From: Saccharopolyspora gloriosae | GTDB lineage: Bacteria; Actinomycetota; Actinomycetes; Mycobacteriales; Pseudonocardiaceae | Assembly: GCF_022828475.1 (NCBI RefSeq) | Contig: NZ_CP059557.1 | Location: forward strand, 6,557,470-6,621,469 | Reading direction: 5' to 3' | Length of the DNA stretch: 64,000 nt | Shown here: one piece after another, positions 1 through 64,000 of the stretch | How positions within the stretch are numbered: position 1 is the stretch's first letter | Layout of the letters: each line of letters begins with the position of its first letter | Program-made: the position numbers and the translations under genes | Notes under the pieces: model-generated | Seen by the model: the letters and a program-made list of their open reading frames with translations, nothing else | Databases searched by the model: none | What the model was told of the DNA's origin: nothing

Positions 1-233
1 GCGCGGGGTCGTTCCGCACGAGCCGGCGGACCCGGCCGTGCCGCTCAAGTCAGGACAACGCCTCGGCGCCCCGACCTCATCCCTTCGGCGGAACGCACCG
101 GATTGCAGGCCTTCCGGACCGGCACAAGACTGAGCGCCGAGGCAGTTCCGCCCGCCCCGGCAGCGCCTCCGTCCAGGTCACCCGACCGACAGCGCAGGCT
201 CGGCTGTCGGCGGTCCACGCCAGAGGAGCCGGC
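1..233. other. upstream region without a recognised gene
   Basis: No convincing reading frame is seen; open frames here are antisense or out-of-frame to the gene that follows. A purine-rich AGAGGAG stretch just before position 234 is the ribosome binding site of the oxidase gene. No clear promoter or terminator is recognised. Confidence 0.4.
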
Positions 234-1961
234 ATGGCCACCGTGCACGAAACCCCGTCGCCCATCCCGAAGCAGCCGGCCCCCGCCGCATCTCGCCCGT
301 CGAAGAGCTCCCAGCTGGTGTCGTGGGCGCGCAGCACTGATCCGAAGCAGATCGGCAAGCTCTACCTGGGCACCGCGATGAGCTTCTTCATGGCAGGCGG
401 GCTGATGGCGCTGCTGGTCCGGGGCGAGCTGGCGCAGCCGGGAATGCAGTTCCTGTCCAACGAGCAGTACAACCAGCTGTTCACCATGCACGGCACGATC
501 ATGCTGCTGTTGTTCGCCACGCCGATCGTGTTCGGCTTCGCGAACATCATCCTGCCGCTGCAGATCGGCGCCCCGGACGTGGCCTTCCCGAGGCTGAACG
601 CGCTGTCCTACTGGCTGTTCTTGTTCGGCGGGCTGCTGGTGATCAGCGGGTTCGTCTTCCCGGGAGGCGCCGCCGACTTCGGCTGGACCGCCTACGCGCC
701 GCTGTCCCGGTCGGGTTTCAGCCCGGGCCTCGGCGGGGACGTCTGGATCACCGGGCTGCTGGTCAGCGGGCTGGGCACCATCCTCGGCGGGGTCAACATG
801 ATCACGACGACGGTGTGCATGCGCGCTCCGGGCATGACGATGTGGCGGATGCCGATCTTCACCTGGAACATCCTGGTGACGAGCATCCTGATCCTGATCG
901 CGTTCCCGATCCTGACGGCGGCGCTGATGGGACTGCTCGTGGACCGGCATCTCGGGGCGCACGTGTTCGACCCGGCCACCGGCGGAGCGATCCTCTACCA
1001 GCACCTGTTCTGGTTCTTCGGGCATCCGGAGGTCTACATCGTGGCGCTGCCGTTCTTCGGCATCGTCACCGAGATCTTTCCCGTGTTCAGCCGCAAACCC
1101 CTGTTCGGCTACACCGGGCTCGTCTTCGCGACGCTACTGATCGGCGTGCTGTCCGCGGTCGTGTGGGCGCACCACATGTTCGCGACCGGGGCGGTGCTGC
1201 TGCCGTTCTTCTCGTTCACCACGTTCCTGATCGCGGTGCCGACGGGGGTGAAGTTCTTCAACTGGATCGGCACGATGTGGCGCGGCCAGCTGACGTTCGA
1301 GACGCCGATGTTGTTCTCCGTCGGGTTCCTGGTGACCTTCCTGCTGGGCGGGCTCACCGGGGTGCTGCTGGCGATGCCGCCGGTGGACTTCCACGTGCAC
1401 GACACCTACTTCGTGGTGGCGCACTTCCACTACGTGCTGTTCGGCACGATCGTGTTCGCGGTGTTCGCGGGGATCTACTTCTGGTTCCCGAAGTTCACCG
1501 GCCGGATGATGGACGAACGCCTCGGGAAGATCCACTTCTGGTTGACGTTCATCGGCTTCCACACGACGTTCCTGGTGCAGCACTGGCTGGGCAACGCGGG
1601 CATGCCGCGGCGCTACGCGGACTACCTGCCCACGGACGGCTTCACCGGCATGAACATCGCCTCGACCGTGGGCGCGTTCATCCTGGGCATCTCGATGCTG
1701 CCGTTCCTGTGGAACGTGTTCGTGAGCAACCGCTTCGGGATCAGGGCGGACGTGGACGATCCGTGGGGGCACGGGAACTCGCTGGAGTGGGCGACGTCCT
1801 GCCCGCCGCCGCGGCACAACTTCACCGAGCTGCCGCGCATCCGCTCGATCCGGCCCGCGTTCGAGCTGCACTACCCGCACATGCAGGACCGGCTGGAGGC
1901 GGAGGCGCACGTGGGCGGGCGCCACTCCCGCCCAGAAAAGTCCACAAAGGACTCAGAGTGA
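234..1961 (+). CDS. ctaD: cytochrome c oxidase subunit I (aa3 type)
   Basis: Catalytic subunit I of the aa3-type heme-copper oxidase, which reduces O2 to water and pumps protons in the membrane. The 575-residue protein has about 12 hydrophobic segments. Seen ligands: a low-spin heme His in FTMHG (about H86), the CuB His and cross-linked Tyr in WFFGHPEVY (about H264, Y268), the His pair in WAHHMF (313-314), and the heme ligands in [12 protein letters not shown] (about H397, H399). The ATG is preceded by AGAGGAG. It stands alone, without other cta genes, as is common for ctaD in actinomycetes. Length and motifs are normal, so the call is firm. Confidence 0.97.
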
Positions 1962-2325
1962 GTTGGGCACACTGCACAACCCGACCGTGCCGATGAACTG
2001 ACCTCGCACAAATCGTTTCAAACCTGGCCCGGAGGCGTAACGCCCGCTCCACTGTGGCCGATGCCTCCCATGGCGCGTTCGCACTGAACCGAACGAGTGG
2101 AAACCACCCCGCACGACAGTGGTCCGCTTCATAGTCCCGCCGGGAACACGGCGCGCGGGCACTAGTGTTGGACGCGTCCGGGGAGCCGCCAGCGACAGCC
2201 GGTCTTCCTGAGAGAGCTCCGAGTACCGACGACCGCCAAAGCAGCGGGGACCACGCGCGCCCTCAGCCGGAAGGCGGGTTCGGAGCACTGACCCGGTCCG
2301 GCACTTTCGCATTCAGGAGACCTCC
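1962..2325. other. intergenic region between ctaD and the efflux pump
   Basis: About 360 bp without a supported gene. A 119-codon minus-strand frame has no ribosome binding site, no recognisable domain and a skewed composition, and was rejected. The end of the stretch carries AGGAGA (2315-2320), the ribosome binding site of the downstream TTG-initiated gene. A promoter is presumably here but no clear -35/-10 pair was identified. Confidence 0.4.
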
Positions 2326-3546
2326 TTGCCCATTGCCCTGTTGGCCCTGGCCATCGCAGCTTTCGGCATTGGAACCACCGAGTTCGTGATGATGGGGCTG
2401 CTGCCAGAAGTGGCCTCGAACCTGCACGTGTCGCTGCCCGACGCCAGCGGCTACATCTCGCTGTACGCGCTGGGCGTCGTCATCGGTGCGCCACTGCTCA
2501 CGGCGGGCGGCATGCGCGTCCGGCGCAAGACGATGCTGATCAGCATGATGGCCCTGTTCGTCGTCGGGAACCTGGCCTCCGCGTTCGCCCCCACCCACGA
2601 GACCCTGCTGGCCGCCCGGTTCATCGCCGGTCTGCCGCACGGCACCTTCTTCGGTGTCGGGGCCGTCGTCGCCGCCGGGCTGGTCGCGCGGGACAAGCGC
2701 GCCCAGGCCATCTCGATGATGTTCATCGGCCTCACCGTCGCCAACATCGTCGGCGTTCCGCTCGGCACCCTGCTCGGCCAGTCCTTCGGGTGGCGCTTCA
2801 CGTTCGGCGTGGTCGCGGTCATCGGCGTGATCGCCCTGCTCGCGGTCGTCGCCCTGGTGCCGCAGCAGCCCAAGCCCACCGACGTGAGCCTGCGCGGCGA
2901 GCTCGTCGCGTTCCGCCGTCCGCAGGTGTGGCTGGCGTTCGCCGTCGTCGTGTTCGGCTTCGCGGCCACGTTCTCCTTCTACAGCTACATCAAGCCGCTG
3001 CTCACCGACGTCACCGGCTTCAGCCCGACCATGGCCACGGCACTGCTGGCACTGTTCGGACTGGGCATGACCGCGGGCACCATCATCGGCGGACGGCTCG
3101 CGGACCGGGCGCCGATGAAGACGCTGTACGTGTTCCTCGCGCTGCTCGCGGTGTCGCTGCTGGGATTCCTGGTGACCGCGCAGAGCATGGTGCTGACCTC
3201 GATCAACGTGTTCGTGGTCGGGCTGGCCGGCTTCGCGGCGATCCCCAGCATCCAGGCGCGGATCCTGGACAAGGCCAAGGAGGCTCCCGCGCTGGGCTCG
3301 GCGAGCATCCAGTCCACGTTCAACATCGCGAACTCGCTCGGCGCCTACCTCGGCGGCCTGGTCATCGCAGGCGGGTTCGGGCTGACCGCGCCCAGCTGGG
3401 TCGGGGCGATCCTGGCCGTGATCGGACTCGGCTTCGCGCTGCTGTCGGGCTGGCTGGACCGGGCGCCGCGCTCCGGCGACGTCGTCACCTCGCACCGCGG
3501 CGAGACCGACTCGGCGGAGGCTCCGGCGGCCACGCCCGCGCACTGA
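2326..3546 (+). CDS. MFS efflux transporter, DHA1 family (AraJ/Cml-like)
   Basis: Drug:H+ antiporter-type major facilitator of 406 residues with 12 predicted membrane helices. The N-terminus (FGIGTTEFVMMGLLPEVA) is the hallmark of the AraJ/YdhP/chloramphenicol-resistance group, and the loop 2-3 motif GGMRVRRKT resembles the conserved MFS GxxxDRxGRR/K element. The start is TTG, chosen because AGGAGA lies 5 nt upstream and the protein begins exactly at the first helix. A perfect hairpin terminator follows. The substrate cannot be predicted; export of a hydrophobic drug or sugar is typical of the family. Confidence 0.9.
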   Translation: MPIALLALAIAAFGIGTTEFVMMGLLPEVASNLHVSLPDASGYISLYALGVVIGAPLLTAGGMRVRRKTMLISMMALFVVGNLASAFAPTHETLLAARFIAGLPHGTFFGVGAVVAAGLVARDKRAQAISMMFIGLTVANIVGVPLGTLLGQSFGWRFTFGVVAVIGVIALLAVVALVPQQPKPTDVSLRGELVAFRRPQVWLAFAVVVFGFAATFSFYSYIKPLLTDVTGFSPTMATALLALFGLGMTAGTIIGGRLADRAPMKTLYVFLALLAVSLLGFLVTAQSMVLTSINVFVVGLAGFAAIPSIQARILDKAKEAPALGSASIQSTFNIANSLGAYLGGLVIAGGFGLTAPSWVGAILAVIGLGFALLSGWLDRAPRSGDVVTSHRGETDSAEAPAATPAH

Positions 3547-3560
3547 TCATCGTCACACCG

Positions 3561-3598
3561 AACGGGGCCGGTCACTCACCGCAGTGACCGGCCCCGTT
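3561..3598. terminator. hairpin terminator after the MFS gene
   Basis: Perfect 16-bp inverted repeat (3561-3576 with 3583-3598) separated by a 6-nt loop, 14 bp past the stop codon. There is no T-run, as usual in high-GC actinobacteria. Confidence 0.75.
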
Positions 3599-3836
3599 CA
3601 CGTCTGCGCTGGTCACCCGCACCCCGGGCCGAAGGTCCTGAACCTCCGCCTGCTCCGTGCGCGGGAGGCGTTCAGTCACTGGTCGCCGGATAGCTTCAGC
3701 CCGGACCGCGTGCTGTGATGGAGGACGCCTCAAGCCAGGAATCCGCGGCCGCGCGGGCGGGTTGCACCGAGTAGTGATCCGCGGGCGAGGACGCGGATGA
3801 CCCGGCAACGTGCGACCCCTTCGGAGGTACGAGTAG

Positions 3837-4667
3837 ATGACCCAGGTTCCGAACCTCACGCTCAACACCGGCGCGGAGATCCCGCAGCTCGGCTTCGGCG
3901 TCTTCCAGGTACCGCCGGAAGAAGTGATCGAGCCGGTGGCCACGGCGATCGAGGCCGGGTACCGCAGCATCGACACCGCTGCTGCTTATGGCAACGAGGA
4001 AGGCGTCGGCAAGGCGATCGCCGAGTCGGGCGTGCGACGTGAAGACCTGTTCGTCACCACCAAGCTGTGGAACGACAAGCAGGGCTACGACAGCACCCTG
4101 GAGGCGTTCGACGAGAGCGTCGGCAAGCTCGGCTTGGACTACGTCGACCTGTATCTGATCCACTGGCCGGCCGCCGGTCAGGACAAGTACGTCGAGACCT
4201 GGAAGGCGTTCGAGAAGCTGTACGCCGACGGCCGCGCGAAGGCCATCGGGGTCTCCAACTTCCAGATCCCGCACCTGCGTCGCCTGTTCGAGGAGACCGA
4301 CGTGGTGCCGGCCTTGAACCAGATCGAGCTGCACCCGAACCTCCAGCAGAGCGACCTGCGCGCGTTCCACCGCGAGCACGGCATCCTCACCGAGGCGTGG
4401 AGCCCGATCGGCCAGGGCAAGGGCCTGCTCGAGGATCCGACGCTGGGTTCGCTGGCGGAGAAGTACGGCAAGAGCCCCGCGCAGATCGTGCTGCGCTGGC
4501 ACGTTCAGCTGGGCAACGTGGTGATCCCGAAGTCGGCGACGCCGTCGCGCATCCGGCAGAACATCGAGGTGTTCGACTTCGAGCTCGCCGACGACGACCT
4601 GGCGGTCATCGCGGGCCTCAACACCGATACCCGCGTCGGCCCGGACCCGGACGTCTTCGGGGCCTGA
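3837..4667 (+). CDS. aldo/keto reductase (2,5-diketogluconate reductase type)
   Basis: NADPH-dependent carbonyl reductase with a TIM barrel, 276 residues, which is the normal length. The catalytic tetrad is visible: D46 and Y51 in SIDTAAAYGNE, K76 in VTTKLWND, and H109 in LYLIHWPA. The cofactor loop near the C-terminus (IPKSATPSRIRQN) is conserved. A GGAGG sits 9 nt before the ATG. It is a single-gene unit flanked by terminator hairpins. The physiological substrate is unknown; methylglyoxal or other small aldehydes are typical for this AKR5-like group. Confidence 0.93.
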   Translation: MTQVPNLTLNTGAEIPQLGFGVFQVPPEEVIEPVATAIEAGYRSIDTAAAYGNEEGVGKAIAESGVRREDLFVTTKLWNDKQGYDSTLEAFDESVGKLGLDYVDLYLIHWPAAGQDKYVETWKAFEKLYADGRAKAIGVSNFQIPHLRRLFEETDVVPALNQIELHPNLQQSDLRAFHREHGILTEAWSPIGQGKGLLEDPTLGSLAEKYGKSPAQIVLRWHVQLGNVVIPKSATPSRIRQNIEVFDFELADDDLAVIAGLNTDTRVGPDPDVFGA

Positions 4668-4683
4668 GCCACCAGCAGCCAGG

Positions 4684-4716
4684 AAGGCCCGCTCGACGAA
4701 CCGTCGAGCGGGCCTT
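4684..4716. terminator. hairpin terminator after the aldo/keto reductase
   Basis: Inverted repeat of 14-15 bp (4684-4697/98 pairing with 4702/03-4716) with a 3-5 nt loop, followed by a short pyrimidine stretch. It lies 17 bp after the stop codon. Confidence 0.75.
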
Positions 4717-4772
4717 CTCATATCCGGTGCCGGGTTGACTCGTCGCGGACTCGGAAGTTCAGGATCGACGAC

Positions 4773-5537
4773 GTGAACACCACAGCACTCGACGCCGGCC
4801 CGTGGTCCACCGACGCCCTCGATGTCGAGGCCTACCTGCGCCGGATCGACCAGCCGAGACTGCCTCCGTCGGCGGAAGCGCTGCGGAGCCTGCACGAAGC
4901 GCACGTGCGCGCGATCCCGTTCGAGAACATCGACGTGATCCTCGGGCCGCATCCCGGACTGGAACTCGACGTGGTCGCCGACAAGCTGGTGGACCGGCGG
5001 CGCGGCGGCTACTGCTTCGAGCACGCGCTGCTGTTCGCGGCCGCGCTGGAACGCCTCGGCTACCAGGTCCGGCGGCGGATCGCGCGGGTGCAACCGCAGC
5101 GGGCGTCCGGTTCGGAGACGCACATGCTGCTGACGGTGCGGGTCGACGGGGCGGACTTCCAGGCCGACGTGGGGTTCGGCGCGGGAGTGCTGGCCCCGAT
5201 GCCGCTGCGGGACGGCGTGGTCGTGGACCAGGCGGGCTGGGAGCACCGCCTCCGCCGCGAGGGGGAGCTGTGGGTGCTGGAGAAGCGGAAGCCGGAGGGT
5301 TGGGCTCCGCTGCACGCCGCCGACGAGCGGGCACGGCGACCGGTGGACTACGAGGTCGCGCACCACTACACCGCGACGCACCCGAGTTCGCCGTTCTCCG
5401 GCCAGCCGACTCAAGTCCTTGATCGACTTTCAGCGCCACAACCAGGGCACCCACGACATGACGAGGTGATCCCACAAGGCGATCGAGCGCTGCGACCTCA
5501 CACCCGAGAAGCCGCCGGCGCGCAAGATGGCAGTTGA
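4773..5537 (+). CDS. nat: arylamine N-acetyltransferase with abnormal C-terminus
   Basis: Acetyl-CoA:arylamine N-acetyltransferase fold, GTG start, 254 codons. The catalytic triad is intact: C81 in RRGGYCFEH, H117 in SETHMLL and D132 in ADVGFG. Similarity to the family stops after about residue 212 (SSPFSGQ). The remaining roughly 40 residues are unrelated, while typical family members continue with a C-terminal beta/alpha segment to about 270-280 residues. The altered end lies about 10 bp before a dispersed repeat (5547), suggesting that deletion or insertion replaced the true 3' end. Activity is therefore uncertain; possibly a pseudogene. Confidence 0.82.
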   Translation: MNTTALDAGPWSTDALDVEAYLRRIDQPRLPPSAEALRSLHEAHVRAIPFENIDVILGPHPGLELDVVADKLVDRRRGGYCFEHALLFAAALERLGYQVRRRIARVQPQRASGSETHMLLTVRVDGADFQADVGFGAGVLAPMPLRDGVVVDQAGWEHRLRREGELWVLEKRKPEGWAPLHAADERARRPVDYEVAHHYTATHPSSPFSGQPTQVLDRLSAPQPGHPRHDEVIPQGDRALRPHTREAAGAQDGS

Positions 5538-5546
5538 TCCTTTGAT

Positions 5547-5708
5547 CTGTCAGCGGCGAAGCCGATGAGCGGCGACCACGCGCGCAGATCGACCACCGGC
5601 GGGTTCTCAGCTGTCTTCTCGCGAGGACGGCGTTTCCCCCGTGGCGGAGCCGCTCCGGAAGAAGATCCCGCGGCGAGAGGCTCACTGAGGACCCGCTACC
5701 CGGACACC
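5547..5708 (+). repeat. dispersed intergenic element, copy 1 (decayed arms)
   Basis: One of eight related loci here. It starts with TGTCAGCGGCGAAGCCG and ends with CTACCCGGACACC. The 17-nt arms (5606-5622 and 5673-5689) share outer sequences CTCAG and CTCGC with other copies but pair only partly. It lies between convergent genes. Confidence 0.75.
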
Positions 5709-5728
5709 CCGGCGAGCAGGGGGAACGC

Positions 5729-6859
5729 TCAGGCGGGAACGGGCCGCAGAACCGTGCTTCCGGAGCGGAGTGAGGCGACCTGACTGCGAGTGGCGATCCA
5801 CTTCGGGAGCCTGCCGACTCGTTGCAGCGGGGTGCTGCGCTGAGCGGAGGTGAACGCGGCCGTGCGGGAGACCTTGAGCACGCGGGAACGCCGTTCCTGC
5901 TCGTAGGCCCGCAGCGCCTCCTCCGGGGCGCCGTCCACGTCGGCGAGCCGGCGGGACAGCAGCCAGGCGTCCTCCAGCGTCTGGTTGGCGGCCTGCGCGA
6001 CCGCGGGCGGCATCGCGTGCACGGCGTCGCCGAGCAGCGTGCTGCGCGCCCCGCCCCAGACGCGGGGCACGACGTGGCGGATGTGCGGGAAGAAACCGAG
6101 GTCGTCGGGGCCGATCTCGGCGAGCAGCGGCTGCACCGGGTCCGCCCAGCCCGCGAACATGCGGCGCAGATCGCGGACGGTCAGCGGGTCGTCGCCTTCC
6201 CGCCACGGCAGGTCGAACCACCAGTGCAGCAGGCCGTCACCGGCGGGGATGAATCCGCAGTGCGCCACGCGGCCGGCGATGTTCACCGTCTGATGCCCGT
6301 GCGCCACCGGAAGATCGCTCCGGGTGAGTCCTTGCCAGCTGGCCCAGCCGGTCAGCCGCGCGGGGCTGCCGCCGAGCATTTCGCGGCGCACCACGGAACG
6401 CTGACCGTCCGCGCCGATCAGCACGTCGCCTTCGGCGCTGGTGCCGTCGGCGAAGTCCACGATGACCCGCTCGGGCGTTTCGGTGACGGCGATGCAGCGG
6501 CGGCCGAAGTGCAGCGCGTGCTCCGGCAGCGCGGCGGCGATCTTGCCGGTGAGCAGGCGGCGCGGCGTTTCGATGGTGGGCGAGCCGAGGCGTTCGGTGA
6601 CGTCGGCCAGGTCGGCTTCCCACAGCAGCCGCCCGGTGTCGGTGATCGATTTCAAGCTGTGGAGCGGGCGGCCGACGTCTTCGAGGGTGACTCCGAGCTG
6701 GCCCAGTGCGGCGGTGCCGTTGCTCCACACCGTCACCGCGGCGCCACCGTCGCGTAGCGCGTCCGCGTGTTCGAAGACCGAAACGTCGTGACCGGCGTCG
6801 ATGAGACCTTTGGCCACTGCGAGGCCACCGATCCCGGCTCCGATGACGAGAACGCGCAT
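5729..6859 (-). CDS. FAD-dependent monooxygenase (PHBH-like group A)
   Basis: Single-component flavoprotein monooxygenase of about 376 residues. It begins almost at the dinucleotide-binding motif VIGAGIGG; the DG motif (VLIGADGQRS) and the FAD-ribityl GD motif (TLLGDAVHAMPP) follow in order. Such enzymes hydroxylate small aromatic or tetracycline-like substrates with NAD(P)H and O2. The ATG at 6859 has AGGACGG 9 nt upstream; an in-frame ATG three codons earlier (6868) is possible but poorly spaced. The gene is divergent from the MetE-like gene. The substrate cannot be inferred. Confidence 0.9.
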   Translation of the reverse strand: MRVLVIGAGIGGLAVAKGLIDAGHDVSVFEHADALRDGGAAVTVWSNGTAALGQLGVTLEDVGRPLHSLKSITDTGRLLWEADLADVTERLGSPTIETPRRLLTGKIAAALPEHALHFGRRCIAVTETPERVIVDFADGTSAEGDVLIGADGQRSVVRREMLGGSPARLTGWASWQGLTRSDLPVAHGHQTVNIAGRVAHCGFIPAGDGLLHWWFDLPWREGDDPLTVRDLRRMFAGWADPVQPLLAEIGPDDLGFFPHIRHVVPRVWGGARSTLLGDAVHAMPPAVAQAANQTLEDAWLLSRRLADVDGAPEEALRAYEQERRSRVLKVSRTAAFTSAQRSTPLQRVGRLPKWIATRSQVASLRSGSTVLRPVPA

Positions 6860-7043
6860 CGTATCCATCCGTCCTGCGAAGCTGGCTGGCTCGCCGATTT
6901 TACCCAAGCGTCCCGCGGATCCGAGTTGTCGCTCCTCACATACAGTGATGAACATCTCTCGAATGGAGTAATGCGCGAGGGTAATCCACTGGGCGACAGC
7001 GGGGGTCGGCCACCCGATCCGCGGGGAAGTAGGTTGCCGAGGC

Positions 7044-8165
7044 ATGAGTCCTCGCGTATCCCCACCGTTCCGCGCCGACCACGTCGGAAGCCTGCTCCGT
7101 CCACCGAACCTGCTGGCCGCCCGCGACGAGTTCACCGCCGGACGCATCGATGCCGCCGAGCTGAAGCGGATCGAGGACGAGGCGATCACCGACGTCGTGG
7201 CCATGCAGGAAGAGGTCGGTCTCTCCAGCGCCACCGATGGCGAATTCCGCCGCGCCTCCTGGCACATGGACTTCCTGTACCAGTTGCGCGGCATCAACCG
7301 CTCCGAGGACTCGGCGCTGACCGTGAAGTTCCGCAACGCCGACGGGGACATCGAGTTCGCCACCCCCGACATGCGGATCAACGAGAAGATCGGCTTGGAC
7401 CACACGATCTTCGAAGACGCGTTCAAGGCGCTCGCGGACCGCACCAGGACGGCCACGCCGAAGCTCACCATCCCCTCGCCGGGGATGACGCTGTACCGCG
7501 GGGGTCGCGCCTCGATCGACCCGGAGGTGTACCCGGATCTGGACGAGTTCCGCGCCGACCTCGCCGCCGCCTACCGCGCCGAGGTGCACGCGCTGGCCGG
7601 GCTGGGCTGCCACTACCTGCAGCTCGACGACACGAGCCTCGCCTACTTGAACGACCCGAAGCAGCGCGAGCAGCTGGCGGCGCGCGGCGACGACGCCGAG
7701 CACGAGCACCTGCGGACCATCGAGCTGATCAACGCCTCGATCCGGGACCGGCCCGCGTCGATGGCGGTGACCACGCACCTGTGCCGGGGGAATTACCGCT
7801 CGTCCTGGGTGGCCGAGGGCGGCTACGACTTCGTCGCCGAAGCCCTGTTCGGCGGGCTCGACGTGGACGGGTTCTTCCTGGAATTCGACGACGCTCGCTC
7901 CGGCGGGTTCGCGCCGCTGCGCTTCGTGCCGAAGGACAAGCACGTCGTGCTCGGGTTGGTGACCACCAAGAGCGGTGAGCTGGAGTCCGCCGACGACCTC
8001 AAGCGGCGCATCGACGAAGCGTCCCGCTACATCGACCTGGACCAGCTCTGCTTGTCACCGCAGTGCGGCTTCGCCTCCACCAAGGAGGGCAACGCCCTCA
8101 CCTACGAACAGGAAGTCGCGAAACTGCGCCTGGTCGTGCAAACCGCTCAGGAGGTCTGGGGCTGA
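7044..8165 (+). CDS. MetE-like vitamin-B12-independent methionine synthase family protein
   Basis: 373-residue protein matching the C-terminal catalytic half of cobalamin-independent methionine synthase (YxjG/YxjH type). The predicted Zn ligands are H245 and C247 in THLCRGNYR, E280 in FLEFDD and C341 in SPQCGFAS. The N-terminal RADHVGSLLRP segment is also typical. Single-domain members are thought to transfer a methyl group to a thiol such as homocysteine, but donors differ from classical MetE. The ATG follows a weak purine stretch. It is divergently transcribed from the FAD monooxygenase. No B12 or SAM riboswitch was recognised upstream. Confidence 0.9.
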   Translation: MSPRVSPPFRADHVGSLLRPPNLLAARDEFTAGRIDAAELKRIEDEAITDVVAMQEEVGLSSATDGEFRRASWHMDFLYQLRGINRSEDSALTVKFRNADGDIEFATPDMRINEKIGLDHTIFEDAFKALADRTRTATPKLTIPSPGMTLYRGGRASIDPEVYPDLDEFRADLAAAYRAEVHALAGLGCHYLQLDDTSLAYLNDPKQREQLAARGDDAEHEHLRTIELINASIRDRPASMAVTTHLCRGNYRSSWVAEGGYDFVAEALFGGLDVDGFFLEFDDARSGGFAPLRFVPKDKHVVLGLVTTKSGELESADDLKRRIDEASRYIDLDQLCLSPQCGFASTKEGNALTYEQEVAKLRLVVQTAQEVWG

Positions 8166-8203
8166 ACACAGCCGACGAGGTTCCCCTGCGCGGAAGGACC
8201 AGC

Positions 8204-8404
8204 TCAGGCGGCGGATTCCAGGAAACGGCCCGCTACCAGGCCGGGCTCCTCGTTGCCGTCGAACCGGACCCACAGCACTGGGCCGTCGAAGACCTCGGGA
8301 AGTCCCGATGCCGTCTCCACCACCGTGCCGACCTGATCGCGGAACCGGCCGAACGAGGCACGCACCCGGGTGCCAGGCTCCAGCGGACTCGATGACTGCT
8401 CCAT
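8204..8404 (-). CDS. small hypothetical protein with KOW/SH3-like look
   Basis: 66-residue protein. The core (PGTRVRASFGRF, then VGTVVE, then LWVRFDGNEE) resembles a small beta-barrel with alternating hydrophobic strands, like KOW/SH3-type modules, but no family is recognised with confidence. The start is uncertain: the ATG at 8404 lacks a clear ribosome binding site, and in-frame upstream starts exist (to 8548). The plausible fold comes entirely from the part after 8404. It is convergent with the MetE-like gene, 38 bp away. Confidence 0.5.
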   Translation of the reverse strand: MEQSSSPLEPGTRVRASFGRFRDQVGTVVETASGLPEVFDGPVLWVRFDGNEEPGLVAGRFLESAA

Positions 8405-8587
8405 GAGGGAGGACGTTACGTGCCGTCGCAGCGGAACGGAAAACCGCGTCCGAGTGACGTGCATATGAATACCGTGACCTGCGGTATCGGTCTCGCTCAC
8501 CGGCTCATTGCGGGCAAAATGAGCCCGTTCAGTGATTGACGTCACCATAACCGCTGGTAGAAGCGTTGCGAATGGAAAGGGGCGCGG

Positions 8588-9208
8588 GTGCGCACAATCC
8601 GGCGATCAGGCGAATTCGAGCTGGAGATCAAGCGGTCCCGGTTCCTGTGCGCACTCGCCCGCGTCGAGTCGGAGGAGCAGGCGCGGGAATTCATCGCGCG
8701 CCGCCGCAAGCTGCACCACGAGGCGCGGCACCACTGTTCGGCTTACGTGCTGGGTCCGGATGGGCGAACTCAGCGCTCCAGCGATGACGGGGAGCCCGCG
8801 GGCACGGCGGGGGTTCCGATGCTGGAGGTGCTGCGGCACAACGAGATCACTCGCACGGTCGCCGTGGTCTCGCGGTACTTCGGCGGCACGCTGCTCGGCG
8901 CGGGCGGACTGGTGCGCGCCTACGGCAACGCGGTGTCGGCGGCGCTGGAGCACGTGGGCCTCGCGGAGCTGCGCCCCATGCGGCTCGTGTCGACCACTGT
9001 GGACTACCTGCTCGCGGGGAAGCTGGAGAACGACCTGCGCTCCAAGGGATTCACTGTGTCCGATGTGGACTATTCGGAGTCGGTTCGGTTCGTGGTGCGG
9101 GTCCCGGAGGGCGAGCTGGAGGAGTTCGACGTGTGGCTCGCCGAGAACACCAACGGGGCGGCCGAAGCCGTCCGCGGCGACCTCGTCCACACCGAGGCCC
9201 CGATCTGA
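8588..9208 (+). CDS. YigZ/IMPACT family protein (UPF0029)
   Basis: 206-residue member of the YigZ family. The conserved segment SRFLCALARVESEEQA, the FSAYVLG-like HHCSAYVLG, SDDGEPAGTAG and RYFGGTLLGAGGLVRAYG are all present, covering the N-terminal UPF0029 fold, followed by the ferredoxin-like C-terminal domain. A role connected to translation or ribosome-bound factors has been suggested for the family, but the function is not established. GTG start with GAAAGGGG about 8 nt upstream. Only 4 bp separate it from the convergent TetR gene. Confidence 0.92.
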   Translation: MRTIRRSGEFELEIKRSRFLCALARVESEEQAREFIARRRKLHHEARHHCSAYVLGPDGRTQRSSDDGEPAGTAGVPMLEVLRHNEITRTVAVVSRYFGGTLLGAGGLVRAYGNAVSAALEHVGLAELRPMRLVSTTVDYLLAGKLENDLRSKGFTVSDVDYSESVRFVVRVPEGELEEFDVWLAENTNGAAEAVRGDLVHTEAPI

Positions 9209-9212
9209 TCGG

Positions 9213-9830
9213 TCAGCAGGCGAAGACGCGGTCCAGGGCGTGGTCGATCATCGCCACGGAGTCCGCCTCGCCGTGATGGCCGAGCAGCAGGCCGATGGAG
9301 AGGCCGTCGGGCACGGCGAGCAGGATCCGGGCCTCCATCCACACGTCGACCCCGGCGGCGATCTCCCCGGCTTCCTGCGCGCCGCGCAGCAGGTCGGTGA
9401 TCCACTGCTCCAGTTGCGGCCACCATTCCCGGTACAGCGCGGCGAGGTCCGGTTCGGCGAGCGCGCGCACGAAGAACGCGATCGTGACGAGGTACTCCTG
9501 CCGGCTTTCCGTTGACAGCGCGAGCATTTCGACCAGCACCGCCCGCACCACCGTCCGCGCGGAGTGCGGTTCGTCCGTCGCCTCGATCCGGGCGCGGATG
9601 CGTTCGGCGGCACGATCGTTCACATAGCCGGCCGCGTACTGCAGCATCTGCTCCTTCGTGCGGAAGTAGTGCTGCACGGACCCCATGGAGATCCCGGCTT
9701 CGGCGGCGACGTCGCGCAGGTTGACGGCCTCCATACCGCCTCTGCCCGCCAGCCGCAGCAGCGCTTCGGCGATCTGCTTGCGCCGCTGCTCGTGATCGAC
9801 CTGCTTGGGCACGCTCCACCTCTTTTTCAT
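9213..9830 (-). CDS. TetR family transcriptional regulator
   Basis: 205-residue TetR repressor. The N-terminal helix-turn-helix (about residues 10-55, with VNLRDVAAEAGISMGSVQHYF) is canonical; the C-terminal ligand domain is AcrR-like. The ATG at 9830 is chosen because the DNA-binding domain follows at the usual distance; in-frame upstream codons would run across the operator. It faces the DUF418 gene with a 76-bp divergent region holding two matching palindromes, so it probably represses both itself and that gene. Confidence 0.9.
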   Translation of the reverse strand: MKKRWSVPKQVDHEQRRKQIAEALLRLAGRGGMEAVNLRDVAAEAGISMGSVQHYFRTKEQMLQYAAGYVNDRAAERIRARIEATDEPHSARTVVRAVLVEMLALSTESRQEYLVTIAFFVRALAEPDLAALYREWWPQLEQWITDLLRGAQEAGEIAAGVDVWMEARILLAVPDGLSIGLLLGHHGEADSVAMIDHALDRVFAC

Positions 9831-9879
9831 GCAGATGCATTGCAAACGCTTTCTCGGCGCGTTTACCATGCGCCTGCAT
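9829..9879. promoter_or_regulatory. paired operator-like palindromes between tetR and the DUF418 gene
   Basis: ATGCAGATGCAT (9829-9840) and ATGCGCCTGCAT (9868-9879) share half-sites ATGC/GCAT and lie 39 bp apart centre to centre, about four helical turns. Such pairs are typical TetR operators. The first overlaps the tetR start codon. Confidence 0.6.
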
Positions 9880-9906
9880 TATAAAACCGAAGTCCTGGGG
9901 GACGAC

Positions 9907-11040
9907 ATGACGACCACTCGACCCGCGCCCACCGGCAGCCGAATAGGCGCCCTCGACGTCGTGCGCGGCGTGGCCATCCTCGGCACCTTCGCCTCCAACG
10001 TCTGAATCTTCACCGACCCGGCCGGGCCGACCGGCCTGCTCAGCGGCGACGGCACCATCGCGTCGCTGCTGCTGTTCCTGTCCAACGGGAAGTTCCTGGC
10101 GCTGCTCACGCTCATGTTCGGCGTCGGCCTCGAACTCCAGTACCGCTCGGCGCGACGCCGCGGAGCCCGCTGGCCCGGCTGGTACCTGTGGCGCGCGGCG
10201 CTGCTGTTCGTCGAGGGCGCGTTGCACTACGTGCTGATCTTCGAGTTCGACGTGCTGATGAGCTACGCGGTGACCTCGGTGATCGTCGCCTACCTGATCG
10301 GCCGCAGCGATCGCGCCGTGCGCGGCTGGATCATCGGGTGCGCAGCGGTGCACGCGCTGGCGATGACGCTGGGCACGGCCGCGCTGCTGGCGTCGAACGA
10401 CTCAATGTCCGGACCGGGATCGGCGCTGTTCACCGACGGCACCTATCTGGAGCAGGTCGGTGAGCGGCTGACCGGGTTCGCCGTGTACCGGCTCGAAGCG
10501 CTGTTCATCATCCCGATGTCCATCGCGATGTTCCTGATCGGCTCACGGCTGCGCCGAGCGGGCGTGTTCGAAGCGGACGCGCGCGGGAGGCGGCTGCGCA
10601 ACCGGCTGATGGTGGCCGGGCTCGGCGTGGCGCTCCCGCTGAACCTGCTCACCACGCTGGGCGGAGGGCAGTGGTTCCTGATCGACCGCTACGTGCTGCC
10701 ACCGGTCGTCGCGCTCGGGCTGCTCGGGCTCATCACGACCGTCGTGCTGGGACGGACCGCCGCGCCCGGACCGCTGCGGGTCGGGATCACCGCGGTCGGC
10801 CGCACCGCGCTGTCCGGCTACGTGGCGCAGAACCTGCTCGCCGCGATCCTGTGCTATGGCTGGGGATTCGGGCTCGCCGCCCGGCTCGACGAGTACCGGC
10901 CGTGGTGGCCCATCGGCCTGTGGGCGGTGCTGTGCGCGACCCTGATGCCGCTGGCGACGTGGTGGCTGCGCCGCTTCACCCGCGGCCCCCTGGAGCTGGC
11001 GTGGCACTGGGCCTACCAGGCTCCCCAACGCCGAACCTGA
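9907..11040 (+). pseudogene. DUF418 membrane protein gene interrupted by an in-frame TGA
   Basis: Continuous frame of 378 codons with one stop (TGA at 10003-10005) after 32 residues. The sense before it (GALDVVRGVAILGTFASNV) and after it (IFTDPAGPTG, then GKFLALLTLMFGVGLELQ) forms the normal YeiB/DUF418 N-terminus, where Trp (TGG) would fit the stop position; a single G-to-A change explains it. The rest has about eight membrane helices and the C-terminal DUF418 block. Translation could restart at ATG 10114, losing the first 69 codons. It is divergent from its likely TetR repressor. It may be a true nonsense mutation or a base-call error. Confidence 0.8.
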
Positions 11041-11142
11041 GGTGAACGCCTCCTTCGCCCGGCCCCACCGGACGAACGGGCCGTTCACTGCACTGACGGC
11101 ACCGGGTGAACGTCCCCTTCGACCGGACGAACGGGCCGTTCG
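11041..11142. repeat. two-copy direct repeat with palindromic core
   Basis: A unit containing GGTGAACG, then CCTTCG or CCCTTCG, then CCGGACGAACGGGCCGTTC occurs at 11041-11086 and again at 11106-11142. Each ends in the palindrome GAACGGGCCGTTC. It lies between convergent genes and may act as a bidirectional terminator. Confidence 0.55.
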
Positions 11143-11155
11143 CCCGGATCGGGCG

Positions 11156-11794
11156 CTAGGCCACCCGCAGGTAGCCGAGGGCACCTGCTGCGACGCCGAC
11201 CAACGCGCCGACCAGGGCCTGAGCCGGGGTGTGGTCGCCGAGGCGGACCCGCGACCAGCCCACCGCCGCCGTCAGGAGCCACAGCAGCAGCAACCACGGC
11301 GAGTACACCTCGGCCAAGATCGCGGTGGCGCCCGCCGCCACGGCGGTGTGCACGGAGACCTTCCACCACACCGTGATCAGCCCGACGACCAGCAGCGCCG
11401 ACAACATCGCCAGGTCCAACGCCACCATCAGCCGCGGCGCACCGGCGAGGACCAGCACGCCCAGCCCGACCGAGCTGAACACGATCAGCAGCAACAACGG
11501 GATCAGCCGCCCCTCGCGGTTGCGCACGTGGTGCCCGTCCCACCAGCCCAGCCGGGAGCCCGCCACGATCCCCGCCATCGGCAGCACGCTGCTGGTGAGC
11601 GCGACGAACACGCCCCAGCCCAGCGCAGGCCCCGGGGAGTGCGTGGCGCTCCAGGCCACCGCGATCGGCAGCAGCAGCACGATCACCGCAGGGGAGAACA
11701 CCTCGGTGAGCACCCGCGCCGTCCGGTCACCGCGCCGCCGCAATGCGCCTTCGAACCCGGTGCTCTCGCCCGGACCCACGTCGATGTCGGCCAT
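11156..11794 (-). CDS. PAP2 superfamily phosphatase, membrane protein
   Basis: 212-residue integral membrane protein with about six helices. PAP2-like elements are in order: NREGRLIPL (variant of motif 1), SVHTAVAAG (motif 2 with its His) and SRVRLGDHTPAQALVG (motif 3 with Arg and His). Enzymes of this family dephosphorylate lipid phosphates such as undecaprenyl pyrophosphate or phosphatidic acid at the membrane. The ATG at 11794 was chosen for GGGAGGG just upstream; longer in-frame extensions are probably untranslated. Catalytic motifs are looser than in classical members, so substrate assignment is open. Confidence 0.8.
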   Translation of the reverse strand: MADIDVGPGESTGFEGALRRRGDRTARVLTEVFSPAVIVLLLPIAVAWSATHSPGPALGWGVFVALTSSVLPMAGIVAGSRLGWWDGHHVRNREGRLIPLLLLIVFSSVGLGVLVLAGAPRLMVALDLAMLSALLVVGLITVWWKVSVHTAVAAGATAILAEVYSPWLLLLWLLTAAVGWSRVRLGDHTPAQALVGALVGVAAGALGYLRVA

Positions 11795-11862
11795 CCACCC
11801 TCCCCGTTCGGTCCCACTCCCATGATCACCCACGAACCGGGGACGCGGAGGGCGAACCGCGG

Positions 11863-12687
11863 TCACGGTACGGCGCGCAACCGCGGCCCGGACTGGAGCG
11901 CGTCGAGCTTCGCGGCCGAGGCGGATCCCGGCTCCGCGGTCAGCAACACCACCCGATGATCATGCCCGGGCACGTGCAGCTCCTGGATTTCCAGTTCGAC
12001 CAGGCCGAGCCGGGGATGCCGGATGCGCTTGGGCACGGCCTCGCCGACGCCCAGTTCCTGCTCCCGCCAGTGCGCGGCGAACTCCGGGCTGTGGGCGGCG
12101 AAGTCCCGCACCAGCTGACCGAGCCGCCGGTCCGCCGGGTAGCGCGCGGACGCCTGCCGCAGTTCGGAGGCGGCCTGCCGGACGAAGCCGTCGGACGGTT
12201 CGCACACCAACGGCCCCCCGGCCATCGACAACCGGAGGATGTTGCGCTCGCGCGCGGGCAGCGCAGCGAAGTCCACCAGCAACGCGGCCGCCGCCGAGTT
12301 CCAGGCGAGCACGTCGTGGTGGGCGTTGAGCACGTAGGCGGGCACCGAACCGAGCCGTTCCAGCAGTCGCCGCACCGAGGTGGGCAGCTCCTCCGGCGGC
12401 TCGGAGCGCGCCGGGGCGTGCTCGGCGAGCCGCGCCACGTGTTCCCGCTCCGCCCCGGACAGGCCCAGCGCGCGGGCCAGCGCATCCAGCACCTGCGGCG
12501 ACGGATGCGGGCCGCGGGCCTGTTCCAGCCGTTCGTAGTAGTTCGCCGACACCCCGGCCAGCACCGCGACCTCCTCGCGCCGCAGACCGGGAGTGCGCCG
12601 CCGCGGCCCCGCGGGCAGACCCGCCGCCGCGGGCGTGCGCGCTTCCCGCCGGCTGCGCAGGAAATCACCGAGGTCCCGTTTGCTCAC
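11863..12687 (-). CDS. XRE regulator with MmyB-type ligand domain
   Basis: 274-residue regulator. The N-terminal helix-turn-helix (about residues 30-80, with LRREEVAVLAGVSANYYERLEQ) is the canonical actinobacterial XRE form, followed by the MmyB-like PAS-type domain (LNAHHDVLAWN, then AHWREQELGVG and HPRLGLVELE). MmyB domains are thought to bind fatty acids or related hydrophobic ligands. GTG start with GGAG 3 nt upstream. It is divergent from the SnoaL-like/NmrA-like pair, whose transcription it probably controls; this gene pairing recurs in actinomycetes. Confidence 0.92.
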   Translation of the reverse strand: MSKRDLGDFLRSRREARTPAAAGLPAGPRRRTPGLRREEVAVLAGVSANYYERLEQARGPHPSPQVLDALARALGLSGAEREHVARLAEHAPARSEPPEELPTSVRRLLERLGSVPAYVLNAHHDVLAWNSAAAALLVDFAALPARERNILRLSMAGGPLVCEPSDGFVRQAASELRQASARYPADRRLGQLVRDFAAHSPEFAAHWREQELGVGEAVPKRIRHPRLGLVELEIQELHVPGHDHRVVLLTAEPGSASAAKLDALQSGPRLRAVP

Positions 12688-12810
12688 CGCTCCAGCCTGG
12701 CACGGTCGCCCGCCGCCATCCACGGACCGCCGGTCCGGGGCTTTGCCGGACGTTCCCGCAGCGCACGATCGCGCCGACGGTGGACGGTGACCCCGACACA
12801 GGAGGTACCC

Positions 12811-13251
12811 GTGACCACCCGGACCACACCGGCCGACGTGATCGACCGGTTCACGACATCGCTGCTGGCCAAGGACATGGCGGGCGCGATCGAGCTGTTC
12901 GCGCCGAACGTCGTCTTCGAAGCCCCGTTCGCCGCGAACACTCCCGCCCGAGTCGACGGACGCGAGGGAATGCGCGCGTACCTCGAGGGCTACCCGGACC
13001 GCGTCGACATCACCGGCTTCCCGGCGTACGTGCTGCACGAGACGGCCGATCCGGACACGGTGATCGCCGAGTTCACCGCGCACGGCCGGACCGTGCGCAC
13101 CGGGCAGCCGTACGTGATGCCCTACATCGCCGTGCTGACCGTGCGGGACGGGCTGATCACGTCTTATCGGGACTACTGGAGCCCGGTGCTGGCGGCGAAG
13201 GCCGCCGGGGAACTGCCCGCGTTGATCGAGTCCCTGGGGGCGGGAGCATGA
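12811..13251 (+). CDS. SnoaL-like/NTF2-fold protein
   Basis: 146-residue cone-shaped alpha+beta protein. The initial ADVIDRFTTSLLAKDMAGAIELFAPNVV pattern is the usual NTF2-like/SnoaL start, and the last strand IAVLTVRDGLITSYRDYWSP is typical. No catalytic residue set can be assigned. GTG start with AGGAGG 5 nt upstream. Its stop overlaps the start of the NmrA-like gene (ATGA), so the two are translationally coupled and probably controlled by the divergent XRE-MmyB regulator. Confidence 0.85.
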   Translation: MTTRTTPADVIDRFTTSLLAKDMAGAIELFAPNVVFEAPFAANTPARVDGREGMRAYLEGYPDRVDITGFPAYVLHETADPDTVIAEFTAHGRTVRTGQPYVMPYIAVLTVRDGLITSYRDYWSPVLAAKAAGELPALIESLGAGA

Positions 13252-14057
13252 CCGTGCTGCTCATCGGCGGAACCGGCCAGACCGGCCGCCCGCTGTCCCG
13301 GTTGCTGCCGGAAGCCAAGGTCGCGTCCCGGACGCCCGGCCCCGGCCAGGTCCGGTTCGACTGGACCGACCCCGGCTCCTTCCGGCCTGCGCTCGAGGGC
13401 GTCCGGGCCGTGTACCTGGTGCCGCCGCCGGCCGACCTGGAACCGATGCGGCTCGCCGAACCGTTCCTGGCGGAGGCGGCCGCCGCCGGGGTACGACGCG
13501 TCGTGCTGCTGGGCTCGCTCATCGTCCTGCCCGGCGCACCGGGCGTGGCCGAGTTCACGCGGGCGGTGCGGCGGTTCCCGGAGGCCGCGGTGCTGCGGCC
13601 GTCGGGGTTCATGCAGAACGTCCTCGGCGCCCATCCGCTGGCGGCGGGCCTGCGGGAACGCGGCGAGCTCGTGAGCGCGGCCGGGGACGGCAGGCTCGGC
13701 TGGATCGACGCCGAGGACATCGCCGCCGTCGCCGCACGGCTGCTCACCGGACCGGCATCGGACGGCGAACACCTGCTCACCGGGCCGGAGGCGTTGTCCT
13801 ACCCGGAGGTCGCTGAGGTGCTAGCGGAGGTCACCGGCCGCCCGATCCGGCATCGGCCGGTGAGCGCGGCCCAACGCGCCGAGCTGTTCCGCGAGGCGGG
13901 CGTGCCGGAGGCGTTCGCGACGGCGCTCGGGGAGGTCGACGCCGGTATTCGGGCAGGCGAGGAGGATCAGGTGACCGGCACGGTCGAGGAGCTCACCGGT
14001 CGGCCTGCTCGGTCGTTCCGGGAATTCGCCCGCGCCCATTCGTCCGAGTTGCCGTAG
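13248..14057 (+). CDS. NmrA-like NAD(P)-binding oxidoreductase
   Basis: 269-residue atypical short-chain dehydrogenase of the NmrA/azoreductase group. The N-terminal glycine motif LIGGTGQTGRP binds NAD(P); VRRVVLLGS and the conserved LRPSGFMQN segment follow. Members act as redox sensors or quinone/azo reductases; the substrate here is unknown. It is coupled to the upstream SnoaL-like gene. A hairpin at 14065-14096 closes the unit. Confidence 0.87.
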   Translation: MTVLLIGGTGQTGRPLSRLLPEAKVASRTPGPGQVRFDWTDPGSFRPALEGVRAVYLVPPPADLEPMRLAEPFLAEAAAAGVRRVVLLGSLIVLPGAPGVAEFTRAVRRFPEAAVLRPSGFMQNVLGAHPLAAGLRERGELVSAAGDGRLGWIDAEDIAAVAARLLTGPASDGEHLLTGPEALSYPEVAEVLAEVTGRPIRHRPVSAAQRAELFREAGVPEAFATALGEVDAGIRAGEEDQVTGTVEELTGRPARSFREFARAHSSELP

Positions 14058-14064
14058 CGCGAAC

Positions 14065-14096
14065 GGGCGGCGGGGCGTTTCAGGTGACCGCCGCCC
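14065..14096. terminator. hairpin after the NmrA-like gene
   Basis: Perfect 9-bp GC-rich arms (14065-14073 with 14088-14096) around a 14-nt loop, starting 7 bp past the stop codon. Confidence 0.55.
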
Positions 14097-14356
14097 ACCG
14101 GTGCTTTTCGAGGGCGGTTCAGGACGGAATATCTGCCTGGAATACTCCAAAGGCCACGAGATCTCTAGTCCGAACGAGTGAGTTGTTGCGGGAATGACCA
14201 AATCCACCCACCGGATTCATGAAGGATCTTCGCTGAATCGATAACCACGAGGGCGTTCGGGTTCCCGCCGCCACTTGCGCGGCGTGATCACCCGGTCAGC
14301 GGTGACCGGTTTCGCCTGACCGGTTCCAGAATGAACGGCGACCGGCGACCGCAGGC

Positions 14357-15130
14357 GTGCCGCGATCCGGCCGAATTCGGGTTCGGCCGAACGGCCGTCG
14401 CACCTCGCATTTCGGGAGGAGAGGAGCGGTCATCACTGATCCACCTCAGGCGCAGTGGCCGGAGTTCAGCTTGCTCGCCCGGCTGCGCCGCGAAACCCAG
14501 CGGACCTTGCTCGAACTCGGCCCCGAAGTGATCTTCGAGGCGGGGAACACGATTCTGCGCCAAGGCGACGACAGTTCGCACGTGGTGCTGCTGCTGAGCG
14601 GCTCGGCGAAGGTGCAGGCGCTTTCGGAGACGGGCGGCCCCACGCTGCTCGGCATCCGCTTCGGCGGTGATCTGGTCGGCGAGATGGCCGCGCTGGAGCA
14701 GCGCGCCCGGTCGGCGACGGTCATCGCGGGCTCGCACACCAGGGCGCGGCTGATCAAGTCGAACGACTTCCGGCGCTTCCTGCACGAGCACGCGGATGCG
14801 GCGACCGCGATGATCCTCATGGTCAACGCCCGGCTGCGCTGGGCGAATCGCCGCCGGATCGACAACGCGAACGTCTCGGCGACCAAGCGGGTGCCGCGAG
14901 TGCTGCTGGAGGTCGTGGAAACCTACGGCGAGCGGGACGCGGACGGCAACTGGCGCATCGGCCCGCCGCTCAACCACGAGGAGCTGGGCACGCTGGCCGG
15001 CGTTCGGCTGCGCACCGTGGAGAAGGCGCTGCGCGAACTGCACGAGCAAGGCGTGGTGCAGCGGCGTTACCGGAACATCATCGTCACGGATTTACCACGG
15101 CTCCGAGAAATCTCAGATTATTCCGAATAA
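14357..15130 (+). CDS. Crp/Fnr family transcriptional regulator
   Basis: Cyclic-nucleotide-binding fold (about residues 40-150: VIFEAGNTILRQGDDSSHVVLLLSG, then GDLVGEMAALEQRARSATV) followed by a winged helix (LNHEELGTLAGVRLRTVEKALREL). The Glu and Arg-Ser of the GEMAALEQRARSA phosphate cassette are present, so a cyclic nucleotide could bind. The start is a puzzle: the only conventional in-frame start before the conserved part is GTG 14357, yet a strong GGGAGGAGAGGAG lies at about 14417-14429, directly before non-standard codons GTC/ATC. The first 25 or so residues may therefore be untranslated. Targets are unknown. Confidence 0.88.
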   Translation: MPRSGRIRVRPNGRRTSHFGRRGAVITDPPQAQWPEFSLLARLRRETQRTLLELGPEVIFEAGNTILRQGDDSSHVVLLLSGSAKVQALSETGGPTLLGIRFGGDLVGEMAALEQRARSATVIAGSHTRARLIKSNDFRRFLHEHADAATAMILMVNARLRWANRRRIDNANVSATKRVPRVLLEVVETYGERDADGNWRIGPPLNHEELGTLAGVRLRTVEKALRELHEQGVVQRRYRNIIVTDLPRLREISDYSE

Positions 15131-15882
15131 ACCCGCAACCGCGCGTTTTCTTCTAGGCGATACCACGGCACTGTTGTCCTAGTGACCGCGAGCGATCACA
15201 TCCAGATCCAAGGGGCCGAACAGACCAATGCCTCCCGGCTTTCGCCCGCAGTTGACCATGCGGCGCAACGAGGTGGCGGACGCGGTGGACGCCGCGGGAC
15301 TTCGCGTCACGTCGAATCCGGCGCGGCGCCTCGGACGCGTCCGGATCTTCGACGAGTTCCACGACGATCCGGAAATGTCGACCGCCGCCGAGCACTGGAG
15401 AAATCCGGCACCGGAAACCGCCGGAGAAATCATCAGAAGACGTCATCGCGCAGCGGGGGCCGCGGTGACCCGCGCGTTGCCCGAGTCGTACATCGGGGTC
15501 GACTCGGGCAACGCGCCCTTACGGATACGACCTTGCGAACAGGGCCACGCCCCGCCCCTTGGTTGAGCGCGCAACAGGATCTGTACGACGGAGCTCAGGG
15601 TGGACTCAATGGCGAACCTGATCGGTGGCGACCCCGGCAGGCAGCTGCGACAGCAACGTCACCGACCACATCCGCATCGCGTTCGACCGCCGCGCCGAGC
15701 AGTACGTGGTCAACGCGCTCGACCCGGACCACGCGGAGGAACCGCCGTGCGTCCCGAGCCGCGAACACGGACACCCGCTGAGGCAGGACGGTCGAGCGCC
15801 CGGCCGAACCGAGCCGGGCGCTCGGTACGTCAGCTCCGGTGAAGGCCCCGGCCGCCGATCGGCGGCGGCTCGTTCCGAGCCG
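15131..15882. other. 750-bp region without a confident gene
   Basis: Several short frames overlap without ribosome binding sites. The least unlikely is 15228-15566 (+), 112 codons, with a plausible start (MRRNEVADAVDAAGLRV) but low-quality end; another fragment near 15640-15770 reads DHIRIAFDRRAEQYVVNA. These look like remnants rather than genes. A terminator hairpin lies at 15793-15824. Confidence 0.4.
15793..15824. terminator. hairpin terminator downstream of the P450 gene
   Basis: Perfect 12-bp arms (15793-15804 with 15813-15824), loop of 8. It lies about 58 bp beyond the stop codon of the minus-strand P450 fusion and can stop transcription from both sides. Confidence 0.65.
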
Positions 15883-18800
15883 TCAGGCGAAGACGTCGGC
15901 GACGTACCGGGCGTGGTCGCGTTCCATCGCGGTCATCCACTGCTCCGCCTGCTCCGGGGTGGCGCCGGTGGCCTCCTCGTAGATGCGGGTGCAGGTGCGG
16001 TGCACGGCCGGGGCCATCCGCTGCCCGTCGCCGCACACGAACACCGTCGCCCCGCGCTCGACCAGGTCGATCACTTCCGCGCGGTCGGCCCAGAGCCGGT
16101 CCTGCACGTAGCGGACGCCGTCGGCTGGTTCCGCCGAGTACGCGGTCCGCACGTCGACCACTCCGGCCGCCGCCCAGGCCGCCAGCTCATCGCGGTACAG
16201 GTGGTCGGATTCCGGGCCGTGGCAACCGAAGAACAGCAGTGCGGGCGCCGGAGTCACGCCCTGTTCCGCTGCGGCCAGCGCGCGATCCTGCAGGAAGCCG
16301 CGGAACGGGGCGATGCCGCTGCCCGCGCAGGCCAGGATCAGCGGGGTTTCCAGCGACTCCGGCGGGTGGAACGCCACGTTCGACGGGCGCACCGTGACCG
16401 CGACCTTCGTGCCCGGCCGGGCCTGCGCGAGGTGGTTCGACGCCGCGCCCTCGTAGATCCCGGCGCCGGAGCGCGCGGGCTCGTTGAGCACGGCCACGGT
16501 CAGCGTGGCGTGCGCCGGATTCCACTTGGGCGAACTGGAGATGGAGTACTGCCGCGGCGTCAACGGGCTCAGCAACTGCAGGAACCCGCCGAAGGTGAGC
16601 CCGCAGGACGGGAAGCGTTCCAGCAGGTCGAGCACGGTCACCCGCGGTTCGAGTACCTGCTCGGCGTGCGCGCCGTCGCGGCTCAGCGCGTGCAGGGCCT
16701 GCACGTCAGGCGGGCAGGCGGCGGTCTCCGCGAGCCGCTCGATCTGCCTGCGCGTCGCGGGCTGGCCGAGTTCGACGTAGCTGCTCAGCAGTTCACCGGC
16801 GGCGACGTGCGCACCGGTCGGCAGGTTGGTCCGCTCGCCGCGCAGCACCACCTGGTCGTCGTGGGCCAGCCCGAACCGGCTCAGCGCCCGCGCCACCACG
16901 GCGGGCGGGTTCAGCGGCAGCACCGCGAGGTAGTCGCCGGTGCGGTAGCTCGCGCCGGCGGGCAAGGCGATCTCCAGGTGCCGCTTGGATCCGGCCGACA
17001 GATCGGTGAGCTCCCGGTTCTCGATGACGGTGCCCCACTGCAGGTCGTTGGCCCGCACGATCGGATCCCGAGTGGTTCCGGCGAACTCCACCGACAGCTC
17101 GGCCGGCTCGGAACCGGTGTCGGCCAAGCCGAACTCGGCCGCGACCGGCCCCCAGAACCCCGCGTACCAGTCGTCGAACCGGCCGAAGAAATCTCCGCGC
17201 GCGTCGGCCTCGCCGCGCTGCACCAACCGGGTCGCCCCGGCCCGCGCGAGCTGCTCGTCCACTTCGGTCGGCACGGCCTGATAAGTGCGAGCCCAGTCGG
17301 TGTTGCCGCAGCCGAACACCACGTACCGCACCCCGTCCAGCGCCCCGTCCGGCTGTTGCCGAAGCCAGCGCACGAATTCGCGCGCGTTGTCCGGCGGCTG
17401 CCCCTCGTAGGAGGCGGTGACGATGACGACGACGCCTTCCGCCGCGAGGTCGTCGACGGCGCCGTCGAGCGGATCAAGGCGGGCGGTGTAGCCGCGAGAG
17501 CCCGCGTCATTGGCGATGCGCTGCGCGAAAGCCTGCGCGGTGCCCGCGTTCGAGCCGTAGAGCACCCGCACCGGGACGCCGTTCGGCTCGGCTCGCACGA
17601 CGGCGGGATCGGTCCGCTCGGCCGCCGCCCTGGAGGTGATCTTCGTGTCCCGCCTGCGAGCGTGCAGGTACAGGCCCTCCGGTTTGATCGTCAACGTCTG
17701 CTTGATCTTGAGCCGGTAGTCCGGGTCGGCCGCGGAGATGTCGAAGCGCTGCAACAACATCGCCAGGAACACAGTGGCCTCTTGCAACGCGAAACCCCGG
17801 CCGATGCAGGAGCGCTGCCCGTTGCCGAACGGCTTCCACGAGTTCGGCGGCAGCATCTCGGCCCGCTCGAAGGAGAACCGGTCCGGGTCGAACGTCTCCG
17901 CGTCCGCGCCCCACACCGCCGGATCCCTATGCAGCCCCGGCGCCACGACCAGCAGCGTGTCGTCCCGGTTCAGCTCGTAGCGCCCGCCGAGCACGGTGCC
18001 GTCCGCGCGCGGGGTGACGGCGAACGCCGGCGCCGTCGGCCACAGCCGCAACGATTCCTTGAAGATCCGATCCAGGTACCCGAGCTCGCTCAGCTGCTCG
18101 AACCGCGGCGCCTCCGTGCCCAGCACCCGATCCACTTCGGCCTGCGCGCGAGCCAGCACCTCCGGGTGCCGCAGCAGCTCGTGCAACGTGAACGTGAGCA
18201 GCCCGCTGGTCGTCTCGTGCCCCGCGATGAGGAACGTGACCAGCTGGTAGCGCACGTTCTCGTCGGGCAGCCGCGCCCCCGTCTTCGGGTCGGTGGCGGT
18301 GAGCATCGTGTCCAGGATGTCGCGCTGTCCCTCGGGAAGCGGGTGCTCCCGGCGGTCGGCGATGAGCTGATCCGCGACCTGATGCATCAGTTCCTTGTCC
18401 GCCGCATACCGCTTGCGGGTCCCACGCATCAGGAGTTCCTGCCCCGGCAGCCGCCGGCCCCGCGCGCCGGACTCGACCAGCGCCCGCACCATCGACTCGA
18501 CGAACGGATTCATCCGCTCCGTGTAGAAGCTGTTGAAGCGGTGGCTGAACGAGCACAACGCGATCGTGTCCAGCGTGAGCCGCGTGGTGTCGTCGGCGAC
18601 GTCGATGCGGTGCTCCGGCCCGCGCCGCTCCCACATCAGCAGCAGCTGCTCGGCGATGTCGGTCATGCCGTCGAACATGTCGCGCAGCGAGGCAGGTCCG
18701 AACGCGGGCATCAGAATCCGGTGCGCCGCCTGCCAATTCGGCTCATCGGTCCACGCGGTGAACAGCCCGTCACCGGCGAAGTCCCGGACGTTGAGCAGCG

Positions 18801-19035
18801 GCGTGTTGAGCTCCTTGTCGAACCGGTCCTCATCGCACAGTTCGTCGACCAGTTCCTGCGACTGCACGACGATCAGCTTCCGGTTCAGCAGCTGCAGCCG
18901 GTAGATCGGACCGTATTCCTCGGCCAGCTCCACGAAGCCGAAGACGCCCTTGTCGCCGTCGAGATCCGGGAGGTTGCCCACGATCGGCTTCGGCTTGGGC
19001 TGCGGGATCGCCACGAGTTCCTTGGGCGCGGTCAT
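15883..19035 (-). CDS. self-sufficient P450:NADPH-P450 reductase (CYP102 family)
   Basis: 1050-residue natural fusion like P450 BM3, normal length. The heme domain (about 1-460) has AGHETTS (271-277), ESLR (327-330) and the Cys ligand C410 in FGNGQRSCIG. A FMN/flavodoxin domain (about 485-640, VLYGSNAGTAQAFA) and an FAD/NADPH domain follow (RQYSISSSPKW, CAGSGIAPFRG, VFVCGDGQRMAP). The family hydroxylates medium- and long-chain fatty acids subterminally in the cytosol. BM3 Arg47 is conserved (R52), but the residue aligning with substrate-gating Phe87 is Asn (N82 in LLNVRDFAGDG), predicting altered selectivity. AGGAGAG lies 4 nt before the ATG. Likely cotranscribed with the upstream tetR. Confidence 0.96.
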   Translation of the reverse strand: MTAPKELVAIPQPKPKPIVGNLPDLDGDKGVFGFVELAEEYGPIYRLQLLNRKLIVVQSQELVDELCDEDRFDKELNTPLLNVRDFAGDGLFTAWTDEPNWQAAHRILMPAFGPASLRDMFDGMTDIAEQLLLMWERRGPEHRIDVADDTTRLTLDTIALCSFSHRFNSFYTERMNPFVESMVRALVESGARGRRLPGQELLMRGTRKRYAADKELMHQVADQLIADRREHPLPEGQRDILDTMLTATDPKTGARLPDENVRYQLVTFLIAGHETTSGLLTFTLHELLRHPEVLARAQAEVDRVLGTEAPRFEQLSELGYLDRIFKESLRLWPTAPAFAVTPRADGTVLGGRYELNRDDTLLVVAPGLHRDPAVWGADAETFDPDRFSFERAEMLPPNSWKPFGNGQRSCIGRGFALQEATVFLAMLLQRFDISAADPDYRLKIKQTLTIKPEGLYLHARRRDTKITSRAAAERTDPAVVRAEPNGVPVRVLYGSNAGTAQAFAQRIANDAGSRGYTARLDPLDGAVDDLAAEGVVVIVTASYEGQPPDNAREFVRWLRQQPDGALDGVRYVVFGCGNTDWARTYQAVPTEVDEQLARAGATRLVQRGEADARGDFFGRFDDWYAGFWGPVAAEFGLADTGSEPAELSVEFAGTTRDPIVRANDLQWGTVIENRELTDLSAGSKRHLEIALPAGASYRTGDYLAVLPLNPPAVVARALSRFGLAHDDQVVLRGERTNLPTGAHVAAGELLSSYVELGQPATRRQIERLAETAACPPDVQALHALSRDGAHAEQVLEPRVTVLDLLERFPSCGLTFGGFLQLLSPLTPRQYSISSSPKWNPAHATLTVAVLNEPARSGAGIYEGAASNHLAQARPGTKVAVTVRPSNVAFHPPESLETPLILACAGSGIAPFRGFLQDRALAAAEQGVTPAPALLFFGCHGPESDHLYRDELAAWAAAGVVDVRTAYSAEPADGVRYVQDRLWADRAEVIDLVERGATVFVCGDGQRMAPAVHRTCTRIYEEATGATPEQAEQWMTAMERDHARYVADVFA

Positions 19036-19113
19036 CGAACTCTCCTATGGGGAAGCGTTGTCGGGTTCACCCCGTTGCTCTGGTCTGGTCGCACGCTGAT
19101 CAGCGGCGACATT

Positions 19114-19719
19114 TCAGCCCGTCACCGGGCGGGCGTGGACTCCGGCGAGCGCCGTGTCCACCATCGTTTCCGCGTAGGTTTCCCAAGATCCGAACGGGCA
19201 GCGCTCGAAGGTGACGATCACCGTGGCGGCACCGTGCACCGCGGTCCACAGCACCGCGCTCGTCGCGACCACATCGCCTTCGAGGACGCCTTGCGCGACG
19301 CATTCCGCCACGTGTTCGGACAACAGCGCGAACGCCGGGTTCACGTCTTCCGGGCGGTCCGGCCGATCGATCTGCGGCTTGTCGCCGAGGAACAGGGAGC
19401 GGTAGTGCACCGGGTCCTCGTGCGCGTAGCGCACGAACGCCACCAGCAGCTCGCGAACTCCGTCGACGCCGCCCCGCTCGACCGCCGCCGAGAGGCGACT
19501 CGCGACGAGCTCGAAGCCCTGCTTGCCGAGTTCCCGCAGCAACGCCTGCTTGTCGGAGAAGTACGAGTACAGCGACATCGGCGCGTACCCGAGCCGCGAG
19601 GCGAGCTTGCGCATCGTCAGTCCCGGAAGCCCTTCGGCCCGGATGAGCCGCTCGGCCTCATCGAGGATCTCCTGCCGCACCTCACCCCGAACCCGCTCCC
19701 TCGCCGTCCTCGATGGCAC
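19114..19719 (-). CDS. TetR regulator of the CYP102 gene (FatR-like arrangement)
   Basis: 201-residue TetR protein. Helix-turn-helix about residues 28-60 (LTMRKLASRLGYAPMSLYSYF); the C-terminal part matches the TetR_C_33/WHG type ligand domain by general pattern. GTG start with GGGAAGGGGAG upstream. It sits 78 bp before the CYP102 gene on the same strand, and its upstream region has a twin palindrome. Bacillus CYP102A genes are likewise preceded by a TetR repressor (FatR/BscR) that is released by fatty acids; by analogy this one probably autoregulates and controls the P450 gene. Ligand not shown. Confidence 0.9.
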   Translation of the reverse strand: MPSRTARERVRGEVRQEILDEAERLIRAEGLPGLTMRKLASRLGYAPMSLYSYFSDKQALLRELGKQGFELVASRLSAAVERGGVDGVRELLVAFVRYAHEDPVHYRSLFLGDKPQIDRPDRPEDVNPAFALLSEHVAECVAQGVLEGDVVATSAVLWTAVHGAATVIVTFERCPFGSWETYAETMVDTALAGVHARPVTG

Positions 19720-19753
19720 TCGCTCCCCTTCCCTCAGCCCCGCACCGGGAATC

Positions 19754-19782
19754 CGTACATGTACGAACCACTGTACATGTAC
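19754..19782. promoter_or_regulatory. twin palindromic operator upstream of tetR-cyp102
   Basis: CGTACATGTACG (19754-19765) and GTACATGTAC (19773-19782) are perfect palindromes whose centres are 18 bp apart. They lie 35-63 bp upstream of the TetR start codon, the expected location for an autoregulatory operator bound by two dimers. Confidence 0.75.
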
Positions 19783-19817
19783 GAATACATGCCCCGGAGC
19801 GCCGCGCGCCGGTGCTC

Positions 19818-20219
19818 TCAGTTCGTGGGGAGCGGACCGAGGAGATCCCAGCGGTTTCCGGCGACGTCCAGGAAGACCGCGACGCGGCCATAAGGCTCGG
19901 CGCGTGGAGCCGTCACGAACTCGACCCCGGCTGCCCGCATCCGCTCGAACGCGGCATCAAAGTCGTCGACGCGAAGGAAGAACCCGACCCGTCCGCCGAC
20001 CTGCACCCCGACGACGGCGGACTGCCCGTCCCCATCGGCCCGTGCCAGCAGGATGCCGGTTTGAGCCCCAGGTGGGCGCACGACGACCCACCGCTTCGCC
20101 CGGCCATCGTTGGTCAACGACGGCGAGTCCTCAACGAGCTCGAACCCCAGGACGTTGACGAAAAATTCGATCGCCGAGTCGTATTCGTCAACGACGATCG
20201 CAACAAGATCCAGCTTCAT
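19818..20219 (-). CDS. VOC (glyoxalase/bleomycin-resistance) family protein
   Basis: 133-residue protein with paired beta-alpha-beta-beta-beta modules. It begins MKLDLVAIVVDEYDSAIEFFV and ends with the typical VAVFLDVAGNRWDLL strand. Such small VOC proteins bind metal or hydrophobic ligands; metal ligands are not obvious enough to assign a reaction. The ATG at 20219 was chosen as the fold begins there; the longer in-frame extension has no domain. It precedes tetR on the same strand, with the operator in between. Confidence 0.82.
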   Translation of the reverse strand: MKLDLVAIVVDEYDSAIEFFVNVLGFELVEDSPSLTNDGRAKRWVVVRPPGAQTGILLARADGDGQSAVVGVQVGGRVGFFLRVDDFDAAFERMRAAGVEFVTAPRAEPYGRVAVFLDVAGNRWDLLGPLPTN

Positions 20220-20373
20220 CGCCCGCCCCCGATTTCGAATCCGGCCGCAGCCGGGCGCATCCAACGCCATGACCATGCCGGTCGGCAGGCCGGACGGTTC
20301 GTGGTTCCACACCGAAAGAGCGCACCCAGCAGTGATCCAGCCGAAGCACGTGTGTGCGGCGGAAGCGGGGCAC

Positions 20374-21072
20374 TCACATCCCGGCTTCGAGCTCCGCCGC
20401 CCGTCGCAGGTCGTCGATCAGTTCCGGGCCGTTGCCTCCCGCTGCTCTGGCGCGGACCAACAGTTCGCGGGCCAGGGCCGATTCATCTCGACGGACCGCC
20501 ACGTCGGCCCGCAGCACCAGCAGCTTCACGAGCTGGACCTCGGTCGGCTCCTCGTCGGTCCGATGCAGAGCTCGGTCCAAGACCTTCGACGCCAACTCCA
20601 GGTCCTGCTCGGAATCGGCGAACAGCGAGCCCATGTGGATCGCCCGATCGAACGTCCCCTTCGGCAACGGCCGGTGCCGCTGGTCCTCGTTGATCGGCTG
20701 GGCGACCTGGATCGTGTTCCCACCGGGATCGGTCATCAGGAATTGCCGGACCCCGTAGCTCATGTCCTTCAAAGCTCCCACTCGCGGAATCCCTTGAGCA
20801 GGCACCGAACCGAAGGCATCCCGCAAACCCTCGGTGAAGGCCGCATGCAGGTAGTCGACGTCATCGGTGTCGACCAGGCAGCCATGCGCGCACGACGCGG
20901 GATCGAACTCCTTGTCCCCGTAGAAGTTCAGCTCGATGCCCCCGCGCCGCACGCTCAGAAACCGGTACGGCGCCACCTGCCGGAACACGACCTCGAAACC
21001 CAATGCGACGTAGAATTCCGCCACCGGCTCAACGGACCGGGCCATCAACAGGGGAATCGCCTTCTCAGCCAT
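20374..21072 (-). CDS. VOC family protein with C-terminal helical extension
   Basis: 232 residues. The first 125 or so form a glyoxalase/bleomycin-resistance fold (PVAEFYVALGFEVVFRQ, then GIELNFYGD and FLMTDPGGNTIQV). The last 100 are rich in alternating Leu/Ala helices (FDRAIHMGSLFADSEQDLEL and LLVLRADVAVRRDES) resembling a tetratricopeptide-like extension. The combination suggests a bleomycin-resistance-like binding protein with an added interaction domain; no enzyme activity can be assigned. It lies upstream of the smaller VOC gene, 154 bp away, same strand. Confidence 0.82.
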   Translation of the reverse strand: MAEKAIPLLMARSVEPVAEFYVALGFEVVFRQVAPYRFLSVRRGGIELNFYGDKEFDPASCAHGCLVDTDDVDYLHAAFTEGLRDAFGSVPAQGIPRVGALKDMSYGVRQFLMTDPGGNTIQVAQPINEDQRHRPLPKGTFDRAIHMGSLFADSEQDLELASKVLDRALHRTDEEPTEVQLVKLLVLRADVAVRRDESALARELLVRARAAGGNGPELIDDLRRAAELEAGM

Positions 21073-21368
21073 ACCTCGACGTTAGAGAGCTACTTGTCCG
21101 CACGCACATGAAAGCGAGAACCGCGACTTTCCCTGGCCATTCGCTGTTCAGAGCTATCTGCGGACACCCGACACGCATCAAGGAAGTCGTCGCCCGCCCC
21201 ACCGAGTTCAAAACCGGAACAGGTTCGCATCGCTCAACCAGGCAGTCAGTGACAGCGGCCTCGGACTGTGAAAGACGCGGTTGAGGGGCGTTCCGTAGCT
21301 GCCGATTCCCAGCAGAACCGTTGACGCGGATGCCGGGTGGTTGTTCTGGCGTGGTGGGCCGACGCACC

Positions 21369-22103
21369 TTAGACCTGGGCGTAGCCGCCGTCCACGGCGA
21401 GCTCGGAGCCGTTGACGTAACTGGACGCGTCGGAGGCGAGGAAGACGGCCGCGGCGGCGACCTCCTCGGGCTCGGCCAGCCGGCCGAGCGGAATCGATGT
21501 CCCTGCGGCGGCGAGCTCGTCGGCCGGGAGCAGGTCGACCAAGCCCTGCGTGCGAGTACCGCCCGGCGAGAGCACGTTGATCCGGTACTGACGCGCCCCG
21601 GCTTCGTGGGCGAACCCGCGAACCAGGTTGCGGATCGCGGCCTTGGTCGCCCCGTACACGGGCAGGTACGAATCGGGGCGCGAGCCCGCCGTCGATCCGG
21701 TGAGGATGATCGACGCCCCCGGCGAGAGCAGCGGCAACGCCTTCTGCACAGTGAACAGGGAGCCCTTGACGTTGGTGGTGAACATGGCGTCGAACTGCTC
21801 CTCGGTGATCTCGCCCAGCGGGGCGACGATCCCGATCCCGGCGTTGGCGACCAAGACGTCGATCCGCCCCGCCTGCTCCGCGACCGTCGCGTAGAGCGCG
21901 TCCAGGTCTTCGAGCCGGCCCACGTCGCAGCGGATCCCGGTCACCTCGGGGCCGAGTTCGGCCTCGACCTCGTCGAGCTGCGCTTGGCGGCGTCCGGCGA
22001 CGAACACCCGCGCGCCCTCGTCGCGGTAGGCCCGCGCGATCGCCCGCCCGATACCCGAGTTCGCCCCGGTCACGACCGCGACCTTGCCCTCCAGCACCTT
22101 CAT
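21369..22103 (-). CDS. short-chain dehydrogenase/reductase
   Basis: 244-residue classical SDR. The cofactor motif TGANSGIGRAIA, the NAG motif VANAGIG, catalytic Ser in LTGSTAGS, and Tyr-x-x-x-Lys in YGATKAAIRN are all present, and the C-terminal VDGGYAQV is typical. The AGRR stretch after beta-2 suggests NADP(H) preference. The ATG at 22103 has GGGAG 6 nt upstream; an in-frame extension would run through the operator. It lies downstream of a TetR gene on the same strand and carries a large inverted repeat in its promoter. Substrate unknown. Confidence 0.93.
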   Translation of the reverse strand: MKVLEGKVAVVTGANSGIGRAIARAYRDEGARVFVAGRRQAQLDEVEAELGPEVTGIRCDVGRLEDLDALYATVAEQAGRIDVLVANAGIGIVAPLGEITEEQFDAMFTTNVKGSLFTVQKALPLLSPGASIILTGSTAGSRPDSYLPVYGATKAAIRNLVRGFAHEAGARQYRINVLSPGGTRTQGLVDLLPADELAAAGTSIPLGRLAEPEEVAAAAVFLASDASSYVNGSELAVDGGYAQV

Positions 22104-22124
22104 GACCACTCCCGACACATGTTG

Positions 22125-22169
22125 TTGACCGTTCAGTCCATAACACTCCCATATGGACTGAACGGTCAA
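22125..22169. promoter_or_regulatory. double TetR operator upstream of the SDR gene
   Basis: Perfect 18-bp inverted repeat: TTGACCGTTCAGTCCATA (22125-22142) and its complement at 22152-22169, spacer 9 bp. Each arm contains TGGACTGAACGGTCAA (or its complement), which matches the TetR operator at 22821-22836 in 13 of 16 positions. Confidence 0.75.
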
Positions 22170-22210
22170 TAAAATCGGCAGAGGTGTGGCTCACGCCACC
22201 ACAGGGGGCC

Positions 22211-22801
22211 TCAGGATGCAGGCAGCAGACCGACGAGCAGAGTCTCGGCCATGGCCGACAAGTCGGCCGGGTCCTGACCGATCCGACCGAGCAGGATCAG
22301 CCCGAGCTGACCGGCCAGCACCGCGCGGGCAGTGCCGTCCGGGTCGAGCCGGGGCGCCACATCGCCCTCGCGCTGCGCTCGTCGTACCGCGTCGGCCAGC
22401 ACGGCAGTGGTCGCGGCGTAGCTGCGCCGCGCCTCCGCGGCCACCTCGGCGGCGCTAGCCGAAAGCTCCATGGCGGTGTTGGCGAGCAGGCAACCTCGAC
22501 GGGCCTGCGCACCGCTGGGATCACGCACGGGTCCGGCCACGAAGCCGCGGACCACGTCGATACCGCGATCTGCCTGCTCGAGCTGCTCACGCAGCATCCG
22601 GTCGTTGGCCTCGTCGTACTCGCGCAGCACACGCAGGAACAAGCGCTGCTTATCTCCGAACGCCCCGTACAGACTTCCCTTGCCGAGACCACTGGCCGCC
22701 AAGAGGTCTTCGAGCGACGTGCCCGCGTACCCGTTGTCCCAGAACGCCGCCTGCACAGCCGCCAGCACACGCTCCTCATCGAACTGGCGTGGACGCGGCA
22801 C
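22211..22801 (-). CDS. TetR family regulator (controls SDR gene)
   Basis: 196-residue TetR protein of the AcrR/YxaF kind. Helix-turn-helix at about 26-50 (TSLEDLLAASGLGKGSLYGAF), then an effector domain with RRGCLLANTAMELS typical of the TetR_C_16-like LmrA/YxaF group. GTG start. Its own promoter has a perfect 16-bp palindrome, and the SDR promoter has two variants of the same motif. Members of this group respond to electrophiles, flavonoids or quinones, so the pair may be a detoxification module; that role is inference. Confidence 0.92.
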   Translation of the reverse strand: MPRPRQFDEERVLAAVQAAFWDNGYAGTSLEDLLAASGLGKGSLYGAFGDKQRLFLRVLREYDEANDRMLREQLEQADRGIDVVRGFVAGPVRDPSGAQARRGCLLANTAMELSASAAEVAAEARRSYAATTAVLADAVRRAQREGDVAPRLDPDGTARAVLAGQLGLILLGRIGQDPADLSAMAETLLVGLLPAS

Positions 22802-22820
22802 AGGCCGAGATTACCCATAA

Positions 22821-22836
22821 TGGACCGATCGGTCCA
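22821..22836. promoter_or_regulatory. TetR operator palindrome
   Basis: TGGACCGATCGGTCCA is a perfect 16-bp palindrome 20 bp upstream of the tetR GTG, an ideal position for autorepression. The consensus with the SDR sites is TGGACYGAWCGGTCMA. Confidence 0.8.
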
Positions 22837-23017
22837 GCGCCACCCGGCCGAACCGACCACTGCAACCACCGCCACGGAATCCGGATTCAGCCAACCTCGA
22901 GCAATGACGCGGGCTCGCAAGATGCCCACTCCGGACTCATCTTCATCAGCGACAGCTTCGCCCAACCCGCATCGCAGCGACCGGGCCGCACATCCCACCT
23001 GATCCAGTTCGTCGCCA

Positions 23018-23449
23018 TCAGCCGGGTATCGCGGCCCGCCGCCAGAGCGGCATGGTCACGATCATCAAAGCGCTGGCGACGGTGGCGGGCATCGGCACTT
23101 CCCATGCCTGCAACACCACCTTTGCCACCACATACCCGATCAGCAGCGCGAACGTCACCAGCCGCCCCAACACCAAGTTGAGCGCCCCCACTCCGACTGA
23201 CCGCGTGGTGATCGAGCGCCCGCCGCCCCGCGCGGTCGCGAAGCCCTTCCAGCGCGGCAGCACGACCAGGATCACCACACACGCGATCAGCACGTAGCCC
23301 AGCTGCCTGCCCCAATCCGGACGAAGATCCGTGCCGACGCCGACACCTAGGACTGTCGCCGCGAACACCCACAGCAACCAGTTTCGCTTCCGATTCCCAT
23401 TCGCCGCCGCCGACTGGTACTCGGCGGCCTCGTTGCGTACCGACTGCAC
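23018..23449 (-). CDS. small integral membrane protein, unknown function
   Basis: 143 residues with four predicted membrane segments (about 24-40, 47-65, 90-112, 118-135) and a charged N-terminus. No family is recognised. GTG start supported by GGGAG 7 nt upstream. It stands between the TetR/SDR unit and the broken SMR gene; no functional link is evident. Confidence 0.65.
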   Translation of the reverse strand: MQSVRNEAAEYQSAAANGNRKRNWLLWVFAATVLGVGVGTDLRPDWGRQLGYVLIACVVILVVLPRWKGFATARGGGRSITTRSVGVGALNLVLGRLVTFALLIGYVVAKVVLQAWEVPMPATVASALMIVTMPLWRRAAIPG

Positions 23450-23520
23450 CCTGACACTCCCGCACGATTCTTCGTCTCAACTGCGAACTCAGCGCTCAGC
23501 GGAGCTCTCTGTCCTGATCA

Positions 23521-23540
23521 GAAAGTACACATCCACTTTC
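23521..23540. promoter_or_regulatory. inverted repeat upstream of the SMR gene
   Basis: GAAAGT and ACTTTC flank an 8-bp spacer (23521-23540), 76 bp before the SMR start. In AT-poor DNA this stands out as a likely operator. No adjacent regulator gene obviously matches it. Confidence 0.45.
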
Positions 23541-23616
23541 CAAACGGCAAGCTCTTTCGGCAAAGACGACAGTGTGCCCGTGCAGCCGCCGAACAGCTGC
23601 CACCGGAGGCGTGGCG

Positions 23617-23996
23617 GTGAGAAAATGGATCTTCTTGGCCGGTGCGACCGGCAGCGAGGCGGCCGGTTCGATGTCGCTGACGGCGGCGCTGGACCAACCC
23701 GGCTGGTACTCGCTGGTGATCGCCTGGTGGGTCGCTTCCTTCGCGTTCCTGTCCACCGTGCTGCGCACCGACTGCCGCTGGGCGTCACCTACGGCCCTTG
23801 GGGCGCCCTGGGAGTCGCGCTCACCGCAACCTTGGCGGCACTGATCTACGACGAAGCACTGACCGTCATGGTCCTCGCGGGCATCGCCCTGATCATCGGC
23901 GGAGTCCTCACGCAGGACGTCTACATGACTCGGAAGACGGTCAGCCGGGGCGCTGCGACAGCGCTCAAAGCCGCCTTCGCTAAAGAGTCGAACTAG
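23617..23996 (+). pseudogene. SMR multidrug efflux protein gene with frameshift
   Basis: The first part, RKWIFLAGATGSEAAGSMSL with the membrane-embedded Glu, reads to about position 23775 and continues after a frame change as PLGVTYGPWGALGVALTATL and IIGGVLTQDV. Together they give the four helices of a small multidrug resistance (EmrE/QacC-like) subunit. The frame changes inside the LRT-to-PLG junction, where a single missing base (near 23770) would restore the usual motif. GTG start with GGAGG upstream. As written the protein would end in unrelated residues near 23844. It may be a real frameshift or a sequencing error. Confidence 0.8.
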
Positions 23997-24047
23997 TTTC
24001 GCGTGGGTCCCGCGTGGATGCGATCTTGCTCCGAGAACCGAACGACG

Positions 24048-24091
24048 CTCTGACCTGCGATGGTGGGGCGCCTGGGGATCGAACCCAGAAC
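24048..24091. repeat. att-like direct repeat, distal copy (partial tRNA-Lys 3' end)
   Basis: Forty-four bases identical to 25458-25501, covering the T-arm, acceptor 3' strand and CCA of the tRNA-Lys gene plus 13 downstream bases. A partial tRNA copy at this distance is the signature of site-specific integration into a tRNA gene. Confidence 0.75.
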
Positions 24092-24229
24092 TTGCGATTA
24101 CCAATCGGCGTTCGCCAACACCTGACGCTGTCCGTCGATGTTCCCCACTCCCAGGCAGGGTTGCAAAGGCACATGGACACCGAAAGCCGTCTCCTCGGGT
24201 CCTTTGTCGTTGTTTTGTGCGGGTAAGAT

Positions 24230-24361
24230 GTGGATCCAAGACTCAAGATCACCGTCGGAGACGACGCGATCATCGACCGGCTCACCTTCGCCGGGAACAT
24301 CCTCGCGACTGGCACCACCTCCTACCGCCTCGCTCACGCCCGATCGGCGACTGCGCACTGA
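24230..24361 (+). pseudogene. C-terminal fragment resembling an IS21-type IstB ATPase
   Basis: A 43-codon open stretch reads DDAIIDRLTFAGNILATG and TTSYRLAHARS before its stop. This is similar in pattern to the C-terminal end of IstB-like helper ATPases of IS21-family elements. An in-frame TAA (24224-24226) directly precedes it, so only a remnant exists. The identification rests on a short segment recalled from the family pattern. Confidence 0.4.
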
Positions 24362-24397
24362 GCTGGCACTGTCGGTGGGAGCTGATTACCTGACCGA

Positions 24398-24934
24398 ATG
24401 TTCGAAACTCCCGATGAAATCCACGGTCTGCAGTCCCTGCTCGACACGTCCTGGGCCGGCTCCAGCAGCCACCTGAAGTCGATCATCCGGCCAGGTGAAA
24501 GCACCTTGGACGCCGAGCAGGTCGTCCGAGTCTGCCGAGGAATGTGCACCCTGGCCATCGCCACAGTCACCCGGCGCGGTGAGCCACGCATTAGCGGTGC
24601 CGACGGGCACCTCCTGCACGGCCGCTGGATCATCGGCACCGACCGCCAGGCCGCCAAGGCCCGCCACCTCGCAACCCGCCCCGGCATCAGCGCGACCTTC
24701 ATGCGCGGCGAACAGCTCGGGATCTTTACCCACGGACAGGCCGTCGTGCTCAACCCCGAGGACGCGCGCAGCGACCCGAGCTGGCCCGCCGTCCACGACT
24801 ACCTCGTCAACCACTACGGCGACGGCGACGGACCGGGCTGGGACGAGTGCATCTGGTATCGCATCGACCCGAGCTGGATGGTCGCCTACAGCGTCGACCC
24901 CGTCGCGCTGCTCGACCAACAACCACCAGACTGA
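24398..24934 (+). CDS. pyridoxamine 5'-phosphate oxidase family (FMN split-barrel) protein
   Basis: 178 residues. The split-barrel core (CTLAIATVTRRGEPRISGADGH, LHGRWIIGTDRQAAKARHLA, and ISATFMRGEQLGIFTHGQAVV) is that of PNPOx-like flavin- or F420-binding proteins, commonly reductases or heme-degrading enzymes in actinomycetes. No specific reaction can be given. The ATG lacks a strong ribosome binding site. It is the only intact gene inside the 1.45-kb interval between the two tRNA-derived repeats and so looks like surviving cargo of an integrated element. Confidence 0.8.
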   Translation: MFETPDEIHGLQSLLDTSWAGSSSHLKSIIRPGESTLDAEQVVRVCRGMCTLAIATVTRRGEPRISGADGHLLHGRWIIGTDRQAAKARHLATRPGISATFMRGEQLGIFTHGQAVVLNPEDARSDPSWPAVHDYLVNHYGDGDGPGWDECIWYRIDPSWMVAYSVDPVALLDQQPPD

Positions 24935-25453
24935 CCCGAACTCGCGCGGGTCCACCTCAAGCTGTCACTCCGGGGCCAGTCGAAGTTGACATCTTCAGGC
25001 GGATCTTCCTATTCCTTTCCTACTGGTGAGCACAGCCGGGTAACCAACTACGTCCGGCGACGGTCCCCTGCCCGCCGGAAGTGGTTAATCGACCCCCCAC
25101 TCAAGTGCTCACGACAGCTGGTGAATCAGCTGGGCACATGTGAGGGCGACCTGCAATCTAGCGGCCCCTGCGTGATTTCCCGGCCGCCTGCCTTCCGCTT
25201 TGCGCCCGGACGCCGGCAGCCGGGACCGGCGCCAGCCGCAGCCCGGCGGCCGGCCTCGCATACAGCTGGCAGGCGGCCCCGCAGGGGCCGCCCTTGATGA
25301 AGAAAAGAAACTCTGAACACACATGCCGTCAGGCAGCCTGAAGGACGCCGCCTCAGCCGTGCGAGCCCGGACGCGCCAGCGTTCGTGGACTCCGCAGACG
25401 ACCCGGCGAAGCCGGCAACTGCTTAACAACCGGTCACGACAACGAGATTCCCA
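24935..25453. other. 520-bp non-coding right part of the tRNA-flanked island
   Basis: No credible gene. The stretch is rich in GC hairpins; the clearest is GGCGGCCCC-GCA-GGGGCCGCC at 25272-25292. A 106-codon minus-strand frame is just the complement of this structured DNA. The base pattern resembles non-coding regions of actinomycete integrative elements, which is inference. The neighbouring att-like repeat is given separately. Confidence 0.45.
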
Positions 25454-25457
25454 GCCA

Positions 25458-25501
25458 CTCTGACCTGCGATGGTGGGGCGCCTGGGGATCGAACCCAGAA
25501 C
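25458..25501. repeat. att-like direct repeat, tRNA-proximal copy
   Basis: Second copy of the 44-bp identity, overlapping the 3' end of the intact tRNA-Lys gene. With the copy at 24048-24091 it brackets a 1.45-kb island that lacks an integrase gene. Confidence 0.75.
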
Positions 25502-25546
25502 CCACGGATTAAAAGTCCGTTGCTCTGCCAGTTGAGCTAACGCCCC
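25471..25546 (-). tRNA. tRNA-Lys (anticodon UUU)
   Basis: The minus strand folds as a full cloverleaf: 7-bp acceptor (GGGGCGU pairing with GCGCCCC including one G-U), D-arm GCUC/GAGC, anticodon stem ACGGA/UCCGU with loop CUUUUAA (anticodon UUU), a variable loop, T-arm CUGGG-UUCGAUC-CCCAG, discriminator A and an encoded CCA (25471-25473). Its 3' part is the integration target duplicated at 24048-24091. Confidence 0.95.
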
Positions 25547-25740
25547 CGCGGGGGTCAGCCTACAAGGGCGTGGTCATCTTGTGGACGGTGGGCCGAAGTC
25601 CGGCGGGCCGTGTTCGCTGGGCAGCGGGGCCGCGTCGAAACGGACGAACTGCGCGGGTCGCCGACGAGGGCGGGTGCCGTCCTGATCGATGTCGGGGACT
25701 GCGAGCTGGGGATGCAAGGTCGACTGCCGCGTCAGGGACA

Positions 25741-26916
25741 ATGGTCGGCGTGACCGTGCTCGATTCGATGGTGCCGACCGCTGGACCCCTGCCTCAGTCC
25801 GCGCTGCGGATCGGGCCGTATGCCGTTGATCCGCCGGTGGTGCTCGCTCCGATGGCCGGGATCACGAACGTGGCGTTCCGCAGGTTGTGCCGGGAGTACG
25901 GCGCGGGGCTCTACGTCTGCGAGATGATCACCAGCCGGGCGTTGGTGGAGCGGCATCCGCAGACCATGCAGATGATCACGTTCGATGCCGATGAGCGGCC
26001 GCGGTCGATGCAGCTCTACGGCGTTGATCCGGTGACCATGGGCGAAGCCGTGCGGATGATCGTGGACGAGGATCTCGCCGATCACGTCGACATGAACTTC
26101 GGCTGCCCCGTTCCGAAGGTCACCCGCAAAGGCGGGGGCTCGGCGCTGCCGTACAAGCGGCGGCTGTTCGAGGACATCGTCACGGCCGCCGTTCGCGCCG
26201 CCGAACCGGCGGGCATCCCGGTGACCGTGAAGTTCCGCATCGGCATCGACGACGAACACCTCACCTACCTCGACGCCGGGCGGATCGCTGAGGAGTCCGG
26301 TGCCTCCGCCGTCGCGTTGCACGCGCGCACCGCCGCGCAGCGCTACTCCGGCACGGCCGACTGGTCCACGATCACCAGGCTCAAGGAGACCGTTCGCGGC
26401 ATCCCGGTGTTGGGCAACGGCGACATCTTCAGCGCCGACGACGCGCTGCGGATGATGGCCGAGACCGGCTGCGACGGCGTCGTCGTCGGGCGCGGGTGTC
26501 TCGGGCGGCCGTGGTTGTTCCGCGACCTCCAAGCCGCGTTCGCGGGGCAGGAGGTCCCGGCCGGGCCGAACCTCGGCGAAGTGCGGCGGGTGCTGCGCAG
26601 GCATGGCGAACTGCTCAGCGAGCACATGGGCGAGGAGAAGGGCGTGCGGGATCTGCGCAAGCACATGGCGCAGTACCTGCGGGGCTTCCCCATCGGCTCC
26701 GACCTGCGGCAGCGGTTCGGGCTTGTGTCCACCCTCGCCGAGCTGGACGACCTGCTGGCGGGCCTCGACCCGGACGTGCCGTTCCCCTCCGACGCCGAAG
26801 GCCCCCGCGGACGGCAGGGCTCCGCGGGCAAGGTGGTGCTGCCGGAGGGCTGGCTCGACGACCCCGAGGACAGATGCGTTCCCGCCGGAGCCGAAATCGA
26901 CCACAGCGGCGGCTGA
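25741..26916 (+). CDS. dusB: tRNA dihydrouridine synthase (DusB type)
   Basis: FMN-dependent enzyme reducing uridines in tRNA D-loops with NADPH. The 391-residue protein has the TIM-barrel signatures VLAPMAGITNVAFRRLC, the catalytic Cys C122 in DMNFGCPVPKVTRKGGGSAL, and the C-terminal helical tRNA-binding domain (EKGVRDLRKHMAQYL). Position is immediately downstream of tRNA-Lys. The ATG at 25741 was chosen; GTG at 25750 is an equally reasonable start. The last 60 residues, low in complexity, exceed the usual length. It probably forms an operon with the lipoprotein gene 7 bp downstream. Confidence 0.95.
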   Translation: MVGVTVLDSMVPTAGPLPQSALRIGPYAVDPPVVLAPMAGITNVAFRRLCREYGAGLYVCEMITSRALVERHPQTMQMITFDADERPRSMQLYGVDPVTMGEAVRMIVDEDLADHVDMNFGCPVPKVTRKGGGSALPYKRRLFEDIVTAAVRAAEPAGIPVTVKFRIGIDDEHLTYLDAGRIAEESGASAVALHARTAAQRYSGTADWSTITRLKETVRGIPVLGNGDIFSADDALRMMAETGCDGVVVGRGCLGRPWLFRDLQAAFAGQEVPAGPNLGEVRRVLRRHGELLSEHMGEEKGVRDLRKHMAQYLRGFPIGSDLRQRFGLVSTLAELDDLLAGLDPDVPFPSDAEGPRGRQGSAGKVVLPEGWLDDPEDRCVPAGAEIDHSGG

Positions 26917-26923
26917 CCGGACG

Positions 26924-27352
26924 ATGCGGACCGCACTCCTGTGCCTCGCGGCGTGCGCGCTCGCGGGGTGCTCCGCCACGCCGCAGGCGCCGCCGCGGCA
27001 GCAGCAGATCCGCGAGTACTTCGCCGTGAACAACGCCGCCGCGCGGCAAGGGCCGCAGGCGCAGCAGGACTTCTTCGGGCGAACTCAGCACCCCGACTAC
27101 ACGGATCTGACCTGCGAACTCGACGGGATCACGGTGGAGCTCGACCCGGCGCTGAGCACGCTGCGGCCCGATCCGGCTTACGCGCCCGACTCGACGGGAC
27201 CGCCGCGCGGCGAGGTGTGGGCGATCGGCGTGGAAGTAACGGTCCGTCACGAAGGCACGATCACCGGCAGGCAGATCGGATCACAGCACCTCGTGCTCCT
27301 CGACGGCCGAGTGCACGGATTCGCGCCCTGTCCCAACGAAAGCGGCTCATGA
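26924..27352 (+). CDS. putative lipoprotein, unknown function
   Basis: 142 residues. The N-terminal MRTALLCLAACALAGCSA is a lipoprotein signal with lipobox LAGC (C16 lipidated). The mature part is small and polar, with two Cys (in LTCELDG and FAPCPNE) likely to form a disulfide, and an immunoglobulin-like alternation of strands. No family is recognised. It starts 7 bp after dusB and is probably cotranscribed, which may simply be promoter sharing. Confidence 0.75.
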   Translation: MRTALLCLAACALAGCSATPQAPPRQQQIREYFAVNNAAARQGPQAQQDFFGRTQHPDYTDLTCELDGITVELDPALSTLRPDPAYAPDSTGPPRGEVWAIGVEVTVRHEGTITGRQIGSQHLVLLDGRVHGFAPCPNESGS

Positions 27353-27614
27353 CACGAGCGGAGAGCAACGCTTTGCGCAGCAGTGATGTGGAACACATCA
27401 TGATCGATTCGTCCGTGCGGGTGGGGACGAGCCGTTTTGCTTCCACCCGATCTCCCGGCCGGGTACACACCAAGACAGTCCGGCGACGTGAGACGCACTC
27501 ACCAATTTGGAGCAAAGATTGGTAAGCCGGATGAGCGAATTCCGCAGTACGCGCGTCCCGGCGCCTCAAGCGACCCGCCGGAGCCGACGACACCACGGAC
27601 GGGAGGTGACAGCG

Positions 27615-28505
27615 ATGACCGGATTGCGCGACGGTTTCGCCGGACCCGAACCTCTGCGCGAGGACGTCGCGCGTTCGTTGTGCCCCGCTCCGGCGCCACC
27701 GCCGGATCTCGGGCCGCGACGCACGCGCCACGAGCTCGCCAACGAGGGCGGCATGGTGGAACTGCACGAGTCGATCGCGGCGCTGCTCGCATCCCGCGGC
27801 CAATGGCGGCAGGCGTATCACCACCTGCGTTCCGCGCTGGACCTGCTCTCCACCCAGGACACCCCGCGGGTTCCGGAACAGCTCCGGCACGAGGTGAACC
27901 GGCTGCGGCGCGAGCACGCCGAGGCCCGCGAGCAGAGCCTGCGCGACAGCCTCACCGCCAGCTACAACCGCCGGTACCTCGACGAACGCCTCGCTGATCT
28001 GCTCGCCGTGGACAGCGCGGGCGGGCTCGCCGTCGGGCTCGTCGACCTCGACTGGTTCAAGCAGGTCAACGACACCTACGGGCACCTGCTCGGGGACCGG
28101 GTGCTGCAGCGGGTCGTCGACCTGTTGCAAGAGGCGCTGCCGTCCGGCTCGTTCTGCGCCCGATACGGGGGCGAGGAGTTCGTGCTCGTGCTGCCCACCA
28201 TCGACGCCGCTCGTGCCGTCGCGGTGTGCGAAGCGGCTCGCATCCGCATCGAGCGGTTCCCTTGGTCACAACTCGCTCCGGGACTGCGCGTCACCGTGAG
28301 CATCGGCATGACGCACGAACCGGACACCGGACAGCAGGACTCGCCCGCCGCCACCGCCGAACAGCAGCTCATCGGCGCGGACGCCCTGCTGTACGCGGCG
28401 AAGCAATCCGGGCGCAACGCGGTCGCCTACCGGTCCGCCAGCGAGGTCCACATCGCGGGCCTGGCCGCCGAACGTAGAACCGGAGCCAGATTGCTCGGTT
28501 ACTGA
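27615..28505 (+). CDS. diguanylate cyclase (GGDEF domain)
   Basis: 296-residue cytosolic protein making c-di-GMP from two GTP. The N-terminal 110 residues are helical with a TPR-like hairpin (about 48-80) and an amphipathic coiled stretch, then the GGDEF domain: LTASYNRRYLDERL, the metal site VDLDWFKQVND, and the active loop GGEEF at 185-189. The usual I-site RxxD five residues before the loop is absent, so product inhibition is not expected. ATG 27615 was chosen for GGGAGGTGA just upstream. The window also encodes RsiG, a c-di-GMP-dependent anti-sigma factor. The input signal is unknown. Confidence 0.92.
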   Translation: MTGLRDGFAGPEPLREDVARSLCPAPAPPPDLGPRRTRHELANEGGMVELHESIAALLASRGQWRQAYHHLRSALDLLSTQDTPRVPEQLRHEVNRLRREHAEAREQSLRDSLTASYNRRYLDERLADLLAVDSAGGLAVGLVDLDWFKQVNDTYGHLLGDRVLQRVVDLLQEALPSGSFCARYGGEEFVLVLPTIDAARAVAVCEAARIRIERFPWSQLAPGLRVTVSIGMTHEPDTGQQDSPAATAEQQLIGADALLYAAKQSGRNAVAYRSASEVHIAGLAAERRTGARLLGY

Positions 28506-28763
28506 GGGCGATCTTCCCGGGACTGGTCGTACCTACATTGGGTATCTAAGCCGGTCAGGCGGCGTAACACAGTTGGGCGATCTGGCCCACAATCTCAGTG
28601 AATCGTGCACTGATTGTGAAGAAATTGTCGCCCACTATCGTCAGTTCGGGCGATCAGCCGTACTATCTCGGGAGCGTTAAGCGATAGGACTTCGGGGAGT
28701 CGACCGCTGACGCCCATACCGAACGACGACACCATCGACTTCGACGGTGGGGAGGGAACACGG

Positions 28764-31700
28764 GTGCCGCAGGACCCCCGGCATGGCCAGCACGGGCACC
28801 ACAGTCCCCACCAAGACGGGGGGCCGCCCCGGACGAGGACAACGCCCCCGATCAGCAGTCCGGGCGCCGCCGCCGCGCATTAGGCGACGACGGCACCGGT
28901 GGGACCCGCGTATTCGACCTGCTGTCCAAGCACGGCAAGGCGCCCGGCGCGGGCACCGGCTCGCACCGTCGAGCGGCCGAGCCCGAAACCCCGGACAGCG
29001 GTGGCGGGCGCCGAGCGCGCTCCGCCTCTCCCGCGCAACCCCCGCAGTCCTCTTCGCCGCAGTCCGCGCAGCAGCCCTCGGCGCAACAGCCGCCGTCCGG
29101 TCCGCAAGGCGGAGCCGAGTCGCCCGGTTCGCACCACGCTCCGCAGGCACCGTCTCGCGGACGTCCCGGTCGCAGCGGCCCGCCCGCCGAGCGCCGGTCC
29201 GACTGGACCCCGCCCGAATCGGCCTCCCGGCCTCCGACCGGGCGCACCCGGCCCGCGGCCCCGACCCGGCCGCCCGGCGACGGCAGGCACTCCGAACCGC
29301 ACGGCACCCAGCAGCCCGCACCGCCGAACCGGCAGGCGCCGCAGCGTCCCCAGCAGCCGCCGGCCGCTCCGCAGCAGCCCGCCCAGCAGCCCGCCCAGCA
29401 GCCGCCCGCCCAGCAGCCGTCTGCGCCGCAGGCGTCTGCGCCGCAGGCGTCTGCGCCGCAGGCGTCTGCGCCGCAGGCGCAGGAGTGGTCGGCGCCCGCC
29501 CGGCCCCAGCAGGCGTCCGGACAGCCCCAGCAAGGGCCTGCCGCGCCGCAGAACCGCGCGCAGGCACCGGCTCCGCAAGCACCCGCGCCGCAGGAACAGC
29601 GCCGCGCGCGTCCCGAGCCGCCCGCGGAGAGCGACACCCGTCGGCCGGGACACCCGCAAACCGGCAGGCAGCCCGCTCCGGGCCACCCCCAGACCGGCAG
29701 GCAACCCGCCCCCGGGCGCCCGCAGCGTCCGCCGCAGGAGCCGCCGCAGCGCCGCCCGGAACCCGGTCGCCCGTCCCCGCAGCAGGCCGCCGCGGGCGCG
29801 CTGGGGGCCGCTCCGGACGCCGATGCCACCCACATCACGCAGGCGCTCTCCGGCGAACCGCCCGCCGAGCCCGAAGCCGCTCCGCGCAGGCGCCGGGAAG
29901 CACCGGCGAACGACGGCGAACGCCCGCAGGGGCGGCCCGGCCGTCCGGGACGGCCCGGTCCCGCACGCCCTGCGGCGCAGGCCGCGGCCGCCGATGCCGA
30001 AGAGACCGCGGTGGTCCCCGCCGTTCCCGCCGAGCCGGAGGCCGCCGACGAAGGCACCAAGGTCACCCGCGCTCCCGAGCCGAAGTCCGCGCGTCCCGAC
30101 AAGGCCGCGGACGAGACCGCCGTCGTCGCCCCGGTCAGCGGTGACGACGAGGACGAGGACGAGCACGACTCGGCGGGCGACAGCGACGAGGTCCGCCAGA
30201 TCGACGCGACGCTGGCCAGGTTCTCCGCGGTGCACGACCAGATCGCCGTCGAAGAGGACGCCCGCCGCAAGAAGTACTCGTGGCTGTTCGGCATGCGCAA
30301 GGAACCCGAACTGGGCCGCGACATGCCGTTCGACTTCGTCGAGGGCCGCGAGGCCGGCTCCTCCCGGATGGACTGGAAGAAGGAGCAGCGCAAGCGCCGC
30401 ACGATCCGCATCCTCAAGGCGCTCGCGGTGGCGGCCGCGCTGACGATCTTCGTCGCGACCGGGATCGGCTGGAGCGCGAAGGCGTGGGTGGACGCGAAGT
30501 TCAAGGACATCGCCGCCCTCGACCCGAACTCCTCGTCCATCAAGGACATCTCGAAGCAGTCCGGTGACCGCAACTTCCTGCTGCTCGGCTCCGACACCCG
30601 CGCGGGCTCGACCGCCGCGGACGGAGTCGGCGACACCACCGACGAGCCGGGTGCGCGCGCCGACTCGACGATGATCGCGCACATCCCGGCCGACCGGAGC
30701 CGAGTGCTCGTCGTCTCCTTCCCGCGCGACCTCCAGGTCGACATCCCCAGCTGCGAACGCTGGAACCCCGACACCGGCCAGTACACCGGCGAGCAACTCC
30801 CGCCGCGCCCGGCCACGAAGCTGAACGAGGCCTACGCGGTCGGCGGTCCGAAGTGCACCACCAAGGTCGTGCAGCAGCTCTCCGGCCTGTCCATGACGAA
30901 CTTCCTCGGCATCGACTTCCAGGGCTTCAAGTCCATGGTCGACGCGATGCACGGGGTGGACATCTGCTCGGAAATCCCGATCGTGGACCGCAAGCTCGGT
31001 GTGGTGCTGCCGAACGCGGGTCAGCAGACCCTCACCGGCACGCAGGCGCTGAACTACGTGCGCGCCCGCTACGTGGAGGGCGATCCCACCTCGGACTACG
31101 GCCGGATGCAGCGCCAGCAGTTGTTCCTGTCGTCGCTGCTGCGCAAGGCCATGTCGGGGCAAGTCCTGATGGATCCGCAGAAGCTCGGCGGTTTCGTCGA
31201 CGCGGTCGCGGCGAACACGTTCGGCGAGAACGTCGGCACCGATCAGCTGCTGGAACTGGGCCGGTCCATGCAGGGCATGGACGCCGACAAGGTCACCTTC
31301 ATCACGGTGCCGACCACCGGTTACGCCAACGACCAGGGGATGGAAGAGCTCAACCAGGCCGATTCGGCCGCGTTGTTCCGCGCCATCATCGAGGACACGC
31401 CGGTGGCGCAGCAGCCACCCGCCCCTCCGGGAAGTGCGGGTGGCGCGGGGCCGGCTTCGACCGCTCCCGCCGCTTTCGGTGCGGGCGCGGCCACCGCGAA
31501 GCCTTCCGACGTGCCGGTGCGCGTCGTCAACGCCTCGGGCAAGGACGGTTTGGCCGGTCGCACCGCTGATCAGCTCGGCAACGCCGGTTACGTGGTCTCC
31601 GGGTCGGAGACGCTGACGCAGTCGGCGTCGCGGACCGTCGTCCGGCACAGCGCGGCGAACGCGGCGGCGGCACGGCTGCTGGCGTCGGCGGTTCCGGGGG

Positions 31701-31849
31701 CGACGACGGAGCAGGATCCGGTGGCGGGCGACGAGCTGCGACTGGAGTTGGGCACCGCCTACGACGGTTCGGTGCAGGCGCCGGGAGCGGCTCAGCCGAT
31801 GCCGAACGATCTCTCGACGGTGAACGCGGGCTCCGACATGTGCGGCTGA
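28764..31849 (+). CDS. LytR-CpsA-Psr (LCP) cell-wall protein; frameshift in N-terminal G6 run
   Basis: LCP proteins transfer teichoic acid or arabinogalactan-type polymers from lipid carriers to peptidoglycan. Order: a long Pro/Gln/Ala-rich cytosolic tail, a membrane helix (about 30415-30470), the LCP domain (NFLLLGSDTRAG, then STMIAHIPADRSRVLVVSFPRD and LNEAYAVGG) and a LytR_C domain (VPVRVVNASGKDGLAGRTAD). The GTG at 28764 has GGGAGGG 8 nt upstream, but its frame runs into a stop at about 28881. The long frame joins it only if the G run at 28818-28823 had seven Gs. No ATG/GTG/TTG occurs in the long frame before GTG 30011, where annotation software would start. Probably a full gene of about 1028 codons with an indel or base-call error. 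Confidence 0.85.
29419..29478 (+). repeat. four perfect 15-bp tandem repeats inside the LCP gene
   Basis: GTCTGCGCCGCAGGC occurs four times head to tail, encoding SAPQA units in the disordered N-terminal tail. It is a coding minisatellite that can change length without shifting the frame, not a CRISPR array. Confidence 0.85.
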
Positions 31850-32034
31850 TGCGGCCTTCCGCCCGGCATCCGGCGGTGTCCGTTTTGCTCCATTTTCGTC
31901 TTGTCGGGACGCGACCGTCTCTGATCGGATGGTGAGCCCTGCAATACCACTCGAACGGGGCCATCATGGTCCGTTCACCGCTGATTCACCATCGTGCGTC
32001 TTGTCCGATTCTTCCCGGAAGTAAGGTGACCGGC

Positions 32035-32682
32035 ATGCGTGAGGTCTACCAGGAACAGCTCGGCGATCTCGCCGAGGAACTCGCCTCGATGTCGACCATG
32101 GTCGGAACGGCGATGGAACGTGCCACGAAGGCGCTGCTGGAGGCCGATCTGACTCTGGCCGAACAGGTCATCGAGGAGGACGTGCACGTCGACGAGGCTC
32201 GTGCACGTGCCGAGGAGCAGGCGTTCGGCCTGCTGGCTCTGCAGGCGCCCGTCGCGGGCGATCTGCGCACCGTCATCTCCACCATCCACGCCGCCGAAGA
32301 CTTGGAGCGCATGGGCGACCTCGCGCTGCACGTCGCGAAGGCGGCTCGCCGCAGACACCCCCAGCCCGTGCTCCCGGAGCCGGTCCAGGACTACTTCGCC
32401 GAGATGGGCCGGGTCGCCGTCGACCTGTGCGCCCGCGCCGCCGCGGTGATCCGCTCCAGGGACATCGAGGCCGCCCGCGACCTCGAGGCCGCCGACGACG
32501 CCGTGGACGACCTGCACCGGCACCTGTTCACCGTGATGATGCGGCCCGACTGGTCGCACGGTGTGGCCGCCGCCGTCGACGTCACGCTGCTCGGCCGGTT
32601 CTACGAGCGGTTCGCCGACCACGCGGTCGCCGTGGGCCGCCGCGTCGTGTTCACCGTGACCGGCAGCATGCCGACCAGCTGA
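32035..32682 (+). CDS. phoU: phosphate signalling regulator PhoU
   Basis: 215-residue protein of two three-helix PhoU repeats (about 10-110 and 115-210). It has the metal-binding signature E/DxxxD-like segments ([15 protein letters not shown] and [14 protein letters not shown]) and [16 protein letters not shown]. PhoU links the Pst transporter with the PhoR/PhoP two-component system and represses the pho regulon when phosphate is ample. AAGGTGA precedes the ATG. It lies 1.4 kb from pst on the opposite strand, with one regulator between, the usual neighbourhood in actinomycetes. Confidence 0.95.
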
Positions 32683-32697
32683 CCCGATCAAGCGATG

Positions 32698-32726
32698 ACG
32701 CCCGCCGGCCCGTTCCCGGCGGGCGT
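32698..32726. terminator. hairpin terminator after phoU
   Basis: Perfect 11-bp arms (32698-32708 with 32716-32726), 7-nt loop, 15 bp after the stop, followed by TGTGCTGTT. Confidence 0.7.
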
Positions 32727-32814
32727 TGTGCTGTTCGGGGCAGGTCAGAGGCGGTTTCAGCGGGTGATCGGGTGAACGCGGAACAGGACTGATCGGACCC
32801 GAAACGGCAACCGA

Positions 32815-32826
32815 AGTATTAATACT
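32815..32826. promoter_or_regulatory. AT-rich palindrome upstream of the XRE-DUF5753 gene
   Basis: AGTATTAATACT is a perfect 12-bp palindrome in otherwise GC-rich DNA, 99 bp before the GTG at 32926. A likely operator or part of the promoter for the regulator. Confidence 0.5.
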
Positions 32827-32925
32827 AGGTCTCAGCAGTCGATGACCCGAATGCCGTGTGCGATCGTCATGCCGTGACCAGCAGCGATGAGTCGCGCCCT
32901 GACGCCGTCCCGACGGAGGCCGAGG

Positions 32926-33783
32926 GTGCATAACAGTCCGACCGTGCACCGCCGCCGCCTCGGCGGTGAATTGCGCAAACTGCGCGAGACAGCGGGCCGC
33001 ACGCACCGCGAGGTCGCCGCCCACCTGGACTGCTCGCAAGGCAAGATCAGCCAGATCGAGCTGGGCCGGGTGCCGGTGCGCACCTCCGACGTGCGGTTGA
33101 TGGCCGAGTTCTACGGCATCACCGGCGACCGGATCACCGACCTGATCGAACTCGCCCAGGGCTCCAAGGAACGCGGCTGGTGGCAGCGGTATCCGACGAC
33201 CGCGCAGCGCCCCGGCTTCGAAACGCACCTCGGCTTGGAGACCGCCGCCAAGGCCGTGAGCTGCTTCGGCGCCGATCCCATCCCGGAGCTGCTGCACACC
33301 GCGGAGTACAGCGCGGCGCTGTTCGGCACCGAGTTGCACCCGCCCGGCGAATCCGACGGGCAGGAACGGCTCACCGTCACCACCACCCGCCAGCAGCGGC
33401 TGCTCGGCAACGAGCCGCTGGAGCTGTGGGCGGTGCTCGACGAGGCCGCGCTGCGCCGCTCGATCGGCGGCCCCGTGGTGATGCGCCAGCAGCTGGAGCA
33501 CCTGGTGCTGATGGGCTACCGGCGCAACGTGACGATCCAGGTGCTGCCGTTCGGGCACGGCGGTCATCCGCTGATGGGCGAACGGATCTCGGTGTTCTCG
33601 TTCCCCGACGAGGCCGACCCGCAGGTCGTGCACGTGGGCGACACCGCGGGCTCCCGCTTCCTGGACAAGCCCGCAGACACCGGGGACTACCTGACCGCCT
33701 TCGAACGGGTCTGCGGCATCGCCCTGCCCCCGAAGGACTCCAGCGCCTTCATCTCAGCCGTCGCGGACGACTGGAAGGCGTAA
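32926..33783 (+). CDS. XRE helix-turn-helix protein with DUF5753 domain
   Basis: 285 residues. The N-terminal HTH (about 10-65, LRKLRETAGRTHREVAAHLD and CSQGKISQIELGRV) is followed by DUF5753 (LGLETAAKAVSCFGADPIPE, then LLHTAEYS and TRQQRLL). This architecture is very frequent in differentiating actinomycetes and is usually accompanied by a small DUF397 protein; none is seen here. GTG at 32926 has GGAGG 6 nt upstream. Its role may be in development or secondary metabolism, but no target is known. Confidence 0.92.
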   Translation: MHNSPTVHRRRLGGELRKLRETAGRTHREVAAHLDCSQGKISQIELGRVPVRTSDVRLMAEFYGITGDRITDLIELAQGSKERGWWQRYPTTAQRPGFETHLGLETAAKAVSCFGADPIPELLHTAEYSAALFGTELHPPGESDGQERLTVTTTRQQRLLGNEPLELWAVLDEAALRRSIGGPVVMRQQLEHLVLMGYRRNVTIQVLPFGHGGHPLMGERISVFSFPDEADPQVVHVGDTAGSRFLDKPADTGDYLTAFERVCGIALPPKDSSAFISAVADDWKA

Positions 33784-33801
33784 CCGAGATCGCCACGGCA
33801 A

Positions 33802-33833
33802 AGAGCCCGCCCCGGAAATCCAGGGCGGGCTCT
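33802..33833. terminator. hairpin terminator after the XRE-DUF5753 gene
   Basis: Perfect 11-bp arms (33802-33812 and 33823-33833) with a 10-nt loop, 19 bp past the stop codon. Confidence 0.65.
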
Positions 33834-33863
33834 GCTCGAAACTCCTGCGGTGTGGTTTTGTTC

Positions 33864-34030
33864 GGTGTCTTGTCAGCGGCGAAGCCGATGAGCAGTGACC
33901 AGCTAGAGCAAGACGACCACCGGCGGGTTCTCAGCGGCTTCCTCGCGAGGACAGCCATTTCGCTGTGTAGGGAGCTACATGAGAAATGGATCCCGCAGCG
34001 AGGAAGCCGCTGAGGTTCCGCTGAGCGACC
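33864..34030 (+). repeat. dispersed intergenic element, copy 2 (perfect 17-bp arms)
   Basis: Starts GGTGTCTTGTCAGCGGCGAA. The inner arms CTCAGCGGCTTCCTCGC (33930-33946) and GCGAGGAAGCCGCTGAG (33998-34014) are perfectly complementary. It lies between the convergent XRE and pstB genes; its end replaces the usual CCCGGACACC. Confidence 0.8.
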
Positions 34031-34056
34031 AGCTACGCAGGCCGTTCAAAGGAGCG

Positions 34057-34833
34057 TCAGCCGAAGCGGCCCGAGATGTAGTCCTCGGTCGCTTTTTGAC
34101 TGGGGTTGGAGAAGATCCGGCCGGTCTCGTCGATCTCGACGAGTTCGCCCGGCTCGCCCACGGCCCGCAGGTTGAAGAACGCGGTCTGGTCGCTGACCCG
34201 CGCCGCCTGCTGCATGTTGTGGGTGACGATGACGATCGTGTACTCCTGCTTCAGCGTGGAGATCAGGTCCTCGATCGCCAGCGTGGAGATCGGGTCCAGC
34301 GCCGAGCACGGCTCGTCCATCAGCAGCACGTCCGGCTCCACCGCGATAGCGCGGGCGATGCACAGCCGCTGCTGCTGACCGCCGGAGAGGCCGCCGCCGG
34401 GCTTGCCCAGCCGGTCCTTGACCTCTTCCCACAGGTTCGCGCCGCGCAGCGCCCGCTCGGCGACCTCGTCGAGGCGCTTCTTGTTCTTCTCCCCGGCGAG
34501 CTTCAGCCCCGCCACCACGTTGTCCCGGATGGACATCGTGGGGAACGGGTTCGGCCGCTGGAACACCATGCCGATGGTGCGGCGGACCTGCACCGGGTCG
34601 ACCTGGGCGCCGTAGATGTCCTCGCCGTCGATGAGCACCTTGCCCTCGACGCGAGCACCGGCGATGACTTCGTGCATCCGGTTCAGCGAACGCAGCACGG
34701 TCGACTTGCCACAGCCCGAGGGGCCGATGAACGCGGTGACGCTGCGAGCCGGAACCTGCAAGGTCACGTCCTGCACGGCGTGGAACTTGCCGTAGTACAG
34801 GTTGAGGTCCTTGATATCGAGACGCTTGGCCAT
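34057..34833 (-). CDS. pstB: phosphate ABC transporter ATP-binding protein
   Basis: 258-residue cytoplasmic ATPase of the high-affinity phosphate importer PstSCAB. Walker [10 protein letters not shown] (about 38-46), the Q-loop [13 protein letters not shown] specific for PstB, signature [14 protein letters not shown], Walker [14 protein letters not shown] and the switch His in [11 protein letters not shown] are all intact. It is the last gene of pstS-pstC-pstA-pstB, 10 bp after pstA. A dispersed repeat and the XRE terminator separate it from the convergent gene downstream. Confidence 0.98.
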
Positions 34834-34843
34834 GAAAACCGCC

Positions 34844-35758
34844 CTACTTGGTCTTGACGGCGAACAGCCTCGACAGCAGCGACGCAGCGAGGTTGATCAG
34901 CATGATGACGAGAACGAGGGTGAGCGCGGCGCCCCAGACGCGGTAGTCGCCCGCTTCGGTGCCGGTGCTGCGCTCGGTGTAGATGACCAGCGGCAACGAG
35001 GCCAGGCCGCCTTCGAAGATGTTGAAGCTGATGGCCTTCGCGTAGCCCACCAGGATCAGCAGCGGCGCCGTTTCGCCGAGCACTCGCGCCAAGCCCAGCA
35101 TGACGCCGGTCAGGATGCCGGACAGCGCGGTCGGCAGGACGATCTTGACGATCGTCTTCCACTTCGGCACGCCCAGCGCGTAGGAGGCTTCGCGCAGTTC
35201 GTCCGGGACGATCAGCAGCATCGTCTCGGTGACTCGCACGACCACCGGAACCATCAGCAGCACCAGGGACAGCGCCACCGCGAAGCCACTGCGGTTGAAG
35301 CCGAACGTGGTGATCCACAGCGCGTAGATGAACAGGCCAGCCACGATCGAGGGCAGGCCGCTGAGGATGTCCACGGTGAACGTGGCGACCTTCGCGAAGC
35401 GGGAGTCCCGCCCGTACTCGATCAGGTAGATGCCGACGAGCACGCCCAGCGGCACCGAGATGAGCGCGCACACGAGGCCTTCGAGCAGGGTCCCCATCAG
35501 CGCGTGGTAGATGCCGCCGTTGAAGTCGTTCGCGGTCAGCCCGTTGAACGAGTGGCTCCACCAGTCCGCCTTCAGCAGCGGCGCGAGACCTTTCTGCAGC
35601 AGCGTGAACAGCACCCACAGCAGCGGGATCACGGCGATCACGAACGCCGCCCCGAACAGCGTGGTCGCCGCGCCGTTCTTCACCTTCCGCCCGAACCCGA
35701 GCGGCTGGAACGCCGGTGTCGCGGCGGGCCGTTCCACGTCAGCGGTGTCCGTTCTCAT
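34844..35758 (-). CDS. pstA: phosphate ABC transporter permease PstA
   Basis: 304 residues with six membrane helices and the permease EAA-type loop ([20 protein letters not shown]). The cytosolic N-terminus is about 30 residues. It pairs with PstC to form the phosphate channel. Its ATG overlaps the pstC stop by 4 nt, showing translational coupling. Normal length. Confidence 0.97.
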
Positions 35759-36828
35759 GCTTTCCCCTTACCGCTGGCGCTCTCGATCCACCGGGCGATC
35801 GCGTTCACCGCGAAGGTGAGCACGAACAGCACCAGACCGGCCGAGATGTAGGCGCCGACCTGCATGTCGTTGACGAACTCCGCGGATCCGAGCGCGATCT
35901 TCGAGGCGAAGGTCGCGCCGGCGTCGAAGATGCTGAAGTTCGGGCCGACGTTCACGCCGCTGAGGATGATCGTCAGCGCGACGGTCTCACCCAGGGCGCG
36001 TCCGAGCCCGAGCATCGAACCGCCGATGAAGCCGTTGCGGCCGAACGGCCACACCGTGGTGCGCACGACCTCCCACCGGGTCGCGCCGAGCGCCTGGGCG
36101 CCTTCGATGTGCGCGGTGGGGGTGCGCTGGAAGACCTCGCGGGTGACGCCGGTGATCGTCGGCAGGATCATCACGGCCAGCACGATCCCGGCGGTGAAGA
36201 TGTTCGAACCGCTGTCGGCGCGCACGTTGCCGTCGGCGAAGATCGGCACCCAGCCCAGGTTGGTGTTCAGCCAGGATGCGAACGGGTTGAGCACCGGCGC
36301 GAGCGCCACCACACCCCACAGGCCGTAGACCACGGAGGGCACCGCGGCCAGCAGGTCGACGATGTAAGCGAACGGCCGCGCCAGCGAACGCGGCGCGTAC
36401 TGGGTCAGGAACAGCGCGATGCCGCAGGAGACCGGCATCGCGATCACCAGCGCCACCAGCGAGCTGGCCACCGTGACCCAGGCCAGGTCGGTGATGCCGA
36501 AACTCAGGTTGTTCGGGTCGCTGGTGTCCCACACCCGGCTGAACAGGAAGTTCACCTGGTTGGCCTGCAACGACGGGAACGCCCGCAGCAGCAGGAAGAT
36601 TCCGACCGCCGCGATCAGCGCAACGATGAAGATCCCGGAGCCGGTGGCCAGGGACTGGAATACGCGATCACCGGCGCGGACGACCTTCTTCGGTGCGTCC
36701 GCCGCGGGTGCTTCGGGAGCGGAAATGGGGTCCTCCGGTCCGGAACTGGACGCCGGAACGCCCCGACGGGCGCCGGTGTCGTCACCGGTGCCCGCGGGGC
36801 GTTGGTCGGCTCGGGTCGAGTCGGTCAC
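35755..36828 (-). CDS. pstC: phosphate ABC transporter permease PstC
   Basis: 357 residues. A disordered, Pro/Ala-rich cytosolic N-terminus of about 55 residues (longer than in E. coli) precedes six membrane helices and the EAA loop (EGAQALGATRWEVVRTTVWP). It is the partner of PstA. It starts 46 bp downstream of pstS and overlaps pstA. Confidence 0.97.
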   Translation of the reverse strand: MTDSTRADQRPAGTGDDTGARRGVPASSSGPEDPISAPEAPAADAPKKVVRAGDRVFQSLATGSGIFIVALIAAVGIFLLLRAFPSLQANQVNFLFSRVWDTSDPNNLSFGITDLAWVTVASSLVALVIAMPVSCGIALFLTQYAPRSLARPFAYIVDLLAAVPSVVYGLWGVVALAPVLNPFASWLNTNLGWVPIFADGNVRADSGSNIFTAGIVLAVMILPTITGVTREVFQRTPTAHIEGAQALGATRWEVVRTTVWPFGRNGFIGGSMLGLGRALGETVALTIILSGVNVGPNFSIFDAGATFASKIALGSAEFVNDMQVGAYISAGLVLFVLTFAVNAIARWIESASGKGKA

Positions 36829-36874
36829 TGCGGTTCGCAGCCTCTCACTTCGGGGAGTGCGCCGAGGTTCAGCA

Positions 36875-37990
36875 TCAGGAGATGGCGTTGACCGCGGTCA
36901 GCACCTTGTCCTTGAATTCCTGCGGCAGCGGCACATAACCGGCTTCTTCGAGCTCGGTCGGGTTGGCGTTCGCGGCGACGGTCAGCGCGGCCTTGACGCC
37001 CTTGGCGGTCTCCGGCTCGTAGCCCTTCGAGCAGACGATCTCGTAGGTGTTGAGCACGACCGGGTAGGCGCCGGGGCTCTTGTTGCCGTAGATCGAGTCG
37101 AGGTCGACGCGCAGGTCGTTGCCCTCACCTTCGATCTTCGCCTGGTTGATGACATTGCCGACGTTGGCGGTGTTGAGCTCCACCGGACCCGCGCCGCTGT
37201 CGATCTTGGCAATGCCGAGGCCGAGGTTCTTCGGGTAGGACCACTCGACGTAGCTGAGGCCGCCGGGCGTGGTGTTGGTGGCCTGGGAGACCTGGTCGCT
37301 GCCTTCCTTGCCCTGGCCGACGCCGGGGCCGCCCTGGAACTGCTTGCCCTCGCCGGTCCACGCGCCGTTGGTGGCGGTCTTCAGGTACTTCTGGAAGTTG
37401 TCCGAGGTACCGGACTCCTCCGAGCGGTAGAACGGCACGATGTCGAGGTCCGGCAGCTGCTTGCCCGGGTTGAGCGCCGCGACCGCCGGGTCGTTCCAGT
37501 TCTTGATCTCGCCCTGGTAGATCTTGCCGATCACCTCGGCGTTCAGCGTCAGGTCGTCGACGCCGGGGATGTTGTAGGCCATCGCGATCGGCCCGAAGAC
37601 CATCGGGACGTTCCAGGCCGGGTTGCCCTGGCAACGCTCGGCGGCCCGGGCGACCTCGCCGTCCTCCTCGTCCAGCGGCGAGTCGGAACCACCGAAGTCG
37701 ATCTGGCCCGCGAGGAAGGACGAGACGCCCTTGCCGGAACCGGACTTGGTGTAGTTGAGCTCCTGGCCAGGGCACTTGGCGCTGTAGTCGCGAGCGAACA
37801 CGTCCATGGCGTTCTTCTGCGCGGAGGATCCCTCGGAGGTGACCGGCTCGGTGCCGCACTCCACGTTCAGGTCCGTCAGCGCGGGGTTGACGTTCTCCGG
37901 GCTGACGTTCTGGTCGCTTCCGCAGGCCGACAGCACGAGCGTGCCGGCCGCGAGGAAGCTCAGCGCGGCACTGTGGCGCTTGATCTTCAC
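36875..37990 (-). CDS. pstS: phosphate-binding lipoprotein PstS
   Basis: 371-residue periplasm-side receptor anchored by a lipid. The signal ends in the lipobox LSAC (C23), and the mature part has the phosphate-binding class features: TSEGSSAQKNAM, GSGKGVSSFLAGQIDFGGSD and PFYRSEESGTSDNF. It is first gene of the operon and has a PHO box about 100 bp upstream, so it should be induced by PhoP under phosphate limitation. Confidence 0.98.
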   Translation of the reverse strand: MKIKRHSAALSFLAAGTLVLSACGSDQNVSPENVNPALTDLNVECGTEPVTSEGSSAQKNAMDVFARDYSAKCPGQELNYTKSGSGKGVSSFLAGQIDFGGSDSPLDEEDGEVARAAERCQGNPAWNVPMVFGPIAMAYNIPGVDDLTLNAEVIGKIYQGEIKNWNDPAVAALNPGKQLPDLDIVPFYRSEESGTSDNFQKYLKTATNGAWTGEGKQFQGGPGVGQGKEGSDQVSQATNTTPGGLSYVEWSYPKNLGLGIAKIDSGAGPVELNTANVGNVINQAKIEGEGNDLRVDLDSIYGNKSPGAYPVVLNTYEIVCSKGYEPETAKGVKAALTVAANANPTELEEAGYVPLPQEFKDKVLTAVNAIS

Positions 37991-38087
37991 TTCTGTTCCT
38001 CCAGATCAGGGAAACACCGTGGACGCGGCACGCTGCCGCTCGCCCCACGAACGCTAAGCAGCGGGAGTGGACTGACGCCGTGCAGAA

Positions 38088-38105
38088 AGTGAACGAGGAG
38101 TGAAC
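38088..38105 (-). promoter_or_regulatory. PHO box (PhoP binding site) upstream of pstS
   Basis: On the minus strand two direct repeats GTTCACT occur with 11-bp periodicity (GTTCACT-CCTC-GTTCACT). This matches the actinobacterial PhoP consensus of repeated GTTCAYY units. It lies 98-115 bp upstream of the pstS start. Confidence 0.8.
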
Positions 38106-38204
38106 ATGGCACGCTTAGTAAGCAGCGCCACGTTCCAACGGGTGACGCGCAACCTATCCGTGACCTCTCCGTTCGCAATCAGTGATCCATTCGCCCGGTT
38201 CGAC

Positions 38205-39155
38205 TCAGCGCCCGAACTGCACGTCGATGTCCGTTCGCTCGAAGCCCAACCGCTGGTAGACCTTGATCGCCGGAGCGTTGTCGCCCTCCACGTAGAGCAG
38301 TACCCAGGAGCAGCCGACCCGGTGCAAATACCGCAATCCGGCCATGGTCAACGACTTCCCCAAGCCATTACCCTGCGTGTCCGGATCAACGCCGACGACA
38401 TAGACCTCGCCCTCGCCGCCGGGGTGCACCTTCGTCCAGTGGAAGCCGAGCAATCGATCCCGCGCGTCCACTGCGAGCAGGAACCCGGCCGCGTCGAACC
38501 AGTCCTCGCTCTCCTTCTCCCGCAGATCCGCCTCGCTCATCGCGCCCTGCTCCGGATGCCACTGGAACGCACGGTGATTGACCCGGACCACTTCGGCCTC
38601 GTCCGCACCGGGGCGGAACGCACGGATCGTCACCGACTCCGGCAGCGCCGGTTCCGGCGGTTCCGCGTCGGCGAGCCGCACTCCCATCCGCCACAACTCG
38701 CGCGGCCGGGCGAAACCGAACCGCTCCGCCAGCCGCAGCGCGCCCGGATGCTCCCCGTGCGACCACACCCGCAACCTGCCGGTGTCGCCGTCGGGTCTCG
38801 ACGGGAGGTCGGCGCGTTCCAGCAGCGCCTCGATCAGCCGGGTCCCGACGCCGCGGCGGCGGTGCTCGGGATGCACGGCGAGCTCCGCGACGAGCGGCTC
38901 GCCCGGTTCGCCTGCGGCATCGAGATGGGCGTAGCCGAGCAGGGCGTCCGCGGCGTCGCGCACCACGAAGTGCTCCGAACGCACGTCCGCCTGCACCGGT
39001 TCGATCTGCTGCGCCACATCGCGGTGCGCCCGCAGCCGCAAGATCACGTGCTCACCGGCGGGAGCGACCCCGTCGGCCTGCTCCGCCGCGCCGAGCAGCG
39101 CCATCACCTCGGCCACCTCGGCCTTGTCCAGTCCGTTTCGCCACGTCAGCTGCAC
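38205..39155 (-). CDS. mshD: mycothiol synthase
   Basis: Acetyltransferase completing mycothiol, the actinobacterial thiol, by acetylating Cys-GlcN-Ins with acetyl-CoA. The 316-residue protein holds two tandem GNAT domains, each with an acetyl-CoA loop: AVHPEHRRRGVGTRLI (N-terminal) and VGVDPDTQGNGLGKSL (C-terminal, the catalytic one). The segment LLGFHWTKVHPGGEGEVYVVG is characteristic of MshD. The start GTG 39155 was chosen so that the fold begins at QLTWR; in-frame extensions add non-conserved residues. The order pst, mshD, glnR resembles other actinomycetes. Confidence 0.95.
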   Translation of the reverse strand: MQLTWRNGLDKAEVAEVMALLGAAEQADGVAPAGEHVILRLRAHRDVAQQIEPVQADVRSEHFVVRDAADALLGYAHLDAAGEPGEPLVAELAVHPEHRRRGVGTRLIEALLERADLPSRPDGDTGRLRVWSHGEHPGALRLAERFGFARPRELWRMGVRLADAEPPEPALPESVTIRAFRPGADEAEVVRVNHRAFQWHPEQGAMSEADLREKESEDWFDAAGFLLAVDARDRLLGFHWTKVHPGGEGEVYVVGVDPDTQGNGLGKSLTMAGLRYLHRVGCSWVLLYVEGDNAPAIKVYQRLGFERTDIDVQFGR

Positions 39156-39301
39156 GAAGCAGACGTTACCGATCCACCACCCCGACGCGACACATGACGA
39201 AGTCGATAGAAGTCCGAACGCGGACGCGGCTGGGGAGAGCACCGGCCCGCCGCATCAGAGCTCCGGCGGTCGCGTGTGACGGCGGCTTCATCGTTCGGGG
39301 G

Positions 39302-39432
39302 CTTGTCAGCGGCGAAGCCGCTGAGCAGTGACCACGTGAGCAGACCCGACCACCTCGCGAGGACAGGCCCAGTAGGGAGCTGCTTGAAAATGGGAACCCG
39401 CAGCGAGAAGGCCGCTGAGGTTCAGCTACCCG
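39302..39432 (+). repeat. dispersed intergenic element, copy 3 (left arm deleted)
   Basis: Starts CTTGTCAGCGGCGAAGCCG and ends TTCAGCTACCCGAG. About 22 bp including most of the left arm is missing (CCGACCAC runs directly into CTCGCGAGGAC), while the right arm GCGAGAAGGCCGCTGAG remains. It lies between mshD and glnR. Confidence 0.75.
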
Positions 39433-39457
39433 AGCCGCTCCGCGGCAAGACCGGCGC

Positions 39458-40198
39458 TCAGCTGTGCGAGGCGATGATCGCTTCCGCTTCGGCGACGGCG
39501 GTCGCCTCGGTGCGCGGCTGCGCCTGGCCGGGGCGGGACGGGCGGACGAACTTGTAGCCGACGTTGCGCACGGTCCCGATCATCGAGTCGTACTCGGCGC
39601 CGAGCTTGGCGCGCAGCCGGCGCACGTGCACGTCGACCGTGCGGGTGCCGCCGAAGAAGTCGTAGCCCCACACCTCCTGGAGCAGCTGCGCGCGGGTGAA
39701 CACCCGGCCTGCGTGCTGCGCCAAGTACTTGAGCAGCTCGAACTCCTTGTAGGTGAGTTCCAGCGCCCGACCCTTCAGCCGCGCCGTGTAGGTCGCCTCC
39801 TCGATGACCAGATCACCGACCGACAGCGAACCGTCCGAAGCCGCGCTCTCACTGGTGCGGCGGGTAGTGAGCAGCCGCATCCGGGCGTCCACCTCGGCCG
39901 GGCCGCTGGTCGGCAGCAGGATGTCGTCCACGCCCCACTCGGCGCTGATCGTGACGAGACCGCCCTCGTTCACGATGGCGATCACCGGGGCATCGCCGGA
40001 GGCGAGCACGCGACACAAGTCCCGTGCGCCCGCCAGATCGGTGCGGGCGTCGACGAGCACCACGTCGTGGGTTCCGGCGGAGAGGATGGCTCCGGGGTCG
40101 GGAGGCAGCACGCGCACCCGGTGCGGCAGCAGGGCCAGTGCGGGCAGTGCTGATTCGCCGTTCTGGTCGCTGGTCAACAGCAGCAGTTCGGAACTCAT
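39458..40198 (-). CDS. glnR: OmpR-type nitrogen regulator GlnR
   Basis: 246-residue orphan response regulator controlling glutamine synthetase, ammonium transport and nitrogen assimilation in actinomycetes. Receiver domain 1-120 ([23 protein letters not shown]) and a winged-helix C-terminal domain ([20 protein letters not shown], then [19 protein letters not shown] and [16 protein letters not shown]). The segments [17 protein letters not shown] and [17 protein letters not shown] are specific for GlnR rather than PhoP-like regulators. No partner kinase gene is adjacent, as usual for GlnR. GGGAGG lies 7 nt before the ATG. Confidence 0.95.
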
Positions 40199-40319
40199 GC
40201 GGGGGCCTCCCGTTCCCAGGGCCATCACCGAAGCGGCTGGCTCGCGAAGGCCGCTCGGCCAGCGCGTGGGCCGGACGACCCGGCTTCGTTGCCTGTGGAT
40301 GCCAAGCAGAATAACCCTG

Positions 40320-41144
40320 ATGAGTGCGAAAACCCCAGGTGAAGCCGACGGCATCACAATTGTGAACGAGCCGCGAAGCCACGTTACGTCCACGTTTCGA
40401 CCACGCCCGATCACGCTGACCGCAGCCGACGGAGTCCGGCTCCGCGGCCTCTACCACGGCTCTCCGCACGGCTCTGACCTGGCGTTCGCCGTGGGTCACG
40501 GCTTCACCAACCACATCCGCAAACCGGCCGTGCTCGGAGTGCTTCGGCGACTCGCCGTGCACGGTTCGGTGCTGGCCGTGGACTTCCGCGGGCATGGCCG
40601 CTCCGCCGGATTCAGCTCGGTCGGACCAACCGAGGTCCAGGACATCGCAGCGGCGTTGACCCGGCTGCGAGAGATCGGTCACCGGCGGATCGTCACGATC
40701 GGATTCTCGCTCGGCGGCTCGGTGGTGCTGCGTCACGCGGCCTTGGCCGAACCGGCGCAGCGACCGGACGCGATGATCTCGGTGAGCGGCCCGGCGCGCT
40801 GGTGGGTCCGCGACACTCCGGCGATGCGCCGGGTGCACTGGCTGCTGTAGCAGCCGCACGGGCGGTGGGCGGCGCGGCTGCTCGGGGTGCGGCTCGGCGG
40901 CGCGTGGCCGGAGGTGCCCGCTTCGCCGATCGAGCTGGCTCCGCGGCTCGCGCCGACCCCGACGCTGCTGGTGCACGGCACCGCGGACCACTACTTCCCG
41001 GTGGCCGACGCGGAGGCGCTGCACGCGGCCGCGGGCGGTGAGCTGTGGCTGGAACCGGGCATGCGGCACGCGGAGAGCGCCACCGGCCCGGACCTCGTCG
41101 ACCGGATGGCGGCCTGGGCGCACGCCGCCGTACCGGTCCGATGA
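40320..41144 (+). pseudogene. alpha/beta hydrolase gene interrupted by an in-frame TAG
   Basis: A single frame of 274 sense-equivalent codons contains one stop, TAG at 40848-40850. Before it lie VGHGFTNHIRKPA, DFRGHGRSAGFS and the nucleophile elbow GFSLGGS; after it QPHGRWAARLLG, the catalytic Asp region VHGTADHYFP and the His in GMRHAES. Both halves are needed for the triad. In related hydrolases the position fits Glu (GAG), one transversion from TAG. Start ATG 40320, divergent from glnR. It may be a real nonsense mutation or a sequence error. Confidence 0.8.
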
Positions 41145-41291
41145 TCAGGTGGCTCGCCGGACGGGCCGCTCGATGACGCTTGTTGCAGAACACACCTGTC
41201 GGCCGCGGGCGGTCAAGTGCGAAGGTGAACCGGATCAACCTCGCCACCTCGACCCCGATTTCCAAGACCCCGACAGAACGGACCGCTCGCG

Positions 41292-42104
41292 GTGAAGAAG
41301 CTCGTCGTCACCCTCGTCATCGTCCTCGGCCTGCTGGTGGTCGCCGACTACGGTGCGGCGTCGGTCGCCGAGTACCAGGTGTCGCAGAAGGTCCGCGAGC
41401 AGCTGAAGCTCGAGGAGGACCCGTCGGTGCGGGTGCACGGGTTCCCGTTCCTCGCCCAGGCCGTCGCCGGGGACTACCAGGACGTGGAACTCGCCGCGAA
41501 GGCCGTCAAGGTCGGCAGGCTCAGCGAACTCGGCGTCGAAGCGAACCTCCGGCACGCCCGGGTCGCGCTCGGCGACGTGATCGGGGGCAAGGCCGACGAG
41601 ATCAAGGTCGACGAGCTGGCCGGGCGGGTGAAGCTCAAGGCCTCCGACGTGGGCCGCTACATCGGCATCACGGACCTGACGATCAACCCGGCGCCCAAGG
41701 ACGCGCTCGACGAGCCGGCCGACGGCAACGACGGCTCCGGCAGCACCGCCGACACCGGGACCGGGGCGAGCGACCCGAGCCGGGCCACGGTCGCGCTCGA
41801 CGGCTCCATCGACATCGCGGGCAACAACGTGCGGGTCAAGGTCATCGCGGTGCTGTCCCTGCTCAACGGCCAGATCACCATCGAGCCGAAGAAGCTGGAC
41901 ATCGCCGATCAGGCGCTCTCCGAGATCCCGCTGGGCGATGTGTTCGAGCAGTCGATCCTGCAGCAGTTCACCACCACCATCGATCCCGGCGTGCTGCCGT
42001 TCTCCGTCACGCCCACCGCGGTCCGGGTGGAACGGGGTGCGCTGGTCATGGAGGGCGAGGCGCAGGACGTCACGATCGGCGCGAACGGGGTGACCACGGG
42101 ATGA
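41292..42104 (+). CDS. LmeA family phospholipid-binding protein (DUF2993)
   Basis: 270 residues with an N-terminal signal anchor (KKLVVTLVIVLGLLVVADYG). The extracytoplasmic part has the elongated DUF2993 fold (VHGFPFLAQAVAGDYQDVEL and PLGDVFEQSILQQF). A low-complexity Gly/Ser/Asp linker (about 147-165) interrupts it. LmeA in mycobacteria binds phosphoinositides and aids lipomannan maturation. GTG start. Its stop overlaps the thioredoxin-like gene (ATGA), so the two are coupled. Confidence 0.87.
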   Translation: MKKLVVTLVIVLGLLVVADYGAASVAEYQVSQKVREQLKLEEDPSVRVHGFPFLAQAVAGDYQDVELAAKAVKVGRLSELGVEANLRHARVALGDVIGGKADEIKVDELAGRVKLKASDVGRYIGITDLTINPAPKDALDEPADGNDGSGSTADTGTGASDPSRATVALDGSIDIAGNNVRVKVIAVLSLLNGQITIEPKKLDIADQALSEIPLGDVFEQSILQQFTTTIDPGVLPFSVTPTAVRVERGALVMEGEAQDVTIGANGVTTG

Positions 42105-42598
42105 CCGGTTGGCTCGTGCTGCTCGTCGTCGTCGCGGCGACCCTCGTGTTCGGAGTGGTCTGGCGGTCCCGCGAAGGCCGGGTGCGCCCGGCCGTGACGA
42201 CCGCCTCGCACGGTGACGGCGAGTCGACGGGCGAAACCGGGAAGACCGGCGAGCCGGCGAGCGTTGCACCGGACGTGCCCGATCAACTTCCCGACGGCCT
42301 GCGCGCCCGCCTCGGCGACCTCGACGGAACCGGGGTGACGCTGCTGCAGCTGTCCAGCACGTTCTGCGCGCCCTGCAGGCACACCCGGATCCTGCTGGCC
42401 GACATGGCGGAACGCACCGAGGGCATGCGGCACGTCGAGGTCGACCTCACCGATCACCCGGAGTGGTCCACGCCGCTGCGCGTCCACCGCACGCCCACCA
42501 CGCTCGCGCTGGACGGTGCGGGCCGCGAGCTGTTCCGCGTCGGCGGAGTGCCCCGCCGCGACGAGCTCACCGCCGCGTTGCGGGTGCACCTGCCGTGA
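42101..42598 (+). CDS. membrane-anchored thioredoxin-like protein
   Basis: 165 residues: one N-terminal membrane helix (TGWLVLLVVVAATLVFGVVW), a polar linker, then a thioredoxin fold with active site FCAPC (about residues 88-92) and the cis-Pro loop VHRTPTTLAL. It probably exchanges disulfides with extracytoplasmic or membrane partners. It is coupled to the LmeA-like gene. In actinomycetes this type is often grouped with DUF4395, SseA and DUF1416 genes, which follow here after a leader region. Confidence 0.88.
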   Translation: MTGWLVLLVVVAATLVFGVVWRSREGRVRPAVTTASHGDGESTGETGKTGEPASVAPDVPDQLPDGLRARLGDLDGTGVTLLQLSSTFCAPCRHTRILLADMAERTEGMRHVEVDLTDHPEWSTPLRVHRTPTTLALDGAGRELFRVGGVPRRDELTAALRVHLP

Positions 42599-42798
42599 AC
42601 GCGGGCGCGGGTATCCGGATGCTGGGAAACCTGACACCCCGGACCTCGGCGGTCGACGGCGACGGTGCCCGGTTCATCACCCACAGCATCTCTGAGCTGC
42701 TTCTTAGCCACCCCGCTACCGCCGACCGGCGTGCGCGATCCGTCTCACCCAGTGAACGTTCTTCCCGCCGATCGGTCCAGACGGGTACCCTCCGACCC

Positions 42799-42873
42799 GT
42801 GCATGTACTGCTGACCAGAAGGCGCGCGGTGGATCTCTGCCGCGTGGGCAGCAGCCTGTGTCCCAGGCACTGA
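42799..42873 (+). CDS. Cys-containing leader peptide (attenuation ORF)
   Basis: 24 residues: it begins MHVLLTRRRAVDL, continues CRVGSSLC and ends PRH. The RRRxVDLCR...C pattern is that of the short leader peptides found upstream of sulfur/cysteine metabolism operons in actinomycetes, where ribosome stalling at Cys codons can couple expression to cysteine supply. GTG start without a clear ribosome binding site, so the mRNA may be leaderless. It sits 144 bp before the DUF4395-sseA-DUF1416 genes. Confidence 0.7.
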   Translation: MHVLLTRRRAVDLCRVGSSLCPRH

Positions 42874-43017
42874 CCGGGCGGTAGGACGGATGCCCGTGGC
42901 GCTCGCAAGGAAATCCTCCTGCGCAGAAGCCCGCATCCAGCGCCGCCGGACGGACCGGACCATCAACCGGTCCACCAGATCCGGTCCACCCAGTCGGTAC
43001 CGCTACGGAGGATGCTC
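42874..43017 (+). promoter_or_regulatory. leader region with alternative hairpins before DUF4395
   Basis: GGACCGG (42952-42958) can pair with CCGGTCC at 42967-42973 or with the second CCGGTCC at 42981-42987, the mutually exclusive arrangement expected of an attenuator. The area ends with GGAGG (43007-43011), the ribosome binding site of the next gene. Confidence 0.45.
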
Positions 43018-43458
43018 ATGCCCGCCACTCTCGACCCGCGTGGAGTCCGCTTCACCGCCGCCATCACCAGCGTGATCCTGGCCGTCGGCCTGGTCACCGG
43101 AAGCTGGCGGGTGCTGGCGGCGCAAACGGTCTTATTCGCACTGTGCGCTTTCGTCGGCATGGGCCTCAACCCCTGGGGAGCGTTGTACCGCTCCACCGTG
43201 GCGCCGAGGCTGCAACCGGTCCCGGAGTCCGAGCGGGAGGACCCGGCGCCGGTGCGCTTCTCCCAGGGGGTCGGCTTCGTATTCGCGGTGATCGCCACCG
43301 CCGGATACGCCCTGGAGTGGACCACGCTCGGCATGGTGGCGAACGCGTTCGCACTGGCCGCGGCACTGCTGAACGCGGCGTTCGGCTACTGCCTCGGCTG
43401 CCAGCTGTACCTGGTGCTGCGCCGGGTCGTCCCGGCGAAGCAGGCCCACACCGGGTGA
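43018..43458 (+). CDS. DUF4395 family membrane protein
   Basis: 146 residues with four membrane helices. The family signature FVGMGLNPWGALYRSTVAPRL and the double-Cys segment FGYCLGCQLY (a CxxC in the last helix) are seen. The CxxC and gene context suggest a role in thiol or sulfur handling at the membrane, which is inference. ATG 43018 has GGAGG 6 nt upstream; another ATG two codons earlier is too close to it. It is first gene after the leader region and is 46 bp before sseA. Confidence 0.88.
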   Translation: MPATLDPRGVRFTAAITSVILAVGLVTGSWRVLAAQTVLFALCAFVGMGLNPWGALYRSTVAPRLQPVPESEREDPAPVRFSQGVGFVFAVIATAGYALEWTTLGMVANAFALAAALLNAAFGYCLGCQLYLVLRRVVPAKQAHTG

Positions 43459-43504
43459 GTCCACAACACACGTGCAAGGAACAAGAACAAGAAGGAGTCG
43501 CTCG

Positions 43505-44350
43505 ATGAGCCGTGCAGAGGTCCTGGTCTCCACCGATTGGGCCGAACAGAACCTGAACACCGACAAGGTCGTGTTCGCTGAGGTGGACGAGGACACGACC
43601 GCCTACGACGGCGGCCACATCCCCGGCGCCATCAAGCTGGACTGGCGCAACGACCTGCAGGATCACGTGCGCCGCGACTTCGTCAGCCGGGCGGGCTTCG
43701 AGAAGCTGCTCTCGGCCAAGGGCATCTCCAACGACGACACGGTGATCCTCTACGGCGGCAACAACAACTGGTTCGCCGCGTACGCCTACTGGTACTTCAA
43801 GCTCTACGGCCACCAGGACGTGAAGCTGCTCGACGGTGGGCGCAAGAAGTGGGAGCTCGACGGCCGCCAGCTCGTCAAGGACGAGCCGAACCGCGCGGCC
43901 ACCAGCTACCAGGCTCAGGAGCCCGACACCTCGATCCGCGCGTTCCGCGACGAGGTCGTCGACGCCATCGGCGCCCAGAACCTGGTGGACGTGCGCTCTC
44001 CCGACGAGTTCGCGGGCAAGCTGGTCGCGCCCGCGCACCTGCCGCAGGAGTCGGCGCAGCGCGCCGGGCACATCCCGCAGGCCGTGAACGTCCCGTGGAG
44101 CAAGACCGCCAACGAGGACGGCACCTTCAAGTCCGACGAGGACCTCAAGAAGATCTACGCCGAGGCCGGCTTGGACGACTCGAAGGACACCATCGCCTAC
44201 TGCCGCATCGGGGAGCGCTCGTCGCACAGCTGGTTCGTGCTGCGTGAGCTGCTCGGGCACGCCAACGTCAAGAACTACGACGGTTCCTGGACCGAGTACG
44301 GCTCGCTGGTGGGCGTTCCGGTCGAGAACCCGAGCCAACAGGGAGCGTGA
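43505..44350 (+). CDS. sseA: thiosulfate sulfurtransferase (SseA-type rhodanese)
   Basis: 281-residue two-domain rhodanese. The inactive N-terminal domain (about 10-130) has VFAEVDEDTTAYDGGHIPGA; the catalytic domain (about 150-275) has the Cys in IAYCRIGERSSHSWFVL, the CRxGxR loop typical of actinobacterial thiosulfate sulfurtransferases. It moves sulfane sulfur from thiosulfate to thiol acceptors. AAGGAG lies 7 nt before the ATG. It is followed at once by the DUF1416 gene. Confidence 0.95.
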   Translation: MSRAEVLVSTDWAEQNLNTDKVVFAEVDEDTTAYDGGHIPGAIKLDWRNDLQDHVRRDFVSRAGFEKLLSAKGISNDDTVILYGGNNNWFAAYAYWYFKLYGHQDVKLLDGGRKKWELDGRQLVKDEPNRAATSYQAQEPDTSIRAFRDEVVDAIGAQNLVDVRSPDEFAGKLVAPAHLPQESAQRAGHIPQAVNVPWSKTANEDGTFKSDEDLKKIYAEAGLDDSKDTIAYCRIGERSSHSWFVLRELLGHANVKNYDGSWTEYGSLVGVPVENPSQQGA

Positions 44351-44352
44351 AC

Positions 44353-44658
44353 ATGAGCCTGGACGGATGCGGTGCGCCGCAGCAGACTTCGACCGCCGTC
44401 GCCGAGGACACCGATCAGATCGTCGTGACCGGCAAGGTGCGTTCCGGTGCGGCGCCGGTCGGCGGCGCGTTCGTGCGGCTGCTGGACGCGACGGGTGAGT
44501 TCACCGCGGAGGTCGTGTCCTCCGCGGAGGGCGACTTCCGGTTCTACGCCGCGCCCGGATCGTGGACGGTGCGCGCGCTGCACCGCGACGGCAAGGGCCA
44601 GGCGGACGTCTCCGCCTCCGGACCGGGCGTCCACCCCGTGGACATCGCCGTGGCTTGA
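44353..44658 (+). CDS. DUF1416 domain protein
   Basis: 101 residues. A short N-terminal CGAPQQ segment precedes a transthyretin-like beta-sandwich (TGKVRSGAAPVGGAFVRLLD, then AEGDFRFYAAPGSWTVRALH). The family almost always follows sseA, as here, so it probably assists thiosulfate sulfur transfer; the mechanism is unknown. ATG 44353 has GGGAGC at the optimal distance; GTG 44347 overlapping the sseA stop is also possible. Confidence 0.92.
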   Translation: MSLDGCGAPQQTSTAVAEDTDQIVVTGKVRSGAAPVGGAFVRLLDATGEFTAEVVSSAEGDFRFYAAPGSWTVRALHRDGKGQADVSASGPGVHPVDIAVA

Positions 44659-44680
44659 TCCTCGCGGTGGGATCTGCGCG

Positions 44681-44848
44681 GGTGTCCGGGTAGCGGAACC
44701 TCAGGTGCTGCCTCGCTGCGGGATCGATTTCCCAAGTGGCTCCGCCACGAGGGAGATTGCTGTCCTCGCGAGGAAGCACCTGAGAACCCGCCGGTGGTCA
44801 TCTTGCTCTGGTGGTCGCTGCTCAGCGGCTTCGCCGCTGACAAGACAC
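44681..44848 (-). repeat. dispersed intergenic element, copy 4 (covarying arms)
   Basis: Minus orientation. Ends are GGTGTCCGGGTAGCGG and GCTGACAAGACAC. The arms at 44700-44716 and 44768-44784 pair in 16 of 17 positions, but their central bases differ from copy 2. It lies between the convergent DUF1416 and methyltransferase genes. Confidence 0.8.
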
Positions 44849-44880
44849 GGATGAGAGACCGCTCGCAGGAGTCCTCAGCG

Positions 44881-44918
44881 CAGAAGGGCCGGTACCTGAT
44901 CGGGTACCGGCCCTTCTG
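44881..44918. terminator. bidirectional hairpin terminator
   Basis: Perfect 16-bp arms (44881-44896 and 44903-44918) with a 6-nt loop between convergent genes, 5 bp before the methyltransferase stop codon on the minus strand. Confidence 0.75.
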
Positions 44919-44923
44919 CTCGC

Positions 44924-45670
44924 TCAGATGTTGCGGGAGCGGAGGAGGGCGAAGGCTCGTTCGTCGCGGTCGGGGCGGGCGGGTTCGGAGCCCTCTTCGC
45001 AGCCGACGGTGACGAACTCGACGATCTCCCAGCCGGTGCGCTCGAACAGCCGCTTCAGCCCGGTCTCGGAGAAGATCCAGAAGTTGGTGGCGTCGTTGTT
45101 CGCCTCCACCGGGTCCAGCAGGTAGGCGACCGGCTGATCCCGCAGCGGCGTTCCGTCCGGCGCCTGCCGTGCGACGCGGGTGGACAGGAAGCACAGGTCG
45201 GCCCGCCGGGCGAGCGCTTCCAGCACGTAGAACGGGTTCTTCAGGTGGTAGAGCAACCCGAGGAAGAACACCGCCCCGTACCGCTCGGCGGGTAGCGCGA
45301 ACTGCGAGTCCAAGTCGATCTCGTGCACCTGCACCGAGGAGGACAGCTCCTCGACCAGCCGGCGCGCGGCGCGCAGTCCGTTGAAGTTCGTCGGCGGGTT
45401 GTCGATCACGTCGACCCGGCAGCCCAGTTCGTGCTCCAGGAAGAACCCGAAGTCGCCGTCGGCGGCACCGATGTCCGCGATCCGGCTGCCCGCGAGGGTG
45501 TCGAACACCGACCGCTGCGGCCCGGACAGCAGCCGGTCCAGGTGGAAGATGTTCGCCATCGTGTCGTACGGGTACCAGTCGAACTCGGCGGGCGCGAGCT
45601 TGTCCTTGCGCGCGAGCAGATCCTCGCGGAAGGCCAGCGCGTGTTCGCGCAGCGTGTCGAAATCGGTCAT
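44924..45670 (-). CDS. class I SAM-dependent methyltransferase
   Basis: 248 residues. The SAM-binding motif I is IADIGAADGDFGFFLE and is followed by VDVIDNPPTNFNGLRAA (acidic residue of motif II) and VFFLGLLYHLKNPFYVLEAL. This resembles the CmoB/DUF1698-type and sugar-linked methyltransferases by overall pattern, but CmoB itself is not expected in this lineage. The substrate cannot be named. ATG start. Terminators isolate it as a single gene. Confidence 0.85.
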   Translation of the reverse strand: MTDFDTLREHALAFREDLLARKDKLAPAEFDWYPYDTMANIFHLDRLLSGPQRSVFDTLAGSRIADIGAADGDFGFFLEHELGCRVDVIDNPPTNFNGLRAARRLVEELSSSVQVHEIDLDSQFALPAERYGAVFFLGLLYHLKNPFYVLEALARRADLCFLSTRVARQAPDGTPLRDQPVAYLLDPVEANNDATNFWIFSETGLKRLFERTGWEIVEFVTVGCEEGSEPARPDRDERAFALLRSRNI

Positions 45671-45764
45671 GTGGCCCGGTTCCCCCTGCTCTGGCTGTCT
45701 CGTGCTCAGGAATCATGCCCGACGCCACACTCCACGGGACGCTCGCGGTGGTTATCCTTTGCGC

Positions 45765-45875
45765 GTGGAACTCATACCTTTCCTGCACTACGGCCTCGTC
45801 ACGCTGCTCGCGATCGCCACCGTCATGGTTCTCTGGTTCGCCGGTTACGTGTTGTACCGCCTGTACAACGACTGA
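45765..45875 (+). CDS. 36-residue single-pass membrane protein
   Basis: Begins VELIPFLHYGLVTLLAIATV and ends YVLYRLYND. It has one hydrophobic helix (about 8-29) with a charged end. The size and the pattern suggest a genuine conserved microprotein, and it lies upstream of the nitrobindin-like gene. GTG start; the ribosome binding site is weak. No function is known. Confidence 0.55.
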   Translation: MELIPFLHYGLVTLLAIATVMVLWFAGYVLYRLYND

Positions 45876-45919
45876 CCCGCGAGGCTTGCCACCCTGGTGG
45901 CGCGGGTAATCTGCGAACG

Positions 45920-46561
45920 ATGACTGCGACGTCCAACCAGCCGGAGCCCGGTAGCGGCGACGCGGCCGTGCAGGCCGCCGCCGAGCGTGCCGAGGTCACC
46001 CGCGAACGCAACGTGCCGACCTTCGACGACCTGCCCGGTGTCGGCGACACCGCGAACCTCCGCGAAGGCCCTGATCTGCACAGCGCTTGCCTGATGCTGC
46101 TGCCGCTGGTCGGCGTGTGGCGCGGCGAGGGCGAGGCGGCGCACCCGTCGCAGGACGAGAGCTATCGCTTCCTGCAGCAGGTCACCTTCGCCCACGACGG
46201 GCGCCCGTTCCTGTACTACGAGAGCCGGGCGTGGCGACTCGACGGCGAGGGCGGCTCGGTGGTGGGTCCCGCGTTCCGCGAGGTCGGCTGGTGGCGGCCG
46301 CAGCCGGACGACACGATCGAACTGCTGCTGGTGCACAGCACCGGTGTTTCGGAGATGTTCTTCGGGCAGCCGCGGAACAAGACGACGTGGGAGCTGTCCA
46401 CGGACGCGGTGATCCGCACTCCCACCGCCGATGACGCGACGGCCGCGAGCCGGCTCTACGGCGTGGTCGACGGTTCGCTGGCCTACGTCGAAGAGCGCGC
46501 CACTTCGGAGCACGAGCTCCAGCCCCGCCTTTCCGCGAAGCTGGACCGCATCGTCGGCTGA
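45920..46561 (+). CDS. ferric nitrobindin-like protein (FABP-like beta-barrel)
   Basis: 213 residues: a disordered 50-residue head and a 10-stranded barrel. The family signature LVGVWRGEGEAAHP (GxWxGxG type) is intact. In heme-binding nitrobindins the C-terminal HLxAxLxR supplies the proximal His; here the segment reads RLSAKLDRI, so that His is replaced by Arg. This places it with the nitrobindin-like paralogues that are predicted not to ligate heme iron. The function is open. A hairpin terminator follows, shared with the convergent pabC. Confidence 0.87.
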   Translation: MTATSNQPEPGSGDAAVQAAAERAEVTRERNVPTFDDLPGVGDTANLREGPDLHSACLMLLPLVGVWRGEGEAAHPSQDESYRFLQQVTFAHDGRPFLYYESRAWRLDGEGGSVVGPAFREVGWWRPQPDDTIELLLVHSTGVSEMFFGQPRNKTTWELSTDAVIRTPTADDATAASRLYGVVDGSLAYVEERATSEHELQPRLSAKLDRIVG

Positions 46562-46565
46562 CCTT

Positions 46566-46601
46566 CCGGCCCCGCGACCTCCAGTGAGATCGCGGGGCCG
46601 G
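46566..46601. terminator. bidirectional hairpin terminator
   Basis: Perfect 12-bp arms (46566-46577 with 46590-46601), 12-nt loop, between convergent genes. Confidence 0.7.
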
Positions 46602-46605
46602 TTGC

Positions 46606-47454
46606 TCAGTAGAGGGATTCGTAGAGGCCGGTGAGTTCCCGGTGCAGCTCCGGGTCCGCCTTGAGCGGGGTGCCGTCGAGGGTGTGCACCGGCGTGATCA
46701 GCCGGACGCTGGAGGTCATCCACACGCCGTCAGCGGTGCGCAGTTCCTCCTGGTCGAAGGACTCGACCTTCGTTTCCCAACCGGCCTTCTCCGCCGCCCG
46801 GAACAGGGCGCCCTGCGTGGTGCCGGGCAGGATGCCGGTGCTCGGCGGCGGCGTGATCAGCGTCCGGCCGCGAGCCAGCACCACCGCCGACGTGGGGCCT
46901 TCCAGCACCGAACCGTCGGTGGCCGTGAAGATCACTTCGTCGGCGCCGCGGCGTTCCGCTTCGCGCAGCGCGGCCATGTTCACCGCGTACGACAGGGTCT
47001 TCGCCGACAGCAGCAGCCACGGCGCGCGGTCCTTGATGTCCGGGGCGAACCCGCGCTCGAGAGTGACCGCGACCAAGCCGTCGCGGCGTTTGCGCAGCGT
47101 CTCGGGACCGACCGGGGAGCCGATGGCGAAGCCGGTGGGCGTGCCGTCGCCGCCGTCGATGCCCCGGCTGCAGACGAGCTTGAGGGCCATCTCGCGGTAG
47201 GTGTCCCACGGCCACCCGTCGATCACGGCTTGCGCGGCGCGCTCCCACACGGCCCGCGCCGGTGTCGGAATGTCCAGCTGCGCGCCGGAGCGCTCCAGCC
47301 GGTCCAGGTGCGGCCCCATTTCACGGGGTTCCCGCGCCACCACCAAGATCGTTTCGAAAACTCCGTCTCCCCGGGTGACCGACAGATCGTCGGCCCGCAT
47401 CAACGGCGCCTCCGGATCGGCCAACGTCCCGTCCAACAAAGCCAGTACACGCAT
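46606..47454 (-). CDS. pabC: aminodeoxychorismate lyase / class IV aminotransferase
   Basis: 282-residue PLP enzyme. Aminodeoxychorismate lyase makes 4-aminobenzoate for folate. PLP Lys is in WLLLSAKTLSYAVNM (about K154); other class IV features are LSVTRGDGVFETILV, GADEVIFTATDGSVLEG and GILPGTTQGALF. Class IV folds include branched-chain and D-amino-acid transaminases, but the length and signature favour PabC. It is an isolated gene. Confidence 0.88.
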   Translation of the reverse strand: MRVLALLDGTLADPEAPLMRADDLSVTRGDGVFETILVVAREPREMGPHLDRLERSGAQLDIPTPARAVWERAAQAVIDGWPWDTYREMALKLVCSRGIDGGDGTPTGFAIGSPVGPETLRKRRDGLVAVTLERGFAPDIKDRAPWLLLSAKTLSYAVNMAALREAERRGADEVIFTATDGSVLEGPTSAVVLARGRTLITPPPSTGILPGTTQGALFRAAEKAGWETKVESFDQEELRTADGVWMTSSVRLITPVHTLDGTPLKADPELHRELTGLYESLY

Positions 47455-47561
47455 ACCCGCACACTAAGCGCCCGCGTCCGACCGCGTCCCGCACGGTAGC
47501 CCCCCCTGCCTGCACCAAAGCGACCAACGAAGCAACCTTGCTCCCCAGCGAAGCCATGCCC

Positions 47562-47688
47562 TGGGCGGGCGAAGCCACGCCTGCCTCGCGGCCGAAGGCC
47601 GTGCCTCGCGGCGAAGCCGTGCAGTGGGCGGGCGAAGCCACGCCTGCTTTGCGGCGATAGCCGTGCCTGTATGTGCGAAGCACATAGC
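47562..47688. repeat. 63-bp tandem unit with GAA-triloop hairpins
   Basis: TGGGCGGGCGAAGCCACGCC recurs with a 63-bp period (47562 and 47625). Each unit has short perfect stems closed by a GAA loop: GGCC-GAA-GGCC, CGGC-GAA-GCCG and ATGTGC-GAA-GCACAT. It occupies the divergent region upstream of pabC and fur. Confidence 0.65.
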
Positions 47689-47694
47689 CCACGT

Positions 47695-47820
47695 CAAGAA
47701 GCCGACCACCCGCGGGTTCTCAGTTGGTCTCTCGCGAGGACAGCTTTTTCCCTCGTGGCGGAGCCACTAGGGAAAAAGATCCCGCAGCGAGAGACCAACT
47801 GAGGTTCCGCCACCCGACCC
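47695..47820 (+). repeat. dispersed intergenic element, copy 5 (covarying perfect arms)
   Basis: Left end missing. Arms CTCAGTTGGTCTCTCGC (47719-47735) and GCGAGAGACCAACTGAG (47787-47803) are perfectly complementary though they differ from copy 2 at six positions. A nested CTTTTTCCCT/AGGGAAAAAG hairpin lies between. Confidence 0.85.
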
Positions 47821-47907
47821 CCCAAGCAAAACGACAGGTCGTCCACGCAAGAAGCAGTAAGGCATACGATCGGGGTGGCAAGCCCCGTCCGAGCACAGGA
47901 GCCAGCA

Positions 47908-48369
47908 GTGGGTGAGAAGGGATCGCTGCGCACCACACTGCACCGGCATGGAATGCGGGTCACTCCGCAACGCCAGCTGGTGCTCGACGCCGTGCGCGAA
48001 CTCGGCCACGCCACCCCGGAGCAGGTGCGCCGTCGGGTGCAGGGCACCGCGCACACGGTGAACATCACCACCATCTACCGTGCGCTGGACGTGCTCGAGG
48101 ACATCGGGTTGGTGCGCCACACCCATCTCGGGCACGGCGCTCCGACGTACTCGGCGGATGAGCACGAACACGTACACCTGGTCTGCCACCGGTGCGGGGA
48201 GATCGACGAGGTGCCGTGCGATCTGCTGGGCGACCTCACGGAGCTGCTGCGGCGGCGACGCGGGTTCGAACTGGACGCCACGCACTTGGCGTTGTCGGGA
48301 ACGTGCCGCGGCTGCCGCGGCCCCGAGGACGCCGACCATCTGGAGCGCGCGGTCGAGGAGACACGATGA
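47908..48369 (+). CDS. Fur family metalloregulator
   Basis: 153 residues. Winged-helix DNA-binding part (RVTPQRQLVLDAVRELGHAT, then NITTIYRALDVLEDIGLVR) and a metal-binding dimerisation part with HEHVHLVCHRCGEID and the second structural Zn pair CRGC. This could be a zinc, iron or peroxide sensor; assignments within Fur need sensing-site comparison. GTG 47908 has AGGAG 6 nt upstream. ATGA overlap with the ygfZ-like gene implies cotranscription. Confidence 0.92.
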   Translation: MGEKGSLRTTLHRHGMRVTPQRQLVLDAVRELGHATPEQVRRRVQGTAHTVNITTIYRALDVLEDIGLVRHTHLGHGAPTYSADEHEHVHLVCHRCGEIDEVPCDLLGDLTELLRRRRGFELDATHLALSGTCRGCRGPEDADHLERAVEETR

Positions 48370-49529
48370 ACTCACCCCTGCTGGAGCTGCCTGGAGCCGT
48401 CGCCGCTCCGGAGGAGGCCTCGCTGGACGCCTCACTGGACGTGGGCGTGGCGTGGCATTTCGGCGATCCGTTCGCCGAGCAGCGATCGGCGACGCGCGCC
48501 GCGGTGGTGGTGGACCGATCGCACCGCAAGATCATCGCGATTCCCGGCGAGGAGCGGCTGAGCTGGCTGCACCTGGTGCTTTCGCAGCACCTCACGGAGT
48601 TGCCGGACGGCCAGGGCACCGAGGCGCTGGTGCTCAACAGCCAGGGCCACATCGACTGCCACGCGATGGTCGCGCATCACGAGGGCGTGGTGTACCTGGA
48701 CACCGAGGCGGCGGCGCAGGCCTCCAGCGCGCTGCCCACGATGGGGGTGGACGGCAAGCAGTCGCTGCTGGAGTACCTGGATGCGATGCGGTTCTGGTCG
48801 AAGGTCGAACCGCGCGACGCCTCCGATGAGTTCGCGCTGCTGAGCGTGCTCGGCCCGGACGCGACGGAGTTGCTCGGCAAGGCGGGCGTGAGCTCGGTGC
48901 CGACTGGTCGGTACGAGGTCGTCGGCCTGCCCGGCGGTGGTTTCGCGCGGGCAGTGCCGTTCCGCGGGCTGTACACGGTGGACTTGGTGGTGCCGCGGGA
49001 TTCGCTGGTGGACTGGTGGACGCGGTTGACCGACGCGGGCGTGCGCCCGGCGGGCACGATGGCCTACGAGGCGCTGCGCGTGGAGGCCCTGCGGCCGCGG
49101 GTCGGCGTGGACACCGACGAGCGGGCCATTCCGCACGAGATGGGCTGGATCCACACCGCCGCGCACGTCGCGAAGGGCTGCTACCGGGGCCAGGAGACGG
49201 TGGCGAAGGTGCACAACGTGGGCAAGCCGCCGCGGCGCATGGTGCTGCTGCACTTGGACGGCTCGGTGGAGATCCGGCCGGAGACCGGCGATCCGGTGTG
49301 GCACGGGGAGCGCAAGGTCGGTCGGGTCGGGTCGGTGGTGCTGCACCACGAGCTGGGACCGGTGGTGCTGGCGCTGCTGAAGCGGACCGCGCCGGTAGAC
49401 GTGGAACTCGTCGCGGGCGACGCCGAGCAGGACCGGGCGGTCGCGGCGGCCGTCGACCCGGACTCGGTGCCGCCGGACACCGGCGAACCGCCGGGACGCA
49501 TCGCGGCCCAGGGGCTTCGCGGGCGTTGA
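48366..49529 (+). CDS. ygfZ: YgfZ/GcvT-domain folate-binding protein
   Basis: 387 residues. The signature KGCYRGQE (about 270-277, C272) is diagnostic for YgfZ, a tetrahydrofolate-binding protein that assists iron-sulfur cluster enzymes. GcvT-like fold with a C-terminal barrel. The coupling with a fur gene fits a role in iron-sulfur or oxidative-stress physiology. The last 35 residues are low complexity. Confidence 0.93.
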   Translation: MNSPLLELPGAVAAPEEASLDASLDVGVAWHFGDPFAEQRSATRAAVVVDRSHRKIIAIPGEERLSWLHLVLSQHLTELPDGQGTEALVLNSQGHIDCHAMVAHHEGVVYLDTEAAAQASSALPTMGVDGKQSLLEYLDAMRFWSKVEPRDASDEFALLSVLGPDATELLGKAGVSSVPTGRYEVVGLPGGGFARAVPFRGLYTVDLVVPRDSLVDWWTRLTDAGVRPAGTMAYEALRVEALRPRVGVDTDERAIPHEMGWIHTAAHVAKGCYRGQETVAKVHNVGKPPRRMVLLHLDGSVEIRPETGDPVWHGERKVGRVGSVVLHHELGPVVLALLKRTAPVDVELVAGDAEQDRAVAAAVDPDSVPPDTGEPPGRIAAQGLRGR

Positions 49530-49674
49530 TCTCTCGCCGGTCCGAAGCGCCCGGGTGGCGAGCTCCTCCGCGTGACCACTCTGGGTGATATCGAACCCGC
49601 TGGTCACTCGTCCGATATGCTTTTGACGGATCGGAACAACTGCGCGCCGCCATGGATGTGCCAAGATCACCCCC

Positions 49675-50385
49675 ATGACAGGGTCGCCGGAATCGACCGG
49701 CACGGTGCTCGCCGTCGCCCCGGAGGGCGCGTCCGGGTCGGTCGCGCAGTTCGTCCAGTCCGCCGCCGGGTGCGCGCGGGTCGGCGCGGCCGTCGTCGAT
49801 CTGGCGCCGGTGCCGGGAATTCCGCTCGATGAGCTGGTTTCGACGGTGCGGGAGCAGACGGGTCTGCTCGTGCGGGTCGCCGCCACCGAATCCACGACGG
49901 TGCCGGAACTGCTGGCATGCGGCGCGCACGCCTTGAGCTGCCCGCTGGACGCCCCACCGGACTTCCTGCGGGAGCTGCGCGCGGGCGCACCGGATCGCGG
50001 GACGGCCGTCCACTTCGAGGCCCGCACATCGGCCGATCTGGACGTGCTGCGCGAGATTCCCGATCCGGCGCACGTGATCCTCGTGTTCGGCCCGGACGAT
50101 TCCGGCACCGTCCCCGCGTTTGCATCCGCAATGGAGCTGGTGCCGCCGGGAACCGGATGCACCGCCGCCGGCGTCGGACCCGCGGGACTGCCGGTGTTGC
50201 TCACAGCGCTGGCGGCGGGAGCGCACGTCCGAATCGGACGCTCCGACACTCCCGACTACGCCCCGGGAACCCCGGCCCGGGACGACGCTCAACTGGTGGC
50301 CAGGGCCGCAGGCGTTGCCAAGATCGCGCAACGCGCGCCGCTTCCCCCGGCTCAGGCCGCCGCGGTACTCGGGATCAAGACGTGA
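49675..50385 (+). CDS. short BKACE-like (DUF849) protein
   Basis: 236 residues. The C-terminal part GLPVLLTALAAGAHVRIGRS, then AQLVARAAGVAKIAQR resembles 3-keto-5-aminohexanoate cleavage enzymes (BKACE), but usual members have 270-310 residues and clear Zn-binding HxH and Glu motifs near the N-terminus, not seen here. It may be a degenerate TIM-barrel with another role. ATG start. It is followed by the rsiG gene with a spacing of 109 bp. Confidence 0.65.
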   Translation: MTGSPESTGTVLAVAPEGASGSVAQFVQSAAGCARVGAAVVDLAPVPGIPLDELVSTVREQTGLLVRVAATESTTVPELLACGAHALSCPLDAPPDFLRELRAGAPDRGTAVHFEARTSADLDVLREIPDPAHVILVFGPDDSGTVPAFASAMELVPPGTGCTAAGVGPAGLPVLLTALAAGAHVRIGRSDTPDYAPGTPARDDAQLVARAAGVAKIAQRAPLPPAQAAAVLGIKT

Positions 50386-50494
50386 TGCGGGGGCACTTGC
50401 AGGACATGCACACTGGACGCACTAGCCGCGCCGGCCGTAACGATGCCGCCTGGGCATCGGGTGCCGGTGGGCACGATCGACGGAGGATGGGCAC

Positions 50495-51055
50495 GTGATC
50501 GAAGTCCGCCCCGGTGGGCGCCGCCGGATCGACCGGGTGCTGGCCCCGGAGTACGCCGACGGGATCGAGCAGCTCGAGTTGGGCGAGGTCCGTGGACTGC
50601 GGGATGAGGCCGCGCAGGAGGAGACCGACCTGTCGTACCTGCGCCGCATGCTGCACGCGCGGATCGACATCGTGCGCGCCGAGCAGCGCAGGCGCTCCGA
50701 GAACGGCTCCGCCTCGGTCGTGGAGCAGCTGGTGAACATCCTGTCCGACAACGCCGTCGGCCCGGCCACGGGTTCCGGGCGCTACCAGACCACGGAGCCG
50801 TCGCGGGCCGAAGCGCACCGCAGGCACGTGGAGGCGCTGGTGTCGGACGTGGACCTGTCGAACGTGATGTCGCTGTCCGACGCCAAGTTGGACACCGCGC
50901 TCGCCGCTTACACCTCGGAAGAGGACTCGGTTTCGCAGCGCCGTCGCGAGGTGCAGGCCGTGGTGGACCTGTTCAACGCCGAGATCGCCCGCCGGTACCG
51001 GGAGGGCGCCGCTTCGGTGGACGACCTGCTGGCGGCCGAGCGGGATCGCGCGTGA
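50495..51055 (+). CDS. rsiG: c-di-GMP-dependent anti-sigma factor RsiG
   Basis: 186 residues forming a long two-helix coiled coil. RsiG binds c-di-GMP through two copies of E(X)3S(X)2R(X)3Q(X)3D and then holds sigma WhiG inactive. The second copy is perfect (E143, S147, R150, Q154, D158). The first has E43, S47, R50, D58, but His54 where Gln is expected. GTG start with GGAGG 8 nt upstream. The stop overlaps the asparaginase GTG. No whiG is within the window. The first-motif substitution may change c-di-GMP affinity. Confidence 0.87.
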   Translation: MIEVRPGGRRRIDRVLAPEYADGIEQLELGEVRGLRDEAAQEETDLSYLRRMLHARIDIVRAEQRRRSENGSASVVEQLVNILSDNAVGPATGSGRYQTTEPSRAEAHRRHVEALVSDVDLSNVMSLSDAKLDTALAAYTSEEDSVSQRRREVQAVVDLFNAEIARRYREGAASVDDLLAAERDRA

Positions 51056-52011
51056 CCGCTCCGGTTCCGCTCGTCGAGCTCGTGCGCGGCGGACTGCGCG
51101 AAGGCGTGCACTTCGGCTCGGCGGTGCTGCTGGACGTCGACGGTTCGGTGTTGCGCTCCGCCGGGGACGTGGCCTCGCCGATGTTCCCGCGCTCCACGGT
51201 GAAGCCCGCGCAGGCGCTGGCGATGCTGCGCGCCGGTCTGGAACTGCCCGACAACGCCGATCTCGCCCTGGGCGCGGCCTCGCACAACGGGGAACCGGGC
51301 CACATCGAACGAGCGGCGGCGATCTTGCGGCGGCACGGTCTGAGCGAGGGTGCGCTGCGGTGCCCGCCGGACCAGCCGGGACACGAGCCGACGCGGGAGC
51401 GGTGGCTGGCGGACGGCACCGGACGCAGCAGGCTCGCGATGAACTGCTCGGGCAAGCACGCGGCGATGCTGGCCACCTGCGTGCAGCTCGGCTGGCCCGT
51501 GGAGGACTACCTGGATCCGCAGCACCCGCTGCAACTCGGCGCCAGGGAGACGATCTCCGAACTCTCCGGGGACCGGATCGAAACGACCACCGTGGACGGC
51601 TGCGGGGCGCCGCTGTTCGCGATCTCGCTGACCGGACTGGCGCGGCTGTTCCGCGGCATGGTCACCGCGGGCGGCGCGGCCGGGCGGGTCGCGGACGCGA
51701 TGCGGACGCATCCCTGGCTGGTCGCCGGTACCGATCGGGACGACACCGAGCTGATGACCGTGGTGCCCGGGCTGCTGTCGAAGATCGGCGCGGAGGGTGT
51801 GCTCGCGCTCGCGCTGCCGGACGGCCGAGCGGCCGCGGTGAAGATCAGCGACGGGGCTTCCCGAGCCAGGGGGCCGGTGGCGATCGAGGTGCTGCGCGCC
51901 TTCGGCGTGGACATCACCGGGGGGCGGTTGAAGGGCATCGCCGAGCAGCCGTTGCTCGGCGGGGAGAAAGAGGTCGGCGTCCTCCGCGTCGTCCCCGGCG
52001 CCCTGGCCTGA
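51052..52011 (+). CDS. L-asparaginase, Rhizobium etli (class 3) type
   Basis: 319 residues. Hydrolyses asparagine to aspartate and ammonia. The active-site elements of the ReAV-like serine-lysine class are seen: S48 and K51 in RSTVKPAQAL, S77 in AASHNGE, and the Zn-ligand motif NCSGKH (C132, K135) with C184 in VDGCGAP. It is not the E. coli AnsB or plant type. Translationally coupled to rsiG; a functional link is unproven. Confidence 0.92.
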   Translation: MTAPVPLVELVRGGLREGVHFGSAVLLDVDGSVLRSAGDVASPMFPRSTVKPAQALAMLRAGLELPDNADLALGAASHNGEPGHIERAAAILRRHGLSEGALRCPPDQPGHEPTRERWLADGTGRSRLAMNCSGKHAAMLATCVQLGWPVEDYLDPQHPLQLGARETISELSGDRIETTTVDGCGAPLFAISLTGLARLFRGMVTAGGAAGRVADAMRTHPWLVAGTDRDDTELMTVVPGLLSKIGAEGVLALALPDGRAAAVKISDGASRARGPVAIEVLRAFGVDITGGRLKGIAEQPLLGGEKEVGVLRVVPGALA

Positions 52012-52047
52012 GCGTCCGCCTCGTCCCGTGCGCGGGGCGGGGCCGAG

Positions 52048-52926
52048 CTAGTTGTAGCGCTCGTGGGCCGCGAACTCCGACCAGAAGTCGCGCAAGGCCT
52101 CGTAGCGTTCGCCCACTTCGACGGTGTCGCCGGACTCCATCGCATCGATGATCGCGTGCACGTCCTCGGCCGAGGTGTCGGCGTCGAGGTCGTTGTCGCC
52201 CATCATCTGCACCAGGCCGCCGTAGTCGAGCTCGACGGCGGAGTGCGGGTGGAACCGCTCCAGCCAGCGGCCGGTCTCCCGGAGGATCTTGGTCGGACCG
52301 CCGTCGCCGATGGAGTCCCGTGCGACCGCGTGCCCCCGCGCTACTCGGCGGCGCGCGTCGGCCATCGCGGCCCGCCAGCAGACTCGCCGCCGACCGTCTT
52401 CCGTCTCCGTCACGCGCTCGACCGGGTCGACGAGCACGAACCACGGCAGCGGCACCGTCCAGGTCGACGACAGCACGTGCACCGCGTTCTCGGCGAGCTC
52501 GCTGACGACCGCGCTGGCCTGGTTCTTCGCCTTCTCCACCGGCAACGACACCACGGCCGCGCGCAGCGGCACCTCGGCCGCCCCGAGGAACCCGACGAGG
52601 GCCGCCGCGGACCGGCCGCGCAGGTCGAGCGGGCACACCAGCGGACCGGGGCCGACGGTGGCGGCGGGACCACTGGGCACGGACTCGGGGTCGAGGGTGA
52701 GGACGTCACCGGAGTGTTCGGCGGTGCCGTCGGCGCCTTCACCGGGCAGCAGCTTCGGCGGGGCCGTCACCTGGGTGCGCAGCCACTGGTCCTGTTCCCT
52801 GACCGCCGCGCCGGTCGGTTCCAGCGCACCCTGTTCGAGGGTTGCGGCGAGTTGCTCGCGCAGCGGGGAATCGATCGACGACAAGGGTTCGTAAACCCTC
52901 AGGTAGGCGACGAACGGCTCTGGCAC
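52048..52926 (-). CDS. conserved hypothetical protein
   Basis: 292 residues, soluble, with acidic C-terminus. Recognisable stretches are LVCPLDLRGRSAAALVGFLG, WFVLVDPVERVTETEDGRRR and FHPHSAVELDYGGLVQMMGD. I do not recognise the family; it looks like a conserved actinobacterial protein. GTG at 52926 is chosen because PEPFVAYLRVYEP begins a regular fold; an ATG exists further upstream at 53058. It is convergent with the asparaginase. Confidence 0.7.
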   Translation of the reverse strand: MPEPFVAYLRVYEPLSSIDSPLREQLAATLEQGALEPTGAAVREQDQWLRTQVTAPPKLLPGEGADGTAEHSGDVLTLDPESVPSGPAATVGPGPLVCPLDLRGRSAAALVGFLGAAEVPLRAAVVSLPVEKAKNQASAVVSELAENAVHVLSSTWTVPLPWFVLVDPVERVTETEDGRRRVCWRAAMADARRRVARGHAVARDSIGDGGPTKILRETGRWLERFHPHSAVELDYGGLVQMMGDNDLDADTSAEDVHAIIDAMESGDTVEVGERYEALRDFWSEFAAHERYN

Positions 52927-53180
52927 GCGAGTATCGTGCCATGCGCCCCGATGGTGTCTTCGGCTGCCCGCGTTCCACGGCGAGCCACGACACGATGATC
53001 GCGAACCGCCGATTCGTGATCTAGGGGGAAGGTCACGCGCGACACGGAGACTCTCCACGAGACCACGTCGCGTAGAACCGCATCGGCACGGTACGGTAGT
53101 TACAGGAAAAAGTTGTCGAGATCATGCGGGGCCGCCGTTCCCCTGGCCGCCCCGCACACCCTGCGCGAGGGGGTCGAGCC

Positions 53181-53360
53181 ATGGGGCGCGGCCGGGCTAA
53201 GGCCAAGCAGACGAAGGTGGCCCGCGAGCTGAAGTACAGCTCGCCCACCATGGACGTCGATGCATTGCAGCGGGAGCTGTCCACGGAACCGCCTGGCGAA
53301 TGGTCCGAGGCGGACCGCGACGACACATACGACGACGGGTACGACGACTACCGGCGTTGA
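53181..53360 (+). CDS. DUF3073 protein
   Basis: 59 residues. The N-terminal MGRGRAKAKQTKVARELKYS is diagnostic; the tail is acidic with Asp/Tyr repeats (DDTYDDGYDDY). DUF3073 is a conserved small actinobacterial protein usually next to purM/purF, as here. The function is unknown; the Lys/Arg-rich head suggests nucleic acid binding. Hairpin terminator at 53372-53404. Confidence 0.92.
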   Translation: MGRGRAKAKQTKVARELKYSSPTMDVDALQRELSTEPPGEWSEADRDDTYDDGYDDYRR

Positions 53361-53371
53361 CGGCACGTACA

Positions 53372-53404
53372 CACCGAGTGGACGGCTTGTTCGTTCACTC
53401 GGTG
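53372..53404 (+). terminator. hairpin terminator after DUF3073
   Basis: Arms CACCGAGTG (53372-53380) and CACTCGGTG (53396-53404) around a 15-nt loop, followed by CTTCTG. Confidence 0.6.
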
Positions 53405-53645
53405 CTTCTGTGTCGCCGGTAGCCGCCGTGGTGTTCCCGCCGTCGTTCCGTGGGCGAGAAGTACGAGCTGGTGGTCCTGTCGAGATCGCCCGGCCGGTGC
53501 GCATCGTTGATGCGCACCGACCGGGCGGAACAGGCCGTGTGTCGGGCATCGCGAGTGATGTCGGCGGCCGAACGGGCGCGTGATCGCCGCACACGCCCGC
53601 TAGAGCGAAGTTCAGTGCGCCGGTCATCCCGGCGCACTTTTTTTC
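53405..53645 (+). ncRNA. candidate structured RNA ending in a U-tract terminator
   Basis: A 19-pair hairpin with one mismatch and a 3-nt loop spans 53487-53527. The stretch ends in a stem of 10 bp (53614-53623/53629-53638) followed by seven Ts, a classical intrinsic terminator that is rare in such GC-rich DNA. No supported coding frame. The terminator lies 240 bp past the hairpin that already closes DUF3073, suggesting a separate short transcript. Confidence 0.45.
53614..53645 (+). terminator. intrinsic terminator with T7 run
   Basis: Perfect 10-bp stem AGTGCGCCGG/CCGGCGCACT, loop TCATC, followed directly by TTTTTTT. The orientation is plus strand. Confidence 0.85.
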
Positions 53646-53938
53646 GCCTCCGCGCTCCTCGTGAGCGCCCGCAGATCATCGGAAGAAATCCCGGCGGCCG
53701 GGAATTCCGGGCAGGGCCGGTCCGTTGTACTGGGTGGCCGGTGTGCGCGTGCCCCCGGGCTCCATCACGAGCCTGCAGGGAATACCGTTCGGCTGGAGCC
53801 TTGCAGCGCCACCCGCCGAGAGGCGGCCCGCACACCGGCCCTCGGCTTCTCCCAACGCTTGAGCACCCTCGCGAACGATCTTCGCCGAGCTTGAGCACCT
53901 TCGCGGAATGGTCTTCGCAGCGTGCTCTCTTGATCACT
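53646..53938. other. non-coding stretch downstream of the candidate RNA
   Basis: No gene is supported. The open frames here lack ribosome binding sites and domains. The area leads into the dispersed repeat at 53939. Confidence 0.4.
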
Positions 53939-54106
53939 GTCCTGTCAGCGGCGAAGCGCTGAGCAGTGACCAGCTTGATCAAGACGTCCACCGGCGGGTT
54001 CTCAGCGGCTTCCTCGCGAGGACGGCTTTCCCCCTCGTGGCTGAACCACTCGGGAAAATGGATCCCGCAGCGAGGAAGCCGCTGAGGTTCCGCTACCCGG
54101 ACGCCC
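53939..54106 (+). repeat. dispersed intergenic element, copy 6 (perfect 17-bp arms)
   Basis: Starts GTCCTGTCAGCGGCGAAGC and ends CTACCCGGACGCC. Arms at 54001-54017 and 54070-54086 are identical to those of copy 2 and perfectly complementary. It lies in the convergent region between DUF3073/candidate RNA and purM. Confidence 0.85.
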
Positions 54107-54133
54107 ACGCAGGCCGTCCAGGCTGGAACAAGA

Positions 54134-55246
54134 TCAGAACCGAGGGTGATTCCCGCGGATGACCACGCGCTGGTCCTCGGCGGCGTCCTCGACCGTCGGC
54201 TGCTTCGCGACCTCACCCAGCACCCATGCGGGCACGTGCCGCGCGGTGAGCACCGCGAGCGCCCGGTCGACGTCCTCGGCGGTGACGACGGCGACCATGC
54301 CGACGCCCATGTTGAAGGTGCTTTCCATTTCCTCGGTCTCGACCCGGCCGCGCTGCGCGATGAGCCGGAACACCGGGTCCGGGGTCCACGTGCCGCGATC
54401 CAGCACCGCGGTCAGGCCCGCCGGGACGACCCGCGCCAGGTTCGCGGCCAGGCCGCCTCCGGTGACGTGGGCGAACGTCCGCACCTCGGTTTCGGCGGCC
54501 AACGCCAGGCAGTCCTTGGCGTAGATCCGCGTCGGCTCCAGCAACTGTTCGCCGAGGGTGCGGCCGAACTCCTCCACGTGTCCCGTGAGCGGCATCCGGG
54601 CGAGCTCCAGCAGCACGTGCCGGGCCAGCGAGTAGCCGTTGGAGTGCAGGCCCGAGGAGCCCATGCCGATCACCACGTCGCCGGGCCGGACCTTGTCCGG
54701 TCCGAGCATCGCGCCGGCCTCCACGACGCCGACACCGGTCGCGGAGATGTCGTAGTCACCCGGCGCCATCATGCCGGGGTGTTCGGCGGTCTCCCCGCCG
54801 AGCAGCGCGCAACCGGCCTGCACGCAGCCTTCGGCCACGCCCTTGACCAGGTCCGCGATCCGCTCCGGGACGACCTTGCCGACGGCGATGTAGTCCTGCA
54901 GGAACAGCGGCTCCGCCCCGCACACCACGAGGTCGTCGACGACCATCGCGACCAGGTCGATGCCGACGGTGTCGTGCTTGTCGAGCGCCTGGGCCACGGC
55001 GAGCTTGGTGCCGACACCGTCGGTGGAGGAGGCCAGCACCGGTTCGGTCCACCGGTCCAGCTTCAACTGGAACAGGCCGGCGAAGCCGCCGAGCGAACCC
55101 AGCACTTCCGGCCTGCTCGCCCGCTTCGCCCAGGGCAGCATCTGCTGCACGGCCTCGTCGCCCGCTTCGATGCTCACCCCCGCGTTCGCGTAGGTGGCCT
55201 TCTCCGCTTCGGCGTCTTTCGCCCCTGCGAGCAGGTCTTCGGACAC
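54134..55246 (-). CDS. purM: phosphoribosylformylglycinamidine cyclo-ligase (AIR synthetase)
   Basis: Fifth step of purine synthesis, converting FGAM to AIR with ATP. About 370 residues: TYANAGVSIEAGDEAVQQML, the conserved STDGVGTKLAVAQ, GGETAEHPGMM and SSGLHSNGYSLAR motifs, and a C-terminal PurM domain with GMVAVV. GTG 55246 was chosen because GGAG lies 6 nt upstream; an in-frame GTG at 55258 and further upstream codons also exist. It is downstream of purF (250 bp gap) on the same strand. Confidence 0.96.
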   Translation of the reverse strand: MSEDLLAGAKDAEAEKATYANAGVSIEAGDEAVQQMLPWAKRASRPEVLGSLGGFAGLFQLKLDRWTEPVLASSTDGVGTKLAVAQALDKHDTVGIDLVAMVVDDLVVCGAEPLFLQDYIAVGKVVPERIADLVKGVAEGCVQAGCALLGGETAEHPGMMAPGDYDISATGVGVVEAGAMLGPDKVRPGDVVIGMGSSGLHSNGYSLARHVLLELARMPLTGHVEEFGRTLGEQLLEPTRIYAKDCLALAAETEVRTFAHVTGGGLAANLARVVPAGLTAVLDRGTWTPDPVFRLIAQRGRVETEEMESTFNMGVGMVAVVTAEDVDRALAVLTARHVPAWVLGEVAKQPTVEDAAEDQRVVIRGNHPRF

Positions 55247-55496
55247 GACTGACTCCACATCTGATGTGCGTTTGATGTTGGCGGGCTCATGGGAGCCCAG
55301 GTTGTGGCGGGCCGTCGGCCCACGCGGCCGGTGTGGGGCATCCCACATCGCCCACCGCCTTCTGCCTACCACAGGCGTACCCCGCCGAACCCCGATCGGG
55401 CGCGCGAATACCGGTTTCGCCCATCGGGGGACCCGGCCGGACGGCGGCACCACGCTACGCGGCCGGGCGTCCGGACCGTCACGGTGACGGTGCCGG

Positions 55497-57098
55497 TCAG
55501 GGCCTGCGCAGTGCGTCGGCGCCGCCGTAACCGCTGGGCAACACCGGCTCGGCAGGCCCGGCGACGCCCTTCTCCGCGGTGTCGGGCACGCCTTCGAGCA
55601 GGTACTTGCCGAGTTGGGTCTCCTCCGGCAGCGGGATCGGGTAGTGCCCGTCGAAACACGCTGCGCACAGCCTGGTGCGCGGTTGCTCCGTCGCCGAGAT
55701 CAAGCTGTCCAGCGACACGTAGCCGAGCGAGTCGGCCCCGATGGAACGGCGGATGCCGTCGGTGTCGGTGCCGTTGGCGATCAGCTCGGCGCGGGAGGCG
55801 AAGTCGATGCCGTAGAAACAGGGCCACTTCACCGGCGGCGACGCGATCCGCACGTGCACCTCGATGGCGCCCGCCTCGCGGAGCATCCGCACCAGGGCGC
55901 GTTGGGTGTTGCCGCGCACGATCGAGTCGTCGACGACGACGAGCCGTTTACCGCGGATGACTTCGCGCAGCGGGTTGAGCTTGAGCCGGATGCCGAGCTG
56001 GCGGATGGTCTGCGACGGCTGGATGAAGGTGCGCCCCACGTAGGAGTTCTTCACCAGCCCGTTGCCGTAGTCGATACCGGAGCCCTGCGCGTAGCCGATC
56101 GCGGCGGGCGTGCCGGACTCCGGCACCGGGATGACCAGGTCGGCCTCCACCGGGTGCTCGCCGGCCAGTTTGCGGCCGATCTCCACGCGGGTGCTGTTGA
56201 CGGAACGTCCGGAGATCGTCGTGTCCGGGCGGGCCAAGTAGACGTACTCGAAGACGCAGCCCTTCGGCTTCGGGTGCGCGAAGTGCTGCGAGCGCAGGCC
56301 GTCCTCGTCGATCGCGAGCAGTTCGCCCGGTTCGACCTCGCGCACGAAGGACGCGCCGACGATGTCCAGCGCGGCCGTCTCGCTGGCCACGACCCAGCCG
56401 CGTTCCAGCCTGCCCAGCACGAGCGGGCGCACGCCGTGCGGGTCGCGGGCCGCGTACAGCGTCGACTCGTCGGAGAACACCATCGAGAAGGCGCCCTGGA
56501 GGGTGGGGAACAGCTCCATCGCAGCCTGTTCGATGCCCTTGTCCGCGGCGTTCGCGGCAAGCAGCCCGCACACCAGGTCGGAGTCGGTGGTGGCGCGGTC
56601 GCAGGCGGAGGCAGGCGAGGAGCTGTTCGCGGAAACGGTGTCGACGCCTTCGGCGACGATCCGTTCCATGAGTTCCGCGGTGTTGACCAGGTTGCCGTTG
56701 TGACCCAGCGCGAGACCGCGGCCGGAGACCGTGGTGCGGAACGTGGGCTGGGCGTTCTCCCAGCTCGCGCCGCCGGTCGTGGAGTAGCGGTTGTGGCCGA
56801 CGGCGACGTGGCCGCGCAACGAGGCGAGCACTTGCTCGTCGAACACCTGGCTGACCAGGCCGAGGTCCTTGTAGACCAGCACCTGCGAGCCGTCGCCGAC
56901 GGCGATGCCCGCGGCTTCCTGGCCGCGGTGCTGGAGTGCGAACAGGCCGTAGAAGGAGAGCTTGGCGACTTCCTCGCCAGGCGCCCACACGCCGAAGACG
57001 CCGCACTCCTCGTGCGGGACGTCCTGCTCGAGCGGATCGGTGGGAAGCGTCGAGTCGGACGCACTGGAGGCACTGCCGTCTGGCCGGTCGAAGACCAC
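55497..57098 (-). CDS. purF: amidophosphoribosyltransferase
   Basis: First committed step of purine synthesis, making phosphoribosylamine from PRPP and Gln. 533 residues; the N-terminal nucleophile is C32 in EECGVFGVW (after propeptide removal), the glutaminase loop is ALQHRGQEAAGI, and the PRPP-binding motif is VVVDDSIVRGNTQRAL. The Cys-rich C-terminal portion (RLCAACFDG with other Cys) may bind a 4Fe-4S cluster as in Bacillus. GTG start. Confidence 0.97.
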   Translation of the reverse strand: MVFDRPDGSASSASDSTLPTDPLEQDVPHEECGVFGVWAPGEEVAKLSFYGLFALQHRGQEAAGIAVGDGSQVLVYKDLGLVSQVFDEQVLASLRGHVAVGHNRYSTTGGASWENAQPTFRTTVSGRGLALGHNGNLVNTAELMERIVAEGVDTVSANSSSPASACDRATTDSDLVCGLLAANAADKGIEQAAMELFPTLQGAFSMVFSDESTLYAARDPHGVRPLVLGRLERGWVVASETAALDIVGASFVREVEPGELLAIDEDGLRSQHFAHPKPKGCVFEYVYLARPDTTISGRSVNSTRVEIGRKLAGEHPVEADLVIPVPESGTPAAIGYAQGSGIDYGNGLVKNSYVGRTFIQPSQTIRQLGIRLKLNPLREVIRGKRLVVVDDSIVRGNTQRALVRMLREAGAIEVHVRIASPPVKWPCFYGIDFASRAELIANGTDTDGIRRSIGADSLGYVSLDSLISATEQPRTRLCAACFDGHYPIPLPEETQLGKYLLEGVPDTAEKGVAGPAEPVLPSGYGGADALRRP

Positions 57099-57302
57099 CG
57101 AGAACTCCCTGGATGACGGAGTCGGGCTTACGCCTCAGTGTAAACGGGACCCGAAGCCCGGATGACCGGCCGCCTCCGCAAGCGCTCCGCACGGCCCCGG
57201 CTCACCAGGTGTTTCGGTGTCCGTTCCGGGCCGATGTGAAGCCGGTCATCGCTCCGCTCGTCGCCCTGCACGGCCGTCCGGTCACCTTGCGCAGGTGTTC
57301 GC

Positions 57303-57683
57303 TCAAGGCCGGACCAGCGGAAGCCAGCTGGTGAGGTCCGCGCGGGAACCGGAGGCGCTGACCGTGCCCTCGTCGACGGCGGCGGCGAACTCCAGACGGC
57401 CGGTCGCCAGCAGCAGCCAGGTGCGCGGGTCGGTTTCGATCACGTTCGGCGGGGTGCCGCGGGTGTGTTCCGGTCCGGCGACGCACTGCACGGCGGCGAA
57501 CGGCGGCACCCGCACTTCGACGGTGCGGCCGGGGGCGAGATCTTCGAGGGTGCGCAGGCTGAGCCGCACCGCGGCGGCGGTCTCGGCGCGCTGCGGACGC
57601 CGCGTCTCGTCGCCCAGCCAAGGGACGATCGCGTTGATCGCCGCGCGCAGCTCGTGCGGATCCACCCGCCGGCGTGAAGGCAT
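57303..57683 (-). CDS. sterol-carrier-like (SCP2) family protein
   Basis: 126 residues. The segment VEVRVPPFAAVQCVAGPEHT, then PNVIETDPRTWLLLATGRLE resembles the SCP2 or MDMPI C-terminal sandwich common in actinobacterial proteins, often beside purF. A lipid-binding or chaperone role is possible but not shown. ATG 57683 with AAGGTGGAG just upstream was preferred over GTG 57692. Confidence 0.8.
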   Translation of the reverse strand: MPSRRRVDPHELRAAINAIVPWLGDETRRPQRAETAAAVRLSLRTLEDLAPGRTVEVRVPPFAAVQCVAGPEHTRGTPPNVIETDPRTWLLLATGRLEFAAAVDEGTVSASGSRADLTSWLPLVRP

Positions 57684-57843
57684 GCGCTCCACCTTAGAAC
57701 GCCGGTCGGAGCGCCTTCATCGTCACGGTCGCGGGCGGCCGGGTCCGCCGCTCACCGTGACCTTCCGATCGTCATGGTGCGGGTCAGGCGGTTCTCCGCG
57801 ACTCGGCTTCAGGAACCCCCGCAAGATGATCTTCTGATCCTCA

Positions 57844-57920
57844 CCTTGTCAGCGGCGGAGCCGATGAGCGGCGACCGGCTTGGGCGAACGACCACCGGCG
57901 GATTCTCAGCGGCTCGCGCT
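57844..57920 (+). repeat. dispersed intergenic element, copy 7 (left half only)
   Basis: CTTGTCAGCGGCGGAGCCGATGAG up to CTCAGCGGCTCGCGC matches the first half of the family; the right arm is lost. It lies just past the stop codon of the LuxR gene. Confidence 0.65.
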
Positions 57921-57930
57921 GAAAGGTCGA

Positions 57931-58761
57931 TCAGAGCCAGCCGAGTTTCACCGCTTGCATGCCCGCTTGGAATCGGGTTTCGACGCCGAGGCGGGCGATC
58001 AGTTCCCGGACGCGGCGGTGCGCGGTGCGGGCGCTGAAGCCCATCAGCCTCCCGATGGTGTCGTCGGTCGCGCCGGAAGCCAGCAGCGACAGGATCCAGC
58101 GCTCCTCCTCGGAAGGCTGGTCTTCGCCGGTGAGCCGTTCCTGCTCGCAGGTGAACGGTGCCGCGAAGCGCCACAGGTCCTCGAAGATGCGCATCACCGC
58201 GACGAGCATGGCGGAGCTGCGGATCACGACCGCGCTCTCCACGGTCTGGTCGGTGGCGGTCAGCGGCAGCAGCGCCACCTCGTTGTCCACCAGGATCATC
58301 TTCGTCGGGGCCACGTGGATCACCCGGGCCTGCTCGCCGAGCGCCACCAGCCTGGAGGTCAGCTCCAGCTGTGGTGGCCGGGCGAGCGCCGAGCGGTCGT
58401 AGAGCACCTGGTAGTTGACGCCTTCGGCGAGTTTGCGCGATTCCAGCGAGTCCAGTGAGCCGGTGGCGGCGTACGGCGGTTTCGCGACGCCCTGCACGAG
58501 TTCCGTGGCGCTGCGCTGCAGTTCGTAGGCCGCCCAGCCGACACGGCGGGCGCCGTGCACGACCTGCAGCACTCCGCCCGCGCCGCCGGCTTGGGCCTTC
58601 GCGGCTCGCGCCACGGAGACGACGGCCTCTCGCGCTTCCACTTGGGATCGGACGGCTCGTTCGGTGTCCGTCGTCGTTCCGGCCCGGGCCTGGCCGGGCA
58701 CGCCCCGCTCAGACGAGGTCTGCTGTGCGCGCTCAGGCGCCTCGGTGTATCCGGATAACAC
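57931..58761 (-). CDS. LuxR-type helix-turn-helix regulator
   Basis: 276 residues. The N-terminal 200 form an unassigned helical/sensor region (LESRKLAEGVNYQVLYDRSA and ALGEQARVIHVAPTKMILVD), like the phosphodiesterase-like sensor region of TrmB/SgrR-type regulators. The C-terminal HTH (LSLLASGATDDTIGRLMGFS and ARTAHRRVRELIARLGVETR) is LuxR/GerE type. The ligand and targets are unknown. GTG start. Beside it is the secreted protease gene on the same strand, separated by 280 bp. Confidence 0.85.
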   Translation of the reverse strand: MLSGYTEAPERAQQTSSERGVPGQARAGTTTDTERAVRSQVEAREAVVSVARAAKAQAGGAGGVLQVVHGARRVGWAAYELQRSATELVQGVAKPPYAATGSLDSLESRKLAEGVNYQVLYDRSALARPPQLELTSRLVALGEQARVIHVAPTKMILVDNEVALLPLTATDQTVESAVVIRSSAMLVAVMRIFEDLWRFAAPFTCEQERLTGEDQPSEEERWILSLLASGATDDTIGRLMGFSARTAHRRVRELIARLGVETRFQAGMQAVKLGWL

Positions 58762-59042
58762 GGCACACCCTTTCGTGACGTGCCTTCACAGGCTCAGTCG
58801 GACCATGGTTGATCTTGGTCTGGACCAGTTCCGCGACAGGCAGCGAGCGGCCCCCTCGATCAAGAACGTAACCATCTTGAGACCGTCCCGGGAACCCACT
58901 TTTGCAGTAGAGCGGTTCAACCTTTGTAGAGCACCATTCGGCGGCGCCGCAGCGTCGGCCGAATGCCCCAGCGACCGCACGAACGCGCCGAGCCCTGCCC
59001 CGAATCAACGAGGCAGGACCCGGCACTGTCACGTACTTCGGA

Positions 59043-60227
59043 TCACAGCTCGCCGGTCTGGAGCAGATCGGCGATCGTGTCCGCCGGAGCGCCCGCGATC
59101 ACGCCGGTAGCGGCACCGGACTGCAGCCCGGTGATCACGTCCGCGGGCGCGGCGTCCGGAGTCGCCTCCAGGAACAGCGCGCCCACACCCGCGACGTGCG
59201 GGCTGGCCATCGAGGTACCGCTGAACGTGGCCGTCCCGCCGCCGGGCGCGAGCGAAACGATGTCCACGCCGGGCGCATAACCTTCCACGGTCGAACCGAA
59301 GTTGGTGAACTCGGCCGAACCGTCGTTGTCATCGGAGGCCGCCGTGGTGAACACGCCCTCCGCGCCGGCCGGGGAGACGTTCTCCGCGTCCTGCGACTCG
59401 TTGCCCGCCGCGACGGCCAGGAACACGCCCTGGTCGACCAGGCCGGTGGCTGCCTCGTCCAGCGACGGGTCCTTGCTGCCGCCCAGCGACAGGTTCGCCA
59501 CCGCCGGGCCGTTCGCGTCCTGAGCGACCCAGTCCAGACCGGCGATGATGTCGGCCGTCGTGCCGCTGCCGTTGTCGTCGAGGACCTTCACCCCGACCAG
59601 TTCCGCTTCCGTCGCCACGCCGTAGGTCGCCGAACCGATGGTGCCCGCCACGTGCGTGCCGTGGCCGTGCCCGTCGCTGCCGTCTCCGCCGGTGGCGTCG
59701 AAGCCGATCGACGCCCGGCCACCGAAGTCCGCGTGATCGGGCGCGATGCCGGTGTCGACGATGTAGGCCGTCACGCCCGCACCGGTCCCGTTGGGGGCGT
59801 AGGTGTCGTCGAGCGGTAAGGCCGGCTGGTCGATCCGGTCCAGCCCCCAGGAGCCCACTGCGGCGGGCGCCTGCGGCTGCTCGACCTGGACGTGGAAGTT
59901 CTGCGACACGCCTTCCACGTCGTGGTTCGCGCGCACCGCCTGCAGCTGCTCGGGGCTCAGCGTCGCCGAGAACCCGTTCAGGCTGTGCGTGTAGAGGTGT
60001 TCGGTGGGCACACCCAGCTCCGCGGCGACCGCGGCGGCGTTCTCACCGTCCTTCAGGTTGACGATGTAGGAATCGGCGGTGCCGTCGGCGGACAGCACCC
60101 CCGTTTCCGGATGCAGGGTCAGCGGTGCGAGCGTCGGTGCCGCGAATGCGGGCGCACCGGCGAACACGAGTGCGGCGGCGGTGATTCCGGCGCCTGCCAA
60201 CCTGCCTCGGGAGAGCATTCTTTTCAT
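59043..60227 (-). CDS. secreted S8 serine protease (subtilase, proteinase K-like)
   Basis: 394 residues, exported. Signal peptide 1-29 (cleavage after AFA), an I9 propeptide (about 50-118, DSYIVNLKDGENAAAVAAEL, then LNGFSATLSPEQLQ), and the catalytic domain with D158 (YIVDTG), H192 (GHGTHVAG), N276 (AAGNES) and S339 (GTSMASPHV). The propeptide chaperones folding and is then removed. ATG 60227 was chosen because the signal peptide begins there; the longer frame has no function. No C-terminal extra domain. Extracellular nutrition is the likely role. Confidence 0.96.
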   Translation of the reverse strand: MKRMLSRGRLAGAGITAAALVFAGAPAFAAPTLAPLTLHPETGVLSADGTADSYIVNLKDGENAAAVAAELGVPTEHLYTHSLNGFSATLSPEQLQAVRANHDVEGVSQNFHVQVEQPQAPAAVGSWGLDRIDQPALPLDDTYAPNGTGAGVTAYIVDTGIAPDHADFGGRASIGFDATGGDGSDGHGHGTHVAGTIGSATYGVATEAELVGVKVLDDNGSGTTADIIAGLDWVAQDANGPAVANLSLGGSKDPSLDEAATGLVDQGVFLAVAAGNESQDAENVSPAGAEGVFTTAASDDNDGSAEFTNFGSTVEGYAPGVDIVSLAPGGGTATFSGTSMASPHVAGVGALFLEATPDAAPADVITGLQSGAATGVIAGAPADTIADLLQTGEL

Positions 60228-60722
60228 GATCCCTCTTCCTTCAGTGCCATCCGGGTGGGGCCGGACGGCTTTCTGATGGTGCAAACCGAACGTAAACCAT
60301 GAAAACAAGCGAATAGACCCGGCTGGCGATTTGTCGCCAACCCCTTGCGCCGTGGATATGATGCCATTTCGAGTCTCTCCTGAAAATGGCCCTGATGTGC
60401 CTTCCACCTGCCGTTTTAGGGATCGAACATACTGCGGCACAGAGCGTTCACATTTTTTACCGAAGTTAGCCCGAGCGCCCGTACATACACCGGCGAGCGG
60501 ATGAGGTCGTGAACACGCAGCGCTCAGAATCGGCGGCTAAGGCCCTGCTCATCACTCCGATGGTGGCACAGAACAGGCAACGGGAAACGACACGGCAATC
60601 CTGGTCTCGGTCTCGTTCGGCCATTCGTGAAGGGCGCGGGAAAACGTCACCGCGCAATACCGGGGAGCCTTGCTCTTCTCAGCCCGTGGACGCGTCACAT
60701 TTCGCGGCGCGTCCGAATCCGG
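60228..60722. other. 495-bp intergenic region upstream of the protease gene
   Basis: No gene supported. Two inverted repeats stand out: TGGCGA-TTTG-TCGCCA (60324-60339), about 100 bp upstream of the protease start, and GCCATTT (60363-60369) with AAATGGC (60384-60390). Both are candidate operators or 5' untranslated hairpins of the minus-strand protease mRNA. Confidence 0.4.
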
Positions 60723-61175
60723 TCAGGTGGCCGCGACCCAGCGCCGCAGTTTCAGCCGCACGGCCTCGACGTACTCCGGCGGCAGTTCGCCCTGCTCGAC
60801 GGCCGCGACGGGCTCGTTCGCCCCCTGCGGCGCCGTCGCGGAATCGGCGGGGGTCACGCCGTATTCGATGCCGTAGTACAGGTACAGGGCGTGTTCCTGC
60901 TCCAGCATCAGATCGCCCTCGTCGAGCCGGACGTGCGGCGCCTGGCGCACCGTCTCCTTCAGCACCGAGACGGTCAGCGTGTCGCCGTCGAAGGCCGCAC
61001 CGTCGAGCGGTACGAAGCTCTCGTTGGTGCCGAACAGGCCGGTCTGCACGGTGATCCACGCCGGTTGCTCGGTGGTCTCGTCGAGGAACAGCTGCCCGAC
61101 GATCCCGATCCGATGCCCCGCCGGATCGAAGACCTCGCACCCGAACAGGTGCAGTGCTTCCCGCTGACCGATCAT
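60723..61175 (-). CDS. PRC-barrel domain protein
   Basis: 150 residues. N-terminal beta-barrel (LFGCEVFDPAGHRIGIVGQL and PAWITVQTGLFGTNESFVPL, with DLMLEQEHALYLYYGIEYGV at the C-side) resembles PRC-barrel proteins that bind RNA-processing or photosynthetic partners; the DUF2382-like stress tail is absent. ATG 61175, with GGGAGG about 10 nt upstream. It is divergent from the hypothetical gene at 61509. Confidence 0.85.
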   Translation of the reverse strand: MIGQREALHLFGCEVFDPAGHRIGIVGQLFLDETTEQPAWITVQTGLFGTNESFVPLDGAAFDGDTLTVSVLKETVRQAPHVRLDEGDLMLEQEHALYLYYGIEYGVTPADSATAPQGANEPVAAVEQGELPPEYVEAVRLKLRRWVAAT

Positions 61176-61508
61176 GCCCGACCGCCTCCCCGAACTCGCC
61201 GCTCGCCCAGTCTGCCCCGGCCGCGGCCGGACCGGCACCCCGGAAAGGTGCATCCGCGACCGGCCGCCTTGGTCCCGAACCACCGCCGGAACCCGTTGCG
61301 GCGGCGGGGAATCCGAACGCGCCGTGCGCGAGCCGCGCGGGTGTCCCACCTGGATGGACGGACCCGGCGCCCGCGCCACCCGGCACCGGCCGGTAGAACT
61401 GGCACGCTCACGGGTACACCTCGCACGGCCGAGGCGGGCGGATCGTTCGAAGATCGCGCCGTCGGCACCCGCGAGCTCCGCATCTCCCAGTCGAAGGACG
61501 CCAGCACC
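61176..61508. other. 333-bp intergenic region
   Basis: Divergent upstream region of the PRC-barrel gene and the hypothetical gene at 61509. It is GC-rich and carries no supported gene or clear operator. Confidence 0.35.
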
Positions 61509-62096
61509 ATGTCAGAGCAACCCGACCACCCCGGACCGCCGCCGATCACCGACGAGATGCGGGAGCAGGCCAGGCAGACTCCGAACAGCTGGCTCTACAT
61601 CGTCGACCCCGGCTACCAGGAGTCCGGGGACGACGTGCCGCCGGAAGGCGTCGTCGGCGCGTACCACATCGACGCCGACGGCGAGATCGATCCGGAGTTC
61701 CAGTACAACGACGAGTACGAGCCCTCGGACCTCACCTTCGCCCTGCCGGAACCGGTCAACGAGCTGGAGCGGGTGCTGCACCGCATCGCCACCGGCGAGG
61801 CGCCCGACACCGAGCTCGCCCCGGCGGTGCTGGCGGCCGAGGTGCTGATCTACGACCCGGAGAACGGCGCGGGCGAAGCGGCCGTGTACGTCGCCGAACT
61901 CGACGACGGCAGCCAGCTCGTTCCCGCGTGCACCTCGGTGGAGCGGGTTCCGGAGGGCTGGCCCGGTTCCCGCCGGGTGTCCGGCGCGGAGCTCCCGGAG
62001 CTGCTGGGCGGACTCGACCTGGGCCTGAACCTGGACGACTCGGTCCGCGCCGTCATCCCCCACCACGTCCTCAACGACGCCTCGTCACCGAACTAG
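61509..62096 (+). CDS. conserved hypothetical acidic protein
   Basis: 195 residues, strongly acidic, soluble. Recognisable stretches are ITDEMREQARQTPNSWLYIV, EGVVGAYHIDADGEIDPEF, PEPVNELERVLHRIATGEA and VYVAELDDGSQLVPACTSVE. The pattern of a repeated alpha/beta unit with ending QLVPACTS suggests a SseB/type VII secretion-associated relative, but I cannot confirm it. ATG start without a strong ribosome binding site. A terminator follows. Confidence 0.7.
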   Translation: MSEQPDHPGPPPITDEMREQARQTPNSWLYIVDPGYQESGDDVPPEGVVGAYHIDADGEIDPEFQYNDEYEPSDLTFALPEPVNELERVLHRIATGEAPDTELAPAVLAAEVLIYDPENGAGEAAVYVAELDDGSQLVPACTSVERVPEGWPGSRRVSGAELPELLGGLDLGLNLDDSVRAVIPHHVLNDASSPN

Positions 62097-62112
62097 GCAT
62101 GCCGTCGTTCCT

Positions 62113-62152
62113 GGTGTCCGGGTCTCATCGGCTCCGCTGCTGACAGGACACC
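62113..62152 (-). repeat. dispersed intergenic element, copy 8 (ends only)
   Basis: A 40-bp remnant with GGTGTCC and GGACACC as inverted ends and GCAGCGGAGCCGATGAG inside (minus strand). It corresponds to the two ends of the family joined, as expected from internal deletion. Confidence 0.65.
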
Positions 62153-62184
62153 GCCGAGCACGCCCGGCGCACGTCGGACCGCGC

Positions 62185-62216
62185 CCGCCCCGCCCGGTTT
62201 CCGGGCGGGGCGGTTT
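62185..62216. terminator. hairpin terminator before the GH15 gene
   Basis: Perfect 13-bp GC arms (62185-62197 with 62201-62213), loop TTT, followed by TTTCG. Confidence 0.75.
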
Positions 62217-62275
62217 CGCGCGCGGGGTGCGTCGGAGGTGGCCGGGGGTGGGGCGCGGTGCATAGCCTCGGCGGG

Positions 62276-64000
62276 GTGAGCGATCAATCGGCCGGGACGC
62301 CCGGCGACATCGAGAACTACGCGCTGCTCTCGGATCTGCGGACCGCCGCGCTCGTCGGCCGTGACGGCTCGGTGGACTGGCTGTGCCTGCCGCGATTCGA
62401 CTCGCCGTCCTGCTTCAGCCGCCTGCTCGGCGACGAGCGCAACGGTCACTGGCAGATCGCCCCCACCGGGCCGGTGCGCGAGGTGCGTCGCCGGTACCGG
62501 GACAACTCGCTGGTCGTGGAGACGTACTTCGAGACCGACGGCGGCGTGTTCCGGCTGGTCGACAGCATGCCGCCGCACGAGAAGAACCAGCACGACCCGC
62601 CGTGCCTGGTGCGCATGGTGGAGGGCGTCTCCGGCGAGGTCGACATCCGGCTGCGCTGGGTGGTGCGGTTCGCCTACGGCGACGCGGTGCCGTGGATGCG
62701 CCACATCCGGCAGAGCGAACCGGAGCTCGACGAGTACATCCTCGCGATCGCCGGGCCGCACACCGTGGTGCTGCGCGGCGATCTGCTGCCGCAGCGGGTT
62801 CCGGACCAACGCGCGCACGAGCTGGTGTTCACGTTGCGCGAAGGGCAGCGTCGTTCCTGGGTGATGCAGTGGTCCAGCGATCACGACGAAGTGCCGCCGC
62901 GGATGGACCCGGTGCAGGAGACCCAGGACAGCGAGGACTTCTGGCACGACTGGACCAGCAAGATCAACTACACCGGCCCGCACGCGAAGGCGGTGTACCG
63001 GTCGCTGGCCACGCTCAAAGCGCTCACCTACGCCCCCACCGGCGGCATCGTCGCCGCGCCGACGACCTCGCTGCCGGAGGCGTTCGGCGGCAACCGCAAC
63101 TGGGACTACCGCTACTGCTGGCTGCGGGACGCGACGCTGGTGCTGCTGGCGCTGGACAACTTCGGGTGTTCCGCGGAGGCCGCCGCGTGGCGGCGCTGGC
63201 TGGTGCGCGCCGTCGCGGGCGACCCGGCGGACGTGCAGATCATGTACGGCGTGGCCGGTGAGCGGCACCTGCTGGAATGGGAGCTCGACTGGCTGCCCGG
63301 CTATCAGGGCGCGCAGCCGGTGCGCGTCGGCAACGGCGCCTACCGGCAGCAGCAGCTCGACGTCTACGGCGAGGTGATGGACGCGCTGCACCTGGCGCGG
63401 GAACGCGGGCTCGCGGAGAACGCCGACACCTGGGCGTTGCAGCGCGGCATGCTCAAGCACCTCGAAACGATCTGGCAGGAGCCGGACAAGGGCCTGTGGG
63501 AGGTGCGCGGGCCGGACCGGCACTTCACGCACTCGCGGGTGATGGTGTGGGTCGCGTTCGACCGCGCCGTGCGGGCCGCCGAGGAGGACGGGCTGCCGGG
63601 GCCGGTGCAGCGCTGGCGGGAGCTCCGGGACGCGGTGCACGCCGAGGTGCTGGAGAAGGGCTGGAACGCGGAGCTGGGCGCGTTCACCCAGTACTACGGC
63701 GGCACCACTGTGGACGCGGCGACGCTGCTGATCCCGTCGGTGGGCTTCCTGCCCGGCGACGACGAGCGGGTGCGCAGCACGATCCGGGTGGTGGAGCGGG
63801 AACTGCGCCACGGCGTGCTGGTGGACCGGTACACCACGGGCGAGGACATCAGCGAGGTCGACGGGCTCATCGGGCGCGAGGGCTCGTTCCTGGCGTGCTC
63901 GTTCTGGCTGGTCGACGCGCTGGCGTTGAGCGGGCGCCGGGACGAGGCGGTGGCGATGTTCGACGAGCTCGTGGGGCTCGCCAACGACGTCGGGCTCTAC
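62276..64000 (+). CDS. glycoside hydrolase family 15 protein (glucoamylase/trehalase type), partial
   Basis: 575 codons visible; the gene continues beyond the window. N-terminal super-beta-sandwich (about 10-240: IENYALLSDLRTAALVGRDG and GSVDWLCLPRFDSPSCF), then the (alpha/alpha)6 barrel with the GH15 signature RNWDYRYCWLRDATL. Several mycobacterial members of this architecture are trehalases, others glucoamylases or dextran hydrolases, so the substrate is uncertain. GTG start at 62276. The catalytic Glu near the C-terminal side is at least partly covered (EDISEVDGLIGREGSFLACS, with an acidic pair). Confidence 0.93.
   Translation, partial: MSDQSAGTPGDIENYALLSDLRTAALVGRDGSVDWLCLPRFDSPSCFSRLLGDERNGHWQIAPTGPVREVRRRYRDNSLVVETYFETDGGVFRLVDSMPPHEKNQHDPPCLVRMVEGVSGEVDIRLRWVVRFAYGDAVPWMRHIRQSEPELDEYILAIAGPHTVVLRGDLLPQRVPDQRAHELVFTLREGQRRSWVMQWSSDHDEVPPRMDPVQETQDSEDFWHDWTSKINYTGPHAKAVYRSLATLKALTYAPTGGIVAAPTTSLPEAFGGNRNWDYRYCWLRDATLVLLALDNFGCSAEAAAWRRWLVRAVAGDPADVQIMYGVAGERHLLEWELDWLPGYQGAQPVRVGNGAYRQQQLDVYGEVMDALHLARERGLAENADTWALQRGMLKHLETIWQEPDKGLWEVRGPDRHFTHSRVMVWVAFDRAVRAAEEDGLPGPVQRWRELRDAVHAEVLEKGWNAELGAFTQYYGGTTVDAATLLIPSVGFLPGDDERVRSTIRVVERELRHGVLVDRYTTGEDISEVDGLIGREGSFLACSFWLVDALALSGRRDEAVAMFDELVGLANDVGLY

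Follow-up and report, generated by a model that had tools for sequence, protein, structure and literature searches.

Integron attC sites are hairpins whose fold is conserved while their sequence is variable, and they follow a stop codon and fold on the antisense strand. The elements described here share the conserved fold with variable sequence, the position after a stop and, apparently, the folding of the antisense strand. They differ from attC in being single and dispersed, at chromosomal genes and outside cassette arrays, and the genes stay put when the element is absent; attC end boxes were not recognised in the elements by eye. REPs are 20–40 bp long and carry a GTAG or CGTC tag, the GTAG type being associated with a Y1 transposase (PMC3733652, available part), and of the 4072 REPs predicted in E. 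coli, 446 are no more than 15 nt from a stop codon (PMC12306157, available part). Like REPs and BIMEs, the present elements are extragenic palindromes that occur by the hundred, some of them just past stop codons. Unlike REPs, they span ~175 bp with a 100-nt hairpin, and a Y1 transposase was not detected in the genome that carries the window. The accessible part of PMC2229807 describes terminal inverted repeats, TA ends and target duplications for most MITEs such as Correia, RUP and ERIC. Our elements are likewise short, non-coding, dispersed and non-autonomous, but have weak terminal repeats and showed no clear duplication.

YPAL, or RU-2, of Yersinia is ~168 bp long and intergenic, contains internal inverted repeats, is mobile as judged from filled and empty sites, has target duplications of 3–26 bp and is reported to be expressed together with upstream genes (PMC2229807, in the part available). 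The present elements match it in their similar length, internal rather than terminal inverted repeats, intergenic position, and filled and empty sites in relatives. They differ in that YPAL has an enterobacterial host and has duplications, none of which is clear here; a fixed stop spacing, a covarying 7-bp word and conserved internal loops are features of our elements that the same part of PMC2229807 does not mention for YPAL. The element would work like the REP and YPAL repeats, yet what we found places it in none of the families tested.

A dispersed family of hairpin elements

The window, which is the whole 64-kb stretch of Saccharopolyspora gloriosae DNA that was analysed, holds members of a family of ~175-base hairpin elements that are dispersed and carry no transposase. 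The first-pass annotation had listed eight related intergenic sequences as such a family, and we found family sequence at all eight (Table 1). The main hairpin, P3, is held by six of the eight copies, and copies 7 and 8 are remnants. From the gene outward, the order is stop codon, a spacer of ~10–30 nt, a short G-rich stretch, P3, a second G-rich stretch and a tail hairpin, which is small, GC-rich and of two types. P3 is a roughly 100-nt hairpin in which the base and the unpaired internal loops are invariant or nearly so, a 7-bp stretch varies freely but stays paired, and the upper stem varies. The 17-bp arms are as first described, reading CTCAGCGGCTTCCTCGC in copies 2 and 6 and CTCAGTTGGTCTCTCGC with a perfect partner in copy 5, and being paired at 16 of 17 positions in copy 4. 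The fold of copy 6, in the first-pass orientation, is 6.2 sd below dinucleotide shuffles. Chance similarity of the copies was rejected from sequence comparison, from the fold against shuffles and from covariation against controls.

Table 1 Copies of the element and an associated repeat in the window.
Feature	Coordinates	Strand	P3 or remaining parts	Neighbouring gene
Copy 1, full length	5546..5709	+	5599-5696	FAD-binding protein gene (minus), end at 5729, 33 nt away
Copy 2, full length	33864..34041	+	33923-34022	pstB-like gene (minus), stop at 34057, 35 nt away; native terminator-like hairpin on far side
Copy 3	39296..39443	+	39350-39427, first arm mostly lost	GlnR-type regulator gene (minus), stop at 39458
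Copy 4, full length	44674..44849	-	44692-44791	Past stop (44658) of DUF1416 gene (plus), before native terminator-like hairpin
57-nt unit of small GC hairpins, two copies	47536..47655	+		At outer end of copy 5
Copy 5, second tail type	47676..47828	+	47712-47810	Divergent gene pair; ~98 nt upstream of start codon (47908)
Copy 6, full length	53938..54111	+	53994-54094	purM (minus), stop at 54134, 40 nt away
Copy 7, remnant	57845..57920	+	Tail hairpin and start of first arm; most of P3 gone	Stop at 57931, 10 bp away
Copy 8, remnant	62113..62152	-	Tail hairpin and outer end	16 bp past stop at 62096 (plus)

Arrays resembling the 57-nt units of copy 5 also follow other copies of the second tail type. 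The outer GGTGTC and GACACC sequences, which had been taken for terminal inverted repeats, are weak in Saccharopolyspora and were not seen in the other genera examined; with clear target duplications absent as well, the element does not look like a classical MITE. Nor does it resemble a textbook U-tailed terminator, since a T run or U-tract after P3 is absent on both sides of the consensus, as judged by eye. Direct repeats flanking P3 were rejected as a locus-specific feature because in other genera partners shuffled between loci give as many. There, at least 8 nt are shared at 10 of 27 loci (1.1 letter-shuffled, 11.2 partner-shuffled), and the Saccharopolyspora-centred set has such repeats at 19 of 138 (3.9 and 13.7, respectively); they are at most a consensus feature.

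Further copies in the genome, whose absence would have refuted the first-pass family, do exist. In the window's genome (G000), 50 copies occur along an unbroken 721 kb, from which a genome total of ~480 is extrapolated, and a covariance model of the family matches at least 150 candidates there (150 of the 150 scored). The family is present, patchily, in 53 of 200 genomes and in 13 of 46 genera of one bacterial family; the carrier group is actinobacterial and includes antibiotic producers. With one hairpin as the query, the sequenced phage and plasmid collections gave no match at E 0.001. A known Rfam family was rejected, as no match to the hairpin family in Rfam 15 exceeded the gathering score. 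The family is apparently undescribed, the known systems having been compared by description. No name for it was found in the literature searched, which was mostly without subscription papers and included the available parts of PMC3733652, PMC2229807, PMC2267715, PMC10969869 and PMC12306157, and the accessible part of an S. erythraea RNA-seq study (PMC3610266) contains nothing on the hairpin family.

One-sided placement at stop codons

We found that in 122 of the 182 distinct copies, which are 215 copies minus 33 likely duplicates, the gene-proximal, hairpin-side end lies 0–35 bp from a stop codon (144/215 before removal). Random placement in the same spacers puts 38.6 copies in this range, with a maximum of 55 in 200 runs, and the other end of the element falls there in only 21 of the 182. 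The same stop-codon placement was seen in 21 of 29 cases in other genera, and in tandem gene pairs 62 of 92 copies face the stop. Instead, 42 copies face a start codon, 24 of them at 20–80 bp upstream of it, and copy 5 is the exception of the window in lying upstream of a start. In the sampled part of G000, 33 copies lie within 30 bp of a stop among 628 called genes, or about one gene in 20. The initial statement that most copies sit between convergent genes holds around the window (26/46) but fails over all distinct copies (78/182), and it is the adjacent stop codon, not convergence, that counts. The strand orientation of the element follows gene strands, on which ground orientation set by replication was rejected. 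This one-sided anchoring, the conserved internal loops and the strand preference had all escaped the first-pass annotation.

Covariation of the arms and strand preference

In an alignment of 51 diverse hairpins (A3), 157 cells changed on both sides compared with 42.8 in shuffles, none of 500 shuffles reaching 157, and the covariation score was 0.278, compared with 0.105 in shuffles and no more than 0.106 with the 3' partners slid. Covariation of the arms is far above both controls. Because the two arms change together, the hairpin fold itself seems to be kept.

Concerted evolution, in which copies exchange whole hairpins or one arm serves as template for the other in replication, would produce matching arms with pairing not selected. 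In line with this, the word set is limited, with 46 of the 7-bp words in 181 parsed copies (some copies counted twice), and the words differ in 12 of 12 same-site pairs with readable words between G000 and G001. Arm-arm exchange also occurs, if rarely, as three inner flips and three base flips beside 153 normal hairpins and as four word hybrids. However, arm templating would erase the unpaired, nearly invariant internal loops, and there are many one-step intermediates with strand-biased wobbles. In addition, no second copy that could act as donor was detected in G122 and G095, each with one detected copy, after gatB (strict-filter searches, 20 and 27 candidates scored). P3 differs between these two at 4 of 100 sites, which make up two compensated pairs. 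The tail, too, is almost the same in both, and past it the spacer cannot be aligned. Selection for pairing fits these compensated pairs better than exchange between copies, and we regard concerted evolution as quite unlikely. Of the two alternatives first offered, the G122/G095 compensations and the strand-biased wobbles favour selected pairing, and arms copied in pairs are less favoured even though the exchange described above takes place. The lone gatB copy is a clean case in which to test function separately from mobility, and the fast, paired 7-bp word provides unusually rich data for separating pairing selection from recombination between repeats.

Wobble pairs occur preferentially on the strand that runs toward the gene, here called the toward-gene strand. 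Counted as distinct sequences rather than independent events, the 42 distinct 7-bp pairings in which a single pair is non-Watson-Crick have 28 wobbles on the toward-gene strand, 7 on the gene-sense strand and 7 on neither, and the 120 distinct 17-bp arm pairs have 77 toward-gene wobbles versus 35, or 56 versus 33 when a single position contributing 21 of the 77 is left out. The upper stem has no such asymmetry (22 vs 21). Of 260 hairpins, 67 have the gene-sense strand as the one predicted to be more stable. The wobble asymmetry could also be produced by a mutation process with a strand bias. Selection for pairing in place is supported, acting mainly on the toward-gene strand.

We tentatively prefer to see the element as a mobile, non-autonomous palindromic repeat whose fold is the reason for its retention at gene ends, perhaps as a barrier to transcription entering the gene. 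Such a repeat, once or still mobile, would have spread by machinery supplied in trans. Its toward-gene strand would fold in transcripts, or in exposed DNA, arriving from outside, and the element would therefore be a portable barrier at the gene boundary that may keep antisense or stray transcription out of the gene. If the fold blocks such transcription, the family offers hundreds of natural matched tests with and without the element across species. Against a barrier stand the missing U-tract after P3 on either strand, the symmetric wobbles of the upper stem, the five window hairpins folded both ways, in three of which the gene-sense strand is more stable, and the copies in tandem gene pairs, where little incoming transcription is expected.

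Alternatively, as proposed for REP and YPAL, the gene-sense transcript might fold P3 past the stop and so end transcription or shield the mRNA from 3' exonucleases. This possibility, which we consider somewhat unlikely, agrees with the position and orientation right after stop codons, with the location of copies 2 and 4 between a stop and a native terminator-like hairpin, with the single conserved copy after gatB, and with gene-sense folds that are very stable and beat the other strand in the same three of five window hairpins. It is at odds with the wobbles of the 7-bp word, which lie 4 to 1 on the opposite strand, with the greater stability of that strand in most of the 260 hairpins, and with the location of some copies ahead of start codons, in the other sense.

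Filled sites, empty sites and mobilising machinery

Comparison with related species, which the first-pass annotation had proposed as a search for empty sites and target duplications, revealed both filled and empty sites. At 19 of 40 collinear G000 sites there is no copy in G001, and outgroups distinguish insertion from loss at only a few of the sites. No copy was detected in the copy 2 spacer in six relatives. Copy 4 is also found in G001, with arms that are different yet still matching, and is absent from G002–G005 and G018; the site of copy 7 has a full copy in G001 and a diverged copy in G002. The data thus support a presence and absence between relatives as expected of mobile DNA. Target duplications were not clear in 149 full copies, where 5 and 6 bp were no more frequent than in shuffles and 8 bp occurred in 2/149 versus 1. 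A slight excess appeared at one offset in these copies, with 14 duplications of 3 bp against null maxima of 9–10 and 7 of 4 bp against 4–6.

We also searched for enzymes. Y1 transposase (PF01797) was not detected in G000–G003 and G018 and is present in G004 and G005, the control matching in 5/14; a RAYT-driven REP was rejected on its non-detection in the window's genome, G001 and G003. Reverse transcriptase (RVT_1) was not detected in G000, G001, G003–G005 and G018, had one match in G002 and is present in 87 of 200 family genomes; a retron or other RT-borne element was rejected since no match was detected in the window's genome. TnpB was not detected in G000–G003, for which a TnpB-linked omega RNA was rejected, and is present in G017, G018, G100 and G174. 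In the search for an IS91-type HUH transposase, the control itself matched in no genome.

These results bear on a purely selfish single-strand DNA element, whose toward-gene strand would fold as DNA and be cut and joined by a putative recombinase, the fold being kept for mobility only and the placement reflecting target choice plus purging. The presence and absence between species, the patchy spread, the absence of clear target duplication in 149 full copies and the strand preference are all consistent with it. We nevertheless judge it, placement included, to be unlikely, as Y1 transposase, reverse transcriptase and TnpB were not detected in G000 and mobility alone does not explain a lone gatB copy conserved with compensation between two species. 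Beside our preferred reading, we also considered a new kind of mobile element at coding-sequence edges, namely strand-specific boundary hairpins that would home past stops, less often just upstream of genes, by machinery unlike the tested transposases and be kept by the host as a transcription block. We hold this idea to be doubtful.

Seven spacers contain a pair of copies in opposite orientation. In-place inversion was rejected for these pairs because the copies adjoin the stops of different genes where both neighbours are clear, and several of the pairs differ in tail type.

Anatomy and distribution of the element family

All eight pieces described in the first-pass annotation (copies 1–8) were found in the window, and the full anatomy was derived by aligning 30 copies together with their flanks. 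In the orientation of that annotation, a tail hairpin is followed by a linker and the 100-nt main hairpin, P3, and the element ends ~10 nt beyond CTACGCA. The tail hairpin is of two types, the first being TCAGCGGC GAA GCCGCTGA, and the second containing GTGCGAAGCAC and arrays of small hairpins. Three loci (L283, L285 and L295) have, instead of the usual tail hairpin, a second short palindrome of the CGATTTC..GAAATCG type downstream of the hairpin. The lower part of P3 comprises a GCGG/CCGC base, a GTT/GTT step, CTCAG/CTGAG, a variable 7-bp paired stretch (the word) and CTCGC/GCGAG; the asymmetric loop GAGGACNGC / GATCCCGCA is almost invariant, and the upper stem above it is variable.

The genome of the window (G000; 6.88 Mb, one contig, with the window at G000:C1 6557470–6621469) contains 50 copies (28 full) in a contiguous 721 kb, and the matching 732 kb of the related genome G001 contains 45 (28 full), which extrapolates to roughly 480 copies per genome. 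A covariance model, R1, built from 51 sequences over 99 positions, matched at least 150 sites in G000 (150 of the 150 scored candidates). Matches to R1 were present in 53/200 genomes and 13/46 genera of a family sample, and an order-level sample gave eight carriers among 150 genomes, all from the same family. The matches listed in a pattern scan of named genomes included Saccharopolyspora, Actinopolyspora and Halopolyspora. NCBI taxonomy places Saccharopolyspora in Pseudonocardiaceae and Actinopolyspora in Actinopolysporaceae; the collection used in the family counts treats all its carriers as one family.

The closest known repeats in kind are YPAL/RU-2 and REP, which have size or stop-side location in common with the family. 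It differs from REP repeats in length and in the transposase criterion, and its likeness to YPAL is one of description rather than of sequence comparison. No name for the family was found in the part of the literature searched.

Covariation of the arms and its origin

In a plain MAFFT alignment to which the structure was assigned by hand, pairing holds in 92.6% of cells, and the covariation proposed for the arms was borne out: both sides change at 18 pairs, with 157 doubly changed cells compared to 42.8 in shuffles, and the covariation score is 0.278 versus 0.105 for shuffled and 0.06–0.106 for slid controls. Double changes occur at 10/17 pairs of the long helix and 6/6 of the upper stem, while the small apical helix pairs in just 67% of cells. 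The words are limited in variety, with 46 first-arm words among 181 parsed copies (some fetched twice), 120 of which are perfectly paired.

The first-pass annotation attributed such changes either to selection on pairing or to arms copied in pairs. Among 14 G000/G001 pairs at the same site and in the same orientation, the words differ in all 12 that are fully readable and, one hybrid excepted, have at most one mismatch in their pairing. The copy 4 elements of G000 and G001 differ at paired stem positions and in one linker, and the surrounding spacer has diverged. Exchange between copies could produce both patterns, and its traces were found: hybrids with one arm from each of two common words (4/129 distinct arm pairs), and three inner and three base flips against 153 normal hairpins. 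The flips, in which the inner part or the left base is turned relative to other hairpins (L088, L105, L224; L062, L077, L110), apparently arose by arm-arm exchange.

A case that separates the two explanations is offered by genus g56, whose genomes G122 and G095 each show one match, at the same site immediately past the stop of gatB (identified by an NCBIfam equivalog). Between them, P3 differs at 4/100 sites, and these make up exactly two base pairs, each of them compensated. Identity is 90% over the 120 bases preceding P3 (mostly gatB) and averages 55% over the 150 columns that follow, of which the first ~40 (the tail) are nearly identical and the remainder unalignable. No donor copy was detected in G122 or G095, so these changes are most simply read as selection for pairing at the site itself; less simply, one arm may have templated the other there.

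Placement at gene edges and the probable folding strand

Using a codon-usage gene caller trained on G000, we found the P3 side toward a stop codon in 40/46 copies of G000 (33 of these at 4–29 bp) and 34/42 of G001 (31 at 6–28 bp). We then pooled loci L001–L179 with the G000 and G001 stretches, taking copies with both neighbours readable; 144/215 end 0–35 bp from a stop, or 122/182 distinct copies after removal of 33 likely duplicates. When position and orientation were randomized within the same spacers, the mean was 38.6/182 (maximum 55 in 200 runs); the opposite end of the element lies 0–35 bp from a stop in 21/182 distinct copies. Between tandem genes, 62/92 copies face the stop. Of 42 start-facing copies, 24 sit 20–80 bp upstream of the start, and in other genera 21/29 hairpins lie within 80 nt after a stop. 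In the window, P3 starts 31–40 nt beyond the stop in five of six cases, and copies 2 and 4 each have the stop on one side and a native terminator-like hairpin on the other. The adjoining genes are ordinary (pstB, purM, a GlnR-type regulator, DUF1416 and an FAD-binding protein).

Half-way pairing states reveal the folding strand, since a pair that wobbles on one strand reads as an A-C mismatch on its complement. The distinct words in which a single pair departs from Watson-Crick pairing, as rows that are not independent events, comprise 28 wobbles on the strand running toward the gene, seven on the gene-sense strand and seven other mismatches. Likewise, in 120 distinct 17-bp arm pairs, again non-independent rows, wobbles number 77 toward the gene and 35 gene-sense (56 and 33 once a single heavy position is left out). 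The GTT/GTT step is wobble-rich on the toward-gene strand only, and the upper stem showed no wobble asymmetry (22 versus 21). The predicted fold is usually more stable on the toward-gene strand, the gene-sense strand being better in 67/260 hairpins, but in three of the five from the window that were folded on both strands.

Placement and strand results therefore put the element at gene edges with its hairpin toward the gene, and the strand entering the gene is the likely folded form. From this we infer that P3 would act as a barrier to transcription coming into the gene from outside, a reading that would cover the stop-side cases, the start-side cases and the conservation of the lone copy.

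Presence and absence in related genomes and neighbouring features

The related genomes G001–G005 and G018 had no detected copy at the site of copy 2, which is a 16-bp gap in G003 and is occupied by other DNA in G001 and G002. Among the genomes compared, copy 4 is common to G000 and G001 only, and at the site of copy 7 G001 has a full copy, G002 a diverged one, G000 a remnant and G003 none. Over the 721 kb, 40/46 G000 copies mapped collinearly to G001; for 21 of these the corresponding G001 spacer also holds a copy (14 in the same orientation, seven opposite), and for 19 it holds none. Conversely, 35/42 G001 copies mapped to G000, 23 with and 12 without a copy in the matching spacer.

Target duplication, which the first-pass annotation proposed to look for, was not prominent in 149 full copies, with small excesses at one offset for 3 and 4 bp and 2/149 at 8 bp. 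Spread of the element would require machinery in trans; no Y1 transposase, reverse transcriptase or TnpB was detected in G000, G001 or G003, and one hairpin query had no match in phage and plasmid collections.

Other features were noted along the chromosome (table). The inverted intergenic segment has no Rfam match and may be a small RNA gene that was inverted at its site. The 44-nt repeats look like an attachment-site duplication around ~1.4 kb.

Coordinates of features in the window and on the G000 chromosome
Location	Strand	Feature	Observation
Window 4735–5725		Segment with copy 1 at its edge	~990 bp in G000, ~20 bp in G001
Window 24048–24091		44-nt repeat	Identical to 25458–25501
Window 25458–25501		44-nt repeat	Overlaps the end of tRNA-Lys
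Window 25471–25546	minus	tRNA-Lys	
Window 53683–53844		Conserved intergenic segment	94–95% in G001–G003, 88% in G004–G005, 87% in G018 over part of its length; inverted in G000 relative to all six relatives examined, same flanking genes
G000:C1 2.45–4.42 Mb		Region poor in R1 matches	Four of the 14 equal bins together hold 18 of the best-scoring 150; elsewhere a single bin holds up to 18
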